From Pseudomonas poae (GTDB lineage Bacteria; Pseudomonadota; Gammaproteobacteria; Pseudomonadales; Pseudomonadaceae), in assembly GCA_028869255.1 (NCBI GenBank), contig CP110972.1:3167001-3231000 (forward strand): 64,000 nt of DNA, written 5' to 3'. The notes below the pieces were generated by a model. The model saw nothing but the letters and a program-made list of their open reading frames with translations. It did no database searches and was not told the origin of the DNA. Position numbers and translations under genes: made by a program. Shown here in pieces: positions 1-64,000 of this stretch; the first letter of the stretch is position 1, and each line of letters opens with the position of its first letter.

Positions 1-387
1 GACGAACCAGCGGAACAGCAGGTTGTAGTTGAGCTGTTCATGCAGTTGCTGCTCGCTGGGCACGGAATACAGAAGCTGCAGCAGCAGGACCTGCAACACC
101 GTGTGTGGCGCAATGGACATCGAGGCGTCGGCCACCAGCCAGTCGCGCTGCTGGTCGAGGATTTCGTCGATCTGCGGGCGCAGCAGCACCAGGGAATGAC
201 CCGACGGGATATAACTGGACACTTCCTTCAAGGCGCCCTGCCAATCGTCCTGGGAGACGATCCATACCCAGGGTGCGCCGTAGCGATAGACCGACACCGG
301 CTTTTTGCGCGCGGCTTCGACGATCTTCGACAGGCGCTGATCGAGCTCCTGCATGCCGACTTTCGAGTAACGTTCCATAGTTCCCAT
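1..387 (-). CDS. Phd/YefM-like domain fused to IS5-type transposase N-terminal domain (DUF772), C-terminus cut by window edge
   Basis: The minus-strand frame runs open off the left edge (129 codons visible). Residues about 5-55 look like a Phd/YefM antitoxin fold: a helix (VGMQELDQRLSKIVEAARK), the strand PVSVYRYGAPWVWIVS, then DDWQGAL. Residues about 60-129 match the N-terminal helical domain of IS5/InsH-type transposases (DUF772), ending in LLLQLLYSVPSEQQLHEQ and NLLFRWFV. No catalytic DDE residue is visible because that domain would lie outside the window. I chose the ATG at 387 because AGGAG sits 7 bases upstream; the ATG at 378 is also possible. No terminal inverted repeats were seen nearby. 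It may be a domesticated transposase fragment turned regulator, or the start of an insertion sequence. The domain calls come from motif reading and the function is unknown. Confidence 0.7.
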   Translation of the reverse strand, partial: MGTMERYSKVGMQELDQRLSKIVEAARKKPVSVYRYGAPWVWIVSQDDWQGALKEVSSYIPSGHSLVLLRPQIDEILDQQRDWLVADASMSIAPHTVLQVLLLQLLYSVPSEQQLHEQLNYNLLFRWFV

Positions 388-485
388 CGCCCCACTCCTG
401 GCATCCTGCTTGCGGTTGAAAAAGACGCCGTTCCGACGTTGTCAATCGCGATACACAGGAGAGACGGGAGTGGCCCATGGCTACC

Positions 486-509
486 GAACTTTTGTCATGA
501 AAGCTTCAT
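486..509. promoter_or_regulatory. 24-bp motif shared with the pdtA upstream region, copy 1
   Basis: The plus strand reads GAACTTTTGTCATGAAAG followed by CTTCAT. It is closely similar to the motif at 14062-14085. Each copy lies about 100 bp upstream of a minus-strand start (387 here, 13964 for pdtA), in the same orientation. It also resembles a Pho box (TTGTCAT-N4-GCTTCAT, about 10 of 14 matches to CTGTCAT-N4-CTGTCAT), but in the orientation opposite to the gene. The regulator is not established. Confidence 0.4.
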
Positions 510-540
510 TTTTGGTTGAGCGGGGGATTTTTTTAGGGTG

Positions 541-1346
541 TACATATCCGGTTTTGCGGTAACGGCGGATATTGGTTCCGCTCTTACAGCGGGTCACTTT
601 TGGAAGAGCGCCAAAAGTAACCAAAAACGCTCCGCCCCAACACTCGGCACCTCGCCTCCGGCTCGGTGTGCCCGCACGCAGACTTGAATCCGTGGGCCGC
701 CGCGATGGGCCATCCATGGCCCAGCGCGGCTAACCCGGCGTCCTGCCGGGTTACCCACGGATTCAAGCCTGCGTGCGGCCAGCGTGTTTTACGGGGCGCC
801 TGAGATCAAGATCAAAAGCGCAAAAGATCGCTGACTTCGTCAGCGCAAAGGATGTAAGGGCCAGATCAAAAACAAAGCAAAGCACGGCGGCCTGACAGCC
901 GACCTCGGTCAAGTGTGGGAGCTGGCTTGCCTGCGATGCAGACACCTCGGTACATCAGGCAAACCCAGTTGATGTCATCGCAGGCAAGCCAGCTCCCACA
1001 GAAAAGCCGATCTACTGCGGACCCGCTTTTGATCTACACCACTCAGGTCGGCTACAAGGCCGCCGTGCTCTGCTTTTGACTTTGATCTGAGACGCCCCGT
1101 CAATCACGCTGGCCGAACGCAGGCTTTGGAGCGTGGGCAACCCGGCAGGACGCCGGGTTAGCCGCGCTGGGCCAAGGATGGCCCATCGCGGCGGCCCACG
1201 CTCCAAAGCCGGAGTGAGGGCACACCGAGCCTAGGCGAGGTGCCGAGTGATGGGGCGAGGACTTTTTGCTTACTTTTGGGTCCTCCCAAAAGTGAGTCGC
1301 TGTAAGAGCGAAACCCTAGGCGGCCGTTACCGAAGTAACGGATATG
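541..1346. repeat. Large palindromic intergenic element, copy A
   Basis: The ends are inverted repeats: TACATATCCGGTTTTGCGGTAACGG on the left and TTACCGAAGTAACGGATATG on the right. Inside the ends are TTCCGCTCTTACAGCGGGTCACTTTTGG-like arms and two GC-rich foldbacks in opposite orientation (about 672-778 and 1118-1210). Each foldback has an outer stem enclosing two hairpins. The centre holds a CGCTGACTTCGTCAGCG hairpin (about 828) and a REP doublet. The short open frames here recur in all copies and in several phases, so I treat them as non-coding. Other copies are at 18504, 26576 and 56217. Confidence 0.85.
915..999. repeat. REP doublet (REPIN) nested in element A
   Basis: Two inverted copies of the GTGGGAGCTGGCTTGCCTGC core face each other across about 45 bp. 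This is the usual REPIN arrangement mobilised in trans by RAYT transposases in Pseudomonas. It lies in the centre of palindromic element A. Confidence 0.85.
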
Positions 1347-1440
1347 CCCTCCCCCATACAGACGCGCAAAACAACAACCACAACGCACAAAACACTCAAC
1401 AATGATCACCAAACGGCTTTCTGTAAAACCAGCCAATACC

Positions 1441-1470
1441 AAAAAAAACGGGGCGATCACCGATCGCCCC
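1441..1470 (-). terminator. Rho-independent terminator of pdtA
   Basis: The stem GGGGCGATC/GATCGCCCC has a 3-base loop and, on the minus strand, is followed by eight T. It lies 33 bp past the pdtA stop codon. Confidence 0.85.
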
Positions 1471-1502
1471 AAATAGTTACATCGAGAGGTCTTTCAAAAT
1501 CG

Positions 1503-4500
1503 TTACAAACTGATCTGCTTACGCTCCTCATCCGTCAATCGTGCCCGCGCCTGGTCGCTCAACGGGCCGGCACCGAGCACCTGCACCGGGCTGTCAGGGT
1601 TGTAGCCCGAAGTCTTCCGAGCCTCTTGCGGCTCACGCTGCACCGGCTCAGAGCCAAAACTCAGCACCTCCACGGTGACAATCGACGCCCGCCCCTGCTT
1701 GGCCGCCGCCTGCTGGCTACGCGCCGCATCTTCCGCCGCCTGGGACGCCGCCGCCCCCGCCGCGCTGGCCGAACTCATCGCCCCGGTATTCACCGCTGCC
1801 GACACCGGCACCCCGGACGACTTGCCCTGGGTCTGGATGTTCGCCGCGTTCACCACCCGCAATGCCGCGATGTTGATGTTGCCGGACACTCGAATACCCG
1901 CCTCACCCGCATCGATGGTGCCCAGCGGCGCAATCAGGTCGATATCCCCCGCCGGTACTTCCGGGATCGGGTTGAGCGTGGCGATCCCCGCACCGGTACT
2001 CGGCACCGATGGCGACAGGCTCACATTGCCCCAGTTGTCATAGACACGCTTGGGCGGCGTGTACACCACGGTGGTCTTGGAGCCACGACCGGCGTTGATA
2101 TCGCCCTCGGCGGTCCACCCCATGATCGAGCCGCCGAAGGTGGTCATAATGCGGCTCTGGCCAAGCAGGATGCTGCCCATGGAGTACAACTGGATATCGC
2201 CGGTGCCCTGGGTGATCACCCCAGCGGTGGACGGTGGCGCCGCCCCTTCGATGCCGAAGGTCTGGCTGCCGCCCGGGGTGAGCATCTGGATCGAGCCACC
2301 GAAATTGGTGTGCACGCCCGCGCCGCCGAACATCGTGATATCGCCTTTGTAGGTGATCGGGTTACCGGCCACGTCCTTGTCCGGGAACAGCGCCGCAATC
2401 GCCACACGGCCACGCAGGTAACTGCCCTGGCGCACGCTGCCATCCTGGTTGTACTCGCGACCGGCGGCCTTGAGTTCGGCGAAGTACACATCCCGTGCGA
2501 AGATCCGTTGTTGCTCCGCCGGCAGGGTGGCGTAGTAGGCCCGCGCTTGCTCGGTGTCGCCGATAAACCCGAAGCGCTCGGCCAGCCAGTCGACCAGTTC
2601 GTGTTCATAGGTCTTGGCAACCTTGCTGCCCTGCAACGACTCGCCCGGTTGCGCGAGGTTGGCGGGGTTGAGGTAAGCCTCGACAAAGCGGCGGTAGTCC
2701 GGGCCGTTGGGGCCGACACCGGCCTGCATCACGATACTGGCGCCCGAGCGATTGTCGCCTGCCGCCACCGGACCGAGGCTGGTGACGCTGACCTTGTCCT
2801 CCATCAGGATAGTGCGCCCGGCCATCAGTTCCAGGGTGCCGGGGCCAGCGACCTGGAAGTTGCTGTAGAGGATGTCGCGCCCGGCCGAAACGATGGAGAC
2901 ATCGGTGGGGCTGTTATGGATAAACAGGTTGCCCATGGACGTTTCCTTCTGGAACCCGCTTACCGTGTCAAACAGGCTGCCGCTGCTGACGATATCCCGG
3001 CCTGCCATCATCCACACCGGCCCACCGCCCTCGAACCAGGTCTGGCCTTGATGCAAATCGCCCGGGTTAATCCCGAAGGTGATGATCCGCCCACTGCTGA
3101 CGCCTACCAGGTCGCCGGTCAATGCGTAGAAACGCGCCGCGGATGCCGGAGCATAGGCATCAGTCGATGCGCTGGCGGAGCCGAACACAAACAACGGCAA
3201 ATGGCGGACGTTGTCGGAGCTGCCGTTTGGCGAAAGGTTGCTGGCGACAGCCTCGATGCTGCTGCCAAGCCTGCCGACAAACGCCGGTTGCCAAGGCGTG
3301 GCCATGATCGCCGGGTCAGCCGCCGATTGGCTCACGAACATCCCGCCGGCATAGATCGAGTCATGGGCAAGCAACTGCAACTGGCTGTTGGCGCCCGGGG
3401 CGAGCAACAACGGGAATTTGTAGTCATTGTCGGTGCGTGACGAGCCGCCCGCCTTGCCGTAGTACAGGCTGCCGCTGGCGGCCGTCGCTCGCAGAATCGA
3501 CGGGTACACGACCGCCAGGTCAGAGGCCAGCCCCGTGGTATTGGGCGACAAGTTGCCACCGGCGGAAAACAGGTCGATGGCCGTGCGCGCGGTCCACAGC
3601 GAGAACCAACTGGTGCCCGGCCCGTGCTCTTCCCCCCTGACGAAGGATGAACTGTTGGGCAGCAGGACCCGGCCAGGATCGAGCACGCTCTGCAGCGCCA
3701 GGTCACCCAGGGTGCCCAGGCTGAACGTCGCATCACCCGGCACCAGCACGATGCCGCCGCGCATCAGCCCACGCGTGGCCTGCAACGCGTCGAACGCCCG
3801 CACTTCACCCGGGCTGTGGTCGGTACTGGCAATGCCGTACTGCAACTCGATCTGGCCCGAGGCCCCCGCCAGCAGTTGCGCATTACCGCGCAGGTTAACC
3901 AGCGTGCCGTTCAGGCTGCTGCTATCCAGGCTGCTCTCGGGGTTCAGGGCCCCACCGATATTCACCCGCAGATCACCGCCACCGGTCAGTTGCAGGCTGC
4001 CATCGCTGGCCACCCGCCCGGTGCTGCCGACCGCCAGCACCAAGCCCTGGCTGCGTGGGTTGACGTTGGCCGCCATGGCATTGCCGGCCAGCGTGCGCAG
4101 CATCCCGGCGTCACCGCCTACCCGCACATCCACGTCACCGCCGCCCAAGGTACCGAAACCGGTGAAGCCTACCAATTGGTCCGCCGCGCCGGTCGCGGTA
4201 TAGCTGCCGAAATTGATCCACCAGGCCGTTGGCTGGGGCGCCCCGCCGGTATCGACGGTGCCGCTGCCTTGACGCCACAGCCAATTGCCGACGCTGGCTG
4301 AATCGCTCCCCACATCCAGAGGGTTCGGTCGCCCCGGCGCGGAAGCCGTGGCGTTGAGGATATTGCCCGTCAGGTTGCCCCCAACCTTCAAGCTCAGGTT
4401 GCCCCCGGCTTGCGGGTACCAGGCGCGGTACAGGCTGGTGGGGCTAGCATTGACGAATTGCTCGAAATAGCTGCCCTCGTCGTTCAACACCGTCTTGCCC

Positions 4501-7500
4501 AGGCCCTGGGACTTGGGCTGGTTGTAGGGGTCGCCCTCAAAGGTCGTGGCAGACGACGTGCCGGCGGTGTACACCCCGTACAGCGAGTCCATGCTCAGGT
4601 TGCCGGCACTCAACAACTCCAGGTCGCCGGTGCCGGTGCGGATCACACTGAACCGCGTCGCAGCGGGTGAGGCCGCGAAGTTCTTGGCCGATTGGGCAAG
4701 GCAATAGCTGGGGTTGTCCGCGCAGAACTGCGCAGTGGTCGTGCCAAATTGCGCCAGGAACTCATCGGTGACCGCAGAGCCAAGTGTCACGCCAAGGTCG
4801 GCCAGGTCGGCCGCTGCCTGGGCGGTCCAGACGAACGAGGGTTTCACCGCGCAGTACTCCGGCGAGCCTGCACAGAAGTCGGCGATCGGCCCACCACCCA
4901 ACTCATCGAGCAACGATTGTTCGATCGGATCACCCACTTTGACGTCGATGCCCAGGCTCGCCAGCAGCTCCACCCCGGCCGCTGTCCATCCCTGCACGGC
5001 CTGGGACGGCATTTCCTTGGCGAACATGCCGTAGTGAGTATCCGCCAGGCGCAGGTCGCCGGTACGGGGATGCGGTTGCAGCAGCCGACTGTCGGCCGCC
5101 TCGGTGTCGGCACCCGCCACCAGCCGCAGCGACCAGGACTGCGTGCCCTCGGCCAGCATCGGTGCAATGGCCCAGTTCTGGCCCTGGCGGCCCGACTCCT
5201 CGGGACGCAGCTGGACCGATGTCGCGTCGTTGAGCAACTTGACGTTGGTACCGGAAGGAATCAGTGCGCCCTTGGGCAACAGCAAATCGCTGGCAAGGGT
5301 CACCACGTTTTGGGTGGGGCCAGGCGCCTGGAAATTCTGCGGCAACGGCACGCCCTTGGGCCAGGTCATTGCCTTCAATAAGGTGTTCTGGGTCAACAGG
5401 CTACCGGCCTCCAGTTGCGAGCCACTGACCAGGGTTTGCGCCTGACTCAGCAAGGTACCCGCGGCAAACAGCACGTTGCCCGCGCCGTCGAGCACCGCCG
5501 CCGCCAACACGGTACCGGCAGGCAGCACCAGATCCTGGTTGAGGGTGGCACGCACCGGCAAACGGGTGCCCGCGCTCACGCCGATGGCGGTAATCGGCAG
5601 GTCGTAGTTCAGCACCACACCCGCCGGGAAAGCCGTGCCGGTTGCCAGGCTCACACCTTGCCCCGGCACCACGATATCGCCGCCGGTGAAGTCAACCCCC
5701 GGCAACAACACCCAACCCTTGTCATCCACCGTCTCCGGCGGCGGTGCGAAGCCATCGTTGATACTGCCGTAGATGCTCAGGTCGCCACCCGCCCGCAGGG
5801 TCAGGCTTCCCGCCTCGGTCTTTTCATGGGTCGGCGACCTGAGGCTGGCGTAGCGCAAGCCGGACAAGTCCAGGTCGCCCTGCACCACCAGATCGCCGTC
5901 CGGGGTCTTGCTGATGATTTCCACGCCGGGGCGCAGATGGAAGGTGTCGCCGTAAGTGTCGTTGTTCAAACCGGCGAGCTTGTTTTGCAACAGATTGGTG
6001 TTGAGCAGCGCGGCCTCGATGAAGTCATTGCTCAGTTTACTTTTGCCGTTCAGATAATCCTGGGTGATCTGCTGATACGGCCTGCCGCTGGTGGTGGGGT
6101 CGGTTTTCTCGGGTGCATCGTCATAGGTTGCCATGGCGTTGAGCGTGATCGAGCGAGCGCCCTGAATGTCCACGCGGCCATGCGCGTCGATGGCAATGTC
6201 GTTGATCACGCCCGAGGCGTTGGCCAGGCGAGGTGCGTTGAGCTCGAGGGTGCCGCGATTGCGCCCATCATTACCGCTGGCGGCAGTACCGTGGCGCAGG
6301 TCGATGCGTGCGCCTTCGGCCAGGGTCAGCAGGCCATTACCGGAACCCAGCACCACCATGGCCCGGTTCGGCGAGTCGATGATCTTGCCGTAGCTGTCTA
6401 CCCGCAACTTGCTGCCGTGGGCGTCCAGCACCGCGCTGCCGTCGAGGGTCAGGCCGTTCTTGCCGGCCAGGCTGATACTGCCGACACGTTCGCCGCTGGC
6501 GTCCACCAGGCCGGTAACCCGCAGGCTGCCGTTGTCCACCGAGACATTGATAATGCCCGCCTTGAGGCCATCGCCAATGCTCAGGTCGCCCTGTTTGAGC
6601 TGGAAGCTGCGCGCACCGAATACCTGGCCGGCGTTGAGGCGCTGGTTGAGATCGGCGAACTGCTGGTCCAGCGCACCACTGCCGCCCAGGCGCTGTGCCT
6701 GGATTTCCACGCTGCCGGCCGTATAGGGCATCAAGGTGCCGCCGGCATCGTAGTAGCCGGTGCTGCTGCCGAGGATCCGGCCCTGCAGCTCGACAATACC
6801 GCCTGCCACATCCGTAGCAACCGCACGCAGTTTGCCGGCCTGGTTATGTTTGGCCGACAGGTCGATGGTCGAGCCCGCTGCCTGTCTGACATTGCCGCTG
6901 CGGCTGTCGAGCAGCACCTCGCCACCCCAGCCGTATTGGGTGAGATCGTTGAACACCACGGAGCGACCAGCGACGTCGATCAACGCGCCGTCCGCCAGTA
7001 CCACATCGCCCCGCGCACCCAGGCTGAGCTTGCCGCTGGGCAACACCACCGCCGTGGCGACACGCACGCTGTCGCCTTGCAGGGACAGCTCGGCCCCCAT
7101 GCCGTTCGCGGCACCCGACGCACCCGCCGAGGCTGCCACATCAATCGCGCCACCCACGGTGATACGGTTGATCGAGCCGGCTTCACCGGTCATCAGCGGA
7201 GTAAGAATATTGAGATTGCCGCCGCTGTACTGGAAGCCTTTGACCGGGTCATAACCGGTCAGGCTCTGGTACACCGACAGGGTGCCCTTGTGGTTGGCGG
7301 TGATGCGCTCGCTGGCATTCAGGTTGACGTTGGCAAAGCCCAGGGCCAGACGGTCGAAGGTCTTGGTGGTGCTGGGCTGGGCAAAGGCGCCGTAACCGAA
7401 CTCGATGCGCTCGGCGTTGATATCCAGGCGCCCGCTGCCGGTACCGGCACCGCCGCCAATCACCGCACCGGGTGCCGCCTCGGCGCCCTGCCAGATCAGG

Positions 7501-10500
7501 TTGGCGGTGTGGATCGTCGCCACATCGTTGGCATCGCCCGCGCCATAGATCGCCGGTGTGGAGAGCAACAAGTTGTTCAGCCGCGATTTGCCGGTCTGCA
7601 CATCGTAAGTGTCCAGCGTCGTGGTGCCGTAGAAGTTGAATGCCTGGGCCGCTGACAATTGCAGGGTTTCCAGGGCCGGTGCGCCGGACTGGGTATCACC
7701 GCGTAACAGGCGATCAATCACTGGCTGGTTGAGGGTCAAGCCGGCCGGCAACACGTTACGTGCAGCGGCATCGGCCAGCGCCTCGGCACTGCCGACATTG
7801 ATATTGCTCAAGGCCAGTGCCAAGTGGCGTGTGCCGTAGCGCACCTGATCGTCCAGCTCCAGGGCCTGGGTGGTCGAGATCACGATGCTGCCATCGGAAT
7901 ACAGCGCGGTCTGCCCACTGCAATTGCCCACGGCACAGGCACCGATGCGGATGCTGCCGCCCTTGCCCGCGGCTTCCGGGTAAGGCAGCACATTGATCAA
8001 CCCATTGGAGACCACCAGCATATTGGGTGCACTGCTGTAGACAAACCCATCGCGCGAATCGTAAGACGCCGCCCCCCGGCCCAGCGTATTGATGGAGGCG
8101 CCTTGCTCAACCACGATATCGCCATTGCGCGAAACCATCATCACTTCCGGCGCCAGAAGCGTCGCCCCCGAACGCAGCGTAATGGCGCTGGCCATGCTGG
8201 TGGCGAACCCGACGTTATTGCCGCTCTGCCCATACAACACCATCGACAAGCCACCCACCAGCAGGCGTTTGGCGCTCATCGCGTTGAGGCTTTGGGCGTC
8301 TACCGTTACCCCGTCGAATGCCTGGGTCAATGGCGTGTTGGCATCAACTATCTGTATCGCACCGTCAGCCGCTCTGCTGGTGACCGCGACGGTACCACCG
8401 TAGCCGCCTTGCGCTGCCTCAAACCGGCCAATGCCTTTGAACGAAAAGGTCTCACTGCCGCCACCGGCGTCCAGCGCCAGCTTGAGGGTTTTCGCGTCAA
8501 CCGGCATCAACGCCCGTGGCACACCGAGGTTGGCCGCATCGGCGACGGCAAACTGGGTATAACTCATTTCGTTGTACTGGGAATAGCGGCGCAAGGTATC
8601 GGCCGAGGTGAGGATCAGTTGGCTGGCCTGGCTGTTGCGGATCCCGGTATTGACGATCGACAGCTGCCCTGCGGTGGACCACGAGCCGTTACGCATGGCG
8701 GTGACACCACCGTTGCTGCCGGCCCCGGCCAGGCCATTGACCTCGACCCGGTAAGCGCCGGGCATCAGTGCATAGGTGGACGGCATCAAGGTGTAGGTGC
8801 CGGCAGGCAACCCCGGCACCCCGGCGCCGATGGTGATCTGCTGGCCCACCAACGGTGCTACCGCTGCGCCCTCGGTGGCCACGGGTGCATACCCGGGTTG
8901 CACGCCGGGCACGATGGCGTACACCGGGTTGGTGCTCAACCCCGGCAGCACGAACCCGCCGGTGGCGCCGAACTGCACCAACGGGTTGTAGCGTGCGTCC
9001 GTGGAGCCGCCGCGACCGGAAATAAACCCGGCGCCCAGCAGGTCCCCGCCACCGGACAGGTCCAGGGTGGCATCCGGCAATACCGCCACCGACTTGCCGC
9101 CCAGGATCACACCCACCGTCAGGTCGCCGTTGCCATTGCGCACGCCGCCCTGGCCGATGAAGTTCAGCGTCTTGCCGTTGTAGCGGTAGACCTGGCCATC
9201 CACTGTGCCACCGTACGGCAGGACCAGGCCCTTGCCGCTCACGGACGTCAAGCTACCGGGCAGCAGTTCGACCCGGGTGCTGCCCACGTTGCCGATTTCG
9301 ATCAGGCCCAGTGGCGCTTGCAGCACGCCGCCTTGCTCGATGGTGGCCGCGCCCAGTTGCAGGCGACCAAACACCGAATACGGGGCAACCACGCTGGCGT
9401 CGCCGTTCTTCTGCACGGTGAGGGTACGGGCGGGGTCGAACAGCAGGCCGGTCGACGTGCTGCCGGTGAGGCCCACCAGTACTTGTGCGGCGATCTCGCT
9501 GCCAGGGTAGATGCGCGTAGCCCGCAAGCTCAGGTCGCCCCCCGACTGCAATACCGTACTGAAGCCATTGGGGGTCACGCCGCCATCGCGTCCGGCGAGA
9601 AAGCGCAGGTCGCCACGGCTGTTGAGATTGACCCGATCAAAGCCCTGGTTGAGGGCGAAAGTGACCTTGTCGCGAATATCCAGCAGATCGCTGTCAACCG
9701 TAAACCGGCCCTGCCCCGGCACCGTCGACGCGGGGTCAGCCAGGTAGGGCGTGACGTAGCTCTCCATGCCCGTCCTGTCCGGCGCGAGCATGCCGCTGAG
9801 CACCACATGCGGCGCCGCAAGATGGACCTGGGAGGTCGCGGGCGCGCTCTTCGCCAGCCCGATGCCTTGTGAATACACGGTCAGGCTCTGGCCCATGTTC
9901 AGTGACACGTCACCCGCCATGTTCAGTGCGCCATTGACCAACAGCGCCAGGTTGTCAAAGCCGCCTGCCGTGACCTGGTCCACGCCAAGCCGGGCATGAC
10001 CGTAGGTCAACGCATCAGCCGCCGCTTCGGCACTGCCTGGCAACGCCTGCGCCGGGTACTGCTGGCTCAGGATCAACTCGCGCACCGGCAACACCCGATT
10101 GGTGGCCAGGCTGCGCAGGTAATAAGGGGCTTCCAGTGCCACTGCCAAACGCCCACCGGCCGCACCGGCGCCGCCGGCATTGGCGACGAAGCTGCCATCC
10201 AGGTACAGGCCGTTGCTGGACGCAAAAGCAAGGTTGCCGCCGTCGCTCGCCACCGTCGTGCGGCCCTGACCCGGCAGATCCAGCGACGCCTGGGCGCCGG
10301 ACGCGTCGAGCCGCGCACCCTCGCGCACCACCACAAACAGGTTGCTGCCCTTGGCAATGCCGGTGGTGGGGTCGATGTCGCCGCCCACCGTGATCGACCC
10401 GCCGTTACGCACCTGGCCGTAGACACCACCGCGGTTGTCCACGGCCGTCACGGCGCGGCCGGACACGTCAATCAGGGCCTGTTCACCGACCCAGATCGAA

Positions 10501-13500
10501 CGGCCATGGCCGACCGCCTCGACCCTTTCCGAGTCGGCCGTGGCCAGCCCCTTGAGGCTGACGCTGCCACCCCACGCGTTAAGCGTGCCGTTCAGGGTGA
10601 GCTGGCCGACGCTCAGCAGGTTGATCGACTGGCCCGGATCGACATTGATCACCGCGCCCTGGCCCACGCTCAACGCGGTGCTCGCCATCTGCGCGGCCGA
10701 AGAGAGCACATGGCCGGCGGTCAGGCTCAGGCTCGCGCCACCACGCTGAGTCAGTACGCGCTTGGTCGCGTCCTCCTGATACAGCGGCGGGGTCCAGGGT
10801 TGCAGGGCACTCGCGGCATCACTGCCGGTCAGCGAGGCAGCGGCCTGTTCGCGGGCACGGTAAACCGGCATGTTCACATCAACCTGGGTACCGTCCGCGA
10901 CGATCAGCCCCTCATTACCGGTGATGTCGTAGGCCGAGAAGCCTTTGTTGAAAAAGTCGCCGGCCAGTTGCAGGGTAGTGGCGTCTGCCGCGCCCTCGCC
11001 GATCAGCACCTTTTGGGCCTGCAACGCCAAGGTGCCACCGCCTTTGACTCCATAGCCGCGCACTTCGCCACCCAGGGCGAGTGACCCCAGGCCGCCGAGG
11101 TTCACATCGCCGCCCTTGCCGCCGCTGACCTGGCCGTCTTCGGCAACGGTGGCGCCGGAGGACACATCCACCAGGCTGCCGGCGCCGAGGTTCACCGCCA
11201 AGGTGCTGCGCAGTGAGACCTTGCCGCCGTTGATATACGCCACACCGTGGCGCAGGGTCGGGTCTTGCGCGAGGTTGTTCCAGCGGCCACTGGCGTCCAG
11301 CTGGACACCGCTGGCTACGTCGAGGCGCCCGCCACCCGCCAGGATCACATCACCCACCGCGTTGCCCTTATCAAGGTCAACCTGGGTGAGGATGCTGCCC
11401 GCGTTGATGCTGCCGCCATGGGCGGTGAGGCTGGCGTTGATGGCGACGCCTGGCCCGAACAGGGTGATATCGCCGCCGTCCGCCACCTTGAGCGCACCGT
11501 TGACCATGATCTGCCGCTTGGCGCCGACCTTGACCGCGCCCAGTTGGTAACCATTGAGCTGGTCACTGTCGAGCACCAGCATGCCCTGGCGATCCGTCGG
11601 CAATGCGCTGGTGAGGTCCAGGCCATCCGCGATTTTCTGGGTGTTGCTGTCGATCAGCACCTGGTCGGTGGTGCCGCTCAGGGCATAACGCAGGGTGCCG
11701 GTGGTTTTGTTGTAGATCGGGAGGTACTGGCCAATGATCAACTGCGCCCGCTGGGCCTGGGCCTTCTGGGACTGCAGGTAGCCGTCGAGGTTGATATTCG
11801 GCGCCTGGGTCTGGCGATCGCCCTGGAATACATCGCTGATCAACTGGCCTTCGAGCACCGCGCTGGTGGTACCGACCACCAGCTTGCCGGCATCGCGGCC
11901 CACGGTGTATCCGTCCTCGTAGCGACGTTGCGCCGCGATCAACGGGTTGTAGTAGTAATCCGTCTGGTCCCAGCGTGCGCTGGTGTCCTCATAGCCCTTA
12001 TAGAAACCCGAGTAGAGAATGTCACCGGGGGCCTTGGACAGCTCAAACAACTGGCCGTTGGGGCCCTTGAGCCAGCTCTGCTGGATGTACCCTGCCTGCA
12101 CATCCACCGTGCCGCCCGACAGGTTGATCTGTGCGCCCTGTTGGGTCACTACATCCTTGCCGGTAAAGGTCACGGTGCCGCCCTGGGCCATCCACTCGCC
12201 GACGGAATGGCCCTGGGTGCCGAGGTAGCCGCCGACTTCCAGCAAGCCACCGGCGGTGTACCAGCGATCCGTCGCGTAGCCGTTGGTGCCGGCGGGCACA
12301 AACACCAGCTCGCGCAGGTCGACCCATACGTCGTTGTTGATCAGTTGCCCGTTGTCCCGGTTGATCGGTGCATCACGCTGCTCGTTGCCTTGCACGTTGA
12401 TCTTGATGTTGTTGGTGTCCATCGCCACCTTGACGCCGATAGCGCCGGACACGTCGATCATCGCCCCATCACGCACCAGGCTGCGCCCGGCGGCGCTGAC
12501 CGCTACCTGGCCGCCGGTGGCCAGGGTGATCGAGCCTTTCTGGAAGTCCACGGTGGCGCCGCTGACGATCTCGATCCGCGACTGGTCGGTGCGGTCGGCT
12601 ACGGTGCTGAGGTTGTTGAACTGGCCGGTGATCAGGTTGGAGGCAAGGCCGTCGAACTTCACCAGGCCGGCGGCCTGCTGGCTATTGAGGGCGGTGCTGG
12701 CGCTGGCGTCCAGCAGGACCGCCGTGGTGCTGCCCTCGCCCAGGGTCACGCTGCCGGTTTTATCGGTTGCCGCGTTCAACAAATGCACCGTGCCGCGGGT
12801 GTCCACCGAGGTACTGGCCAGGGCCACGCCGTTCTGCTGCACCTGGTGCCCGGTGAGGGTGATGTCGCCGGTTGAGGCCAGGATCAGCCCGTTGTTGGTG
12901 ACTGTGCCGGCGGTGCTGCCGGCCTTGAGGCTGGTGGCCACTTCGCTGCCGCGGGTAGTGGAACGGTCATTGCCGGCGGTGCCGACGCCCTTGCGGATAT
13001 AAAAGCTGTCGCCGGCTGCCAGGGTGGTCTGGCCCTTGGCGGTAATGATCGTACCGGCGTTTTCGACTTCCGAACCAAGCAACAACGTATACCCACCGGA
13101 GTCGGTGGAGGTCGCAGCCTGGTGGGTCTGGATCAACGCCCCGCGCTGCACCTCGACCTTGCCTGCCGCGTCAGTGAAGGTTGCCTGGGTACCATTGGCG
13201 TCCACATAAATGCCACGCTGGGTGAACTGTTCGTCAGTGATACTCGCCGCCGCCGCGACCAGGTTGCGCACGTTGACCTGGCTGGTGCCGCCGAAGACCA
13301 CGCCGTTACGGTTCATGAGCATCACCGTGCCGGCGCCGTTGATCTGGCCCTGGATCTCGCTGGGCCGCGCATTGGGGTCGTTGACGCGGTTGAGCAGCGC
13401 CCAGTTGGACTGCTGCTGGAAATCGACGCGGGTGTTGCGCCCGACGTTGAAGGTCTCCCAGTTGAGGATCGCCTTGTCGGCGGTCTGCTCGATGGTCACG

Positions 13501-13964
13501 GTGGTCTTGCCGCCGGCCTGGGTCTGGGTCGGGTTCTTGGCGTTGGTCCAGCCCTGCGTCAGGCTGTTATCAACCTGCAGGCCGCCCTTGCCCAAACCAT
13601 CGGGAATATTCGAAACCTGGCCGAACGCTGCCTGGCGCCCAGCCGCCTGCGCCGCTTGCTGCGCCGCAATCGCCGCAACGGTGGTGTTCAGCGTGCTGAT
13701 GGAACGCGACAACTGCTGTTTGACCTGCGCCTGCTGGTTGAGCGACGGGATCCCCGGCATCTGCCCCGCACTGGCCCGCGCCGCCGTGGCCGCCTGGGAC
13801 GCGCCCTTGTCGGCAAACCAGCCGGAACTGAACGCCGTGGCTGCCTGTGCATTGCCCGCAACCATCAACAGAGCAATGGCATGGGCCAGGGGCTTGAGGC
13901 GCAGAATTGTCTGGGCGCTCGTGCCTTGGGCTTTACGGTTGACCGTCGGTTTGCAGCGGACCAT
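1503..13964 (-). CDS. pdtA: PdtA-like giant two-partner-secretion exoprotein (filamentous hemagglutinin family, DUF3739)
   Basis: This 4153-residue protein is a TpsA exoprotein, secreted through an outer-membrane TpsB and forming a long beta-helical surface fibre. It has an extended signal peptide (LAHAIALLMVAGNAQA, about residues 26-42) and a TPS domain at about 100-300 containing NRNGVVFGG. A repetitive low-cysteine beta-helix body follows. The C-terminal part, about residues 3900-4110 with GDIDLIAPLGTIDAGEAGI, matches the DUF3739 family linked to VreARI signalling. Two C-x6-C pairs occur near residues 3030 and 3080. A GGAAG ribosome site precedes the ATG. P. aeruginosa PdtA (PA0690) has similar size and place and is induced by phosphate starvation. 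No pdtB-like gene lies in the window. The many long plus-strand frames here are shadows. Confidence 0.93.
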   Translation of the reverse strand: MVRCKPTVNRKAQGTSAQTILRLKPLAHAIALLMVAGNAQAATAFSSGWFADKGASQAATAARASAGQMPGIPSLNQQAQVKQQLSRSISTLNTTVAAIAAQQAAQAAGRQAAFGQVSNIPDGLGKGGLQVDNSLTQGWTNAKNPTQTQAGGKTTVTIEQTADKAILNWETFNVGRNTRVDFQQQSNWALLNRVNDPNARPSEIQGQINGAGTVMLMNRNGVVFGGTSQVNVRNLVAAAASITDEQFTQRGIYVDANGTQATFTDAAGKVEVQRGALIQTHQAATSTDSGGYTLLLGSEVENAGTIITAKGQTTLAAGDSFYIRKGVGTAGNDRSTTRGSEVATSLKAGSTAGTVTNNGLILASTGDITLTGHQVQQNGVALASTSVDTRGTVHLLNAATDKTGSVTLGEGSTTAVLLDASASTALNSQQAAGLVKFDGLASNLITGQFNNLSTVADRTDQSRIEIVSGATVDFQKGSITLATGGQVAVSAAGRSLVRDGAMIDVSGAIGVKVAMDTNNIKINVQGNEQRDAPINRDNGQLINNDVWVDLRELVFVPAGTNGYATDRWYTAGGLLEVGGYLGTQGHSVGEWMAQGGTVTFTGKDVVTQQGAQINLSGGTVDVQAGYIQQSWLKGPNGQLFELSKAPGDILYSGFYKGYEDTSARWDQTDYYYNPLIAAQRRYEDGYTVGRDAGKLVVGTTSAVLEGQLISDVFQGDRQTQAPNINLDGYLQSQKAQAQRAQLIIGQYLPIYNKTTGTLRYALSGTTDQVLIDSNTQKIADGLDLTSALPTDRQGMLVLDSDQLNGYQLGAVKVGAKRQIMVNGALKVADGGDITLFGPGVAINASLTAHGGSINAGSILTQVDLDKGNAVGDVILAGGGRLDVASGVQLDASGRWNNLAQDPTLRHGVAYINGGKVSLRSTLAVNLGAGSLVDVSSGATVAEDGQVSGGKGGDVNLGGLGSLALGGEVRGYGVKGGGTLALQAQKVLIGEGAADATTLQLAGDFFNKGFSAYDITGNEGLIVADGTQVDVNMPVYRAREQAAASLTGSDAASALQPWTPPLYQEDATKRVLTQRGGASLSLTAGHVLSSAAQMASTALSVGQGAVINVDPGQSINLLSVGQLTLNGTLNAWGGSVSLKGLATADSERVEAVGHGRSIWVGEQALIDVSGRAVTAVDNRGGVYGQVRNGGSITVGGDIDPTTGIAKGSNLFVVVREGARLDASGAQASLDLPGQGRTTVASDGGNLAFASSNGLYLDGSFVANAGGAGAAGGRLAVALEAPYYLRSLATNRVLPVRELILSQQYPAQALPGSAEAAADALTYGHARLGVDQVTAGGFDNLALLVNGALNMAGDVSLNMGQSLTVYSQGIGLAKSAPATSQVHLAAPHVVLSGMLAPDRTGMESYVTPYLADPASTVPGQGRFTVDSDLLDIRDKVTFALNQGFDRVNLNSRGDLRFLAGRDGGVTPNGFSTVLQSGGDLSLRATRIYPGSEIAAQVLVGLTGSTSTGLLFDPARTLTVQKNGDASVVAPYSVFGRLQLGAATIEQGGVLQAPLGLIEIGNVGSTRVELLPGSLTSVSGKGLVLPYGGTVDGQVYRYNGKTLNFIGQGGVRNGNGDLTVGVILGGKSVAVLPDATLDLSGGGDLLGAGFISGRGGSTDARYNPLVQFGATGGFVLPGLSTNPVYAIVPGVQPGYAPVATEGAAVAPLVGQQITIGAGVPGLPAGTYTLMPSTYALMPGAYRVEVNGLAGAGSNGGVTAMRNGSWSTAGQLSIVNTGIRNSQASQLILTSADTLRRYSQYNEMSYTQFAVADAANLGVPRALMPVDAKTLKLALDAGGGSETFSFKGIGRFEAAQGGYGGTVAVTSRAADGAIQIVDANTPLTQAFDGVTVDAQSLNAMSAKRLLVGGLSMVLYGQSGNNVGFATSMASAITLRSGATLLAPEVMMVSRNGDIVVEQGASINTLGRGAASYDSRDGFVYSSAPNMLVVSNGLINVLPYPEAAGKGGSIRIGACAVGNCSGQTALYSDGSIVISTTQALELDDQVRYGTRHLALALSNINVGSAEALADAAARNVLPAGLTLNQPVIDRLLRGDTQSGAPALETLQLSAAQAFNFYGTTTLDTYDVQTGKSRLNNLLLSTPAIYGAGDANDVATIHTANLIWQGAEAAPGAVIGGGAGTGSGRLDINAERIEFGYGAFAQPSTTKTFDRLALGFANVNLNASERITANHKGTLSVYQSLTGYDPVKGFQYSGGNLNILTPLMTGEAGSINRITVGGAIDVAASAGASGAANGMGAELSLQGDSVRVATAVVLPSGKLSLGARGDVVLADGALIDVAGRSVVFNDLTQYGWGGEVLLDSRSGNVRQAAGSTIDLSAKHNQAGKLRAVATDVAGGIVELQGRILGSSTGYYDAGGTLMPYTAGSVEIQAQRLGGSGALDQQFADLNQRLNAGQVFGARSFQLKQGDLSIGDGLKAGIINVSVDNGSLRVTGLVDASGERVGSISLAGKNGLTLDGSAVLDAHGSKLRVDSYGKIIDSPNRAMVVLGSGNGLLTLAEGARIDLRHGTAASGNDGRNRGTLELNAPRLANASGVINDIAIDAHGRVDIQGARSITLNAMATYDDAPEKTDPTTSGRPYQQITQDYLNGKSKLSNDFIEAALLNTNLLQNKLAGLNNDTYGDTFHLRPGVEIISKTPDGDLVVQGDLDLSGLRYASLRSPTHEKTEAGSLTLRAGGDLSIYGSINDGFAPPPETVDDKGWVLLPGVDFTGGDIVVPGQGVSLATGTAFPAGVVLNYDLPITAIGVSAGTRLPVRATLNQDLVLPAGTVLAAAVLDGAGNVLFAAGTLLSQAQTLVSGSQLEAGSLLTQNTLLKAMTWPKGVPLPQNFQAPGPTQNVVTLASDLLLPKGALIPSGTNVKLLNDATSVQLRPEESGRQGQNWAIAPMLAEGTQSWSLRLVAGADTEAADSRLLQPHPRTGDLRLADTHYGMFAKEMPSQAVQGWTAAGVELLASLGIDVKVGDPIEQSLLDELGGGPIADFCAGSPEYCAVKPSFVWTAQAAADLADLGVTLGSAVTDEFLAQFGTTTAQFCADNPSYCLAQSAKNFAASPAATRFSVIRTGTGDLELLSAGNLSMDSLYGVYTAGTSSATTFEGDPYNQPKSQGLGKTVLNDEGSYFEQFVNASPTSLYRAWYPQAGGNLSLKVGGNLTGNILNATASAPGRPNPLDVGSDSASVGNWLWRQGSGTVDTGGAPQPTAWWINFGSYTATGAADQLVGFTGFGTLGGGDVDVRVGGDAGMLRTLAGNAMAANVNPRSQGLVLAVGSTGRVASDGSLQLTGGGDLRVNIGGALNPESSLDSSSLNGTLVNLRGNAQLLAGASGQIELQYGIASTDHSPGEVRAFDALQATRGLMRGGIVLVPGDATFSLGTLGDLALQSVLDPGRVLLPNSSSFVRGEEHGPGTSWFSLWTARTAIDLFSAGGNLSPNTTGLASDLAVVYPSILRATAASGSLYYGKAGGSSRTDNDYKFPLLLAPGANSQLQLLAHDSIYAGGMFVSQSAADPAIMATPWQPAFVGRLGSSIEAVASNLSPNGSSDNVRHLPLFVFGSASASTDAYAPASAARFYALTGDLVGVSSGRIITFGINPGDLHQGQTWFEGGGPVWMMAGRDIVSSGSLFDTVSGFQKETSMGNLFIHNSPTDVSIVSAGRDILYSNFQVAGPGTLELMAGRTILMEDKVSVTSLGPVAAGDNRSGASIVMQAGVGPNGPDYRRFVEAYLNPANLAQPGESLQGSKVAKTYEHELVDWLAERFGFIGDTEQARAYYATLPAEQQRIFARDVYFAELKAAGREYNQDGSVRQGSYLRGRVAIAALFPDKDVAGNPITYKGDITMFGGAGVHTNFGGSIQMLTPGGSQTFGIEGAAPPSTAGVITQGTGDIQLYSMGSILLGQSRIMTTFGGSIMGWTAEGDINAGRGSKTTVVYTPPKRVYDNWGNVSLSPSVPSTGAGIATLNPIPEVPAGDIDLIAPLGTIDAGEAGIRVSGNINIAALRVVNAANIQTQGKSSGVPVSAAVNTGAMSSASAAGAAASQAAEDAARSQQAAAKQGRASIVTVEVLSFGSEPVQREPQEARKTSGYNPDSPVQVLGAGPLSDQARARLTDEERKQISL

Positions 13965-14061
13965 CTGGAATCTTCCTTCTGTGTTATCGCACTGTTGTTA
14001 TCGCGCAGGGGGCAAGGCAAGCTCACCTATGAGCGTTAGGCGGTTGGCGAGGGGCGGGACT

Positions 14062-14085
14062 GAACTTCTGTCACGGAAAGTTCAC
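14062..14085. promoter_or_regulatory. 24-bp motif upstream of pdtA, copy 2, with GAACTT-N10-AAGTTC dyad
   Basis: The plus strand reads GAACTTCTGTCACGG then AAAGTTCAC. The 6-bp arms GAACTT (14062-14067) and AAGTTC (14078-14083) form a perfect inverted repeat with a 10-bp spacer. A CTGTCAC Pho half-site lies inside, reading away from pdtA. It sits about 100 bp upstream of the pdtA start. It could be a repressor or activator dyad, or part of a VreI/PhoB-controlled promoter; which one cannot be decided from sequence alone. Confidence 0.45.
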
Positions 14086-14101
14086 ATAGGGCTGGTAACG
14101 C

Positions 14102-14135
14102 AAAAAAATCAGCAACGGCGCGAGCCGTTGCTGAT
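14102..14135 (-). terminator. Rho-independent terminator of the DING phosphatase gene
   Basis: The perfect stem ATCAGCAACGG/CCGTTGCTGAT with a 6-base loop is followed by seven T on the minus strand. It lies just past the stop at 14163, so pdtA is probably transcribed from its own promoter downstream. Confidence 0.88.
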
Positions 14136-14162
14136 CGGGGTTGCGGGTCGTTGAAGCGTGGG

Positions 14163-15386
14163 TTACAGCGGACGACCGATTTGGTTGCAGACAGCAGTGT
14201 TGCCGATGCTCAAGCCATTGGAAGCGGTAACGAAGGTGTCGCGTACTGCGGTTTTCCAAGCGGCTGGCAGCGGTACGAAACGGTTGGAGGTGATAGCAGC
14301 GTCGTTGTTAGCCAGAGCACCGTAGTGCTTGGAGAAGAAAGCACGCACTTGGGAGGTCTGGTTAGCGTCGGCATAGCACTGGCTGAAGATCAGGTTAGTG
14401 AAGCCCAGGATCGGGTAGCCGGTGGCTGGGTATTGCACGACGCTGGCGTCGTTAGGGTTGGTAGCCGCTGCGAACACAGGCACCCAAAGGTTCTGATCGC
14501 CGCGACCGGCCACTGCAGGCGGTGTGATCGCGTTGATGGCAGCCGAAACGTTGGCAGGCGCAGGCGAAACACCACCGATGGTGGCGACTTTGGTTGCGTC
14601 ACCCAGGCCGGCGACGCTGGTTGCGGCCCAATCCGGGCTCATGTAGGTGATGCGATCCTGAGCGTTGTTCAGCAAGCCCATCACGCCTTCACTGGTGTCC
14701 TTGAAGGTTTCTTTAGGCGTGGTAGTGCTGGCTGGGTTGATTTCTTGCAGAGGGTTGATTGCACCCGCTGGCAGACCACGGGAGAAGCTGGTCTCAAAGG
14801 TCTGGGTGACTGCGAAGGTACCGTTTTCCAATGTCGAGTTGCACTTGGCGTTGAGGAAACGGGTGAACAGCTCGGTCGTGCCGCTGGCGCCTTTACGGTA
14901 AGCCACTTGGATAGTGCCGCTCAGGCCAGGGGTGATCTGGTTCCAGGTAGTCAGACGACCCGAATAGATGCCGCACAGTTGGTCAACGGTCAGGTTGACG
15001 TTGCCAGCACCGGTCTTGTTGAAAGGAATGGCAACCGAGGTGGCCACGGAAGGGACCTGGATCAGCTTGCCCCAGCCTGCTTGCTTGGTGTTTTGATAAG
15101 CCAGCAACTCGGCGGCGCTCAGCTTGGAATCGCTACCGGCCCAATGCACGTTCTTGTTGGTGACACCGGCGACGAACTTGGTGTAGTCGTTGTTCAGGAA
15201 GGCTGACTTGCCGTTACCGCTGCCTACGCCGATGTATTCGGCAAAACCGGCAGTCAGAACGCCTGCAGTCTTGTACAGCGGTTCTGGCAGAGTTGCGCCA
15301 CCGCCGTTGATGTCAGCCATCGCAGCCTGGGCCGAGCACAGTGCAGCGAGGGTCATGGATACCGCGAGAACGTTGCGCTTAAACAT
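14163..15386 (-). CDS. Secreted DING-family phosphate-binding protein / alkaline phosphatase (PstS-like)
   Basis: The 407-residue product has a signal peptide (residues 1-25, ending in AQAAMA). The mature N-terminus would be DINGGGATLPEPLY, the signature that names the DING family. A PstS-type phosphate-binding loop, KGASGTTELFTRF, is present. DING proteins share the PstS fold and several hydrolyse phosphate esters. In P. aeruginosa the equivalent gene (PA0688) encodes the low-molecular-weight alkaline phosphatase exported by Hxc, and it sits between hxcS and pdtA as here. I chose the ATG at 15386 because AGGAG lies 8 bases upstream. A Pho-box-like site lies about 130 bp upstream. The symbol lapA is left out because in P. 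fluorescens it denotes an unrelated adhesin. Confidence 0.92.
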   Translation of the reverse strand: MFKRNVLAVSMTLAALCSAQAAMADINGGGATLPEPLYKTAGVLTAGFAEYIGVGSGNGKSAFLNNDYTKFVAGVTNKNVHWAGSDSKLSAAELLAYQNTKQAGWGKLIQVPSVATSVAIPFNKTGAGNVNLTVDQLCGIYSGRLTTWNQITPGLSGTIQVAYRKGASGTTELFTRFLNAKCNSTLENGTFAVTQTFETSFSRGLPAGAINPLQEINPASTTTPKETFKDTSEGVMGLLNNAQDRITYMSPDWAATSVAGLGDATKVATIGGVSPAPANVSAAINAITPPAVAGRGDQNLWVPVFAAATNPNDASVVQYPATGYPILGFTNLIFSQCYADANQTSQVRAFFSKHYGALANNDAAITSNRFVPLPAAWKTAVRDTFVTASNGLSIGNTAVCNQIGRPL

Positions 15387-15517
15387 GAAGAAGCTCCTTT
15401 CGTCGTGTTTGTACGTTGGGGTAGATGGCTCTTGCATGACGCCATGGCTCCGGTCCCAAGCCGTGTTTCGGGGGTGGCGAGGGGTGAGGCCATGGGTAGG
15501 AAATTTCGCAGTTTCCG

Positions 15518-15535
15518 ATGACAGCAAAAGGAAAA
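15518..15535 (-). promoter_or_regulatory. Candidate Pho box upstream of the DING phosphatase gene
   Basis: The minus strand reads TTTTCCT-TTTG-CTGTCAT, which matches two CTGTCAT units 11 bp apart at 11 of 14 positions; the second unit is perfect. It points toward the DING gene. PhoB control of this gene is known in P. aeruginosa; binding here is inferred. Confidence 0.45.
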
Positions 15536-15744
15536 AACCTCGGGAGGAACACCTTGATTTTCAAAAAGATTCTCGGGTGTTTTGGTCATCGTTTTGAGCG
15601 GTTTCGGCGCAGGTGACAGCGAGGTTTCAGCGCCAACGGCTGGAAGCCGCGTGGGGTGTCGAGATATGACGGAATGAGGAACCCGAGGTTGGGGTCGGCG
15701 CATCGGGAGCGCGAGAAAATCGGCTGAATAAATGCAATCAACCT

Positions 15745-15831
15745 GTGGGAGCGGGCTTGCTCGCGAATGCGGTATGTCAGTCAAAAATGCTACAACTGGC
15801 CCAATGTCTTCGCGAGCAAGCCCGCTCCCAC
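15745..15831. repeat. REP doublet (REPIN), GTGGGAGCGGGCTTGCTCGCG type
   Basis: Two inverted REP cores flank a short spacer, with the right copy ending in CCCGCTCCCAC. The doublet lies between the 3' end of hxcS and the DING promoter. Apart from it and the Pho-box-like site, I see nothing else in the gap 15387-15850. Confidence 0.88.
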
Positions 15832-15850
15832 CTTTGGATGTGTATTGGCT

Positions 15851-17062
15851 TCAAGTGACCAACTGGTTGATCTCGATGATCGGCAACAGCACCGCCATCA
15901 CAATCACCAGCACCACCGCGCCCATCACCACAATCATCAACGGCTCCAGCAACGCGGTCATGCCCATGGCGCGGCGCTCGATATCCCGCGACAAGGTCTG
16001 CGCCGCACGCTCCAGCATCGGCGGCAGCGAGCCGGTTTTTTCGCCACTGGCGATCAGGTGGATCAGCACCGGCGGGAAGACCTTTTCCACCGCCAGCGCC
16101 GGGGCCAGGTTCACACCTTCGCGCACCTTGGCCGTGGCGTCGTTGACGCACTGGCTAAGACGCTCGTTGGACAAGGTTTGCCGCGCCGCCTCCAAGGCGC
16201 GCAACAACGGCACGCCGGCAGCGCCGAGGATCGCCAGGGTCGAGGCAAACCGTGCCGTGTTCAGGCCCAGCACGAAGCGCCCGATCAGCGGCAGGCGCAG
16301 CACGCGGCTGTGCCAGTTCAGGCGTGCCACCGGGTTGCGCAGGTACAGGCGCCAGCTCCAGAAACCGCCGACGATTGCAGCAAAACACAACCAGCCCCAG
16401 GCGCGAATGAAGTCGCTGGCATTCAGCATCGCCAGGGTCAGCCCCGGCAGGTCCTGACGCGCCTGGGAAAACGCGCTGACCACCTGCGGCACCACATAGC
16501 TCAACAGGAAAATCACAATGCCGATCGACACCAGCCCGACCACGCCGGGGTAGATAAACGCGGTGAGGATCTTGCCACGCAGGTTGTTGCGCTCCTCGAT
16601 GTAGTCGGCCAGGCGTTCCATCACCTGGGCTAGGTCACCGGACTCCTCCCCCGCTGCAATCAAGGCGCGGTAAATCGACGGGAAGTCCCGCGGCCGCGCG
16701 GCCAACGCATCGGCCAGGCGCATGCCGCCGCGCACATCGGCGCGCACAGCCGCCAGGGTCTGGGCGATATGCTTTTTTTCCGCCTGTTCGACCGTGGCGC
16801 TCAACGCAGCCTCCAACGGCAGGCTGGCACCGAGCAGGCTCGCCAGTTGCCGCGTGGCCCAGGCCAGGTCGTTGTCCGACAGCTTGGCGGTGAACAGACT
16901 GTTGCCGGCGGCGCTTTGCTGGCCGCCCTCGACCTGCACCAGCAACGCGGTCAGGCCACGGCTGCGCAACACGGCAAACGCCCCGCTCTGGCTGTCGGCT
17001 TCCAGGTGCCCGGCCTCGACTTTGCCGTTGGCATCGGCGGCTTCATAGCGATAGCGATTCAT
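15851..17062 (-). CDS. hxcS: Type II secretion inner-membrane platform protein HxcS (GspF)
   Basis: The 403-residue protein has the two tandem T2SSF domains of GspF/PilC proteins. The first follows the N-terminal soluble part (about 60-190), the second is at about 265-390. Hydrophobic segments lie near 165-190 (GVVGLVSIGIVIFLLSYVVP), 220-240 and the C-terminus (LIVVMGAVVLVIVMAVLLP). It forms the membrane platform that couples the HxcR ATPase to pseudopilus assembly. Its ATG overlaps the hxcR stop by one base (TGATG), so the two are translationally coupled. The order Q-R-S matches P. aeruginosa. Confidence 0.95.
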   Translation of the reverse strand: MNRYRYEAADANGKVEAGHLEADSQSGAFAVLRSRGLTALLVQVEGGQQSAAGNSLFTAKLSDNDLAWATRQLASLLGASLPLEAALSATVEQAEKKHIAQTLAAVRADVRGGMRLADALAARPRDFPSIYRALIAAGEESGDLAQVMERLADYIEERNNLRGKILTAFIYPGVVGLVSIGIVIFLLSYVVPQVVSAFSQARQDLPGLTLAMLNASDFIRAWGWLCFAAIVGGFWSWRLYLRNPVARLNWHSRVLRLPLIGRFVLGLNTARFASTLAILGAAGVPLLRALEAARQTLSNERLSQCVNDATAKVREGVNLAPALAVEKVFPPVLIHLIASGEKTGSLPPMLERAAQTLSRDIERRAMGMTALLEPLMIVVMGAVVLVIVMAVLLPIIEINQLVT

Positions 17063-18480
17063 CAGGCGTCCCGTGTCACACGCAGGATTTCTTCGGGCGC
17101 GGTGGTGCCGCTGCGCACCCAGCGCTCGCCGTCCTCACGCATGCTGAACATGCCGGCGCGGCGCGCAGCCAAGCGTAAGTCCTGCTCGCCGGCGCCCTGG
17201 TGGATCAGGCTGCGCACATCATCATCGACGCAGAACAGTTCATGAATACCGGTACGCCCGCTGTAGCCGATCTGGTTGCACTGCGCGCAGCCCACCGGGC
17301 GCCAGGTGCCCGGCGCGGCCGGGTCCTCCTGTTTACAGTGCGGGCACAAGCGCCGCACCAGGCGCTGGGCCAATACGCCCAGCAGTGAAGATGCCAGCAG
17401 GAAGGGTTCGACACCCATATCGATCAAGCGGTTGACCGCCGACACCGCGTCATTGGTGTGCAGGGTGGCGAGCACCAAGTGGCCGGTGAGCGAGGCTTGC
17501 ACGGCGATTTGTGCGGTCTCCAGGTCGCGGATTTCACCGATCATGATGATGTCCGGGTCCTGGCGCAGGATCGCGCGCAAGGCCAGGCCGAAGGTCATGT
17601 CGATCTTGGCGTTGACCTGGATCTGGCTGATGCCCGGCAGGTCGTATTCCACCGGGTCTTCGACGGTCAGGATGTTGCTGGTGCTGGCGTCCAGCCGTGC
17701 GAGCGCGGCGTAGAGGCTGGTGGTCTTGCCGCTGCCGGTGGGGCCGGTGACCAGCACGATGCCGTGGGGCTGGCGGATCAGGTTGTCCAGTTTGGCCAGC
17801 ACCTGCACGTCCATGCCGAGGGTCTCCAGTTGCAAACGCCCGGCCTGTTTGTCGAGCAAACGCATCACCACCCGCTCGCCATGCCCAGTGGGCACGGTGG
17901 ATACCCGAATATCAATCGGCCGCCCGGCCACACGCAGGGCGATACGGCCGTCTTGGGGCAGGCGTTTTTCGGCGATATCGAGCTGGGCCATGATCTTGAT
18001 CCGCGACACCAGCGCGCCATGCAGCGCCTTGCGCGGCGACACCACGTCACGCAGGGTGCCGTCGACGCGGTAGCGCACCACGGAATGGGTTTCATAGGGC
18101 TCGATGTGGATGTCACTGGCCTCGTCGCGAGCGGCCTGGGTGAGCAAGGCGTTGATCATGCGAATCACCGGGGCGCCGTCCTGGGTGTCGAGCAGGTCGG
18201 TGATTTCGGGCATGTCTTGCATCAGGCGGTCGAGGTCTACCTCATTTTCGGCGGCGCCGACTACGGCGGCGGCGCTGCCGGTGTCGGCGTAGGCGCTGGT
18301 GAGCAGGCCGTCGAGTTCGTCGTCACGCACGTGTTCGAGGTGGGTTTGGCCGAACTGGCGGTGGACTTCGCTGATGGACCAGCCGGGGGTTGAGGGGCAG
18401 ACGGTGAGTAGCAGGCCCTCTTCGCTGGGGCGCAGGAGGATGCGTTGGGATTTGGCCCAGGCGTAGGGGAGCAGGCTCAT
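17062..18480 (-). CDS. hxcR: Type II secretion ATPase HxcR (GspE)
   Basis: The 472-residue cytoplasmic hexameric ATPase powers pseudopilus assembly. Visible motifs are Walker A GPTGSGKTT near residue 245, the Asp-box region, Walker B IIMIGEIRDLETA, the His box TLHTNDA, and a zinc-binding CPHC...CAQC near 380-400, as in GspE. An N-terminal GspE-N domain precedes the ATPase core. The start at 18480 lies only 23 bp from the end of palindromic element B, which separates hxcR from hxcQ. Its promoter must therefore lie in the element or read through it. The ribosome site (AAAAGG) is weak. Confidence 0.95.
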   Translation of the reverse strand: MSLLPYAWAKSQRILLRPSEEGLLLTVCPSTPGWSISEVHRQFGQTHLEHVRDDELDGLLTSAYADTGSAAAVVGAAENEVDLDRLMQDMPEITDLLDTQDGAPVIRMINALLTQAARDEASDIHIEPYETHSVVRYRVDGTLRDVVSPRKALHGALVSRIKIMAQLDIAEKRLPQDGRIALRVAGRPIDIRVSTVPTGHGERVVMRLLDKQAGRLQLETLGMDVQVLAKLDNLIRQPHGIVLVTGPTGSGKTTSLYAALARLDASTSNILTVEDPVEYDLPGISQIQVNAKIDMTFGLALRAILRQDPDIIMIGEIRDLETAQIAVQASLTGHLVLATLHTNDAVSAVNRLIDMGVEPFLLASSLLGVLAQRLVRRLCPHCKQEDPAAPGTWRPVGCAQCNQIGYSGRTGIHELFCVDDDVRSLIHQGAGEQDLRLAARRAGMFSMREDGERWVRSGTTAPEEILRVTRDA

Positions 18481-18503
18481 TGGGTTGGGCCTTTTTTTAC
18501 TGT

Positions 18504-19181
18504 GTACATATCCGTTTTTTTGTAACGGCCTCCTATGGTTCCGCCCTTACGGCGGGTCACTTTTGGAAAAGAGCCCCAAAAGTAACCAAAAGGGCTCTTG
18601 CCCCACCACTCGGCACCTCGCTTAGGCTCGGTGTGCCCGCACGCAGACTTGAATCCGTGGGCCGCCGCGATGGGCCATCCTTGGCCCAGCGCGGCTAACC
18701 CGGCGTCCTGCCGGGTTGCCCACGGATTCAAGCCTGCGTGCGGCCAGCGTGGTTTAACGGGGCGCCTAAGATCAAGGTCACGGTCAAAAGCCTGGATCAA
18801 AAGATCGCTGACTTCGTCAGCGCAAAGGATGTAAGGGCCAAAAACAAAGCGCTTTTGATTTACACCACTCAGGTCGGCTTTCAGGCCGCCGTGCTCTGCT
18901 GTTGATCTTTTTGATCTTGATCCTGGGCGCCCCGTAAAACCACGCTGGCCGAACGCAGGCTTTGGAGCGTGGGTAACCCGGCAGGACGCCGGGTTAGCCG
19001 CGCTGGGCCATGGATGGCCCATCGCGGCGGCCCACGCTCCAAAGCCTGCGTGCGGGCACACCGAGCCTAGGCGAGGTGCCGAGTGGTGGGGCGAAGACCT
19101 TTGGTTACTTTTGGGTCTTTCCAAAAGTGACCCGCCGTAAGGGAGGAACCATAAGCCGCCGTTACCGCAGCAACGGATATG
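18504..19181. repeat. Large palindromic intergenic element, copy B, between hxcQ and hxcR
   Basis: Same architecture as copy A: terminal GTACATATCCGTTTTTTTG / CAACGGATATG, arms with TTCCGCCCTTACGGCGGGTCAC, a left cloverleaf (about 18638-18743) and an inverted right cloverleaf (about 18952-19054). This copy has no central REP doublet and is the shortest (678 bp). The left outer stem reads TTGAATCCGTGGG and the right one TTTGGAGCGTGGG, each with a matching partner strand. It interrupts what is a contiguous hxcQRS run in P. aeruginosa. Confidence 0.85.
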
Positions 19182-19196
19182 CCCACCAACACACCG

Positions 19197-19222
19197 CTAT
19201 CGCAGGCAAGCCAGCTCCCACA
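19197..19222. repeat. Single REP core inside the hxcQ 3' end
   Basis: CTATCGCAGGCAAGCCAGCT then CCCACAG is one REP arm between element B and hxcQ. Read on the minus strand it encodes the last residues of the HxcQ frame (LLWELACLR, then stop). Confidence 0.75.
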
Positions 19223-21573
19223 GCAGTACACAGCAGACCTCAAGGCCGCGCCCCCCAGAAACCGGCACCGCCCGAATCACCGCCCGCGGCCCCTGCTGCT
19301 GCCCAGCCCCCGGAATCGCCTTATCCACCGAAGGCAACTGCGGCGCCTGCACATCCGGCATCGCCCAACTATGCTCCGGCTGCAACCCACCCTGCGCCCG
19401 ACGCATAAACTCATAGCGATTGAGCGTAATACTGCGCCCCGCCCCACTGTCACGAATAATGTAGGGCCGCAAAAACACCATCAAGTTAGTCTTGCTCACA
19501 CTGCGCTTTTCATTACGAAACAACGCCCCCAACCCGGGAATATCCGACAACCAAGGCACCGCATCATTGCTCTGGCTATAGCCGTCCTGCAGCAACCCGC
19601 CAAGCACCATGATCTGCCCGTCATCCAACAAAATGCTGGTATCAATCGCACGCTTGCTGGTCACCGTCCCCGCCGCCACCGAAGCCCGCGCATCCACGGT
19701 GCTGACCTCTTGGTAGATATCCAGCTTCACCGTACCGCCCTCGGAAATTTGCGGGCGAACATTCAGCTTGAGCCCCACCTCTTCACGCTGCACCGTCTGG
19801 AACGGATTGTTGCTGGTGCCCCCCGCCGCCCGTCACATAACTGCCGGTGATAAACGGAATGGTCTGCCCCACAAAAATGCTCGCCGCTTCGTTGTCCAGG
19901 GTCAGCAGGTTGGGCGTGGACAGCACATTGGTGCCGCCCTTGCTCTTCAAGGCGCGGGCCAGCACCTTGAGGTCGAGCACCTTGCCGATCCCGGGGATAT
20001 CCACGGTGCCGTTCACCAGTCCCACGTTCAGGCCCTTGGGCAGCACATCAATGCTGGTGGGGCTGGCGGGCGTGCCATTCACGCCGCTGCCGCCCAGGTT
20101 GACCCCGCCGAAACCGCCCTTGCCGCCGAGGTTGCCGGCCTGCCATTGCACGCCGAACTCGGTGGCATCGTCTTCACTCACCTCCACGATCAGGCTTTCG
20201 ATCACCACCTGGGCGCGGCGTTGGTCGAGCATGTCGATCACTTCGCGCAGGTTGCGGTACAACGGGTCCGGCGCGGAGATCAGCAAAGTGTTGGTGGTGG
20301 CGTCCGCCTGGATAGTGACGCCGCCGGCGCTGAATGCGCTGTCCTGGTCGCTGGCGGTACTGCCGGTGCTGCTGGTGGTGCCGGTGGTCTGCCCATACAC
20401 CGGCTGCACGCCGCTGCCGGTGGGTGTGCCGCTGCTGTTTTGCGCAGTGCTGGTGCCTTGGGTGTTCTTGCCATTGCCGCCCATGGCGCTGAGCTTGCCC
20501 CGGGCGTCGTCGCTGACGCCGGAGTCACTCTCGCCGGTGAGCAACCCGCGCAGCGACTGGGCCAACTTGCCCGCCTGGGCATTGCGCAGGTACACCACGT
20601 GCATATTGCTCGGGTTGCTCTGGGCATTGTCGAGCTTGTAGATCAGGTTGCGCGCCAGCTCCGTACGCTCGGGGCTGCCGGAACGAATGATGATCGAGTT
20701 GGAGCGCGGGTCACCGATCACGTTGATCTTCTGGGTCTGGTCGGCACCCTGGGTTTCCAGCAGCTCGGAGACCATGGCGGCGATGTCCACCGCGATGCCG
20801 TTCTGCACCATCACCACGTCAGTGTCGATGGCGCTGGGGGTGTCGATGCCATTGATGATCTGCGCCACACGCGCCAGGTTTTCCGCATAGTCGGTGATGA
20901 CAATACTGTTGTTGCCAGGGTAGGCGTTGATCGGGTTGTTGGGCGACACAATGGGGCGCAGCACCGGGATCAGGTTCACGGCGTTCTCATACTGCAGGCG
21001 GAAGGTGCGCGTCTGCATGCCGCTGCTGCCGGCGCTGTAGATCGGGCCGCCGAGCAACTTGGCATCGGCCTCCGGCACCACCTGGGCCACGCCGCCCACA
21101 TCCACCACGCTGAAGCCCTGCATGCGCAGCGCCGCCAGCAGCATGTCGTAGGCCTGGTGCGCCGGTACCTGGCCTTCGCTGACCAGGGTCAGGTTGCCTT
21201 TTACCCGTGGGTCTACCAGAAATTGCTGGCCGGTGGCGCGTGACAGGGACCGCACCACGGCCTGGATATCCGCGTCGACAAAATTCAGCTGCACCGGCTG
21301 ATCGCCCAGCGGGTTGCGCGCTTTGACGGCTGCGGGGGCTTGACCACGGGCGCTGTTGGTCACCGGGTGTTGTACACGCGGTTTGGGCGGCAGTTCGCGC
21401 TGGCGCTCGAGTACGCTCTCGCCGCTGCGCTGGGTCTCTGCCAGCGGCTGGCCGAGTTCACTGTCCACCAGCAGCGGCTTGGTGGACTGCGAGCTGCTGC
21501 ACGCGCTCAACGCCAATAGCAGCAGCGGCGCGACCTTACGAAAAGGCGCAGGGTTGGGGACTGACCACTTCAT
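19197..21573 (-). pseudogene. hxcQ: Type II secretin HxcQ (GspD), lipoprotein; one-base frameshift in a G6 run
   Basis: This is the outer-membrane secretin ring of the Hxc system. The N-terminus has a lipobox, LSAC with Cys25, fitting the known self-piloting lipidated HxcQ. N0 and N1-N3 domains cover residues 80-470, followed by the secretin domain. The frame breaks at 19819-19824, where six C (G6 in the gene) shift TGGGGTSNNPFQTVQREEVG into a stop 17 codons later. With five G the frame runs on through REEVGLKLNVRPQISEGG and VPWLSDIPGLGALF to a stop at 19197, giving about 791 residues. The C-terminus runs into a REP sequence, so its true end is uncertain. An assembly error is more likely than decay because every partner gene is intact. 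It overlaps hxcZ by 4 bp (ATGA). Confidence 0.9.
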
Positions 21574-22082
21574 GAAGCTTCCTTAGCGCCAAGCGCCTGA
21601 TCCATGCGAACGGTCCCGGACACAGTGCCGGCCGAGCTGTCGACGGCGTCCACCGCACGTTGCAAACGCGCTTCGGACACCTCCAGAGAAAACGAACGGG
21701 GATTGCCCAGCAGCCAGCCCACCACGGCGTCTGCCGGTGCGTTATCAAAGGTCAGGCGCCAACCACCCGGCTCCAGCGCCTGCAATTGGTAATGCCCTTG
21801 CAGCCCGGCGCCGTCCAGGGCCTGGTGCAGCGCGGCCTCGTCGGCATGGCGGGGGGCACCAACGCCCTGCAACAGCACTAGCAAGGCTTGGGCCTGGGAA
21901 CGCAGCTTGGGGGTTTCAGCCTGCCAGTAATCGATCTTTTTCAGCGCCGGTTGCACCAGCACCAGCCAGGTCAGCAGGCTCGCCAGCACCAGTCCGGCAC
22001 CGACCAACAGGCGTTTTTCGCGCAGCGCCAGGCCATTCCAGAACACTTGGGATTGGCTGCGCAGACGGCGTAATTTATTCAT
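21570..22082 (-). CDS. hxcZ: Type II secretion protein HxcZ (GspM)
   Basis: The 170-residue bitopic inner-membrane protein has a short cytoplasmic N-terminus, one TM segment (LLVGAGLVLASLLTWLVLV, about residues 28-46) and a periplasmic ferredoxin-like domain. GspM partners GspL in the assembly platform. I chose the ATG at 22082 (MNKLRRL) because it overlaps the hxcY stop by 8 bases and the 24 residues upstream in frame are coded by hxcY sequence in another phase. The match is by size, topology and place rather than by a strong motif. Confidence 0.87.
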   Translation of the reverse strand: MNKLRRLRSQSQVFWNGLALREKRLLVGAGLVLASLLTWLVLVQPALKKIDYWQAETPKLRSQAQALLVLLQGVGAPRHADEAALHQALDGAGLQGHYQLQALEPGGWRLTFDNAPADAVVGWLLGNPRSFSLEVSEARLQRAVDAVDSSAGTVSGTVRMDQALGAKEAS

Positions 22083-23145
22083 CGCCGGCCTCCGGTTTTT
22101 CCGCCATCTGCGCCGGGCCAATGCTCCAGCCCTGCTCATCACGTGTGGCGGCAAAACCCGCTTGGGCCAGCGCTGCCTGCCAGTCGCCCTCGGTTGCCGG
22201 GTTGCGACTGTCGGCCAGTAATGCCAGGTGCAAACGGCCCTGCTCGAAGGTCAGGCGCTCGACGCTGCCCACCATAAACGGCAGGTTGCTGCCCGCCAGT
22301 TGCAGCAGGCTGGCAAAGCGTTGGCCTGGATCGGCGGCCGCGCCGGTCTGGCGTGCAGCCAATTGCTGACGGGCCTGCTGCAAGGGGTTGAGCACCACCG
22401 GCAACTCAGGAAACGCCTGGCGTACCTGCTGGCTCATCAACGTCTTGAGCCGTTGACCTTCGTCCACCTGGCGAGCCGCGTACAGGTTGAGGCCGACCGT
22501 CCAGATGGCGGTCGCCAGCGCGACATAGGCCAACGCCCGGCCCCACCCGCCGCTGGACGTCTGGTTGAGACGGCCGTGCAAGCCCCAGGCGGGCACGGGC
22601 CCGCTCCAGCGTTGCGCCGCGTCGACCAGGGGCACATCGAGGGCTTGCAGCCCCAGCGGATGCGCAGCCCCTTGCTGCAGGCTATCGCGGCTCAACAAAC
22701 AGCCGTCGTCCAACGCCGCAGCGCCCACCGGCAAGGCATAGGGCGCCGGGTACAGCCCATGCAGTTTAAGCTGCACCTGCGCCAATACCTGGCCCAAACG
22801 CTCCACCCCGGCCTTGGGCACCCAGCCCACTTGCACGCGCCCATCGCTTTCGCGTGGGCCGTGAGCCACCTGCATCTGTTCCACCGGGCCAAGGATCAGC
22901 GCCTGCGCCGCACAGGCCACCGCGGCAGCGGTTTTCGCGGCGGGCAAAAGCGGCAGTTCCAGGCTGGTGAGCAGGCTGTCACGGGGATGCAGAAAACAAT
23001 CCACGGCCTGCCGGCTTTTGCCCAGTTGCGCCAGGCTGGCATAACCTTCTTCAGTGACCACCCCACGCGCCAGCCAGGCAAATGTCACGCGGCTTTCGAT
23101 GGTCAGTTCATCGAGCGGCGGCAAGCCGATGCGTAGGCGTTTCAT
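22075..23145 (-). CDS. hxcY: Type II secretion protein HxcY (GspL)
   Basis: The 356-residue protein has a cytoplasmic actin-like domain that docks the HxcR ATPase, one TM segment near residues 220-240 (ALAYVALATAIWTVGLNLY) and a periplasmic ferredoxin-like domain at the C-terminus. I chose the start at 23145 (MKRLRIG) because its ATG overlaps the hxcX stop (ATGA). The longer open frame upstream is hxcX read in another phase. Confidence 0.9.
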   Translation of the reverse strand: MKRLRIGLPPLDELTIESRVTFAWLARGVVTEEGYASLAQLGKSRQAVDCFLHPRDSLLTSLELPLLPAAKTAAAVACAAQALILGPVEQMQVAHGPRESDGRVQVGWVPKAGVERLGQVLAQVQLKLHGLYPAPYALPVGAAALDDGCLLSRDSLQQGAAHPLGLQALDVPLVDAAQRWSGPVPAWGLHGRLNQTSSGGWGRALAYVALATAIWTVGLNLYAARQVDEGQRLKTLMSQQVRQAFPELPVVLNPLQQARQQLAARQTGAAADPGQRFASLLQLAGSNLPFMVGSVERLTFEQGRLHLALLADSRNPATEGDWQAALAQAGFAATRDEQGWSIGPAQMAEKPEAGDE

Positions 23146-24020
23146 ACCCCCACCCGCGACCAGATCACGCGTGGCTGGCGGTCTTCGGGACGGTGCAGCA
23201 GTGCGTCGAGCGTCACCCGACGTTGCTCGCGCCGCGCCTGGCCTTGCAGGCGAAACCACTCGCTGGTGATGCCCACTTGCACGGTGTCCACATTGACCTG
23301 AGGCATATGCAGGCGGTTGACGAAATCCCCACGGTTGATAAACCAGTGCCCAGCGTCGCGCTCGGCCACCAACCCATGGGCCTGGTCCAGACTGAGCTGC
23401 GGCACCACCGCGCTGAGCACTTCGGCGCTGGCAGTATTGCCGTTGACCCAGGTAATGCCGGGCAGCACGCTGATGTACGTCTGCATGCGCCGCAGCACCA
23501 CCGGGTCGAGGCCCTCGATACCACTCAAGTCGTCGAGGCTGCGCAGCATCGGGTATTTGGCAGGTGTATCGGTGCGGTCATAGGAGGCGATCACTCGCTG
23601 GCTGATGCGCTGGCTGACAGCCGGGGCGACGCCGATCAAGCGGCACAGGCGCTCAAAGCTCTGCAATTGCTCGCTATCCAGTTGCTCGCGGTTGACCAGG
23701 TTGCGCAGGTTGAACTTGCCTTGCTCATCGTCAATGCGACCCTCGAAGGCACCGGCCTGGGCGCGGGCCCAGGGTTGGTCGAGGCGCGTCAGCACGTCCT
23801 TCTGGCGGGCCTCCCAGAGCATCTGCCGACTGCGTTCAATGCCGCCCTGCAACAGCCATTGGCCCTGGATGCGCAATTGCTCGGCTTCCAGGCTGCGGGT
23901 AAACACGGTCTGGCGCGTGAGCATGGCGCCGGCCAGCACCGCCACCACCGCCGCGATCAACAAGGCGCTGATAATCGCCATGCCGCGTTGCTTCGCCGCT
24001 GCGGGCGAATGCCGTTTCAT
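23142..24020 (-). CDS. hxcX: Minor pseudopilin HxcX (GspK)
   Basis: The 292-residue protein has a prepilin leader with the cleavage context KQRG/MAIISALLIAAVVAVLAG. It lacks Glu at +5, as is usual for GspK. It has the large alpha-helical insert of the tip pseudopilin, with NLRNLVNREQ and the SAM-like region GIEGLDPVVLRRMQTYI. GspK caps the GspI-GspJ-GspK tip complex. It starts 8 bp after the hxcT stop and is probably in one operon with it. Confidence 0.93.
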   Translation of the reverse strand: MKRHSPAAAKQRGMAIISALLIAAVVAVLAGAMLTRQTVFTRSLEAEQLRIQGQWLLQGGIERSRQMLWEARQKDVLTRLDQPWARAQAGAFEGRIDDEQGKFNLRNLVNREQLDSEQLQSFERLCRLIGVAPAVSQRISQRVIASYDRTDTPAKYPMLRSLDDLSGIEGLDPVVLRRMQTYISVLPGITWVNGNTASAEVLSAVVPQLSLDQAHGLVAERDAGHWFINRGDFVNRLHMPQVNVDTVQVGITSEWFRLQGQARREQRRVTLDALLHRPEDRQPRVIWSRVGV

Positions 24021-24028
24021 GGCGCGCC

Positions 24029-24478
24029 TTACAACTGCCAGGAGCCGATATCGGCGTTGACGCCATCGCCATCCGGTTTGCCGTCGGCGCCGAGGGAGAA
24101 CACATCGACCTCACCGTTGGCGCCCGGGTTGAGGTAGTGATACGGGTTGCCCCACGGGTCGTTGGGCAGGCGGTCGAGGTAGGCACGCCAGTTGCTGTTC
24201 TTCGCATCGGCCGGGCGCTCCACCAGCACTTTGAGACCCTGGTTCATGCTCGGGTACGTGCCATGGTCCAGGCGATAGAGTTTCAGTGCCTGCATCAACC
24301 CACCGATGTCCTGCTTGGCCGCTGTGGCCCGCGCCTGGTCCGGCCGATCAAGGACCTTGGGCACCACCATCGCGGCCAGAATCCCGAGGATGACCACCAC
24401 CACCATGATCTCGATCAAGGTGAAGCCACGTTGCCCGCGAGGGCCTGGCAATGGGGATGTTAGGCGCGCGATATCCAT
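24029..24478 (-). CDS. hxcT: Major pseudopilin HxcT (GspG)
   Basis: The 149-residue protein is the main subunit of the pseudopilus. The prepilin peptidase site is GQRG/FTLIEIMVVVVILGIL. The GspG core has LDRPDQARATAAKQDI, LDHGTYPS and LPNDPWGNPYHYLNPG, plus the C-terminal calcium-binding loop FSLGADGKPDGDG. I chose the start at 24478 because AAGGAA lies just upstream. It is the first gene of the minus-strand run T-X-Y-Z-Q and diverges from hxcV. Confidence 0.95.
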   Translation of the reverse strand: MDIARLTSPLPGPRGQRGFTLIEIMVVVVILGILAAMVVPKVLDRPDQARATAAKQDIGGLMQALKLYRLDHGTYPSMNQGLKVLVERPADAKNSNWRAYLDRLPNDPWGNPYHYLNPGANGEVDVFSLGADGKPDGDGVNADIGSWQL

Positions 24479-24562
24479 CTCGACATTCCTTGGCTTGAGT
24501 GCAATTCGTGGCGCAGTGTTGCAAGAACATATGTCAGTCGTATTGAAAATCCTCGGGAGTTT

Positions 24563-24596
24563 CGGTCGCCAATCGGTCAACTCCCGGCGCTAGTCT
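24563..24596 (+). promoter_or_regulatory. Candidate PhoB-type promoter of hxcV
   Basis: CGGTCGCCAATCGGTCAA contains two CGGTC units exactly 11 bp apart (9 of 14 matches to a Pho box). It is followed after 10 bp by TAGTCT as a possible -10, the usual Pho-box spacing. It ends about 30 bp before the hxcV start, in the hxcT/hxcV divergent gap. Confidence 0.3.
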
Positions 24597-24627
24597 GCGG
24601 GCCTGTTTCGAGGCTTTCGAGAGTGCC

Positions 24628-24993
24628 ATGTACAGCCGTCGCAAGGAGCAAGGCTTTACCCTGATCGAGGTGTTGGTGGCCCTGGCGATCATCGCCGTGG
24701 CCATGGCTGCCGCCGTGCGTGTGGCCGGGTTGATGACCCAGAGCAACGGGCTGTTGCGCGATAAATCCATGGCCTTGCTGGCGGGGCAAAGCCGCCTGGC
24801 GGAACTGCGCCTGGAAGGTCACTTACGCAGCGGCAAGAAGACGTTCGAGTGTGACCAGGGCCGCCTGAAACTGCGCTGCGAACAAACCATCAATGCCGAT
24901 GGCCGCCTGTTTCAAGTCAATGTGCAGGTGCTGGATGCCAGCCGCGACGCGCCGCCTCTGGCGCGCCTGGCGACTGAGGTGATGGCCGAGTGA
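24628..24993 (+). CDS. hxcV: Minor pseudopilin HxcV (GspI)
   Basis: The 121-residue protein has the prepilin site KEQG/FTLIEVLVALAIIAVAMAAA near its start and the short C-terminal domain of GspI, the nucleator of the tip complex with GspJ and GspK. It is alone on the plus strand, between divergent hxcT and convergent hxcP. Its last 77 bp overlap the hxcP coding strand tail to tail. Confidence 0.93.
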   Translation: MYSRRKEQGFTLIEVLVALAIIAVAMAAAVRVAGLMTQSNGLLRDKSMALLAGQSRLAELRLEGHLRSGKKTFECDQGRLKLRCEQTINADGRLFQVNVQVLDASRDAPPLARLATEVMAE

Positions 24994-25411
24994 GCAGCGG
25001 CAAGGCAGGCCCCTCGGGCAACTTGTCGAGGTTGACGCGCAGCTTCTCGCCACCGCGCTCGATCTCCACGGCGTCGCCCTCGATGGCGGTCAAACGCACG
25101 CCGGGGCTAAGGCGTTCACCCACCAGAAAACTGCGCGGCGGGCCATCGTTGAGGCTGAGAATCGCCACCGCGCCGCGGGCACCGGCCAGTACGCCCGAGA
25201 CTTTGACCTGCAACGCCGTCGGCGCATTGGAGAACCACTGCAGCGCCGGGTTATCGCTGCGCGCGGCCAATGCCTGCGGCGCCGCTTGGGGGGTGTGGGA
25301 TTCGGCGGAGGTGAGCAGCAGCGGCGTCCATACCGCCACACCCGCCAACGCCACCAGCAATGCCAACGCCTGCACGCCATGGGCAGGTGAAAAACCAAGG
25401 GGAAATGCCAT
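24917..25411 (-). CDS. hxcP: Type II secretion protein HxcP (GspC)
   Basis: The 164-residue protein has one N-terminal TM segment (VQALALLVALAGVAVWTPLLL), a Pro/Ala linker and the homology-region domain (LQVKVSGVLAGARGAVAILS, SFLVGERL, VRLTAIEGDAVEIERGG) that binds the secretin N0 domain. The C-terminus is a short Pro-rich tail rather than a PDZ or coiled-coil domain. I chose the start at 25411 because AGGAGG lies 7-8 bases upstream; the upstream ATG at 25441 has no such site. It overlaps hxcV by 77 bp and diverges from hxcU. Confidence 0.9.
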   Translation of the reverse strand: MAFPLGFSPAHGVQALALLVALAGVAVWTPLLLTSAESHTPQAAPQALAARSDNPALQWFSNAPTALQVKVSGVLAGARGAVAILSLNDGPPRSFLVGERLSPGVRLTAIEGDAVEIERGGEKLRVNLDKLPEGPALPLLTRPSPQSPGAPEAARRGWHPAPAH

Positions 25412-25504
25412 GGGGAGGACCTCCTGTTTGTCCATCGCCACAGCCTACAGACCAATTCGCACGTTTTTATTTCAACTCCTCTCCAGTTCTGCAGGTGCCC
25501 TGCG

Positions 25505-25957
25505 ATGAAACAACAAGGCTTCACCCTGATCGAGTTGATGGTGGTGCTGGTGATTATCGGCATCGCCAGCGCTGCCATCAGCCTGACCATCAAGCCCGAT
25601 CCGCTGCACCTGCTGCGCAAGGACGCCGAGCGCTTGAGCCAGTTGCTGCAAGTGGCCCAGGCTGAAGCCCGCGCCGATGGCCGCCCCATCACCTGGCGTG
25701 CCGATGCCAAGGGCTTTCGCTTTAACCGCCGCAGTGACGATGGCAGCGGCGTCGAAGCGTTCCAGGCCGACACTCAACTGCGCCCGCGCCTCTGGGAAAG
25801 CACGCCGATGCAGATCAACATAGAACCTCGACAAACCCTGGTACTCGACGCCGAATGGATCAGCCCGCCGTTGCGCGTGGTGCTCTCCGACGGGCAGCAC
25901 AGCCTCAGCCTGCAACGCGATGCGGCAGGCCTGATGCGGGTGGTGAGCCAGCCATGA
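25505..25957 (+). CDS. hxcU: Minor pseudopilin HxcU (GspH)
   Basis: The 150-residue protein has a very short leader, MKQQG/FTLIELMVVLVIIGIA, then the GspH/FimT-like domain. It includes RKDAERLSQLLQVAQAEARA and the C-terminal QHSLSLQRDAAGLM. GspH links the tip complex to the GspG fibre. Its stop overlaps the hxcW start (ATGA), so the two genes form a two-gene unit. Confidence 0.93.
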   Translation: MKQQGFTLIELMVVLVIIGIASAAISLTIKPDPLHLLRKDAERLSQLLQVAQAEARADGRPITWRADAKGFRFNRRSDDGSGVEAFQADTQLRPRLWESTPMQINIEPRQTLVLDAEWISPPLRVVLSDGQHSLSLQRDAAGLMRVVSQP

Positions 25958-26556
25958 GCAAATCCCAGCAAGGCTTTACCCTGATCGAAGTGATGGTCGC
26001 AATCATGCTGATGGCGGTGGTCAGCGTGATCGCCTGGCGCGGCCTGGACAGCGTCACGCGTGCCGATCAGCACTTGCAGGCGAGCAGCGAACAAACCGAA
26101 GCCCTGCTGCGTGCCCTGAACCAGATGCAGCGCGATATCAGCCTGCGGGCCAGCGTCGAACTGAACGCGCCGAAGGACAACACCGAGCAGACCAAAGGGC
26201 TCGCGGCGGTGACCGTGCGCAGCTCCGACAGCCAAGGGTTTCGGCTGGAGGTGATTCGTAGCGCGCCCGTCGCGGGGGATGGCTTGCAGCGGGTGCGCTG
26301 GTGGCTCAAGGGGGACAACCTGTACCGCGCTGCAGCGCCTGCACGGGACCGGTTTCCGTTGCCGGCTGCGAAGGATGGGGTGGTGGTGTTGGCGGGGGTC
26401 AGTGATTTGCAGGTGCGGGTGTGGGAGGTGGATAAGGGCTGGCGGCAGTTGAGTGGCAACCGGCGTGAAGATCCGCTGGGGATTGAGATCAGCCTGGTGC
26501 GAGAGACGTCGCAGGGGGTGGAGCGGTATCGGCAGGTGGTGGGGCCCTTGCGTTAG
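25954..26556 (+). CDS. hxcW: Minor pseudopilin HxcW (GspJ)
   Basis: The 200-residue protein has the prepilin site SQQG/FTLIEVMVAIMLMAVVSVIA followed by WRGLDSVTRADQHL, typical of GspJ, and the GspJ beta domain. I chose the ATG at 25954 because it overlaps the hxcU stop; the longer frame upstream is hxcU in another phase. Palindromic element C begins 19 bp after the stop. Confidence 0.93.
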   Translation: MSKSQQGFTLIEVMVAIMLMAVVSVIAWRGLDSVTRADQHLQASSEQTEALLRALNQMQRDISLRASVELNAPKDNTEQTKGLAAVTVRSSDSQGFRLEVIRSAPVAGDGLQRVRWWLKGDNLYRAAAPARDRFPLPAAKDGVVVLAGVSDLQVRVWEVDKGWRQLSGNRREDPLGIEISLVRETSQGVERYRQVVGPLR

Positions 26557-26575
26557 GGGGGTTGGGGTTGATTGA

Positions 26576-27436
26576 GTACATATCCGTTGTTTGGGTGATG
26601 GCTGGAATTGGTTCCGCCCTTACGGCGGGTCACTTTTGGAAAAGAGCCCCAAAAGTAACCAAAAGGGCTCTTGCCCCACCACTCGGCACCTCGCCTCCGG
26701 CTCGGTGTGCCCGCACGCAGACTTGAATCCGTGGGCCGCCGCGATGGGCCATCCTTGGCCCAGCGCGGCTAACCCGGCGTCCTGCCGGGTTACCCACGGA
26801 TTCAAGCCTGCGTGCGGCCAGCGTGTTTTACGGGGCGCCAAGGATCAAGATCAAGATCAAAAGCGCAAAAGATCGCTGACTTCGTCAGCGCAAAGGATGT
26901 AAGGGCCAGATCAAAAGCAAAGCAAAGCACGGCGGCCTGACAGCCGACCTGAAGCCATACTCGGTCAAATGTGGGAGCTGGCTTGTCGGATCGCCGCACC
27001 GCTGCGAAAGCATCAACTGGGTTTGCCTGATGTACCGAGTTGTCTGCATCGCAGCGATGCGGCGACCCGACAAGCCAGCTCCCACAGAAAAGCAGATCTA
27101 CTGCGGACCCGCTTTTGATCTACACCACTCAGGTCGGCTACCAGGCCGCCGTGCTCTGCTTTTGACTTTGATCTGAGACGCCCCGTCAATCACGCTGGCC
27201 GAACGCAGGCTTGAATCCGTGGGCAACCCGGCAGGACGCCGGGTTAGCCGCGCTGGGCCATGGATGGCCCATCGCGGCGGCCCACGGATTCAAGCCTGCG
27301 TTCGGGCACACCGAGCCTAGGCGAGGTGCCGAGTGATGGGGCGAAGCGTTTTTGGTTACTTTTGGCGCTCTTCCAAAAGTGACCCGCTGTAAGAGCGGAA
27401 CCATAAGCAGCCGTTACCAAAGAAACGGATATGTAC
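26576..27436. repeat. Large palindromic intergenic element, copy C, between hxcW and vreR 3' ends
   Basis: The ends GTACATATCCG and CGGATATGTAC are perfect inverted repeats. The left cloverleaf (about 26715-26820) and the right one (about 27205-27305) both have the TTGAATCCGTGGG / CCCACGGATTCAA outer stem, unlike the right copies in A and B. The centre has the CGCTGACTTCGTCAGCG hairpin and an extended REP doublet. The element fills the space between two convergent stop codons, 19 bp and 11 bp away. Confidence 0.85.
26971..27084. repeat. Extended REP doublet nested in element C
   Basis: Inverted GTGGGAGCTGGCTTGTCGG cores enclose a longer inverted spacer (TCGCCGCACCGCTGCGA against TCGCAGCGATGCGGCGA). 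It is a variant of the doublets in elements A and D. Confidence 0.82.
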
Positions 27437-27447
27437 CCACCCCTAAC

Positions 27448-28368
27448 TCAACAACACCACCCCCCCGGCAACTCCGTACACCTAGCCCCATACGCATCGC
27501 GAATCAACAACGCCACCCCAGCCAACTGCTGCAAACTAAACCGCGCCTGCACCCGGCGCTGCCCCAGCTGCCTGTTCAGCAACACCAGCATCCCCGGCCG
27601 ATAGCGATTAATCTCATCCACCACCGTCGCCAGCGTAGCGTTGTTGAACACCAGTACCTGCTCACGCCAAGCCACAACCGCCTGAGTATCCACCACCACC
27701 GGCTCGCCTACACCAGCAGCGCCGTAAGTCAGTTGACGCCCGCCCTCCAGGCGCACGCTACGCCCAGCAACCTCCACCGACAGCCAACCCTCGATACACG
27801 TTACACACACCGTCTGGTCAGTATTACGCAGATTAAAGCGAGCCTGCGCCGCACTCACCAACCCTTCGCCGGCCAATACCCTGAGCGGCTGCGCCACATG
27901 GGCGAGCACCTCAACCTCACCCTCCAGCAATTCGATGCCCTGCCCCACGCGGCTAACGCGGGTCTGGGTATTGAGTTCCAGGCTTATACCTTCGCTCAAC
28001 AGCACCTGCCGCTGCTCACCCACCGCCGTGCGATAGTCCGCCGTAAGGCCGGAAAAACCGCCCGGTACGCCAACGCGCACCATCACCAGCGCTGCCGATG
28101 CGGCAATCGCACCGCCCAGGAATGCACGACGACCAAAGTGGCGCGGTTGCGAAACGCTTACGGCGGCCGGGACCAGTTGCTGCCACAACGCCCTGGCCTG
28201 TTCAAACGCCTGGGCATGCTCGGGGCTCTGGGCGCACCAGGCCTTGAGGGCCTTGGCGTCGGCCACGGTGGCGCGGCCCGAGGTCAGCAGGACCAGCCAA
28301 TCGCGGGCTTCATCGTGCAGAGGGCTGGCGGCGGTTTCCCGGGCGGCGGAGAGGCTAAAAATATTCAA
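27448..28368 (-). CDS. vreR: FecR-family anti-sigma factor VreR
   Basis: The 306-residue protein has an N-terminal anti-sigma domain (DUF4880-like, DEARDWLVLLTSG...LKAWCAQSPEHAQAFEQ), a single TM segment near residues 82-100 (FLGGAIAASAALVMVRVG) and a periplasmic FecR domain (TAVGEQRQVLLSEGISLELN). In P. aeruginosa VreR holds VreI inactive until the VreA signal arrives. The only in-frame start is TTG at 28368; the nearby ATG at 28378 gives just seven codons. It is separated from vreI by 37 bp. The Cys-rich end ELPGGWCC stops 11 bp from element C. Confidence 0.9.
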   Translation of the reverse strand: MNIFSLSAARETAASPLHDEARDWLVLLTSGRATVADAKALKAWCAQSPEHAQAFEQARALWQQLVPAAVSVSQPRHFGRRAFLGGAIAASAALVMVRVGVPGGFSGLTADYRTAVGEQRQVLLSEGISLELNTQTRVSRVGQGIELLEGEVEVLAHVAQPLRVLAGEGLVSAAQARFNLRNTDQTVCVTCIEGWLSVEVAGRSVRLEGGRQLTYGAAGVGEPVVVDTQAVVAWREQVLVFNNATLATVVDEINRYRPGMLVLLNRQLGQRRVQARFSLQQLAGVALLIRDAYGARCTELPGGWCC

Positions 28369-28405
28369 GCGCGCACATACTCACGGATTTATCAGGGACT
28401 CGACA

Positions 28406-28951
28406 CTAAGACGGTTTTCCGGCCCCGGGACCGAACCGCTGGATCGCTTTTCTTTCCAGGCGCTTGGCACAGTGGCCCAGGGCGGCCTTGATTTCCTTCT
28501 CGACCATGCGCGTGGAAATCCCGAAACGCCGGGAGATTTCCAGGTGCGGTGCCTCTTCCAGGCGGGCGGCAATCAGGATCTTGCGGCGGCGCGCCGGTAA
28601 CTCGTACAGGGCCTTGACCAGGGATTGGATTTCTTTCTGGCCACCCACCACCCGCGAGGGGTCCTGGGCTTCGTCGGCGCTTTGCAGCAGCTCTTCCACC
28701 TCGCTGCCGGTGAGCAGGCGCGCATCGGCCTGACGGCGGTCGGCGGCGATGTTCAAGGCCATGCGATACAGGTAGGCGTTGGGTTGCGCCAGGTTGGGCG
28801 GCACTTCCATGCGGTCGACCCGCAGGTAGGTTTCGTGCAGCACGTCGTTGGCCAGGTCCTCCGACCCCAGACGTTTGCGCAAGCGCACCTTGAAGTCTTC
28901 GTAAGACGCCAGGAACAAGCTGACCATCGTACTGTGCCCGGTATTTTTCAT
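28406..28951 (-). CDS. vreI: ECF sigma factor VreI (FecI-like)
   Basis: The 181-residue sigma-70 family ECF factor has region 2 (ASYEDFKVRLRKRLGSEDLANDVLHETYLRV) and region 4 (YELPARRRKILIAARLEEAPH, EISRRFGISTRMVEKEIKAAL) of the FecI type. VreI directs transcription of secretion and virulence genes with PhoB in P. aeruginosa. I chose the start at 28951 because it overlaps the vreA stop (ATGA) and AGGAGC lies upstream; 10 extra in-frame residues upstream are vreA sequence. Confidence 0.92.
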   Translation of the reverse strand: MKNTGHSTMVSLFLASYEDFKVRLRKRLGSEDLANDVLHETYLRVDRMEVPPNLAQPNAYLYRMALNIAADRRQADARLLTGSEVEELLQSADEAQDPSRVVGGQKEIQSLVKALYELPARRRKILIAARLEEAPHLEISRRFGISTRMVEKEIKAALGHCAKRLERKAIQRFGPGAGKPS

Positions 28952-29655
28952 CCGCCCGAGGCTCCTTTTGCTGCTGTGCATTCCATGCGCGTTCCTGTTG
29001 TGTCGGGCATCAAAAGTAAAGTCACCGGCTGGCGCAGCGAACTCGGTGCGGGGCGTTCCACCCGCGTCGTGCCCAAACCGCGCACCAGTGCTTCATCGCG
29101 TTGTTCGTCGCCGGTGGAGCTGACCAACCGGCTGTGTTCGATCAGCCCTTCAGGGTTGACCCAGACCTGCACCAGCGCCCGAAAACTACCGGGGCGGGTC
29201 AGTGGCGACCGGCACAGGCTGACCTCGATGGCCTGCTGCAACGCCGTGGCGTAACTGTTGTTGATACGTGCGGCGTGACGCGTCGCCGCGCCCCGGGTAA
29301 CGGGCGGCTGGCTGACCTCGGGCATCTGCAAGGTAAACGCATCGCTGCGTGCATAACGTGCCATCAGGCCACTCCCTGTCAGCAACATCGCCAGAGCCTC
29401 TTGCGCCGTGAAGCGCCCACGCACGCCGATGGAGCGCCGGCCCCGGGTCAACTCGCGGTCGACCAACACCGCCATACCGGTGGCGCGGCTGTAGGCTTGC
29501 AGCGCGTGTTCAAGGTCTTGCGCCGGCAGGTTCAACACCAGCAGCGGTGACTCTGCCCGCGCCGTTGCGCCACCGGCCAGCAGCAACAGCAAGACCAGGG
29601 CGCATACGGCGCGCCTCCAGGCCCCCTGTTCACCCCCTGCTCTGCATCGCTGCAC
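28948..29655 (-). CDS. vreA: VreA signal-transducing protein with STN domain, no beta-barrel
   Basis: The 235-residue protein has a signal peptide (about 1-35, LVLLLLLAGGATARA) and an STN signalling domain at about 38-112 (LNLPAQDLEHALQAYSRATG, AQEALAMLLTGSGLMARY). A TonB-C-like domain follows (about 135-225, TALQQAIEVSLCRSPLTR, VQVWVNPEGLIEHSRLV). Unlike FecA-type receptors it lacks plug and barrel, as in P. aeruginosa VreA, so the ligand is probably sensed through a partner. It is first in the operon vreA-vreI-vreR. A weak Pho-box-like sequence (about 8 of 14) lies at 29701-29721. Confidence 0.9.
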   Translation of the reverse strand: MQRCRAGGEQGAWRRAVCALVLLLLLAGGATARAESPLLVLNLPAQDLEHALQAYSRATGMAVLVDRELTRGRRSIGVRGRFTAQEALAMLLTGSGLMARYARSDAFTLQMPEVSQPPVTRGAATRHAARINNSYATALQQAIEVSLCRSPLTRPGSFRALVQVWVNPEGLIEHSRLVSSTGDEQRDEALVRGLGTTRVERPAPSSLRQPVTLLLMPDTTGTRMECTAAKGASGG

Positions 29656-29807
29656 GGCCGACGCGCCCTAGAAAACCGTCATCCTGAGGCCAGTTTATGA
29701 ACCTGATGTTACGGTGATAGCAAAAAAAACATCACGGTGACCAGAGGCCCGCTGCACTACACTCCCGATCATTGACGGCCCACTCCCCGGGCCCGCCAGG
29801 AGGCCCG

Positions 29808-30107
29808 ATGAAGCTGTTACCGACCCTCGCCAGCCTGTTGCTGTGCACCGCCCTGCCCTTCGCCGCCCAGGCTGACAGTTGCACGGAAGTCGCGGTGGAT
29901 GGGTACAAGGCGCCCGACTATGGTTGCCTGAGCCAACAGATGGGCGCTGACACGAATGCAACCAAGGCCGCACAAAAAAACCGCGAAGCGCAGAACATTG
30001 CCGTCGACAAGCGCCTGCCGAACAAGGTGGGATTAGCCACCCCGGCGGCGACCAGCGTGCGCATGGGCAACACCTTCGGCACCTCGGTGAAGCCACAGCG
30101 GCCGTGA
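29808..30107 (+). CDS. Small exported hypothetical protein
   Basis: The 99-residue protein has a clear signal peptide (MKLLPTLASLLLCTALPFAA, cleaved near AQA) and a short polar mature part with two cysteines (DSCTEVAV and YGCLSQQM) that could pair. I recognise no enzyme motif. AGGAGG lies upstream of the ATG at 29808. It sits divergently beside vreA, and a small hypothetical gene (PA0673) holds this place in P. aeruginosa, so it may belong to the Vre/Hxc regulon. Its function is unknown. Confidence 0.8.
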   Translation: MKLLPTLASLLLCTALPFAAQADSCTEVAVDGYKAPDYGCLSQQMGADTNATKAAQKNREAQNIAVDKRLPNKVGLATPAATSVRMGNTFGTSVKPQRP

Positions 30108-30155
30108 GCCTTTTTGACGGAATTTTCATATCCGCCCACCTATGATCGTCACTCT

Positions 30156-30260
30156 CGTTGGGGAGTAACCGGCTTCTGACCCTGTTGGAAGCGTTCGTAT
30201 CAACATATTCGGCAGCCTGCCGTGGTGCGAACACCGTCGTTTCGGTTGGTGAGACCAGCG
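30156..30260 (+). promoter_or_regulatory. yybP-ykoY manganese riboswitch
   Basis: The conserved parts of the Mn2+ aptamer are present: P1 CGTTGG (30156-30161) pairing with CCAGCG (30255-30260), the GGGGAGTAACC segment, CAACATATTCGGC and GGTGAGACC. Downstream, AGTCGGGC (30277-30284) can pair with GCCCGACT (30311-30318) directly before the GGAAG ribosome site of mntP. No T-run follows, so control of translation is more likely than termination. Confidence 0.93.
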
Positions 30261-30330
30261 ACACATCCATGCCTGAAGTCGGGCGTGTGGTTGTGTCGTT
30301 GTCTCATATAGCCCGACTGGAAGCCTGACC

Positions 30331-30894
30331 GTGAACCCCATTTCCCTGATCCTCCTCGCCTTGGCCATGTCCACGGACGCCTTTGCGGCGGCCATCGGCA
30401 AAGGCTCCAGCCTACACAAACCGCGTTTGACTGAAGCCCTGCGCGCCGGCCTGATCTTTGGCGTGATCGAAGCCATCACCCCGATGATTGGCTGGGCGAT
30501 CGGCCATGCGGCCACACGTTGGGTGGAAAACTGGGACCACTGGATCGCCTTTACCCTGTTGCTCGCGCTGGGCTTGCATATGATCTACAACGGGCTCAAA
30601 GCCGACGATGAAGAGGTCGAAAAACCGACCCAGCATTCGTTCATGATCCTGGCCGTAACCGCCTTCGCCACCAGTATTGATGCGTTGGCAGTCGGCGTGG
30701 GCCTGGCATTTGTCAACGTGAATATCCTGGTGGCCTCCGCTGCCATTGGCCTGGCGACCATGACCATGGTAACCCTCGGCATGATGCTCGGCCGGGTGCT
30801 GGGCACAGTGGTAGGCAAGCGCGCCGAAATGGTCGGTGGTGTGGTGTTGATGCTGGTGGGGGCGACGATTCTTTACGAGCATCTCTCGGCCTGA
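30331..30894 (+). CDS. mntP: Manganese efflux pump MntP
   Basis: The 187-residue membrane protein has six predicted TM segments and duplicated motifs, [17 protein letters not shown] near the start and [17 protein letters not shown] in the second half. The acidic Asp in each is typical of MntP/YebN. It exports Mn2+ to prevent toxicity. The start is GTG at 30331, 7 bases after GGAAG. The upstream yybP-ykoY riboswitch fits induction by Mn2+. Confidence 0.96.
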
Positions 30895-30914
30895 AGCACG
30901 CCGAACGGCTTCAT

Positions 30915-31001
30915 GTGGGAGCTGGCTTGCCTGCGATACCGGCACCTCGGTGTTTCAGGTACACCGAGGTGATTCCATCGCGGGCAAGCCCGGCTCCCGC
31001 A
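30915..31001. repeat. REP doublet (REPIN)
   Basis: Inverted GTGGGAGCTGGCTTGCCTGC and GCGGGCAAGCCCGGCTCCCGC cores lie around a CACCTCGGTG/CACCGAGGTG inner hairpin, between convergent mntP and the alcohol dehydrogenase gene. Confidence 0.87.
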
Positions 31002-31035
31002 CAAAGCAGGGCCCGCCGTTAAACCGGGGGTGGAA

Positions 31036-32103
31036 TCAGGCGGCGCTGCGTTCCTTTTTCAGACTGTCCATATCGATCACAAACCGATACTTCACATCGC
31101 CCTTGAGCATCCGCTCATACGCCTCGTTGATGCCCTGGATATCAATCATTTCCACGTCCGAGACGATCCCGTGCTTGGCGCAGAAATCCAGCATGTCCTG
31201 GGTCTCCTGGATACCACCGATCAGCGAACCGGCCAGGCTGCGGCGTTTGAAGATCAGGCCGAATACCGCAGGCGATGGGTGCGGGCTGTCGGGCGCGCCG
31301 ACCAGGGTCATGGTGCCGTCGCGCTTGAGCAGGTTAAGGAACACATCCAGGTTATGCGGCGCGGCAACGGTGTTGAGGATGAAATCGAGACTGTTGGCGA
31401 CCTTGGCCATTTCATCCGGGTTCTTTGACACCACCACTTGATCGGCGCCCAGGCGCAGGCCGTCTTCGCGCTTGTTCGGTGAGGTGGTGAACAGCGTGAC
31501 GTGCGCGCCCATGGCATGCGCGATCTTCACCGCCATATGCCCGAGGCCGCCCAGGCCGACCACGCCGACTTTCTTGCCGGGGCCAACCTTCCAGTGGTGC
31601 AGCGGCGAATAAGTGGTGATGCCCGCGCAGAGCAACGGCGCCACGGCGGCCAGGTTGGTGTCGTCGTGGGAGATGCGCAGCACGAACTTTTCCTTGACCA
31701 CGATGCTGTCCGAATAGCCGCCGAAGGTGTTTTCACCGCCGAATACCGGGCCGTTGTAGGTGCCGGTAAAACCGTTCTCGCAGTATTGCTCCTCGCCCTC
31801 GGCGCAGGAGGCGCAGTGCTGGCAGCTGTCGACCATGCAGCCGACGCCGGCCAGGTCACCGACCTTGAATTTCTTGACGTTGCCGCCCACCGCCGTCACG
31901 CGGCCGACGATTTCATGCCCGGGCACCGAGGGGTAAAGGGTGTTGTGCCACTCATTGCGTGCGGTGTGCAGGTCGGAGTGGCAGACCCCGCAATAGAGGA
32001 TATCAATCTGTACATCGTCAGCCCCCGGCGCACGGCGCTCGAAGGTAAAGGGCTTGAGGGCATCCTTGGCGTTCTGGGCGGCGTAGCTGTAAGTCTTGGC
32101 CAT
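31036..32103 (-). CDS. NAD(P)-dependent alcohol dehydrogenase (YahK/cinnamyl-alcohol dehydrogenase-like)
   Basis: The 355-residue zinc medium-chain dehydrogenase probably reduces aldehydes with NADPH. The catalytic zinc ligands are in CGVCHSDLHTARNEW and PGHEIVGRV. The structural zinc site has the four-Cys cluster CQHCASCAEGEEQYC. The Rossmann motif is VGLGGLGHMAVKIA. The C-terminal YRFVIDM is typical of the YahK group. I chose the ATG at 32103 because AGGTGA lies upstream; an in-frame GTG at 32112 is less likely. Its neighbours show no shared pathway. Confidence 0.92.
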   Translation of the reverse strand: MAKTYSYAAQNAKDALKPFTFERRAPGADDVQIDILYCGVCHSDLHTARNEWHNTLYPSVPGHEIVGRVTAVGGNVKKFKVGDLAGVGCMVDSCQHCASCAEGEEQYCENGFTGTYNGPVFGGENTFGGYSDSIVVKEKFVLRISHDDTNLAAVAPLLCAGITTYSPLHHWKVGPGKKVGVVGLGGLGHMAVKIAHAMGAHVTLFTTSPNKREDGLRLGADQVVVSKNPDEMAKVANSLDFILNTVAAPHNLDVFLNLLKRDGTMTLVGAPDSPHPSPAVFGLIFKRRSLAGSLIGGIQETQDMLDFCAKHGIVSDVEMIDIQGINEAYERMLKGDVKYRFVIDMDSLKKERSAA

Positions 32104-32243
32104 TTCGTTCACCTGTGTGATCTGACGGTAGAGGTCAGTGGACCAGCATAGACGCTGAACCGTTCAACCGAGCACGTCCATACAATCCGCTGCACGACAC
32201 CCACCCTAAGCTACCGGCTTTCTAAAAGCACTGGAGAGTGGGC

Positions 32244-33140
32244 ATGTTTGGACAAGTGAGGACGGTATCCCTGGCATTCACGCTGTTGGCCGCAGCCATG
32301 ATGGACAGCGCCTTTGCGGCAACACCGGCGGTAGCCGTGGCACCGCAATACGACACCAGCCACGTCTATGTTGCGCCGGCCGACGTGGACCGGTTTGCCC
32401 AGAGCTTCCTGGCGACTTTCGGCGGCAAGAGCACAGCCCAAGTGGTGGTCAATGTGCTGCCGGTGCCCAGCAGCACCACCTCGCAATTGCTGCAGACGCC
32501 GGTCGGCACCGTCTCGCTGTTCGGCTTCACCACCCCCATCCCCCATCCCTTTGGCCAGGAACGCAACGGCTACCTGGTCCAGGACATGGACGTCGCCCTC
32601 AAGGCTGCCCGCGAAAACGGCGCGGCCGTGATCGTCAGCGATTTTCCCGACCCTATCGGGCGTGACGCGGTGGTGCAGTGGCCGGGCGGCGTGAACATGC
32701 AGCTCTACTGGCACACCAAAACCCCGGACTACGCTGCCTTCGAGAGTGTGCCGGAAAACCGTGTCTACCTCAGCGCAGACCGGGCGGACGCCTTCATCAA
32801 GTCATTCCTGGGCTTCTCCCACGGCAAAGTCCTGGCCGATGACAAGCACGCCCTTGGCGTCGATGTGGGCCAGGCCGGCAGTACCTATCGTCGCGTCGAT
32901 ATCCAATCACCGTTCGGGCGCATGGCAGTGCTGGTCACCAACGGCCAACTGCCCTACCCCTTCGGCCATGACACCACCGGCTACCAGGTGACTGACCTGA
33001 CGGCCACCCTGGGCAAGGCCACCGGGTCCGGTGCCAAAGTCGTAGTGCCGGCTTTCGACAGCAAAGGCCGTCGTAGCGCGGTGGTTGAATTCCCTGGCGG
33101 TTACGTCGCGGAAATTCACCAGCTCAGCGCCAAAAAATGA
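32244..33140 (+). CDS. Exported VOC-superfamily protein, two glyoxalase-like modules
   Basis: The 298-residue protein has a signal peptide (about 1-25, SLAFTLLAAAMMDSAFA) and two similar halves. Each starts with a VYVAPADVDRFAQSF- or VYLSADRADAFIKSF-type strand-helix, carries a PFG turn and ends in a FPGGYVAEI- or WPGGVNMQLYW-type strand, as in VOC/bleomycin-resistance folds. Substrate and metal are unknown. GGAG precedes the ATG at 32244. The stop overlaps the next gene by 4 bp (ATGA), so it is coupled to an outer-membrane porin and may bind a periplasmic ligand brought in by it. Confidence 0.82.
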   Translation: MFGQVRTVSLAFTLLAAAMMDSAFAATPAVAVAPQYDTSHVYVAPADVDRFAQSFLATFGGKSTAQVVVNVLPVPSSTTSQLLQTPVGTVSLFGFTTPIPHPFGQERNGYLVQDMDVALKAARENGAAVIVSDFPDPIGRDAVVQWPGGVNMQLYWHTKTPDYAAFESVPENRVYLSADRADAFIKSFLGFSHGKVLADDKHALGVDVGQAGSTYRRVDIQSPFGRMAVLVTNGQLPYPFGHDTTGYQVTDLTATLGKATGSGAKVVVPAFDSKGRRSAVVEFPGGYVAEIHQLSAKK

Positions 33141-34528
33141 GTTGCCGCACAGGCTGGAGCCTGGCCGTGCTGTGGCCGCTGCTGGTCGCTGGCGTCCACG
33201 CCGACGAGCAACCGACCCGCCCGGCCATCAAGGCCAATCGCTGGCAGGAGGACTGGTCCGTGCTCCAGAACCCGGCGCTGCGTACGCAACCGCTGGACAA
33301 CCTGAAGTACCTCCCGCTGTCGAGCGCCAACCCGTTCACCTATCTGTCGCTGGGCGCGACCTTGCGTGAGCGCTTCGAGATGAACGACGCGAGTGGTTTT
33401 GGTGTGAAGAACGTGGACCGCGATCGCTACCTGATCCAGCGATTCCAGGTGCACGCCGACCTGCACCTGAATGAACACTGGCGGGTGTTCACCCAACTGG
33501 AAGATGTGCGGGCGTACGACAAGACCACGATCGGCGGTGCCGACCAGAACCGCGTCGACCTGCGCCTGGCGTTTGCCGAGTATGTGAATACCTTCAGCAG
33601 CGGCACCTTGAAGGCGCGTGTCGGGCGCCAGGATTTTGCCTTCGACCTGCAGCGTTTCATCTCCTCGCGGGACGGCCCGAATGTGCGGCAGTCCTTCGAT
33701 GCGCTGTGGGCCGACTGGGAGACATCCAACTGGCGTTTTATCGGGATTGCCAGCCAGCCGGTGCAATATCAGGACGGTCGGCATTTCGACGACAAATCCA
33801 ACAGCGATGCGCGCTTCCACCTGCTGCGGGTTGAGCGGCTGGTGGGCGGCAGCAACGAGCTGTCAGCCTACTACGGCGTGTATGAGCGCAGCGCGGCGCA
33901 CTACCTGGACGCGGACGGCGACGAAACCCGGCACTTCTTCGACGCCCGCCTGGGCGGCGCGGCGCAGGGTTTTGACTGGGACATTGAAGCCATGCTGCAA
34001 AGCGGCTCGGTGGGCAGCAAGGATATCCGTGCCTGGGCCGGTGGCAGCCGCACCGGCTACACCTTCGACAGCCTGGCCTGGAAACCGCGCATCGGCCTGC
34101 AACTGGACATCGCCTCGGGCGACCGCAAGGCCGGCGACGGCAGCGTCGGCACGTTCAACCCGCTGTTCCCCAACGGCTACTACTTTTCCCTGGCGGGCTA
34201 CACGGGCTACAGCAACCTGATCCACGTTAAGCCGTCGATTACGGTCAAGCCGATCGCCAAGCTCAGCGTGCAAACCGCTGTTGGCCTGCTGTGGCGGCAA
34301 ACCACCAGCGATGCGGTCTACACCCAGCCCAACCTGCCGGTCGCCGGAACCGCCGGCCAGGGCGACCGCTGGACCGGGGCCTACGCGCAACTGCGCACCG
34401 ACTATGGGTTCACGCCCAACCTGACGGGCGCCGTCGAAGCCGTGCATTACGCTGTCGGCCAGACGCTGCGTGATGCCGGAGGGGATAACAGCAATTACCT
34501 GGGGGTCGAACTCAAGTTCAGTTGGTAA
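33137..34528 (+). CDS. Alginate-export-family outer-membrane beta-barrel protein
   Basis: The 463-residue protein has a signal peptide (about 1-22) and a run of amphipathic strands ending in the aromatic C-terminus LGVELKFSW, an outer-membrane insertion signal. The segment YLSLGATLRERFEMN followed by DRYLIQRFQVHADLHL is typical of the alginate_exp family, an AlgE-like 18-strand barrel fold. It is not in an alginate cluster, so it is more likely a small-molecule porin. It is translationally coupled to the VOC protein upstream. Confidence 0.87.
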   Translation: MSCRTGWSLAVLWPLLVAGVHADEQPTRPAIKANRWQEDWSVLQNPALRTQPLDNLKYLPLSSANPFTYLSLGATLRERFEMNDASGFGVKNVDRDRYLIQRFQVHADLHLNEHWRVFTQLEDVRAYDKTTIGGADQNRVDLRLAFAEYVNTFSSGTLKARVGRQDFAFDLQRFISSRDGPNVRQSFDALWADWETSNWRFIGIASQPVQYQDGRHFDDKSNSDARFHLLRVERLVGGSNELSAYYGVYERSAAHYLDADGDETRHFFDARLGGAAQGFDWDIEAMLQSGSVGSKDIRAWAGGSRTGYTFDSLAWKPRIGLQLDIASGDRKAGDGSVGTFNPLFPNGYYFSLAGYTGYSNLIHVKPSITVKPIAKLSVQTAVGLLWRQTTSDAVYTQPNLPVAGTAGQGDRWTGAYAQLRTDYGFTPNLTGAVEAVHYAVGQTLRDAGGDNSNYLGVELKFSW

Positions 34529-34618
34529 CCCCAAGCAAGCACACCCGTACAAGCCCTTTGAACTTTTAAGGGCAATAGTGACCCTCAATTTTCACACCAC
34601 TCATCAAGGAATCTTTCC

Positions 34619-35437
34619 ATGAGCACCTTCGTTGCCAAAGACGGTACCCAGATCTACTTCAAGGACTGGGGCAGCGGCAAGCCCGTGCTGTTCAGCCACG
34701 GCTGGCCGCTGGATGCCGACATGTGGGAATACCAGATGGAATACCTGAGCAGCCGTGGCTTTCGCACCATTGCGTTTGACCGTCGTGGCTTTGGCCGGTC
34801 GGACCAGCCCTGGACCGGCAACGATTACGACACCTTTGCCGACGACATCGCCCAGCTGATCGAACACCTGGACCTGGCGGACGTGACGCTGGTGGGCTTC
34901 TCCATGGGTGGCGGCGACGTGGCCCGCTATATCGCACGCCACGGTAGCTCCCGCGTAGCCGGCCTGGTGTTGCTGGGTGCGGTCACGCCGCTGTTCGGCC
35001 AGAAAGCCGATTACCCGCAAGGCGTGCCGACCCCGGTGTTCGACGGCATCAAGGAAGGGCTGCTCAAGGACCGTGCGCAGTTCATCGCAGACTTCAACAC
35101 CCCGTTCTTCGGCATCAACAAAGGCCAGACCGTCTCCGAAGGCGTGCTGACCCAGACCCTGCAGATCGCGCTGCTTGCCTCGCTCAAGGCGACCGTGGAT
35201 TGCGTCACCGCCTTCTCCGAAACCGACTTCCGCCCGGACATGGCCAAGATCGACGTGCCAACCCTGGTGATCCATGGCGATGGCGACCAGATCGTGCCGT
35301 TCGAAACCACCGGTAAAGTCGCAGCCGAGATGATCAAGGGCGCTGAACTGAAGGTGTACAAGGACGCGCCACACGGCTTCGCGGCCACCCACGCCCAGCA
35401 GCTCAACGAAGACCTGCTGGCGTTCCTGAAGCGCTGA
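34619..35437 (+). CDS. Alpha/beta hydrolase, non-heme chloroperoxidase/esterase type
   Basis: The 272-residue cytoplasmic enzyme has the nucleophile elbow GFSMGGG with Ser95, an oxyanion region SHGWPLDADMW, an Asp in HGDGDQIVPF and the His in PHGFAATH, completing the triad. This is the cofactor-free haloperoxidase/aryl esterase group; the physiological substrate is usually an ester or lactone. AAGGAATC lies upstream of the ATG. It is followed by a strong terminator. Confidence 0.93.
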   Translation: MSTFVAKDGTQIYFKDWGSGKPVLFSHGWPLDADMWEYQMEYLSSRGFRTIAFDRRGFGRSDQPWTGNDYDTFADDIAQLIEHLDLADVTLVGFSMGGGDVARYIARHGSSRVAGLVLLGAVTPLFGQKADYPQGVPTPVFDGIKEGLLKDRAQFIADFNTPFFGINKGQTVSEGVLTQTLQIALLASLKATVDCVTAFSETDFRPDMAKIDVPTLVIHGDGDQIVPFETTGKVAAEMIKGAELKVYKDAPHGFAATHAQQLNEDLLAFLKR

Positions 35438-35465
35438 ACCGACTGCAACACCGCTCTCCTTATTT

Positions 35466-35490
35466 GGCCGGGCTTGCCCGGCCTTTTTTT
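35466..35490 (+). terminator. Rho-independent terminator after the alpha/beta hydrolase gene
   Basis: The stem GGCCGGGC/GCCCGGCC with a TT loop is followed by seven T, directly before the convergent doxX-like stop codon. Confidence 0.92.
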
Positions 35491-35492
35491 GC

Positions 35493-35879
35493 TCAGGACA
35501 AACGCGTGCTCACCACCAGACGCCCGGGCCCTGCGATCAGCACACTGGTGAAGATGATCAGCAACAGCCAGCCGAACTGCCCTTCCAACAGCGTCCACTC
35601 CGGGTGCACCACCACCATGGCAATCAACAGCACCGCGAGGATCGGCAGGCACGCCAGGCGCACCAGCACCCCGGCGATGATCAGCAGCGGGCACAGCACT
35701 TCGGCAAAAATCGCCAGCAGCAGCGTCACGTGGGCCCCCAGATGAAACGGGTCCTCGATCAGTTTGAGCTGTTCGCTGTAGTTGAGCAGCTTGGGCAGGC
35801 CATGCACCCACAACAGGAACAGCGCCCCACTGCCCCGCAGAAACAACAGCCCCAGATCCGGTTTTTGTAATTCGTTCAT
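35493..35879 (-). CDS. DoxX-family small membrane protein
   Basis: The 128-residue protein has four predicted TM helices, beginning LGLLFLRGSGALFLLWVHG with the LR..(G)..F/H pattern of DoxX/SURF4-like proteins, and a central AEVLCPLLIIAGVLVRLA. Its role is not known; relatives are linked to redox stress and thiol metabolism. It lies 58 bp upstream of a metallo-beta-lactamase-fold gene on the same strand, and the two may be co-transcribed in the order LysR, MBL, DoxX. Confidence 0.85.
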   Translation of the reverse strand: MNELQKPDLGLLFLRGSGALFLLWVHGLPKLLNYSEQLKLIEDPFHLGAHVTLLLAIFAEVLCPLLIIAGVLVRLACLPILAVLLIAMVVVHPEWTLLEGQFGWLLLIIFTSVLIAGPGRLVVSTRLS

Positions 35880-35937
35880 AAGCGACCTGCACAGGTGAAA
35901 ACCGCCGGCGTGTGCACGGCGGTCATGAGGGAAAGGC

Positions 35938-36921
35938 TTAATCGATCAGCGGCACATGCGCCGCACGTTTGTAGGGGCCGTATTCCACCGGTACCCATTG
36001 GAAGTGCTTGCCCTCGGCGGTGATATGCCCGATGCCCGGGAACGGCAAATGCGCCGCCGTCACCCAGATCTTGCTCGCGGCGGCCGCGCTGAACACCGCC
36101 TCACGGCTCTTGATTGCCTGTTGGCCATTCACGTCGAAGCCGATCGACACCTCAGGGTGCAGGAACTGCACGGCCAGGTTGTGCACCAGATCGCCCATGA
36201 ACAGGATGCTCTGGCCCTGGGAGTTGAAACGGTAGGTGGTGCTGCCCGGCGTATGCCCTGGCTCCTGGGCCGTTTCGACGCCGTCGACCGGCAGCTTGCC
36301 TGGCTCGAAGGTCTTGAAGCGCCCGGCGGCGATGTAGGGCGCCGTCGAGTCCTGCGCGATCTTGAAAAAGCCTTTGGCGGCCTCCGGTGCCTTGGCCAGC
36401 GCCTGGGGGTCGAGCCAGTAATCGGCCTCGGCCTTGGCGGCGTAGATCGTGGCATTGGCGAAAATCGCCTGATGCTGGCCATCCACCAGGCCGCACACAT
36501 GGTCCAGGTGCAGGTGGGTCAGCAGGATCGTGTCGACCTGGGACGGCTCATAACCGGCGGCCTTCATATTCGTCGAAAGCTGGCCGGCGGTGGCGCCGAT
36601 GCACTGGCCGGCGCCGGTGTCTACCAGGATCAATTGCTTGCCGGTGTTGACCAGAAACGCGTTGAATGCGGTCTGCACGCCCGGGGTTTCAATCGAACGA
36701 CGCGCCAGCAAAGCGCGGATCTGGCTTTGGGTCATGCCCTTGAGCAGCTTGGGCGACAGGTCGTTATAGCCGTCGAACAGCGCCGTGACCTCATAGTCGC
36801 CAACCGCCAGGCGGAAGTAGCCCGGCACCTGGGTGCCGACTTGCGCAGGCGCGGCGGCCAACGAATGCCCGGCGGCCAATGCCATTGCCAGCCCTAACGT
36901 ACACACCCATTTTCTTGTCAT
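35938..36921 (-). CDS. Exported metallo-beta-lactamase-fold hydrolase
   Basis: The 327-residue protein has a signal peptide (about 1-23) and the MBL metal motif THLHLDHVCG (His136, His138, Asp140, His141). Further metal ligands are in QEPGHTPGST and FMGDLVHN. The fold is shared by lactonases, arylsulfatases and hydrolases of small esters; residues around the site resemble the AHL-lactonase-like/MlrA-type exported group rather than true beta-lactamases. I chose the start at 36921 because it opens the signal peptide; 38 in-frame upstream residues are discarded. Confidence 0.88.
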   Translation of the reverse strand: MTRKWVCTLGLAMALAAGHSLAAAPAQVGTQVPGYFRLAVGDYEVTALFDGYNDLSPKLLKGMTQSQIRALLARRSIETPGVQTAFNAFLVNTGKQLILVDTGAGQCIGATAGQLSTNMKAAGYEPSQVDTILLTHLHLDHVCGLVDGQHQAIFANATIYAAKAEADYWLDPQALAKAPEAAKGFFKIAQDSTAPYIAAGRFKTFEPGKLPVDGVETAQEPGHTPGSTTYRFNSQGQSILFMGDLVHNLAVQFLHPEVSIGFDVNGQQAIKSREAVFSAAAASKIWVTAAHLPFPGIGHITAEGKHFQWVPVEYGPYKRAAHVPLID

Positions 36922-36997
36922 TGCGTCACCCCTGAACATGCGTAAAGAGGTGGAGTGTGTGCCCGCAGCGACGCAGGAAATTGCAAGCCTGTGCTGA

Positions 36998-37873
36998 CTA
37001 CTCCCCGGTGCCGGCAAACCCGGCGACGATTTCATCGATGACTACCCGCACCCGTGCGGTGTGGCGCAGGTCGGCGTGGGTCACCAGCCACACGTCGTAG
37101 GGCAACGGCCGCGTGCGCTCCGGCCACAGGCGGACCAGGCCGTCCCTTTCGCCGGTGTACACCGGGATTTCGCCGATGCCGATCCCGGCCGCAATGGACC
37201 GGCGTACCAGCAAGCTGGAACTCAGGCTCGCAACAATCCGCCCGCGTCCCAGCGGCTCGCTGACCAGGGTCATGTCCTTTTGCGTCTCAAGGTAGGGCTG
37301 ATAGACCACCAGATCATGCCCTTCAAACAGGCTGCCCGGCGGTGGCACACCCAGGCGGTCGATATACGCCTGGGAGGCAAACAGACCCACCGGCCAACGC
37401 GCAATGCGCCGTGCGATCAGGTCGGGATTGTCCGGGCGGGTGTTGCGCACGGCAATGTCGGTTTCACGTTTGGCCAGGCTCAGGAACTGGGTGGACGCGT
37501 CCAACTGCACCCGCACATCCGGGTGCTGGCGATGCAAGCGGGCAATCGCCGGGATCATGAAGTCGATAGCCAGCGAATCGGTGGTACTGACCCTCACGGT
37601 GCCCGTCAGGCGGTCATCCAGGCCCTGAATCTGGCGCTCCAGGTCGAGCGCCGAGCGCTCCATGTTCTCAACTGAGCGCAACGCGGCTTCACCGACGGCG
37701 GTCAGCGCGTAGCCTTCGGAGGTGCGCAGGAACAGGGTCGCGCTCAGGGACTTTTCCAGGGCATTGACCCGGCGGCCGACGGTGGCCTGGTCCACCCCCA
37801 ACACGCGTGCGGCGCCGCGTAGCGTCGACTCGCGGCATACCGCCAGGAACACCCGTGCATCGTCCCAATTCAT
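36998..37873 (-). CDS. LysR-family transcriptional regulator
   Basis: The 291-residue protein has the N-terminal winged HTH (DARVFLAVCRESTLRGAARVLGVDQATVGRRVNALE) and a LysR substrate-binding domain. It diverges from the MFS/quinone-reductase pair, and an 18-bp palindrome lies 12 bp upstream of its start, so it very likely controls itself and that operon. I chose the ATG at 37873 because it opens the HTH domain; the longer frame would run through the divergent promoter. Confidence 0.92.
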   Translation of the reverse strand: MNWDDARVFLAVCRESTLRGAARVLGVDQATVGRRVNALEKSLSATLFLRTSEGYALTAVGEAALRSVENMERSALDLERQIQGLDDRLTGTVRVSTTDSLAIDFMIPAIARLHRQHPDVRVQLDASTQFLSLAKRETDIAVRNTRPDNPDLIARRIARWPVGLFASQAYIDRLGVPPPGSLFEGHDLVVYQPYLETQKDMTLVSEPLGRGRIVASLSSSLLVRRSIAAGIGIGEIPVYTGERDGLVRLWPERTRPLPYDVWLVTHADLRHTARVRVVIDEIVAGFAGTGE

Positions 37874-37884
37874 ATCCCCCCTAT

Positions 37885-37902
37885 TGATGCATATATGCAT
37901 CA
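37885..37902. promoter_or_regulatory. LysR operator palindrome in the LysR/MFS divergent promoter
   Basis: TGATGCATATATGCATCA is a perfect 18-bp palindrome containing the T-N11-A core expected for LysR proteins. A related half-site, TGCATTATTGCATCG, follows at about 37920-37934, as expected for the second (activation) site near the MFS promoter. Confidence 0.7.
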
Positions 37903-37985
37903 GAATGCCGTGTAATCGCTGCATTATTGCATCGTTAAACCTGGATATGCTGGGCGCCAGAGAAAAAATACTCAGGACAGCCCTC

Positions 37986-39212
37986 ATGCAAACCCCACAC
38001 ACACGCAGCGCGGTCTGGTTGCCGATTTTCGCCGGCCTGTGCGCCAGCCTGGTCAGCATCGGCCTGGCGCGTTTTGCCTACACACCGTTGATTCCGAGCC
38101 TGATCCAGGCCCAGTGGTTTTCCGCCAGCGACGTGGTGTACCTCGGCGCCGCCAACCTGGTGGGCTACCTGATCGGTGCGCTGATCGGGCGCCCCATCGC
38201 CCAGCACACGTCCAACCAGACCGCGCTGCGGATCATGATGGTGGCGGTGACCCTGGCGTTTTTTGCCTGTGGTTTCCCGCTGTCGGTGGTGTGGTTCTTC
38301 GCCTGGCGCCTGCTGTCAGGCATCGCCGGTGGCGCGATCATGGTGCTGGTGGCCGCGACCGTGTTGCCCCATGTGCCGGTCGCACGGCGTGGCCTGGCCA
38401 GTGGCGCGATCTTCCTGGGCATCGGCCTGGGCATCGCCGGCTCCGGCACCGTGGTGCCGCCGCTGTTGAGCCTGGGCTTGCAGCAGACCTGGTTCGGCCT
38501 GGGCCTGTTGGCGCTGGTGCTGACCGCCGCCAGCTGGTTCGCCTGGCCTACCGGCTCGGTGCATGAGGCACCGGCCCCCTCGGACACCCCCGCGCCGACG
38601 CCATCCGGTGTCTACCTGTTGTTCGCCCAGTACGCCTTTATGGCAGCGGGCCTGGTGCCGGCCATGGTGTTCCTGGTGGATTACGTGGCACGTGGGCTGG
38701 GTGACGGCGCGCATATCGGCGCGATGATCTGGGTGATGTACGGCCTGGGTGCGATTGTCGGGCCGGTCACTTATGGGTTCCTCGCCGATAAGCTCGGTGC
38801 CCGGGTGAGTATCCGCGTGGTGCTGGTGGTGCAGGCGATTGCCGTTGGCCTGCTGCCGTTGGCTGGCTCGTTCAGCGCCCTCGCCGTGCTGGCCGTGATC
38901 CTCGGTTCGTTCCCGCCCGGCATCGTGCCGCTGGCCCTGGCACGGGTGCATGAATTGCTGCCCAACCATCACCAGCAACAAGTTGCCTGGAGCCGTGCCA
39001 CCGTGTCGTTCGCGACGTTCCAGGCGCTGTCCGGCTTTGCCTACTCGGCACTGTTCAACAGCAGCGGCGGCCAGCATGCGCTGCTGTTCATGCTCGCGGC
39101 AGCGTCGATTGTGGTCGCACTGTTACTGGAGCTGGGCATGCTTGTGCTGAACCGCCGCCCCCTCACTACGGTCCCAACCCATACGCTCATCGCTGCAGGT
39201 ACTCTGAAATGA
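37986..39212 (+). CDS. MFS transporter, YbfB/YjiJ family
   Basis: The 408-residue protein has 12 predicted TM helices. It starts WLPIFAGLCASLVSIGLARFAYTPLIPSLI, the hallmark of YbfB/YjiJ (MFS_4) carriers, with LVGYLIGALIGRPIA following. The substrate is unknown; an exporter role is likely given the divergent LysR regulator. I chose the ATG at 37986 because AGGA lies upstream and the longer frame crosses the LysR operator. Its stop overlaps the next gene (ATGA). Confidence 0.9.
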   Translation: MQTPHTRSAVWLPIFAGLCASLVSIGLARFAYTPLIPSLIQAQWFSASDVVYLGAANLVGYLIGALIGRPIAQHTSNQTALRIMMVAVTLAFFACGFPLSVVWFFAWRLLSGIAGGAIMVLVAATVLPHVPVARRGLASGAIFLGIGLGIAGSGTVVPPLLSLGLQQTWFGLGLLALVLTAASWFAWPTGSVHEAPAPSDTPAPTPSGVYLLFAQYAFMAAGLVPAMVFLVDYVARGLGDGAHIGAMIWVMYGLGAIVGPVTYGFLADKLGARVSIRVVLVVQAIAVGLLPLAGSFSALAVLAVILGSFPPGIVPLALARVHELLPNHHQQQVAWSRATVSFATFQALSGFAYSALFNSSGGQHALLFMLAAASIVVALLLELGMLVLNRRPLTTVPTHTLIAAGTLK

Positions 39213-40207
39213 CGCTTCCTAAAGAAATGACCCTGATCGAAATCACCGCCCCCGGCGGCCCCGAAGTGCTGCAGCCGCGCCGGGCGGATGTGCCGGTAGC
39301 CGGCCCCGGCGAGATCCTGATTCGCGTGCATGCCGCCGGCGTCAATCGCCCCGACGCCTTGCAGCGCGCCGGCAAGTACCCGATGAAGCCTGGCATGAGC
39401 CTGATTCCCGGGCTGGAAGTGGCCGGTGAAGTGGTGGCGCTGGGCGACGGGGTCAAGGACTACGCGCTCGGTGACAAGGTGTGCGCCCTGACCAATGGCG
39501 GCGGCTACGCTCAGTTTTGCAGCGTGCCGGCCAGCCAGGCGTTGCCTATCCCTGCAGGCATGGACTGGATTCAAGCCGCCGCCGTGCCGGAAACCTTCTT
39601 CACCGTCTGGGCCAACCTGTTCGGCCTCGGCGGCGCACATAAAGGTCAGAGCGCGTTGATCCACGGTGGCACCAGCGGCATCGGTACCACGGCGTTGATG
39701 CTGTGCCGCGAGTTCGGTATCCAAGCGTTCGCCACTGCCGGCAGTGCCGATAAATGCGCAGCCATCGCCAAGCTAGGTGGTGAGCCGATCAATTATCGCG
39801 AGCAGGACTTCGCCCAGGTGATTGCCGAGAAAACCGCCGACAAGGGCGTCAACGTGGTGCTCGATATCATGGGTGGCTCGTACCTGAGCAACAACCTCAA
39901 GGCCCTGGCCATGGAGGGGCGCCTGGTGATGCTGGGCTTCCTCGGCGGCGCCAAGGGCAACGACGTTGACCTGCTGACCATCATGGCCAAGCGCGCAATC
40001 ATCACCGGCTCGCTGTTGCGCTCACGCACCCGGGACGAAAAGGCCGCGATTGCCGCGCAATTGCACGAACACGTATGGCCGGTGCTGGCCGCCGGGCGGT
40101 GCCTGCCGATCATCGACAAAGTGTACGAATACACCGACGCCGCCCAGGCCCATGCACGGATGGAAGGTGGGGATCATATCGGCAAGATTGTGTTGCGGGT
40201 GGAGTGA
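39209..40207 (+). CDS. NAD(P)H quinone oxidoreductase, zinc-free MDR (PIG3/QOR type)
   Basis: The 332-residue NADPH-dependent medium-chain reductase acts on quinones or enones. It has RVHAAGVNRPDALQRAGKYP, PGLEVAGEVVALG, the Rossmann-type GGTSGIGTTALMLCREFG and VVLDIMGGSYL. It lacks the Cys/His zinc ligands of alcohol dehydrogenases. Coupled by ATGA to the MFS gene, it probably forms a LysR-controlled detoxification pair with it. Confidence 0.92.
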   Translation: MTLPKEMTLIEITAPGGPEVLQPRRADVPVAGPGEILIRVHAAGVNRPDALQRAGKYPMKPGMSLIPGLEVAGEVVALGDGVKDYALGDKVCALTNGGGYAQFCSVPASQALPIPAGMDWIQAAAVPETFFTVWANLFGLGGAHKGQSALIHGGTSGIGTTALMLCREFGIQAFATAGSADKCAAIAKLGGEPINYREQDFAQVIAEKTADKGVNVVLDIMGGSYLSNNLKALAMEGRLVMLGFLGGAKGNDVDLLTIMAKRAIITGSLLRSRTRDEKAAIAAQLHEHVWPVLAAGRCLPIIDKVYEYTDAAQAHARMEGGDHIGKIVLRVE

Positions 40208-40250
40208 ATACCCTGCTTGTTGGGGTTGAGTGGGGTTGGGCGGGCTTGTT

Positions 40251-40380
40251 GTGGCGAGCGGGCTTGCCCGCGTTGGGGCGCGAAGCGGCCCTGAAACCAG
40301 GCGCCGCGGTCTGACACTCAGTGCGCGGTGAACCTATTGGGGCCGCTTCGCAGCCCAACGCGGGCAAGCCCGCTCGCCAC
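40251..40380. repeat. REP doublet, GTGGCGAGCGGGCTTGCCCGCG type
   Basis: This is a second REP family: inverted GTGGCGAGCGGGCTTGCCCG cores with inner arms TTGGGGCGCGAAGCGGCC / GGCCGCTTCGCAGCCCAA. It occupies the convergent gap between the quinone reductase and the old yellow enzyme gene. Another copy is at 48171-48301. Confidence 0.87.
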
Positions 40381-40443
40381 GCAAGTCCACTCGCCACAAC
40401 AGGCCCGCCCAGCCATAACAAGCGGGCTGCTGTTAGTCCGTGA

Positions 40444-41568
40444 TCAGTCGGTATACACCGGATAGTCGATATACCCCTCCTCACCGCCGCCATACATCCC
40501 CTCTGCCCGCAGCTCGTTCAACGGCCAGCCGTTGAATAGCCGCTGCGGCAGGTCTGGGTTGGCAATGAACGGCCGCCCGAACGCAATCAAATCCGCCAGC
40601 CCTGCGTCTACCAGGCGTGCACCGCGCTCGGCGGTGTAGCGGCCGGCGTAGATAATGCGGCCGCTGAAGGTGTCGCGCACGGCCTGGCGGAACGTGTCGG
40701 GCAGGTCGGGCGCGTTGTCCCAGTCGGCTTCGGCGATGGACACGTAGGCGATGCCCGACGCCTCCAGCACTTTGATCGCTTCGATATAGGTGTGATGCGG
40801 GTCTTCTTCCACCAGGCCGATATACACGCGGTCCTGATCGGTGCCGCTGAACAACGGCGAAAAACGCACGCCGAGGCGTTCCGGCCCGACCATCTTGCAC
40901 ACCGCCTCGACGATCTCGCGCAAAAAGCGCAGGCGGTTTTCCAGCGAACCACCGTACTCGTCCTCACGCTGGTTGGCATGTGCCGAGATGAACTGGTTGA
41001 CCAGGTAACCGTTGGCCGAGTGAATCTCTACCCCGTCAAACCCGGCGTCCAGCGCATTGCGGGCGGCTTGTGCGTAGTGCCCGACCAACGCCTGGATTTC
41101 CTGCACACTCAGTGCGCGAGGCACCGGCGGTTGCATCAGCTCACCGACGCCCGGCCCGGTTTCGATAAAGGCTTTTGCTTGCAGGGCCGGGAGCGCCGAC
41201 GGCGCGACCGGCGCGGCGCCGTCTGGTTGCAACGCGTTATGCGACACACGCCCCACATGCCACAGCTGAGCAAAAATCACCCCGCCCTCGGCATGCACCG
41301 CCTCGGTAACTGTGCGCCAGCCGTCGATCTGCGCGGGCGAGTAAATCCCCGGCGTCCAGGCGTAACCCTGGCCACGCGGCTCGATCTGCGTGCCTTCGCT
41401 CACCATAAAACCGGCACCGGCACGCTGGCGGTAATACTCGGCCATCAACTCGGTGGCGATATCGCCGGGTTGTGCGCTGCGCTGACGGGTCAATGGCGGC
41501 AACACCACGCGGTTATTCAAGCGGTGATGGCCGAGTTGCACCGGGGTATTTAAAACATGATCAGTCAT
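40444..41568 (-). CDS. Old yellow enzyme-family alkene reductase (NemA/XenB-like)
   Basis: The 374-residue FMN-dependent TIM barrel reduces activated C=C bonds or nitro groups with NAD(P)H. Motifs are VLPPLTRQRS, FAQLWHVGR, DGVEIHSANGYLVNQFISAHANQREDEYGG with the His/Asn substrate pair, and the FMN phosphate loop LADLIAFGRPFIANPDL. It is in a run with a DJ-1 protein and a TetR regulator that resembles nemRA. I chose the ATG at 41568 at the conserved N-terminus. Confidence 0.93.
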   Translation of the reverse strand: MTDHVLNTPVQLGHHRLNNRVVLPPLTRQRSAQPGDIATELMAEYYRQRAGAGFMVSEGTQIEPRGQGYAWTPGIYSPAQIDGWRTVTEAVHAEGGVIFAQLWHVGRVSHNALQPDGAAPVAPSALPALQAKAFIETGPGVGELMQPPVPRALSVQEIQALVGHYAQAARNALDAGFDGVEIHSANGYLVNQFISAHANQREDEYGGSLENRLRFLREIVEAVCKMVGPERLGVRFSPLFSGTDQDRVYIGLVEEDPHHTYIEAIKVLEASGIAYVSIAEADWDNAPDLPDTFRQAVRDTFSGRIIYAGRYTAERGARLVDAGLADLIAFGRPFIANPDLPQRLFNGWPLNELRAEGMYGGGEEGYIDYPVYTD

Positions 41569-41646
41569 ACGGATATTCCAAACTCTGGGCGAACTAAAGC
41601 ATTGGCGACTCATTCGAGTCGCCAATGAATAGAACGCGTTATTAAC

Positions 41647-42324
41647 TTAAGCGGTAAGTTTCAGCAGGGCTTTGGCCACATCGCTGGAACTTGCAGGGTT
41701 CTGGCCGGTGATCAACACACCATCTTCCAATACAAAGGATGCCCAATCGGCGCCCTTCTCATAGTTGCCGCCCAGTTTCTTGAAATCATCTTCAATCAGG
41801 AACGGCACCACATCGGTCAGGCCCACTGCCGCCTCTTCCGAGTTGGAGAAGCCGGTAACGCGACGGCCCTTGACCAGCGGCTCGCCATTCACCGCCTTGA
41901 CGTGGCGCAGGGCACCCGGGGCGTGGCAGACAAAACCGATAGGCTTACCGGCGCGCTCAAAGGACTCGATCAGCGCGATGGACACCGGCGACTCCGCCAG
42001 GTCCCACAGCGGCCCGTGGCCACCTGGGTAGAACACCGTGTCGAAATCGGCGGCGTTGACCGTGTCCAGCTTGACCGTGTTGGCCAGGGCTTGCTGGGCA
42101 GCCGGGTCGGCGGCAAAGCGGCGGGTCTGCTCGGTTTGGGCGTCCGGCTGATCACTCACCGGGTCCAGCGGCGGCTGGCCACCGGCCGGGGAAGCCAGCA
42201 CCAGTTCGGCACCGGCGTCCTTGAACACGTAATAGGGTGCAGCAAATTCTTCGAGCCAGAAGCCGGTCTTGCGGCCGGTGTCGCCAAGCTGGTCGTGAGA
42301 GGTCAGTACCATTAATACTTTCAT
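41647..42324 (-). CDS. DJ-1/PfpI-family protein (class I glutamine amidotransferase-like, Hsp31/glyoxalase III type)
   Basis: The 225-residue protein has the nucleophile elbow GFVCHAPGAL with the conserved Cys, an upstream Glu in KTGFWLEEFAAPYYVF, and YPGGHGPLWDL. This pattern fits Hsp31-like glyoxalase III or chaperone proteins that handle methylglyoxal. Its start overlaps the tetR stop by 4 bp and an alkene reductase follows, so the operon probably responds to reactive electrophiles. Confidence 0.92.
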   Translation of the reverse strand: MKVLMVLTSHDQLGDTGRKTGFWLEEFAAPYYVFKDAGAELVLASPAGGQPPLDPVSDQPDAQTEQTRRFAADPAAQQALANTVKLDTVNAADFDTVFYPGGHGPLWDLAESPVSIALIESFERAGKPIGFVCHAPGALRHVKAVNGEPLVKGRRVTGFSNSEEAAVGLTDVVPFLIEDDFKKLGGNYEKGADWASFVLEDGVLITGQNPASSSDVAKALLKLTA

Positions 42325-42950
42325 TTTCCAGTGCCTCGATCAGTGTGAATATCAGTGTTTTCAGGGCCACCCAACAGCTGGCGGGTGAGCAGCAGCGCCT
42401 CGTCAAAAGGCGCAGGTGTTCGGGTGATCTTGCTCATGACGCTGGCGCCCAGCCATAACGCGTACAGCTGCCGGGCCAAGGCGTGCGGGCTGTGTTGCAG
42501 TAACAACGAGCCGTCTTCAACGCCGCGCTGCATGGCCACGGCGAGTAAATCGATGGTGCGTGAGGTGCCGCGCTGCAATGCCAGGCGCATGGGTTCTGAA
42601 AGGTCTGACACCTCCGCACCCAGTTTGACGGCAAGGCATTTGCCGGCATCGGTGCAGCCGGTCTGGTTGTCGATCCAACTTTGCCAATAGCGCATCAACT
42701 TAGCGTGCTGGGATAAACCCGGCGAGTTGAACAGTTGCTCCACCCCCTGCACATAGTTATCAAAGTAGCTGTCGAGCAAGACCACGCCAAACGCATCTTT
42801 GGAGTTGAAGTAGTGATAAAACGAACCTTTAGGCACCTCGGCGGCTTGAAGTATTTCGTTCAGGCCCACCGCAGAAAACCCTTTGGCGCCGACAATAGGC
42901 CGTGCACTTTCGAGAATGGTCTGCCTTGCACTTTTAGTTTCACCGCTCAT
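42321..42950 (-). CDS. TetR-family repressor, NemR-like
   Basis: The 209-residue protein has an N-terminal HTH (GFSAVGLNEILQAAEVPKGSFYHYFNSKD) and a C-terminal domain with two close cysteines in TGCTDAGKCLAVKLGAEV, placed as in redox/electrophile-sensing NemR. It heads the operon TetR-DJ-1-alkene reductase. GGAG lies upstream. A palindrome 18-32 bp before the start fits autoregulation. Confidence 0.9.
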   Translation of the reverse strand: MSGETKSARQTILESARPIVGAKGFSAVGLNEILQAAEVPKGSFYHYFNSKDAFGVVLLDSYFDNYVQGVEQLFNSPGLSQHAKLMRYWQSWIDNQTGCTDAGKCLAVKLGAEVSDLSEPMRLALQRGTSRTIDLLAVAMQRGVEDGSLLLQHSPHALARQLYALWLGASVMSKITRTPAPFDEALLLTRQLLGGPENTDIHTDRGTGK

Positions 42951-42967
42951 GCTTCGCTCCCACCGAT

Positions 42968-42982
42968 TAGACCAGTCGTCTA
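42968..42982. promoter_or_regulatory. NemR-box-like operator
   Basis: TAGACCAGTCGTCTA has 5-bp inverted arms TAGAC/GTCTA. It resembles the NemR box (TAGACC-N4-GGTCTA) but is one base shorter. It lies between the tetR gene and the divergent GlxA-type gene. TAGAC-type dyads are common for this TetR group; binding is inferred. Confidence 0.65.
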
Positions 42983-43122
42983 GTTCGTTGGGTGAATGTT
43001 AGGAGCCAGGCAAAACTCGCACAATGTCATATCCGCAAGGATTCCGGACATGGCGCAAAGTCGGTTGCCGTTTTCCTGGCAGCCGCCGACAATCCCCCCT
43101 CCTACCCCCAAGGAGACATGCG

Positions 43123-44067
43123 ATGCACAGCGTTGCGCTGATGGTTTACCCGAACTTCCAATCCCTGAGCCTCAGCCTGGGCTCGGTGTTCGAGTGCGCG
43201 AACCTGCTGCGCGGCGAGCCGGCGTATGAGTTTCACCTGGTGTCGGAGGCCGGCGGTGCGGTGATGACCTCCCAGGGTTTTTCGGTGAATACCACGCCGA
43301 TCCGCGCCCAGGGCTATGACACGTTGATTGTCAGCGGCTACCTGGAATTTCGCCTGCCGGAAGCCAACCTGCTGGAACTGGTCAAGGCGGCGTCCGCGCA
43401 ATCGCGGCGGATCGCCTCGCTGTGCATGGGCATTTTCGTGCTGGCCGAGGCCGGATTATTGGACGGCAAGCGCGCCACCACCCACTGGATTCATGCCCCG
43501 GCGTTCCGCAAGTGCTACCCGGATATCCGCCTGGAAGAAGACAAGCTGTTTGTGGTGGACGGCCAGGTCTGGACCGGCGCCGGCATGAGCGCCGGCGTCG
43601 ACCTGGCACTGGCCATGGTCGAGAACGACCTGGGCGGCGACCTCGCCCGACGCATTGCACGCAAGCTGGTGATTGCCCAGCGCCGTGGCAGCGAGCAGTC
43701 GCAGTTGTCAGCGTTATTGGAACTGGACCCCAAATCCGACCGCGTGCAACTGGCCCTGGCCTACGCCCGCGAGAATCTCACGCACGATTTGTCGGTGGAG
43801 GCCCTGGCCGATGTCGCCCGGCTCAGCCCGCGCCAGTTCAGCCGGGTGTTCCGCGAAGAAACCGGGCAAACACCGGCCAAGGCCATCGAGTCCTTAAGAG
43901 TCGAAGCCGCCCGGGCGATGATGGAAACCAGCCGCCACCCGGTGGAAGTGGTGGCCCGTGAAACCGGCTTCGGCGACCGCGAGCGCATGCGCCAGGCATT
44001 TCTGCGCGCCTTCGGCCAACCGCCCCAAGCCATGCAACAAGCCTTTAATGCAGGGCCGCCCGCGTAA
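43123..44067 (+). CDS. GlxA-family transcriptional regulator (DJ-1/PfpI domain plus AraC HTH)
   Basis: The 314-residue protein has an N-terminal DJ-1/PfpI-like domain (residues 1-180, IASLCMGIFVLAEAGLLDGKRATTHW, with Cys in the elbow position) and a C-terminal AraC double HTH (DLSVEALADVARLSPRQFSRVFREETGQTPAKAIESLRVEAAR). Relatives sense small amines or amides. I chose the ATG at 43123 because AGGAG lies 7 bases upstream. It diverges from the NemR-like operon, and its 3' end overlaps the convergent GNAT gene by 23 bp. Confidence 0.92.
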   Translation: MHSVALMVYPNFQSLSLSLGSVFECANLLRGEPAYEFHLVSEAGGAVMTSQGFSVNTTPIRAQGYDTLIVSGYLEFRLPEANLLELVKAASAQSRRIASLCMGIFVLAEAGLLDGKRATTHWIHAPAFRKCYPDIRLEEDKLFVVDGQVWTGAGMSAGVDLALAMVENDLGGDLARRIARKLVIAQRRGSEQSQLSALLELDPKSDRVQLALAYARENLTHDLSVEALADVARLSPRQFSRVFREETGQTPAKAIESLRVEAARAMMETSRHPVEVVARETGFGDRERMRQAFLRAFGQPPQAMQQAFNAGPPA

Positions 44068-44551
44068 TCAGGTAACTCACCAACTGCGGGTCATCCTCCA
44101 GCTCGAGGGTCTGCACCGGGCGTGGCAGGTTATCCAGCACCGTGCGCCAGAACGCCTGGGACACTTCATCCTGGTCAAAAAACCGCACCAGCCAATCGGC
44201 CTCGCCGCTGCACAGCACCTGTGTGGCGATGGCGCGGCCAATGCCTTTGCGGCGGTAGCGCTTGAGGATAAACAGGTCGGCCAGTTCCAGGGCGTCGATA
44301 CCCGGCAACTCGCTGCCTTCGATCAGCAGGAAACCGGCAATGTAGCCATCGACCAACAGCAAGTTGGCGCTCCATTGCGGGTCTTGCCAGTAGCGGTTCA
44401 GGTGCTCGTCATGGATGTAGAAGCGGCCGTCCGCCTCGACATCCTCCTGCTCCCAGTCTGACGACTCATAGGCGTAGTACTGGTAGAGATTACGGATCAG
44501 CTCGGCTTCTTCAGGGCCGGTCTGGATCAATTCGACGGTGGTTTCAGGCAT
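44045..44551 (-). CDS. GNAT-family N-acetyltransferase
   Basis: The 168-residue protein has the acetyl-CoA-binding motif A region LILKRYRRKGIGRAIATQVL (R-x-x-G-x-G/A) and the preceding strand DGYIAGFLLIEGSELPGIDALEL. The substrate is unknown. I chose the start at 44551; a longer in-frame start would lie at 44590. It overlaps the GlxA-type gene tail to tail. Confidence 0.87.
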   Translation of the reverse strand: MPETTVELIQTGPEEAELIRNLYQYYAYESSDWEQEDVEADGRFYIHDEHLNRYWQDPQWSANLLLVDGYIAGFLLIEGSELPGIDALELADLFILKRYRRKGIGRAIATQVLCSGEADWLVRFFDQDEVSQAFWRTVLDNLPRPVQTLELEDDPQLVSYLITRAALH

Positions 44552-44733
44552 GGGGCTCTCAGTGAAAAAACGCAGGGCGCCATTGTTCACAAAACCCTTG
44601 CGCAGGCCAATACATTGTCAAACCTTTCTGTTTGCTGAACCGAATGCGGATTTGTCTGGCCGCGCCCAAATTCCCGAAACATTTAGAATAAACTCCGCCG
44701 GTTTCCCAACCTCTTTTTTCAAGGGCATGCATT

Positions 44734-45606
44734 TTGACAAACGTCTGTTCCGCCGGCCTGGATGTGGGCTTTGCCTCCCTGGATTACCTGCAGATCTTTA
44801 TCCTGGGCGTGATCCAGGGCATTACCGAGCTGTTGCCGGTGTCTTCCACGGCGCATATGCGGGTGGTGCCCGCCCTGCTCGGCTGGCAAGACCCGGGCTC
44901 GGCGTTTTCGGCGGCGATGCAGTTGGCGGCGCTGGCGGCGGTGGTCAGTTACTTCTGGCGGGATGTGCAGCAGGTGGTCACCGGCAGCATTGGCGCAGTG
45001 CGCCGCAGTGACTACAACGACCGCTGGTTCAAACTCGCGGTGGCGATTGTGCTGGCGACGCTCCCGATCGGGGTGGCCGGCCTGGCCTTGTCTTCGACCT
45101 TGAACGCCTGCAACTCACCGTTGCGCGGCCTGATGGTGATCGGCATTTCCTGCGTGGTGATGGCGGTGTTGCTGGCGGCGGCGGAGTTGCGTGCCCGGCA
45201 TACCCGGGACATGAGCCAGATGCGCCTGCGTGACGCGTTGATTGTCGGCATTGCGCAGATCGGCGCGCTGATTCCGGGCGTATCGCGCTCCGGTTCGACG
45301 CTGACCGCGGCGCTGTTCCTCAATTTCAAACGTGAAGAGGCGGCGCGTTTTTCCTTCCTGCTGGGCCTGCCGGCCATCGCCCTCGCCGGCTTGAAGGAAC
45401 TATGGGTGCTGCTGCACGCCGACTTGCCCGCGCACGCCTGGCCGCATCTGCTTTTCGGCCTGGTGGTGGCGAGTGTCTCGGCGTTCTTTGCGATCTGGGG
45501 CCTGATGAAGTTCCTGGAGCGCTTCTCCACCTGGCCGTTCGTGATCTACCGCGCACTGCTGGGGGTGTTTTTGATTGTGGCGGTCAGTACCGGGTTGTTG
45601 AGCTGA
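44734..45606 (+). CDS. uppP: Undecaprenyl-diphosphatase (UppP/BacA)
   Basis: The 290-residue integral membrane phosphatase recycles undecaprenyl pyrophosphate for cell-wall synthesis and can give bacitracin resistance. The two signature regions are GVIQGITELLPVSSTAHM and PGVSRSGSTL; seven to eight TM helices are predicted. The start appears to be TTG at 44734 with AAGGG upstream. The ATG at 44727 is out of frame. The N-terminus is slightly longer than usual. Confidence 0.95.
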   Translation: MTNVCSAGLDVGFASLDYLQIFILGVIQGITELLPVSSTAHMRVVPALLGWQDPGSAFSAAMQLAALAAVVSYFWRDVQQVVTGSIGAVRRSDYNDRWFKLAVAIVLATLPIGVAGLALSSTLNACNSPLRGLMVIGISCVVMAVLLAAAELRARHTRDMSQMRLRDALIVGIAQIGALIPGVSRSGSTLTAALFLNFKREEAARFSFLLGLPAIALAGLKELWVLLHADLPAHAWPHLLFGLVVASVSAFFAIWGLMKFLERFSTWPFVIYRALLGVFLIVAVSTGLLS

Positions 45607-45623
45607 GGCCGCACACATCTCAT

Positions 45624-45711
45624 GTGGGAGCTGGCTTGCCTGCGATGGCGGTGTGTCAGGCAGTACATCCTTCGACGGGTACACCGCTATCGCAGGCAAG
45701 CCAGCTCCCAC
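45624..45711. repeat. REP doublet (REPIN)
   Basis: Inverted GTGGGAGCTGGCTTGCCTGC cores lie between the convergent uppP and isomerase genes. Confidence 0.87.
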
Positions 45712-45759
45712 AGATGAGTCACGTTGCCAGCGATATTGCCGACCGCGCAGATCAGCCGA

Positions 45760-46578
45760 TCATTTCTGACACTCCTGCCACAGGTTGCGGATCAGCGTCT
45801 TCATCTTCAGCGCCTCGGCCCAGCGATCGCTGATTTCACGGCCATCGGCGCCGGTGATGGCATAGGGTGGCGGGCCCAGTTCGCAGGTGAAGGACAGGCT
45901 TTGCGCCGCGTCGGCGCGGGCCAGCCAGTCCTGGATACCGTAGCGCCACCAGCCGACAAAGCGCTCGACCCAGGCTTGGTGCTGCGCAAAATCCAGCGAG
46001 ACCTGCACCTGTTCGCTGCTGGCCACTCGGCCGTGGAAACCCCAACTGTGGCGCAGGATGCTGCGTATTTGCTGGTCATCCTCGAGTGCGCCGGGCTCGG
46101 GCAACTCGCGGCCGACCACGTAATGCGACAAGTCGGCGAGCAGCTTCAGGTCGGGCATTTGCGCCAGTAGATCAAGGGTGAACAGCAGGTCGCTGGTGAG
46201 GCGATAACGGTGGGTTTCCAGCAACACGGGGAAGTCCACCTGCTCGGCCAGCCGCTGCCAGCCTTCGATCAGCCTGACCGCCTCGGCCTGGGTGCGCGGA
46301 CGCACATCGGCCTGCAGGGTGAGGTGGTGGCAGCCGTAGCGGCTGATCACATCCAGCGCGGCGGCCAGGTCGTCCACCGATTGCGGGAACAATTGGCCCT
46401 CGATCTGCAAGCCCCGGGCAGCAGCGGCGGCGTGCAGGCGCGGCACCTCGGCGGGTTGCCAGTAATGGTCGGTGACGCCGTCGAAGCCGGCGGCGGCGAT
46501 CCGCTCAAGCTGCGCCTCAAGAGAACCCGGCTCGGTCTGCATGGCCCACAGCGATTGGAACACCAGAAATTGGCGCAT
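45760..46578 (-). CDS. Sugar phosphate isomerase/epimerase-like TIM-barrel protein
   Basis: The 272-residue protein belongs to the AP-endonuclease-2/xylose-isomerase-like family. Typical parts are IAAAGFDGVTDHYWQPAEV, the Glu strand FPVLLETHRYRLTSD, the Asp/His strand LKLLADLSHYVVGRE and a final Glu in SLSFTCELGPPPYAI. Metal-dependent isomerisation or dehydration of a polyol-derived sugar is likely. It starts 2 bp after the ferredoxin-reductase stop and is the last gene of the mocDEF-like operon, so it may act on a product of that oxygenase. Confidence 0.87.
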   Translation of the reverse strand: MRQFLVFQSLWAMQTEPGSLEAQLERIAAAGFDGVTDHYWQPAEVPRLHAAAAARGLQIEGQLFPQSVDDLAAALDVISRYGCHHLTLQADVRPRTQAEAVRLIEGWQRLAEQVDFPVLLETHRYRLTSDLLFTLDLLAQMPDLKLLADLSHYVVGRELPEPGALEDDQQIRSILRHSWGFHGRVASSEQVQVSLDFAQHQAWVERFVGWWRYGIQDWLARADAAQSLSFTCELGPPPYAITGADGREISDRWAEALKMKTLIRNLWQECQK

Positions 46579-46580
46579 GG

Positions 46581-47783
46581 TCAGCCTCGCAGCAATGGTT
46601 TAAGGGGCAGCGTGGCATCGGCCAGGCTGCTCGGGTTGAGCACAATGCCCGCGCTGATCAGCCGCTCGCACAGCTTGATATCCTTGGCCACACTGTTGCC
46701 CGGCGCCCAGCCGCAGGCGCCCTGCAAACGGTGTTCGGCATCCAGGTAAAACAGCAGCAGGCCCCCGCCGGGCAGGTTGCGGCTGACGCTCAGCGCGGTG
46801 ATTACGCCCACGGTCTGCAAGCCCCAGTCGTATTGGTCGGACCAGAAGCCGGGGAGCGCTTCGAACGGCAGTTCGCGCCCCAACAGGTTCAGGGCCGCAT
46901 GCCGCCCCTGGGCTTCAGCATTGCGCCAGGTTTCCTGGCGCTGGTACTCGCCACCCAAGCGAAACTCGCACACATCGCCGGCCGCGTAGATATCCGGCGC
47001 GCTGGTGCGCAACTGCGCGTCGACGCGAATGCCCTGCCCGGTTTCCAGGCCCGCCGCCACGGCCAGTTCAATGTTGGGTTGCATGCCGATGCCGACCACC
47101 ACCAAGTCACACGGCAAGCGTGTACCGTCCATCAACAGCACGGCGTCGGCCTGGATCGATTCCAGCGCCACGTTCAAGCGCACGTCCACCCCCTGAGCGC
47201 GATGCAGGGCCAGCAACGCTTCACTGATCATCGGCGGCAATACCCGGCCCGCCAGGCGCGGCCCGGCTTCCAGCAACGTGACCTCACAGCCCAGGCTGCG
47301 AGCGGTGGCGGCCACTTCCAGGCCGATAAACCCACCGCCCACCACCACCAGCAGTGCCCCGGGGCGCAACGCGGTTTTCAGCGCCAGCGCTTCATCGTGA
47401 GTGCGCAGGTACAGCACATTCGCCTGTGCCTGGGCCAAACGCCGCGCCCTGCCCCCGGTGGCCAGCAGCAAACCGGCATAGGTCAGCCACTGCCCGTCGG
47501 CCAATTGCAAGCGATGCTGCGGCGGGTCCAGTTGGCTGACCGGGTTGCCGGCGATATGTTCGATGCCCAACTCGGCCAGCCGTGCGCTGTCGCACAGGCT
47601 GCAGCCCGCCAGGTCCATGCTGCCCTGCAACAGGCCCTTGGACAGCGGCGGCCGCTCGTAGGGCAAATGCGGCTCGTCGCCGATCAGGATCAGCCGCCCG
47701 CTGTAGCCTTCTTCGCGCAGGGTGAGCGCCGCACGGCCACCGGCATGGCCGGCACCGACGATGATCAGGGGAGTATTCATCAT
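46581..47783 (-). CDS. mocF: FAD-dependent ferredoxin reductase (MocF-like)
   Basis: The 400-residue NAD(P)H:ferredoxin reductase of the oxygenase-coupled type has the FAD motif IIVGAGHAGGRAALTLREEG, the NAD motif VVVGGGFIGLEVAATARSLG, YAAGDVCE, and ETWRNAEAQGRHAA near the C-terminal reductase domain. It passes electrons to the Rieske ferredoxin upstream, whose stop overlaps the ATG at 47783 by one base; an ATG at 47780 is equally possible. Pairing with a MocE-type ferredoxin and a di-iron oxygenase supports the MocF assignment. Confidence 0.85.
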   Translation of the reverse strand: MMNTPLIIVGAGHAGGRAALTLREEGYSGRLILIGDEPHLPYERPPLSKGLLQGSMDLAGCSLCDSARLAELGIEHIAGNPVSQLDPPQHRLQLADGQWLTYAGLLLATGGRARRLAQAQANVLYLRTHDEALALKTALRPGALLVVVGGGFIGLEVAATARSLGCEVTLLEAGPRLAGRVLPPMISEALLALHRAQGVDVRLNVALESIQADAVLLMDGTRLPCDLVVVGIGMQPNIELAVAAGLETGQGIRVDAQLRTSAPDIYAAGDVCEFRLGGEYQRQETWRNAEAQGRHAALNLLGRELPFEALPGFWSDQYDWGLQTVGVITALSVSRNLPGGGLLLFYLDAEHRLQGACGWAPGNSVAKDIKLCERLISAGIVLNPSSLADATLPLKPLLRG

Positions 47784-48103
47784 CAAGCCGTGACGGCGAG
47801 CAACACCCGCCCCGCTTCGACCCGCACCGGGTAGGTCTTGAGGTTGACGCACACCGGCGCGCCCAGGGCCTTGCCGGAGCGGTAATCGAAGCGCCCGTTG
47901 TGCTTGGGGCATTCGATCACGTGGTCCATCACCAGGCCGTCGGCGAGGTGGATTTTTTCGTGGGTGCACAGCCCGGCCGTGGCGAAAAACTCATTCTCGG
48001 CCGAGCGGTACACCGCGTAGGTGTGCGGCCCGTGGTCGAAGCGCAGCACGTCCTCTTCGTCTATTTCGCCCACGGCGCAGACGTCGATCCATTGATCGTT
48101 CAT
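47783..48103 (-). CDS. mocE: MocE-family Rieske [2Fe-2S] ferredoxin
   Basis: The 106-residue soluble electron carrier has Rieske cluster ligands Cys46 and His48 (CTHEKIH) and Cys65 and His68 (CPKHNG), the usual C-x-H...C-x2-H pattern. In rhizopine catabolism MocE feeds electrons from MocF to the MocD oxygenase. GGAGAT lies 8 bases before the ATG at 48103. A REP doublet separates it from the oxygenase gene. Confidence 0.92.
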   Translation of the reverse strand: MNDQWIDVCAVGEIDEEDVLRFDHGPHTYAVYRSAENEFFATAGLCTHEKIHLADGLVMDHVIECPKHNGRFDYRSGKALGAPVCVNLKTYPVRVEAGRVLLAVTA

Positions 48104-48133
48104 GGCATATATCTCCAAATGACTGACTGACCC

Positions 48134-48301
48134 TGTGGCAAGCGGGCTTGTTGTGGCGAGCAGGCTTGTTGTGGCGAGCGGGCTTGCCCGCGTTGGGCTG
48201 CGAAGCGGCCCCAAGATCAACCCCTCAGGTTTGTCTGAAAGAATGCAGTGAGTTTTATTGGGGCTGCTCCGCAGCCCAACGCGGGCAAGCCCGCTCGCCA
48301 C
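48134..48301. repeat. REP cluster: doublet with two extra partial REP units
   Basis: An inverted doublet of the GTGGCGAGCGGGCTTGCCCG family (48171-48301) is preceded by two tandem partial units, TGTGGCAAGCGGGCTTGT and TGTGGCGAGCAGGCTTGT. It lies between mocE and the oxygenase gene and overlaps the oxygenase 3' end by 47 bp. Confidence 0.82.
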
Positions 48302-49388
48302 GGCCAGCTTGCTCGCCACTTTTTGCACCCTCATCACTGTTGGAAGTGTTCGCCAGTGGGCGCTGCACGAAATACGTCGGGTCGCTGCGCTGCTTCCAGA
48401 TCGTCGGCAGGATTTCTTTGTACGCCTCAAAAATATTCGCGTACGGCGGTGGGCAGTCACTGCGGATCTCTTCGTGCAGTTGTGCCAGGGCGTGGTACGG
48501 CACCATCGGGTACATGTGGTGCTCGAGGTGGTAGTTCATGTCCATGTAGATAAAGCGCAGCACGCGGTTCATGTAAATGGTGCGGCAGTTGCTGCGGTGG
48601 TCCAGCACATCTTCGGCCAGGCCCACATGCTGGGTGAGGCCGAACAGGTAGCCGAGCCAGGCGCCGTAAATACTCGGCAAGCCAATCAGCATCAGCGGCA
48701 ACCAGCTGTGCAGGTACAACGCACTACCAATGACCACAGCATAAATGCCGACCCAGATCCGCGCTGCGCGGAACACCTTGGGCCATTCGGATTCGGGGAT
48801 GAAGTCCGCTTCCTGGGCACTCATCTTGCCGATGGCATGGCGCGCTACGCCGCTGAAGGTCTTCCAGGCCAGGGGCAAGTTGAACAGGCTCAGAAACATC
48901 ATCAGAAAACTTGGCGGGCGCGGTTCAACGATCTCCGGGTCACGGCCGACCACGATGGTGTCGGTGTGGTGCCGTGCATGGCTCCAGCGCCACACATGGG
49001 GTTCGAAAATGCACATGAAGCTGGCGACCTGGTACAGCCCGTCGTTCATCCAGCGGGTCTTGAACGCGGTGCCGTGGCCGGTTTCGTGCCAGCGCGGGTT
49101 GGAGGCGGTGCCGTAGAGCACGCCGTAGGCGATGAAGAACGGCACGCAGGCCCACGAGCCCCAGAACCAGTAGCCACCAAAGCCGGTGACCAGCAGCGCG
49201 GTTATCCAGAGGGCGGTGTCGCGCAACGCCGGGCCGTCGCGGCGTTGCATCAGTTCTTTCATGCGTTTACGGGAAATCGGCGACTGGTACCAACTGGCCG
49301 AGACCAGGCCTTTTTCCGCCGCGCGGGCGGCTTCCGGGCCGGTGAGACTGTAGTCGCGACGAGCGCGGTAAGCGGTGTGTTCAGGCAT
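48255..49388 (-). CDS. mocD: Membrane di-iron fatty-acid-desaturase-family oxygenase (MocD-like)
   Basis: The 377-residue integral membrane protein has the three His boxes of the desaturase/hydroxylase family: HETGH near residue 103, HARHH near 142 and HLEHH near 290. In rhizopine catabolism MocD with MocE and MocF is thought to remove the O-methyl group oxidatively. I chose the start at 49388; it diverges from a LacI-type regulator. The last 16 codons (about GRGERACPRWAAEQPQ) are REP sequence, so the natural C-terminus has been replaced or extended by the REP. Confidence 0.85.
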   Translation of the reverse strand: MPEHTAYRARRDYSLTGPEAARAAEKGLVSASWYQSPISRKRMKELMQRRDGPALRDTALWITALLVTGFGGYWFWGSWACVPFFIAYGVLYGTASNPRWHETGHGTAFKTRWMNDGLYQVASFMCIFEPHVWRWSHARHHTDTIVVGRDPEIVEPRPPSFLMMFLSLFNLPLAWKTFSGVARHAIGKMSAQEADFIPESEWPKVFRAARIWVGIYAVVIGSALYLHSWLPLMLIGLPSIYGAWLGYLFGLTQHVGLAEDVLDHRSNCRTIYMNRVLRFIYMDMNYHLEHHMYPMVPYHALAQLHEEIRSDCPPPYANIFEAYKEILPTIWKQRSDPTYFVQRPLANTSNSDEGAKSGEQAGRGERACPRWAAEQPQ

Positions 49389-49481
49389 TGTTATTGTTCT
49401 CCGCAAGCGTGGGGTAACAGGTGCTTTGCGAAGAAACGATAGAGCGCGGGTAAATCCCCCTCAAGGGCTTGAATCCATTCC

Positions 49482-49531
49482 CTATCAAGCTATCATCCAG
49501 GCCCAGCGGGGCTTGATAGTTTTCTATCAAG
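49482..49531. promoter_or_regulatory. LacI-type operators between mocD and its regulator
   Basis: CTTGATAGTTTTCTATCAAG (49512-49531) has perfect 8-bp inverted arms around TTTT. Upstream are CTATCAAG (49482-49489) and CTATCATC (49490-49497). The arrangement in a divergent promoter, 19 bp from the regulator ATG, fits a LacI-family repressor controlling both sides. Confidence 0.7.
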
Positions 49532-49549
49532 ACGCACAAGGGGCCTGTC

Positions 49550-50599
49550 ATGAACAACAATAAACGCCCAACCATCGCCACCGTGGCCGCCCAGGCGGGC
49601 CTCAGTGTGGCCACTGTCGACCGGGTGTTGAACGCCCGTGCGCCGGTCAACCCGGACACCGCCGAACAGGTGTTCCAGGCCGCCGAAGCCGTGGGCTACT
49701 TTGCTGCGCGGCTGATCGGCCAACGCATCCGTGAACGCCGCCCCACCTACCGCTTCGGCATTCTGCTGCTGGGCACCGCGCAGGCGTTCTATGCCAACCT
49801 GGCGCAGTCAATCAGCGACGCCGCGCAGCACCACGCCACCGCCAACTTGAGCTGCCAATTCGAATACATCAACGACCGCACGCCCAGCGCCATCGTCGCG
49901 CAGATCGAGCAACTGGCCGTGCAATGCGACGCCCTCGCCGTGGTCAGCTTCGCCCACCCGCTGATCAACGCCTGCCTGGCGCAGATCCGCGAAGCCGGCG
50001 TGCCGGTGGTGGCGCTGCTCTCGGACATCCACGAGCAAGCCCTTGAACCCTATGTGGGCCAGGACAACCGCGTGGTCGGGCGCACCATGGGCTGGCTGCT
50101 GGCCCGCACCTGCGGCGCACGCAAAGGCAGCGTGGGGATCCTGCTGGGCGGCCACCGCTTCCTCGGCCACCAGGCGCGGGTCGAAGGGCTGCACAGCTAC
50201 CTCGCCGAACACGCCCCGGGCCTCAAGCCGTTGGAGCCGCTGATCAACCTGGACAACTGCGACATCACCGAAGAAGCCACCCTCGACCTGCTCACCCGCC
50301 ACACCGACCTGCGCGGCCTGTGCGTGGTGGGCGGCGGCGGTGACGGGGTAATCAGCGCCCTGGCGCAACTGCCCAAGCGCCCGGCGCTGTGCTGCATTTT
50401 GCAGGAGTCTACCGAGCTGTCGCGCCAGGCGCTGAGCCGGGGTTTGATCGATGTGGTGATGGATTCGCAGCCGGGGCAAACGGGTACGGCGCTGGTGCAG
50501 TTGCTGGTGGAGTTGCAGAGTGCCGAGGGGTTTGATCCGGGGCGGCATCGGGTGCATATACCGCCGCAGATTGTGACGTCGGAGAACCTGGGTGGCTGA
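49550..50599 (+). CDS. LacI-family transcriptional regulator
   Basis: The 349-residue protein has the LacI HTH (TIATVAAQAGLSVATVDRVLNARAPV) and a periplasmic-binding-protein-like effector domain of the ribose/inositol-binding type. It diverges from the mocDEF-like operon with inverted repeats between, so it probably represses that operon and senses an inositol-type compound. The characterised rhizobial moc regulator is GntR-type, so the regulator class here differs. Confidence 0.9.
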   Translation: MNNNKRPTIATVAAQAGLSVATVDRVLNARAPVNPDTAEQVFQAAEAVGYFAARLIGQRIRERRPTYRFGILLLGTAQAFYANLAQSISDAAQHHATANLSCQFEYINDRTPSAIVAQIEQLAVQCDALAVVSFAHPLINACLAQIREAGVPVVALLSDIHEQALEPYVGQDNRVVGRTMGWLLARTCGARKGSVGILLGGHRFLGHQARVEGLHSYLAEHAPGLKPLEPLINLDNCDITEEATLDLLTRHTDLRGLCVVGGGGDGVISALAQLPKRPALCCILQESTELSRQALSRGLIDVVMDSQPGQTGTALVQLLVELQSAEGFDPGRHRVHIPPQIVTSENLGG

Positions 50600-50627
50600 A
50601 ACCCACTGTCTAAACGCAGGCAGACAG

Positions 50628-50655
50628 GTGGGAGCTGGCTTGCCAGCGCCTACAT
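50628..50655. repeat. Single REP core
   Basis: GTGGGAGCTGGCTTGCCAGC then GCCTACA. The same 27-base unit recurs at 51302-51328, so the DUF6124 locus is flanked by two direct copies. Confidence 0.75.
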
Positions 50656-50879
50656 AGAGCGCATTTCACTGTTTGATCGGCGGGGCTGGTGGCATTTGGT
50701 CATGGTTTGTAAAAGGCCAGCAAGGCAGGTCCCTTTTAATTGCAGGACGTTTCCTAGACAATCCCTGCCGCCTTGTGCCTGCTGGAATCGGTGGCTAGTC
50801 TGCGATCCGTCACTGCCAATTCAGTGATCGGGTTTAGTCGCCCGGATTTGGAGCAGGCGCATCGCCCATGAAGCTTTAT

Positions 50880-50955
50880 GGTGGCTGTGCGCAGGGCGCC
50901 CTTGGGCGCGCCGGATGCTCCTGACCGGTCGACTAACCTGCGTACAGCCGCCACC
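50880..50955. other. Structured leader of the DUF6124 gene: nested stem-loop and alternating TTAGTCG boxes
   Basis: GGTGGCTGTGCGCAGG (50880-50895) can pair with CCTGCGTACAGCCGCCACC (50937-50955), enclosing a GGGCGCCCTTGGGCGC hairpin. TTAGTCG occurs at about 50833 and 50961 on the plus strand and once inverted at about 50930. I see no gene in 50600-51007; besides REP this structure is all it holds. From memory, similar leaders precede other DUF6124 genes in Pseudomonas; this was not checked. Confidence 0.55.
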
Positions 50956-51007
50956 CTACGTTTAGTCGCGAAGCGTGTCGGCTCCATGATCATTCAGGAG
51001 CTACACA

Positions 51008-51301
51008 ATGAATAAGCCCGTCCCCGATCCACCCCTCAGTTCGGCCAAAGACCGCGCCGCCTTCAACCGCGCCATCGACCATTACCTGCCCCCTCAGGGT
51101 GTGCAAATCGAAGACCTGAGCTTCGAAGATGCCCTGCTCTACACCGCCAGTGTGCTCGACAGTGCCTCGGCGACCGCGCTGGATTGCGGTGAAACGCTCA
51201 CAAGTCCCGAGCGGGCGAAAATTCTGGCGGTGTGGCATCTGCTGGAGATTGCCAAGACCACCGTGGATCGCTCCATCGAGTGCCTGAAACCCACTGCCTG
51301 A
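51008..51301 (+). CDS. DUF6124 family protein (formerly DUF3077)
   Basis: The 97-residue acidic soluble protein has the pattern of this Pseudomonas-specific family: FNRAIDHYLPP, then EDALLYTASVLDSASATALDCGETLTSPERAKILAVWHLLEIAKTTVDRSIE, an all-helical domain. No function is known. CAGGAG precedes the ATG. It is preceded by a strongly foldable leader and flanked by direct REP copies, which suggests a gene-plus-leader cassette. Confidence 0.85.
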   Translation: MNKPVPDPPLSSAKDRAAFNRAIDHYLPPQGVQIEDLSFEDALLYTASVLDSASATALDCGETLTSPERAKILAVWHLLEIAKTTVDRSIECLKPTA

Positions 51302-51328
51302 GTGGGAGCTGGCTTGCCAGCGCCTACA
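51302..51328. repeat. Single REP core
   Basis: The same unit as at 50628, in the same orientation. It starts at the DUF6124 stop codon and ends 9 bp from the stop of the sigma-54 activator gene. Confidence 0.75.
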
Positions 51329-51336
51329 GTTGAACC

Positions 51337-53294
51337 TCAACCGCCACGAAAATCTGCGGCATTCAGCCCAAACCGGCTCATCTTGTTATACAGCCCGCCC
51401 CGCGACACATTCAGTTGCCGGGCGGCCAGGCGGATATTGCCGCCGGTAGCGGTAAGCGCGGCGACGATGGCGTGCATTTCGTGGCTGCTCAAATCCTGCG
51501 CGGGCTGCGGCTCGTAGGGACGCAGCGGGGTTCGCTGCCTGGTTTCCAGTGGCAGATCGGACGCCTGGATCAGTTCACCCATCGCCAGGTTGGTCGCCCG
51601 TTCGATGCTGTTTTCCAGCTCGCGCACATTGCCCGGCCAGCTGTAGTCCGCCAGCAACTCCAGCGCCTGCGGCGAAAACCCTGCACCGTCTTACGCAGCG
51701 AACGGGCACAGCGCGTGAGGAAGTGCCGCGCCAGCAGCGGGATGTCTTCGCGGCGCATGCGCAGCGGCGGCACGGTCAGGTTCAGTACGTTGAGCCGGTA
51801 GTAGAGGTCTTCGCGAAACGCGCCTTCGGCCACCGCCTGGCTGAGGTTGCGGTGGGTGGCGGCGATGATGCGCACATCCACTTGGCGCGAATTTTTTGCA
51901 CCGACGCGGGTAATTTCGCCTTCCTGCAACACGCGCAACAAACTGACTTGGGCGTCGAAGGACATATCGCCGATTTCATCCAGAAAAATCGTGCCGCCAT
52001 CGGCCAGCTCGAACTTGCCCGCCGAGCCGCCACGGGCCGAGCCGGTGAAGGCGCCCTCGACATGCCCGAACAGCTCGCTTTGCACCAAGTCCCGTGGGAT
52101 CGCGCCGCAGTTGACCGCCACAAATGGGCCACTGGCGCGGTCGCTGGCGTTATGGATGGCCTGGGCAAACAGCTCCTTGCCGGTACCGCTTTCGCCGAGG
52201 ATCAGGGTAGTGGACTCGCTGCGACTGGCGATGCGCGCCAAGTGCAACGCGTCCTGAATCGCTCGCGAGGTGCCCTGGATAGTCTCAAAGGTGTAGCGCG
52301 CCTGAGTGCTGATAATGCGCCGGGTGATTTCGCGAATCCGCCGGTTTTCGCGCAGCGACACAATCACCCCACCCTCCTCCAGCGGGCACACCGACACCAG
52401 GCAGGCAAGCTGGCTGCGGTCCTGCAGGTGGAAGGTGCAATCGAGGTCACGCACCGGCTCACCCAGCACGTTCAACTCGCTGCGGCCCAGGCGCTGGAAG
52501 GGACTGCCGATCAGTTCCAGCCCCACCCCGAACAGTTGCCGGGCATAGCGGTTAAGGGCCTTGATGCAGCCGCGCTGGTCAAGCACCACCAGCCCTTCGT
52601 TGAGTACTTCGAGCACGGCTTGCTGTTCGGCCAGCAGCGCTTGCAGGGCCATTTGCCGTGAGACCGCATCGGCAGCGGCCTGCACGGTGCCAAGGGTGTG
52701 GAAGTGAAACCAGCCGGGCTCAGCGGTAAGGGTCAGCATGGCCAGGGTCTGGCCCTGGGCATTCTTGATCGGCGCAGCGGCGCAGTGCATGCGACGGCGG
52801 CGCAGGCCGCTGCCGAAGTTTTCCTCGGCCAGCACGTACACCAGGCGGTCTTCGGCCAGGGCCACGCCGGTGCAGTTGGTGCCTTGCACCGACTCCAGCA
52901 GGCGGCTGCCGATGGGGGTGATGTCCAGCCCGCAGAAATACAGGGTAGTGCCGTCGGCATCGGTCAGGTTGATATGGCCTCGGGGGTTGTAGGCCAACAA
53001 ACCGCGCATCACCTGCGCCGCTGCGGCGATCAGCACGCGATGCTCGGCAACGGTCGCCGCCAGGGTCTCGGGGGTGACGAAACGGTAGTGGCTGTCATCC
53101 GGGTCGATACCCGCGTCGACGCTGCGCCGCCACGAATCCCAGATCACCTGCCGCACCTCCCCCGGGCGCTCGACCTGGCCGGCCAGGCATGCGTGCCACG
53201 CCTGCTCCAGCGCTGCCACCGGGCCCCCGTTCAGCGAGGCCGGGCCCAGGGCCGTCAAGTAGTCGAGGTCTTGCACGTTGAAGGCCATGCTCAT
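51337..53294 (-). pseudogene. Sigma-54-dependent activator (AcoR-like: GAF, PAS, AAA+, Fis HTH); one-base frameshift in a T4 run
   Basis: The restored product is about 652 residues. An N-terminal GAF-type sensor region (about 60-200) and a PAS-like segment (about 225-320) precede the AAA+ domain, which has Walker A GESGTGKE near 365, the sigma-54 contact motif GAFTGS near 413 and Walker B GGTIFLDEIGDM. The Fis HTH is at the end (GGNIRLAARQLNVSRGGLYNKM). At 51675-51678 four A (T4 in the gene) break the frame at VQGF; one more T restores VQGFSPQALELLADYSWPGN. It lies divergent to the mocA-like operon, which has a sigma-54 promoter, and is its likely activator. The start is uncertain (53294 or 53288). 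An assembly error is probable. Confidence 0.88.
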
Positions 53295-53305
53295 CAAGGG
53301 GCATC

Positions 53306-53357
53306 CATGTTCATGTTTTTGACATGTCAGTATAGGCATGTCATCAAAATGAACATG
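53306..53357. promoter_or_regulatory. Inverted pair of candidate upstream activator sites
   Basis: CATGTTCATGTTTTTGACATG (split as CATGTTCATG / TTTTTGACATG, 53306-53326) is repeated in inverted form at 53337-53357, sharing CATGTTCAT at one end and GACATG at the other. The pair lies about 50-100 bp upstream of the sigma-54 promoter, where enhancer-binding activators usually sit. Confidence 0.55.
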
Positions 53358-53405
53358 TTTTGTTTAGTAAATTTTATAAATCCATGTTTATCAATGACTT
53401 ACAAA

Positions 53406-53422
53406 TTGGCACAGCCTTTGCT
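53406..53422 (+). promoter_or_regulatory. Sigma-54 promoter of the mocA-like operon
   Basis: TTGGCACAGCCTTTGCT matches TGGCAC-N5-TTGCW exactly, with GG and GC 10 bases apart as the -24/-12 elements require. It lies 57 bp before the ATG at 53479, opposite a sigma-54 activator gene. Confidence 0.88.
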
Positions 53423-53478
53423 CTTAGCCCTTTGCCCACCAGAACGTCCTGGGGCCAACAATAAAAAGGGGTTACTTC

Positions 53479-54483
53479 ATGAGTACACAAAACATCCGCC
53501 TGGGCTTGATCGGTGCCGGCCGCATGGGCAGCTTCCACGGCCTGACCGCTGCGCGGCACATTCCGGGCGCCTGCCTGGCCGCCATCGCCGACCCCACCCC
53601 GGGCCAGGCCGCACGCCTGGCAGCGGAACTCGGAGTGGACAAGGTGTACACCGACCCCCAGCAGTTGCTCGATGACCCGGATATCGATGGCGTACTCATC
53701 GCCGCCCCCGCCCGCAGCCACGCCGAACTGGTGATCAGTGCCGCCCGCGCCGGCAAAGGCATCTTTTGCGAAAAACCCATGGCCATCACCCTGGATGAAG
53801 CCGACCGCGCCATCGCCGCCGCTGCCGATGCCCGAGTGCCGCTGCAAGTCGGTTTCAACCGGCGTTTTGCCAAGAGCTTCCGCGCCGCCCACCTCGACGT
53901 AGCCGCCGGCCGCATCGGCACGCCGCAGCTGTTGCGCTCGCTGACCCGCGACCCGGCACTCAACAACCCCGCCAACTCGCCGCAGTGGGTGATTTTCCTG
54001 GAAACCCTGATCCACGACTTCGACACCCTGCGCTACCTCAACCCGGGTGCCGAAGCGGTGCAGGTGTATGTGATGGCCGATGCGCTGATCGCCCCGGCCT
54101 ACAAAAGCAAAGGCTTCCTCGATACCGCCGTGGTCACGATCCGCTTCGACAACGGCGCCATCGCGACCGCCGAGGCCAACTTCCAGGCCGTGTACGGCTA
54201 CGACGTACGCGGTGAAGTATTCGCCAGCGCAGGCATGTTGAGCATGGGCAGCCTCAACGACTCCGACCTGGTGCGCTACCTGGCCCAGGGCATCCAGGCC
54301 GACACCCAGCGCCTGGACACCGACCTTTTGCGCGACGCCTACGTCGCCGAACTCAACCATTTTGCCGACTGCCTGCGCACCGGCGCGAAGCCGATGGCCA
54401 GCGGTGAAGACGCACGTGCGGCCCTGGCGATTGCCCGAGCGTGCATCGAGTCGTTCGAAACCGGCAAGGCGGTGGCCCTATGA
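53479..54483 (+). CDS. Gfo/Idh/MocA-family dehydrogenase (inositol 2-dehydrogenase / MocA-like)
   Basis: The 334-residue NAD-dependent oxidoreductase has the N-terminal Rossmann motif LGLIGAGRMGSFHG, the cofactor/catalytic EKPMAI, and the C-terminal Gfo/Idh domain with the catalytic pattern ETLIHDFDTLRYL (Asp/His). It resembles IolG and MocA enzymes that oxidise inositol or inosamine-type polyols. It is first in a sigma-54 operon with an isomerase and a rhizopine-type binding protein. Confidence 0.9.
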   Translation: MSTQNIRLGLIGAGRMGSFHGLTAARHIPGACLAAIADPTPGQAARLAAELGVDKVYTDPQQLLDDPDIDGVLIAAPARSHAELVISAARAGKGIFCEKPMAITLDEADRAIAAAADARVPLQVGFNRRFAKSFRAAHLDVAAGRIGTPQLLRSLTRDPALNNPANSPQWVIFLETLIHDFDTLRYLNPGAEAVQVYVMADALIAPAYKSKGFLDTAVVTIRFDNGAIATAEANFQAVYGYDVRGEVFASAGMLSMGSLNDSDLVRYLAQGIQADTQRLDTDLLRDAYVAELNHFADCLRTGAKPMASGEDARAALAIARACIESFETGKAVAL

Positions 54484-55259
54484 CCCCGTTCAAACTGGCG
54501 ATCAGCGCCGAGATGGTGTTTCTCGACCTGCCGTTTATCGAGCGCGTGAAACGCATCCATGCCCTGGGTTTCAGCGCTGAAATCTGGAACTGGACCCACA
54601 AGGACATCAACGCCCTGGCCGCCACCGGTGCCGACTTTACGTCGATGACCGGCTATATCAGCGGCACCCTCACCGACCCCGACGGCATCCGTCAACTGCT
54701 CGACAGCGCCCGCGAATCCATAGGGCTCGCCGAACGCCTGAACTGCCCCAGCCTCAACCTGCACGGCACCGGCCTGGGCGACAGCGGCCTGCCGGTGCAG
54801 CCCGTGAGCCAGACCACCGGCCGCATGTGGCTGAGCGCCTGCAAGACCCTGGAAAAAATCGCGCGCCTGGGCGAAGACGCCGGCCGCGTGTTCCTGCTGG
54901 AAAACCTCAACACCGAAGTCGACCACCCCGGCACCCCGTTCGCCCGCGCCGACGACACCCTGGCGCTGATCGAAGCCGTGGGCAGCCCGCACCTGAAGAT
55001 GAACCTGGACCTGTACCACGCGCAGATCGGCGAAGGAAACCTGATCGAATTGATCCAGCGCGCCGGCAGCGCCATCGGTGAGATCCAGGTGGCCGACGTG
55101 CCCGGGCGCAAGGAACCCGGCACCGGGGAAATCCACTACCCGGCCATTGCCAGAGCCCTGCACGCCATGGGCTACAACGGCGTGGTCGGCCTCGAAGGCT
55201 GGGCCAGCGGCGACAGCGAGCTGGCCCTGGAGCGTTTCCGCCAAGCATTTACCCTATAA
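54480..55259 (+). CDS. Hydroxypyruvate-isomerase-like (Hyi/OtnI) TIM-barrel isomerase
   Basis: The 259-residue protein has the Hyi-type pattern LLENLNTEVDHPGTPF (catalytic Glu), HLKMNLDLYHAQIGEGNL (Asp/His metal ligands), GEIQVADVPGRKEPGTGEI and VGLEGWASG with a second Glu. Hyi/OtnI and MocC/IolE-type proteins share this fold, so the substrate may be a keto-inositol or hydroxypyruvate-like sugar acid. The ATG at 54480 overlaps the dehydrogenase stop (ATGA). Confidence 0.88.
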   Translation: MTPFKLAISAEMVFLDLPFIERVKRIHALGFSAEIWNWTHKDINALAATGADFTSMTGYISGTLTDPDGIRQLLDSARESIGLAERLNCPSLNLHGTGLGDSGLPVQPVSQTTGRMWLSACKTLEKIARLGEDAGRVFLLENLNTEVDHPGTPFARADDTLALIEAVGSPHLKMNLDLYHAQIGEGNLIELIQRAGSAIGEIQVADVPGRKEPGTGEIHYPAIARALHAMGYNGVVGLEGWASGDSELALERFRQAFTL

Positions 55260-55278
55260 CAATAAAAGGAACAGCCTC

Positions 55279-56205
55279 ATGCATCGTCATTCATTGATCG
55301 CCGCCGTATTTTTACTGCTGTTCAGCCAATGGAGCTGCGCCGCGTATCGCATCGGCGTGAGCATTGCGCGGGTCGACGATAATTTCATGACCTACGTGCG
55401 CACCGGCCTGGAGGCCGCCGCCAAGCAACAGGACGTGCAGATCCAATTCGAGGACGCCCAGGGTGATGTGGTGCGCCAGCTCAACCAGGTCGAAGGTTTT
55501 CTCAATCAGAAAGTCGACGCCGTGATTGTGCTGCCGGTGGACACCGCCGCCACCGCCAACATGACCCGCGCCGCCGTCGCGGCCAGGACGCCGCTGGTGT
55601 ACGTCAACCGCCACCCGAATGAGCGCACGCTGCCAAAAGGCGTGGTTACGGTGGCCTCCAACGACATCGAAGCCGGTCAATTGCAGATGCGCTACCTGGC
55701 GGAAAAACTCGGCGGTAAGGGCAATGTGGCGATCATCATGGGCGACCTCGCGCAGAACGCCACGCATGACCGCACCGAGGGCGCCAAGCAGGTGCTCAAG
55801 GACTTTCCCGGGATCAAGGTCGTGGAGCAGCAAAGTGCCGAATGGCAGCGGAGCAAGGGTATGGACCTGACCAGCAACTGGCTGCTGGCGGGCACGCAGT
55901 TTGATGCGATTGTGGCCAATAACGATGAAATGGCGATTGGTGCGGCCATGGCGTTGCAGCAGGCGGGCAAGGCCAAGGGTGAGATTGCAATTGTCGGGAT
56001 TGATGGGTTGCCTGATGGTTTGGCGGCGATCAAGCGCGGGATGCTGACGGCCTCGGTGTTTCAGGACCCGAAGGCGCAGGCGACGCAGGCGGTGCAGGCG
56101 GCGGTCAAGATGATCAAGGGGGAGCCGATTGAAGCGCAGGTTTGGGTGCCGTTTGAGTTGATCAGGCCGGAGCAGGTGGGGGGGTTTGAGCAGCGGTATA
56201 GGTGA
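55279..56205 (+). CDS. mocB: Periplasmic sugar-binding protein of an ABC transporter (MocB/rhizopine or inositol type)
   Basis: The 308-residue protein has a signal peptide (about 1-22, LIAAVFLLLFSQWSCAA) and a Peripla_BP_4 fold with MocB/InoE-type segments: SIARVDDNFMTYVRTGLEAA, VDAVIVLPVDTAATANMTR, VYVNRHPNE, VANNDEMAIGAAMAL and VGIDGLPDGLAAIKRGML. It binds an inositol-like ligand. No ATPase or permease gene follows; palindromic element D starts 11 bp after the stop, so the rest of the transporter is elsewhere or lost. Confidence 0.87.
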   Translation: MHRHSLIAAVFLLLFSQWSCAAYRIGVSIARVDDNFMTYVRTGLEAAAKQQDVQIQFEDAQGDVVRQLNQVEGFLNQKVDAVIVLPVDTAATANMTRAAVAARTPLVYVNRHPNERTLPKGVVTVASNDIEAGQLQMRYLAEKLGGKGNVAIIMGDLAQNATHDRTEGAKQVLKDFPGIKVVEQQSAEWQRSKGMDLTSNWLLAGTQFDAIVANNDEMAIGAAMALQQAGKAKGEIAIVGIDGLPDGLAAIKRGMLTASVFQDPKAQATQAVQAAVKMIKGEPIEAQVWVPFELIRPEQVGGFEQRYR

Positions 56206-56216
56206 GGGGTTGGGGG

Positions 56217-57060
56217 CATATCCGTTTTTTTTGTAACGGCGGGTATTGGTTCCGCCCTTACGGCGGGTCACTTTTGAAAAGAGCCCAAAAGTAACCAAAA
56301 GGCTCTTGCCCCACCACTCGGCACCTCGCCTCCGGCTCGGTGTGCCCGCACGCAGACTTGAATCCGTGGGCCGCCGCGATGGGCCATCCTTGGCCCAACG
56401 CGGCTAACCCGGCGTCCTGCCGGGTTACCCACGGATTCAAGCCCGCGTGCGGCCAGCGTGGTTAATGGGGCGCCCAGGATCAAGATCAAAATCAAAAGCA
56501 GAGCACGGCGGCCTAGTAGCCGACCTGAGTGGTGTAGATCAAGAGCGGGATCCCAGTGGATTGGCTTTTCTGTGGGAGCTGGCTTGTCGGGTCGCCGCAT
56601 CGCTGCGATGCAGACACCTAGGTGTATCAGGCACACCGAGTTGATGCTTTCGCAGGCAAGCCAGCTCCCACATTTGAACCGAGGAAGGCTTCAATGCTCA
56701 GGTCGGCTGTCAGGCCGCCTCGCTTTGCTGTGTTTTTGCCGTGGCCCTTACATCCTTACCGCTGACGAAGTCAGCGATCTTTTGATCTGCGCTTTTGATC
56801 TCAGGCGCCCCGTCAATCACGATGGCCGAACGCAGGCTTGAATCCGTGGGCAACCCGGCAGGACGCCGGGTTAGCCGCGCTGGGCCATGGATGGCCCATC
56901 GCGGCGGCCCACGGATTCAAGCCTGCGTTCGGGCACACCGAGCCAGAGCGAGGTGCCGAGTGATGGGGCGAAGACCTTTTGGTTACTTTTGGGTCTTTCC
57001 AAAAGTGACCCGCTGTAAGAGCGGAACCATAAGCGGCCGTTACCGCAGCAACGGATATAC
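56217..57060. repeat. Large palindromic intergenic element, copy D, between mocB and GST 3' ends
   Basis: Terminal CATATCCGTTTTTTTTGTAA / CAACGGATATAC, TTCCGCCCTTACGGCGGGTCA-type arms, a left cloverleaf (about 56345-56452) and a right one (about 56826-56932), both with the TTGAATCCGTGGG outer stem. The CGCTGACGAAGTCAGCG hairpin module (about 56760) is beside the right arm and inverted relative to copies A-C. Both flanking genes end within 30 bp of it. Confidence 0.85.
56572..56671. repeat. REP doublet nested in element D
   Basis: Inverted GTGGGAGCTGGCTTGTCGG and GCAGGCAAGCCAGCTCCCAC cores lie across about 60 bp. The two arms come from slightly different REP variants. Confidence 0.82.
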
Positions 57061-57086
57061 CCCCACCCCCCAACCCCACCACACTG

Positions 57087-57921
57087 TCAATCCAAATCCC
57101 CAGCATCATGCCGCTCAGCCAACTGCTCCCCAACCTCCCCAGAAACCCGATTCACCCGCCGCCCCCGCTGCACCGCCGGCCGCGCTTCAATCACCTCCGC
57201 CCAACGCAGCACATGCTTATACTCATGCACCGACAAAAACTGCGCCGAATCCCCATACAAACGGCCTTTGACCAACCCCCCATACCAAGGCCAAATCGCA
57301 ATATCGGCAATGGTGTACTCCCCCCGGCAATGTACTCACTCACCGCCAAACGCTGATCAAGCACATCCAACTGACGCTTGGTTTCCATCGCAAACCGATT
57401 AATCGCGTACTCCATCTTGCTCGGCGCATACGCATAAAAATGCCCGAACCCACCCCCAGGTACGGCGCACTGCCCATCTGCCAAAACAACCACGACAAGC
57501 ACTCCGCACGCGCCGCAGGCTCAGTGGGGAAAAACGCCCCGAACTTCTGCGCCAGGTACTGCAAGATCGCACCCGACTCAAACACCCGAATCGGCGTAGC
57601 GCCACTGCGGTCCATCAGTGCAGGGATCTTGGAATTAGGGTTGACCGCAACAAACCCGCTGCCGAACTGGTCGCCATCGCCGATCTTGATCAACCAGGCA
57701 TCGTATTCCGCGCCGGTATGCCCCAACGCCAGCAGCTCTTCCAGCAGGATCGTGACCTTCTGCCCATTGGGCGTAGCCAGGGAATACAGCTGCAGCGGAT
57801 GCTTGCCGACCGGCAGTTCGTGATCATGGGTCGCACCGGCGATGGGCCGGTTGATGCTGGCGAAAGTGCCGCCACTTTCAGTGTCCCAGGTCCAGACTTT
57901 AGGGGGTACGTAGTCAGTCAT
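57087..57921 (-). pseudogene. YghU-like glutathione S-transferase; two one-base deletions in G runs
   Basis: The restored product is about 278 residues, a glutathione transferase / disulfide-bond oxidoreductase of the YghU (nu) class. The thioredoxin-fold domain has KHPLQLYSLATPNGQKV and NPNSKIPALMDRSG. Frame breaks lie in G5 at about 57452-57456 (one more G restores APYLGGGFGHFYAYAPSKM) and in G6 at about 57330-57335 (one more G restores AGGEYTIADIAIWPW, then GGLVKGRLYGD). The rest then reads to a stop at 57087. All conserved residues are present, so homopolymer miscalls are more likely than decay. Confidence 0.88.
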
Positions 57922-57965
57922 GCTTACTGCTCCATAGGCGCTTGCAATCAACGAAGCGCTCCAGA

Positions 57966-59168
57966 CTAAACCAAAGGTGTGTGCCGTGGCACCTGCACCC
58001 GCCAAGCGATCAACACTGCGGCCAGCACCATCAACACACCGGCGGCAACAAAAACACCGACAATCCCGCTGAGGCTGAACATCACTCCGCCACCCGCGGC
58101 GCCCGCCGCAATCGCCGATTGCACCGACGCCACCACCATGCCACCGGCGCTTTCCGCCTGGTCCGGCACAGCACGCGCCACCCAGTTTGACCACGCCACG
58201 GGTACGCCGCCAAACGCCATGCCCCACAGTGCCAAAAGCAATGCCTGACCCGGCAGCGAAGCCGGCAACAGCACCAGCGCGAGTGCCGCAACCCCCACCA
58301 GCGCCGGCATCAGCACCAAAGTGCCAAGCGGGTTGCGCACCAGCAGCCAGCCGGCCAGCAACGTGCCGGCAAAGTTCGCCGCGCCGAACCCCAGCAGCAT
58401 CAACGCCAAGCCTTGAGTGCCCACCCCGGTGGTGCTTTCCAGAAACGGTCGAATATAGGTGAACAGCGCAAAATGCCCGGTGTGCACCAGTACACAGCCG
58501 AACATGCCCATGGCAATGCCGGGGCGCAACAGCACATCAAGCACGGTGCGCAAGCGTGCGGCTCCGTGCGCAGGCAGGCGCGGCAGCGTGAACAGCTGGA
58601 AGACCAACGTCACCACGCCCACGGCGGCGGCCGCGACAAATGCGCTGCGCCAGCCATACAAACCGCCAAGGTAGCTGCCCAGCGGCACCGCGACGACGGT
58701 CCCCACGGCAATCCCGCTGAAAATGATCGACAACGCCCGTGGCAGCAGCGCCGGCGGCACCAGGCGCATCGCCACGGCCGCCGCCATGCTCCAGAAACCG
58801 CCGAGGGCGATGCCCAACAGGATGCGCATCAACAGCAACACGGTCAGGCTGGACGAGAACGCCACCAGCAGGTTGGACGCGATCATCAGCGTGGAAAACC
58901 CCAGCAGCACCACGCGTCGATCAATGCCCCGCGTCAGGCCTGGCACCAGTAACCCGGCGAATAACGCGACCACCGCCGTGACCGTCACCGCCTGCCCGGC
59001 CAACGCCTGCGAGACGCCAAGGTCCAGCGCCATCGGCGTCAACAGGCTGGCCGGCAGGTATTCCGCCGTCAGCAGGCCGAACACCCCCATCGCCAGGGAG
59101 AACACCGCCATCCAGGCGGGGCTGGTGGGCGCCACCCTGGCGTCGACAGGGGCTGCATAATCAGTCAT
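57966..59168 (-). CDS. MFS efflux transporter (NepI-like, DHA1 family)
   Basis: The 400-residue protein has 12 predicted TM helices. It carries EYLPASLLTPMALDLGVSQALAGQAVTVTA, the motif A region RGIDRRVV, and RILLGIALGGFWSMAAAVAMRLVPP, close to the NepI purine-ribonucleoside exporter pattern. I chose the ATG at 59168 because GAGGAT lies upstream. It diverges from an AraC-type regulator that probably controls it. Confidence 0.9.
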   Translation of the reverse strand: MTDYAAPVDARVAPTSPAWMAVFSLAMGVFGLLTAEYLPASLLTPMALDLGVSQALAGQAVTVTAVVALFAGLLVPGLTRGIDRRVVLLGFSTLMIASNLLVAFSSSLTVLLLMRILLGIALGGFWSMAAAVAMRLVPPALLPRALSIIFSGIAVGTVVAVPLGSYLGGLYGWRSAFVAAAAVGVVTLVFQLFTLPRLPAHGAARLRTVLDVLLRPGIAMGMFGCVLVHTGHFALFTYIRPFLESTTGVGTQGLALMLLGFGAANFAGTLLAGWLLVRNPLGTLVLMPALVGVAALALVLLPASLPGQALLLALWGMAFGGVPVAWSNWVARAVPDQAESAGGMVVASVQSAIAAGAAGGGVMFSLSGIVGVFVAAGVLMVLAAVLIAWRVQVPRHTPLV

Positions 59169-59229
59169 CACAAAACATCCTCAGGAAATGAGCGAGTCGC
59201 CAGTCTAGGTTCGCCCTCCAGGATGATCT

Positions 59230-60225
59230 ATGATGCAAACCCTTGAGTTTTTGATCGAAACCCCGAGCATGAGTGCATCTGACGCGTTTACCGTCTCCTC
59301 CGACCTGATCAATGAACTGCTGCAGGGCATGCGCTTGCGCGGTGTGCAGTACCGTCGCATCGAGGCCGGGCCGGTGTTTGGCGTCAGTTTTGAGGCCAAA
59401 CCGGGCCACGCCTACTTCCACTTCCTGGCGTCGGGTTGTGCCACGCTGCGACTGGACGACGGCAGCCTTTATGCGCTGTCGGCCGGCAACGCAGTATTCA
59501 TCTGCCACGGCGGCGCGCACGGGTTGTTGTCGAGCCCGGACGTGCCGGAACGGGATATCCGTAGCTTCGAGGCCACCACGCTGGGTGACGCGGTGTGTGC
59601 GGTAAAGGCCAGCGCCGAGGGTTCACCTGACACCTTGCTCTTCAGCGCTTGCATGGAATTTGAACTGGGCAGCATCCAGGGGCTCGGCCGCTTGATGCCG
59701 GCGATGATGCTGATTGATGCGCAGGGCCAGCGCTACCCAGGGTTGATGCCGATCCTGGCGACCATGGAGCGCGAAGTCTGCAGCGCCCGTATCGGCTACG
59801 CCGGTATCCTCGCGCGCCTGGCGGACGTGGTGGCGGCGATGATTGTGCGCGGCTGGGTCGAATGCGCCTGTGGCAATGCGTCGGGGCTGGTGGCCGCGCT
59901 GCGCGATCCACGCCTGGCCCGCGCCCTCCTCGCCTTGCACCAGCAACCGGGCCGTGACTGGAGCGTGGCCGAACTGGCGGCGCAGGGGCACACCTCGCGC
60001 TCGGTATTCGCCGACCGCTTCCAGGCCACCCTTGGCGTTCCGCCACTGCGTTATGCCACGGAACTGCGGATGCGCCTGGCCAGCCAGTGGCTGACCCTGG
60101 AGCGGCTGCCCATCGAAGAAGTCGCGCAGCGCCTGGGCTACACCTCACAAGCCGCCTTCAGCCGCGCCTTCAAGCGCATCACCGGGCAACCGCCAGGGGC
60201 GAGCCGGGCCAGGAGCCCGGCATGA
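59230..60225 (+). CDS. AraC-family regulator with N-terminal cupin_6 domain
   Basis: The 331-residue protein has a cupin-type sensor (about 30-200, GHAYFHFLASGCATLRLDDG, AGNAVFICHGGAHGLL) and a C-terminal AraC double HTH (WSVAELAAQGHTSRSVFADRFQATLGVPPLRYATELRMRLA). The group often controls divergent MFS or oxidoreductase genes, as here. The start at 59230 has AGGAT upstream; an ATG at 59269 is possible. Its stop overlaps the mug start (ATGA). Confidence 0.9.
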   Translation: MMQTLEFLIETPSMSASDAFTVSSDLINELLQGMRLRGVQYRRIEAGPVFGVSFEAKPGHAYFHFLASGCATLRLDDGSLYALSAGNAVFICHGGAHGLLSSPDVPERDIRSFEATTLGDAVCAVKASAEGSPDTLLFSACMEFELGSIQGLGRLMPAMMLIDAQGQRYPGLMPILATMEREVCSARIGYAGILARLADVVAAMIVRGWVECACGNASGLVAALRDPRLARALLALHQQPGRDWSVAELAAQGHTSRSVFADRFQATLGVPPLRYATELRMRLASQWLTLERLPIEEVAQRLGYTSQAAFSRAFKRITGQPPGASRARSPA

Positions 60226-60734
60226 GCGAGCGCCTGGAAGACATCCTCGCCGAGCACCTGAACGTGGTGTTCTGCGGGATCAACCCCGGCAAAGGCTCCG
60301 CCGCCCTCGGCCTGCACTTTGCCAACCGCAGCAACCGGTTCTGGCGCACCCTGCACCTGGCCGGCTTCACGCCCGATGAAATCCGCCCCGAAGCTGGCCG
60401 CACGCTGCTGCACTACCACTGCGGCCTGACCACCGTGGTGGAGCGCCCCACCGCCAGCGCCGGCGAGTTGGCGCGGCATGAGTTCACCGATGCGGCAGCG
60501 GCCTTCGAACAGAAAATCCGCCGCTATGCCCCGCGCTTTGTGGCGTTCCTGGGCAAACCCGGCTACAGCGCGTTGTCCGGCCAACGGCAGATTGCCTGGG
60601 GGCTGCAGCCGCAGTTACTGGGCGAGGCGTCGGTGTGGGTGCTGCCCAACCCCAGCGGGCGCAACCTGGCGTTCAGCCTGGAGCAACTGGTGCAGGCATA
60701 TCGGCAATTGCGTTTGGCGACTGAGTGCCCTTAA
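60222..60734 (+). CDS. mug: G/U mismatch-specific DNA glycosylase Mug
   Basis: The 170-residue enzyme removes uracil or thymine from G:U and G:T pairs and ethenocytosine lesions. The catalytic motif FCGINPG is near residue 18, followed by FANRSNRFWRTLHLAGF, and the second motif VLPNPSGRNLAF lies near the C-terminus. It is coupled to the AraC gene by an ATGA overlap, an unusual context for mug. Confidence 0.95.
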   Translation: MSERLEDILAEHLNVVFCGINPGKGSAALGLHFANRSNRFWRTLHLAGFTPDEIRPEAGRTLLHYHCGLTTVVERPTASAGELARHEFTDAAAAFEQKIRRYAPRFVAFLGKPGYSALSGQRQIAWGLQPQLLGEASVWVLPNPSGRNLAFSLEQLVQAYRQLRLATECP

Positions 60735-60770
60735 TCTCTTGGGCCAACCCCCGAGAGCAATGGAGGCTTC

Positions 60771-61367
60771 ATGAAACTGATCGGCATGCTGGATTCGCCC
60801 TACGTGCGCCGCGTGGCTATTTCCCTGGAGTTGTACGGGGTGGAGTTTGTGCATGAACCCTTGTCGGTGTTTCGCACCTTCAATGAATTTGCGCAGATCA
60901 ACCCGGTGGTCAAGGCCCCTACCCTGGTGCTGGACGATGGCACGGTGCTGATGGACTCCAGCTTGATCCTGGACTACCTCGAAGCCCTGGCCCCGGCCGA
61001 CAAAAAGCTGCTGCCCCAGCAACCCGCAGCGCTCGCCCAAGACCTGCAGCTGCTTGGACTGGCGTTGGCGGCCTGTGAGAAAAGCGTACAGATCGTGTAT
61101 GAACACAATCTGCGGCCGGCCGAAAAGCTGCATGAACCCTGGCTCGAGCGCGTGACAGGGCAATTGCTGGCGGCCTATTCGCTGCTGGACAAGCAACTGC
61201 CTGACAGTGAGGCGCTGACCCAGGCGTCGCTGACGGCGGCGGTGGCCTGGTCGTTCAGCCAGCTCACCGTGGCGTCGGTGGTGAAGGCGGATGCGTTTCC
61301 CAACCTGCAACGGCATGCTGAACGCCTGGAGCAGCATCCCGCCTTCAAGCGTTACCCCATCGAATAA
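60771..61367 (+). CDS. Glutathione S-transferase family protein
   Basis: The 198-residue protein has an N-terminal thioredoxin-fold domain (MKLIGMLDSPYVRRVAISLELYG with the active-site Ser, KAPTLVLDDGTVLMDSSLILDYLE with the cis-Pro-like and Ser67-type glutathione contacts) and a helical C-terminal domain. The substrate is unknown. GGAGG lies upstream of the ATG. It follows mug by 36 bp. Confidence 0.92.
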   Translation: MKLIGMLDSPYVRRVAISLELYGVEFVHEPLSVFRTFNEFAQINPVVKAPTLVLDDGTVLMDSSLILDYLEALAPADKKLLPQQPAALAQDLQLLGLALAACEKSVQIVYEHNLRPAEKLHEPWLERVTGQLLAAYSLLDKQLPDSEALTQASLTAAVAWSFSQLTVASVVKADAFPNLQRHAERLEQHPAFKRYPIE

Positions 61368-61398
61368 ACAACACTTATCAGATGGCTGGGGTTATGCC

Positions 61399-62166
61399 CT
61401 ACACCCAGCCACCGTCGACGATAAAGTTCTGCGCCGAGCACATCGCCGACGCATCCGAGGCCAGGAACAACGCCATATTGGCGATATGTTCCGGCAGCAC
61501 GCTGCCCGGCAGGCACTGGCTGCGGGCGATCAGGTCGCGGGCCGCATCATCGACCCACATCGCCAGCTGTTTTTCGGTCATGACCCAACCGGGCACCAGG
61601 GTGTTGACGCGGATGCGGCTCGGCCCCAGCTCCCGTGCCAGGGCGCGGGTCATGCCATGGGCCGCCGCCTTGCTGGCGGCGTACACCGGGTAGCCGGCCG
61701 AGGCCATCATCCAGCCGACCGAGCCGAGGTTGATAATCGCCCCGCCGCCCGCGCCCTTCATCATCGGCACCACAGCCTTGGCGGCAAAGAAGGCGTGCTT
61801 GAGGTTGACCGAAATCAGTTTGTCGAAGGTTTCCGAGTCGACTTCTTCCAGCGTGTGGCGCACGTCATTGGCCGCGTTGTTTACCAGCACCGTGATCGGC
61901 CCCAGCGAGTGTTCAAAGCGCCCGATCGCCGCCTTGTAGGCGATTTCATCGGTGATATCGCAATAGCCGAACTCGACGGTATGCCCCTGGGAACTCAACA
62001 GCGCCGCCAGGCGTTCGCCCTGGCTTTGGGCGCGGTCCACAAAGGCCACCTTGGCGCCCTGCGCAGCAAAGGCGCGCACCATGAATTCGCCGATTCCCGA
62101 AGCGCCTCCGGAAATCAGCACGGTCTTGCCCTTGAGGTCGGGATAAACAGCCGCTTGAGTGCTCAT
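61399..62166 (-). CDS. SDR-family dehydrogenase, probable aldose (L-arabinose/D-galactose) 1-dehydrogenase
   Basis: The 255-residue classical SDR has the cofactor motif LISGGASGIGEFMV, NNAAND, the catalytic YPVYAASKAA (Tyr-x3-Lys) preceded by the Ser in NLGSVGW, and the C-terminal QNFIVDGGW. The neighbouring periplasmic mutarotase and araH suggest oxidation of L-arabinose or D-galactose to a lactone. I chose the ATG at 62166. The 138-bp AT-rich gap to the divergent mutarotase must hold both promoters; I see only weak AATAGT/ACTATT half-sites there. Confidence 0.87.
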   Translation of the reverse strand: MSTQAAVYPDLKGKTVLISGGASGIGEFMVRAFAAQGAKVAFVDRAQSQGERLAALLSSQGHTVEFGYCDITDEIAYKAAIGRFEHSLGPITVLVNNAANDVRHTLEEVDSETFDKLISVNLKHAFFAAKAVVPMMKGAGGGAIINLGSVGWMMASAGYPVYAASKAAAHGMTRALARELGPSRIRVNTLVPGWVMTEKQLAMWVDDAARDLIARSQCLPGSVLPEHIANMALFLASDASAMCSAQNFIVDGGWV

Positions 62167-62304
62167 ATAACGCTTGCCTCGCTTAAATAGTCTTATTTTA
62201 TTTTGCAAATACGCGGTAAAAGGCTATAAATCTGCTGTCTTATCGACAAAATATCGCACATTAGTAGAACTATTCCACTCAAAACAACAAAAGGAAGTTC
62301 GACC

Positions 62305-63453
62305 ATGAAGCACCCTCGATACCTGCTCTCGGGCCTTGCCATGTCGCTGCTGATCGCCAGTGGCGGCGCCCGGGCCGCAGGGCTCAGCAGTGAACACAAA
62401 CCCTTCGGCAAAACCAATGACGGCACCGCCGTCGAACAGTACATCCTGCGTAACAGCCATGGCATGCAAGCCACGGTGATCACCTACGGCGGCGTGTTGC
62501 AGTCGCTCAAGGTGCCGGATAAAAACGGCAAGTCCGAGGACGTGGTACTCGGCTTCGACACGGTGCAGGGTTACCAGGCCGGCACAGCATTTTTTGGCGC
62601 AACCATCGGGCGCTTCGGCAATCGCCTCGCCGGCGGTGCCTTTGAACTCGATGGCAAGCGCTACCAGGTGCCGCTCAACGACGGCCCCAACTCTCTGCAT
62701 GGCGGCGCCCAGGGCTTCGACAAGCACGTGTGGAAAGCCGAGCCGGTCAAGGCCAAGGACTCGGTCGGCGTGAAGCTGAGTTACTTGTCCAAGGACGGTG
62801 AAATGGGCTTCCCCGGCAACCTGAAAACCGAGGTCACCTATAGCCTCAACGACAACAACGAACTGCATATCGACTACACGGCCAGCACCGACAAACCCAC
62901 CGTGCTCAACCTCACCAACCACAGCTACTTCAATCTGGCCGGTGCGGGTAACGGCGACATCCTCAAGCAGGTCGCCACTTTGCACGCCAGCCATTACACA
63001 CCGGTGAATGCCACCTTGATCCCGACCGGTGAACTGGCGCCGGTCAAAGACACGCCGATGGACTTCCTGAAACCCACGCCTATCGGCCAGCACATCAAGG
63101 ACGATCACCCGCAGCTCAAATTCGCCGAGCCAAAACAAGGTGGGTTTGACTTCAACTGGGCGTTGGATACCAAGGGCGATATCAAGCAACTCGCCGCCGA
63201 AGTACATGACCCAGCGTCCGGTCGCCGCTTGCAGCTGTTCACCACGGAACCGGGCGTGCAGTTTTATACCAGCAACTTCCTGGATGGAACGGTCAAGGGC
63301 AAAGGTGGCAAGACCTATCAGCACTGGAGCGGGTTCACCCTGGAGACCCAGCACTTTCCGGATGCGCCTAACCAGCCTGACTTCGCTTCGACGCGTTTGA
63401 ACCCTGGGCAGACCTATACCCAGAACACCATCTTCAAGTTCTCCGCCGATTAA
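62305..63453 (+). CDS. Periplasmic aldose 1-epimerase (mutarotase, GalM family)
   Basis: The 382-residue GalM-fold enzyme has a signal peptide (about 1-24, GLAMSLLIASGGARAA). Catalytic His is in LTNHSYFNLAG and catalytic Glu in TLETQHFPDAPNQPDF; FGATIGRFGNRLAGG is the conserved sugar-binding strand. It interconverts alpha and beta anomers of galactose or arabinose, here probably in the periplasm before uptake. AGGAAG lies upstream of the ATG. Confidence 0.94.
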   Translation: MKHPRYLLSGLAMSLLIASGGARAAGLSSEHKPFGKTNDGTAVEQYILRNSHGMQATVITYGGVLQSLKVPDKNGKSEDVVLGFDTVQGYQAGTAFFGATIGRFGNRLAGGAFELDGKRYQVPLNDGPNSLHGGAQGFDKHVWKAEPVKAKDSVGVKLSYLSKDGEMGFPGNLKTEVTYSLNDNNELHIDYTASTDKPTVLNLTNHSYFNLAGAGNGDILKQVATLHASHYTPVNATLIPTGELAPVKDTPMDFLKPTPIGQHIKDDHPQLKFAEPKQGGFDFNWALDTKGDIKQLAAEVHDPASGRRLQLFTTEPGVQFYTSNFLDGTVKGKGGKTYQHWSGFTLETQHFPDAPNQPDFASTRLNPGQTYTQNTIFKFSAD

Positions 63454-63471
63454 CTGCTGGAACCGGCTTAT

Positions 63472-63557
63472 GTGGGAGCCGGGCTTGCCCGCGATTGCAG
63501 CACCTCGGTCTTTCAGTTAAGCCGAGGTGCTGCAATCGCAGGCAAGCCAGCTCCCAC
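63472..63557. repeat. REP doublet (REPIN)
   Basis: Inverted GTGGGAGCCGGGCTTGCCCG and GCAGGCAAGCCAGCTCCCAC cores surround a GCACCTCGG/CCGAGGTGC hairpin, between the convergent mutarotase and araH genes. Confidence 0.87.
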
Positions 63558-63582
63558 ACTTTGATCGTCGCAGGGCAGGACT

Positions 63583-64000
63583 TCAGCGTTGCTTCATGCG
63601 GTCGATGACCACGGCCAGCAACAGAATCGAACCGCGGATCACGTACTGGTAAAACGTGTCGATGTTCTTCAGGTTCATCGCGTTCTCGATGATCGCCAGG
63701 ATCAACACCCCGGCGATGACATGGCGGATCATCCCCACCCCGCCGCTCAGGGATACCCCGCCCAGCACACAAGCCGAAATCACCGTGAGCTCAAACCCCT
63801 GGCCGATCATCGGCTGGCCGGAGGTCATGCGCGAGGCCAGGATCACCCCGGCCAGGGCGCCGATCACGCCATGCACGGCGAAGATCAGGATTTTCGTGCG
63901 GTCCACATTCACCCCGGCCAGCAACGCCGCTTCCGGGTTACCGCCGATGGCCATGGTGTTGCGCCCGTAGGTGGTGTAGTTGAGCAACCAGCCGAAAAAC
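63583..64000 (-). CDS. araH: L-arabinose ABC transporter permease AraH, N-terminus beyond the window
   Basis: The last 139 codons of an inner-membrane permease of the ribose/arabinose class. TTYGRNTMAIGGNPEAALLAGV, ILASRMTSGQPMIGQGFELTVI and SACVLGGVSLSGGVGMI are close to AraH. The frame is open to the right edge. The cognate AraG ATPase and AraF binding protein are expected upstream, outside the window. With the mutarotase and the SDR it suggests a non-phosphorylating pentose/galactose route. Confidence 0.92.
   Translation of the reverse strand, partial: FFGWLLNYTTYGRNTMAIGGNPEAALLAGVNVDRTKILIFAVHGVIGALAGVILASRMTSGQPMIGQGFELTVISACVLGGVSLSGGVGMIRHVIAGVLILAIIENAMNLKNIDTFYQYVIRGSILLLAVVIDRMKQR

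Follow-up and report, generated by a model that had tools for sequence, protein, structure and literature searches.

The 64,000-nucleotide stretch of Pseudomonas poae DNA analysed here (the window) contains four intergenic palindromes of 0.7-0.9 kb, which raise the questions of whether they form a single family, whether that family has been mobile, and what its arms would do as RNA. An earlier note on the window had viewed them as one class of non-autonomous mobile palindrome, larger than REPINs or ordinary MITEs, with shared ends, two GC-rich foldbacks in opposite orientation, REPINs in the centre and no credible protein.

Anatomy and distribution of the palindromes

All four copies were found on reading the sequence, at 541-1346 (element A), 18504-19181 (B), 26576-27436 (C) and 56217-57060 (D). 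Self-comparison showed the whole length of A, B and C to be nearly palindromic, and D to consist of two 295-bp arms of 87% identity. Each element is built of inverted arms of about 260-290 bp flanking a variable core, the arms of one element being 84-89% identical and pieces from different copies 82-94%; in their size and shared arms the copies are indeed one palindromic family larger than REPINs. Their ends are common, as had been claimed, but take the form [C/T]ATATCCGTT and are not invariably ACATATCCGTTT. The two opposed foldbacks were confirmed and correspond to the Rfam family TwoAYGGAY (RF01731), which lies on the minus strand in the left arm and on the plus strand in the right arm of every copy: at 665-785 (57.7 bits) and 1115-1217 (47.8 bits) in A, 18630-18750 (53.8 bits) and 18942-19062 (54.9 bits) in B, 26704-26824 (55.4 bits) and 27192-27312 (59.1 bits) in C, and 56339-56459 (51.6 bits) and 56817-56941 (60.5 bits) in D. 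All eight arms (47.8-60.5 bits) exceed the gathering score of 43.

Element C, whose core between the arm limits (26838-27178) holds a REP pair, is situated between convergent gspJ-like and fecR-like genes. Element B, in whose core no REPs were seen by eye, separates a gspD-like from a gspE-like gene of the same strand; the secretin (gspD-like) gene beside it appears as two overlapping minus-strand frames, 19783-21573 and 19197-19829, possibly reflecting a frameshift. Element A (L013) does not appear to lie between convergent genes, both of its neighbours being assigned to the minus strand by a codon-based caller. Elsewhere in the window, at 50795-50958, is a phage-type control RNA, the C4 antisense RNA (RF01695), with the a1, b1 target family (RF03163) directly before it.

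Recurrence of these elements is not a matter of chance, since 40 with both arms (median length 837 bp) were delimited in the genome, a single contig of 6.80 Mb; the genome search scored 40 of 540 candidates, and its list is a lower bound. When 150 of 283 candidates were scored against RF01731, 85 hits were recovered, 84 of them over the gathering cut-off. Among hits less than 1 kb apart there were 39 adjacent outward pairs, none inward and one on the same strand, and one further outward pair, 1,004 bp apart, represents an element interrupted by a DUF6124 gene; 80 of the 85 hits thereby fall into 40 outward pairs. The DUF6124 gene (L031:905-1548) occupies the core of its element and separates the two REPs there. 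An identical GCTGACTTCGTCAGC hairpin and GGCGGCCT module is present in all 40 delimited cores, and the REPINs proposed for the centres are represented by a REP pair in 35 of 40 copies, three others having a single REP and two none. The view that no credible protein is encoded was upheld: five of the longest window ORFs gave no Pfam match above cut-off, and the longest ORF of the 40 copies has a median of 100 aa, as against 107 aa in shuffled sequences. A protein-coding element was rejected on these grounds, copy L036 being an outlier with an ORF of 218 aa (shuffle maximum, 173 aa). Nor was a transposase of their own found in the copies read. The four repeats belong to one non-coding palindromic family, with about 40 members in this genome, each member bearing the RF01731 motif in both halves.

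RF01731 matches were obtained at E <= 0.001 in 288 of 398 Pseudomonas genomes (247 over cut-off) and in 24 of 369 genomes of a class sample that included our own (16 over cut-off); 14 control genomes gave none, and P. mosselii and P. koreensis had no hit at E <= 0.001. Outward pairing recurs in P. protegens, P. chlororaphis and two distant gammaproteobacterial families: in seven genomes (our own and six more, for which some hits below cut-off were used) pairs closer than 1 kb comprised 64 outward, no inward and one same-strand, with outward pairs numbering 11 in G484, 4 in G761, 3 in G667, 6 in P. protegens FD6 and 1 in P. chlororaphis. At several of the distant loci that were read, RF01731 is flanked by an outer hairpin that, by eye, looks similar to the GTCACTTTT/AAAAGTAACC hairpin of Pseudomonas. 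Another distant gammaproteobacterium, G423, has 14 hits, all solitary, none being paired within 1 kb. Plasmids and phages have almost no copies. The whole C element matched one of 72,556 plasmid records, at four places, and a single arm matched one of 50,697 phage records; in IMG/VR the motif was found in six contigs, always within 1.35 kb of an end of the stretch examined. The sole plasmid record (L246) is P. antarctica pP27494_1, a non-mobilizable IncP plasmid whose best-matching place lies among type III secretion genes.

Conserved structure of the arms and a proposed RNA role

The structure of the arms was assessed in an alignment of 27. One was an arm of window element C, and the other 26 came from a set of 29 picked by clustering at under 90% identity, from which L077, L084 and an arm of L085 were omitted. 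Compensatory change, with both sides altered, was found in 29 of 65 base pairs, and 98.2% of cells were paired; neither the count of compensatory pairs nor the paired fraction was reached in any of 500 shuffles. Partners slid by 1-3 columns paired in 31-45% of cells, a comparison biased toward the structure because it was derived from the same alignment. Such change can also arise by template switching in palindromic DNA. The covarying pairs are distributed over the forked stem, the two hairpins with GGA loops and three outer hairpins. The arms thus carry, as expected of RF01731, a GGA in each of two apical loops borne by covarying stems, and the conserved structure reaches past that model by three additional covarying hairpins.

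The GGA loops are nearly invariant. We compared 131 arms, 80 from the 40 elements of our genome and 51 from loci L046-L155, which are neither independent nor all distinct, as those loci include the two arms of our own element D. Hairpin 1 reads CAGGACG in 110, CAGGGATG in 12, CATGGATG in 4 and either of two rarer forms in one each, the three remaining being a truncated arm and two arms that retain GGA. Hairpin 2 displays a GGA loop in 130, the single miss being truncated just past GGA, and the base preceding it varies (A in 61, T in 58, G in 11). Rsm/CsrA sites show this pattern, in which an invariant GGA of a hairpin loop adjoins a base that varies. Which strand would act as RNA is indicated modestly: pairs predicted on both strands include 18 G-U against 6 A-C on the outward strand, and the outward fold was the more stable in 22 of 26 arms. 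We rely on this count of shared pairs because each strand, folded alone, favours its own G-U pairs, as seen for the reverse strand (106 G-U against 18 A-C).

These features suggest that the element is an old, mostly static palindrome whose arms are predicted to be Rsm-binding RNA and which would have been inserted in the past without target duplication, a reading that we hold to be about evenly balanced between right and wrong. Read outward, each arm would form a chain, beginning with the forked TwoAYGGAY RNA and its two apical GGA loops and continuing through simple hairpins to the end of the element, so that a transcript crossing the entire element from either side would end with one sense-strand TwoAYGGAY arm. 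Such RNA would be produced by read-through of a gene whose stop codon often lies only about 14 bp away, and would be expected to bind proteins of the CsrA family (RsmA, RsmE, RsmI), with the effect either of a local 3'-end signal or of a titrating sponge summed across some 40 copies. CsrA is present in all 25 genomes checked (24 positive for RF01731, and G398), an expected result that does not discriminate.

Published work bears on this proposal from several directions. In the portions of the literature available to us, TwoAYGGAY is credited with two strong matches to the CsrA motif and CsrA sequestration is proposed, for Clostridia (PMC4333381), and RsmQ is described as binding AnGGA at the tops of hairpins (PMC9928087). 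The accessible text of a study of P. putida KT2440 lists, among RNAs bound by RsmA, RsmE and RsmI, regions beside copies of ISPpu8 and a long palindromic region that lies downstream of PP_3547, and leaves the meaning of both open; among the non-coding RNAs of that strain its authors see in rsmY and rsmZ the chief, and perhaps the sole, true Rsm antagonists, which counts against the proposal (PMC7937890). The KT2440 palindrome is likened to ours by description, both being long, intergenic and IS-linked, with the KT2440 RNA bound by Rsm proteins in vivo (PMC7937890, as far as its text was available). The insertion sequences differ, ISPpu8 being of the IS4 family and those in the present elements IS481-like. 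A link to KT2440 is also weakened by the lack of an RF01731 hit in P. mosselii, which we take to belong to the same species group. No such element was found in 400 kb of P. mosselii or in 20 stretches of 20 kb from three other genomes. At L343 (G182) there are two self-palindromic stretches of 67-70% identity, and short inverted repeats occur in both L343 and L344.

Occupied and empty sites, and changes within elements

The mobility supposed by the earlier note implies that related genomes should contain empty sites, and these were found at sites C and D. Among 80 loci related to site C, 12 (L052, L057, L058, L059, L060, L062, L064, L068, L070, L074, L080 and L109) have flanking matches no more than 30 bp apart with no arm between them; two arms are present in L066, L069 and L085 and one in L072, L106, L117, L119, L121 and L124, L046 leaves its contig within an arm, and the remaining loci show longer armless spacers or lack one flank. 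For site D, 30 loci were compared, one being our own genome; 26 of the 29 others are armless (L127 visible for only 160 bp past the gene), and an arm is present in L150, L153 and L155. Site B is occupied in many species. Occupancy of these sites in some species and vacancy in others implies that elements were inserted, or lost, between species. Joined flanks did not yield the exact insertion point, the named empty loci being too diverged.

Other expectations of mobility fared less well. A scan for target-site duplications of 2-9 bp, in which each end was allowed to shift by 0-5, found none in the 23 of 40 copies that were testable; the other 17 were set aside for having an end at odds with the pattern, and the best outcome was one match against 0.3 expected. 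The nearest relative, G398 (about 95% identical), was queried with 17 joined flanks, none of which gave a match spanning the junction. Both flanks were found for 14, always on two different contigs, and a single flank for three; since assemblies break at repeats, these split flanks are consistent, indirectly, with occupied sites. Arm-bearing loci of G398 number 30, and 23 of 45 loci in our own genome have a flank in common with one of them. Mobility is thus favoured by the empty sites of related species, and opposed, as a present activity, by the lack of target duplications, of a transposase of their own in the copies read, of all but a very few plasmid or phage copies, and of empty sites at the 17 places queried in G398. 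The elements are most likely old and at present mostly static.

These observations also bear on a possible but on balance doubtful alternative, that the family is purely selfish non-autonomous DNA, resembling long-armed MITEs or single-strand REPIN-like elements, whose hairpins would be signals for a transposase supplied in trans and have no function as RNA. Defined ends with inverted repeats, a copy number near 40 and vacant sites in related species would all be accounted for in this way, as would the tandem end units of L066 and L069 (about 37 bp each, seen by eye near 10700-10800). Less readily explained are the absence of a transposase from the copies read, the near absence of copies from plasmids and phages, the want of an empty site in G398 and the constraint on GGA, which fits an RNA-binding site; the lack of duplications in the 23 testable copies also speaks against it, though that lack would be expected of some single-strand transposons.

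In the preferred reading, that of old insertions with predicted Rsm-binding arms, existing copies would now change by inversion of the core, exchange between copies and insertion of IS elements. Eight sites of our genome have both flanks within a single G398 locus, and at 4 of them the core has the opposite orientation with respect to the flanks, as expected of recombination between arms; the flanks of G398 loci L156 and L166 each match two different copies of ours. Three elements (L021, L030 and L040) have an IS481-like element (rve and LZ_Tnp_IS481 domains) inserted at an equivalent place, the loop of one particular outer hairpin; by eye, this insertion is bordered by an 8-bp repeat at L030 and not at L021, L040 being seen in part. 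At site C in L085 (10530-11650), a small inverted-repeat insert lies in an outer hairpin of the right arm, with a short direct repeat seen by eye. The near-palindromy over 0.7-0.9 kb, the inverted cores, the exchanged flanks and the shared IS target might instead denote an element acting as DNA, such as a cruciform, recombination or chromosome-structure site, with no role as RNA. We consider this improbable, for long inverted repeats recombine in this manner whatever their function, and the invariant GGA and modest excess of G-U pairs favour the outward strand as RNA.

The relation of the elements to neighbouring genes was judged with a home-made caller based on codon usage, which is imprecise and may overstate distances. 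Gene 3' ends lie a median of 14 bp from the element (32 of 43 within 40 bp), and 5' ends a median of 136 bp (2 of 25 within 40 bp). The 20 bp outside the ends, read toward the element, contain 47% G and 33% T (80 flanks, three of them IS sequence); the corresponding figures after 32 other stop codons of the window are 24% and 21%. One element (L012:1497-2685) precedes an rsmI-like gene of the CsrA family by about 140 bp, and G398 has this gene beside a matching flank. The closeness to stop codons and the numerous stable hairpins could denote a bidirectional transcription terminator or a stabiliser of mRNA 3' ends, but this is very improbable, as just 12 of the 34 sites (of 40) that could be oriented are convergent, 19 being co-directional and 3 divergent, and element B separates two genes of the same strand.

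Relation to described families and wider meaning

The earlier note left undecided whether the repeat belongs to an already defined family. The inner module does, being RF01731; no description of that module as part of a palindromic repeat was found. The likeness to TwoAYGGAY extends to scores above gathering in both arms, two GGA hairpin loops and a printed prediction of CsrA binding (PMC2864571, PMC4333381), whereas the same accounts, in the portions available, do not present the motif as paired inverted arms of a repeat. Nor did we find a paper joining the two in open-licence PMC text, available in part, which included PMC3390384, PMC3116915 and PMC2267715. What is already in print, to the extent that these sources were accessible, is the RNA family (PMC2864571), the CsrA prediction (PMC4333381) and a set of intergenic repeats of P. 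fluorescens that includes R200 and R178 (PMC2718517).

The available part of the description of R200 gives a length of 320 bp and 60.25% GC, with 47 copies in SBW25, 8 in Pf-5 and none in Pf0-1 (PMC2718517). R200 was compared with our elements by size, GC content and strain distribution only; arm size and GC agree with R200, which is not, however, described there as a two-armed palindrome (PMC2718517, in part). The presence of RF01731 in P. protegens and its absence from P. koreensis fit the strain distribution of R200, if their kinship holds. Here we presume that P. protegens stands for Pf-5 and P. koreensis for Pf0-1. R200 may be one arm of the present element.

With REPINs and MITEs the elements have in common that they are dispersed, non-autonomous and intergenic and bear inverted repeats. 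They differ in that their arms of about 260-290 bp are not REPs, REPs being confined to the core, so that they are not pairs of REPs mobilised by a RAYT as REPINs are. As in MITEs, terminal inverted repeats occur without a transposase gene, but target duplications were not found in the 23 of 40 copies testable, and no autonomous partner with the same ends was seen among the copies that were read. The Rsm/Csr sponge RNAs (RsmY, RsmZ, CsrB) resemble the arms in motif and structure, through GGA in hairpin loops; the present elements differ in having two such loops per arm and many genomic copies.

More generally, in Gammaproteobacteria RF01731 might often be an arm of widespread palindromic repeats and not a solitary RNA. 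These outward-reading Rsm/CsrA-binding RNAs would proliferate within genomes, either parasitizing the Csr/Rsm network or serving it, and their copy number would set the degree of Rsm titration. We advance this tentatively, as a rather unlikely generalization. Our analysis places an orphan Rfam family in a genomic setting and offers it a candidate function open to test. If the RNA role is true, the copy number of a repeat becomes a variable in Gac/Rsm control, and the unexplained long palindromic Rsm targets of P. putida acquire a possible reading. Even without such a role, recognition of these elements would aid intergenic annotation in the genomes that carry them, which among Pseudomonas may be gauged from the 247 of 398 over cut-off.
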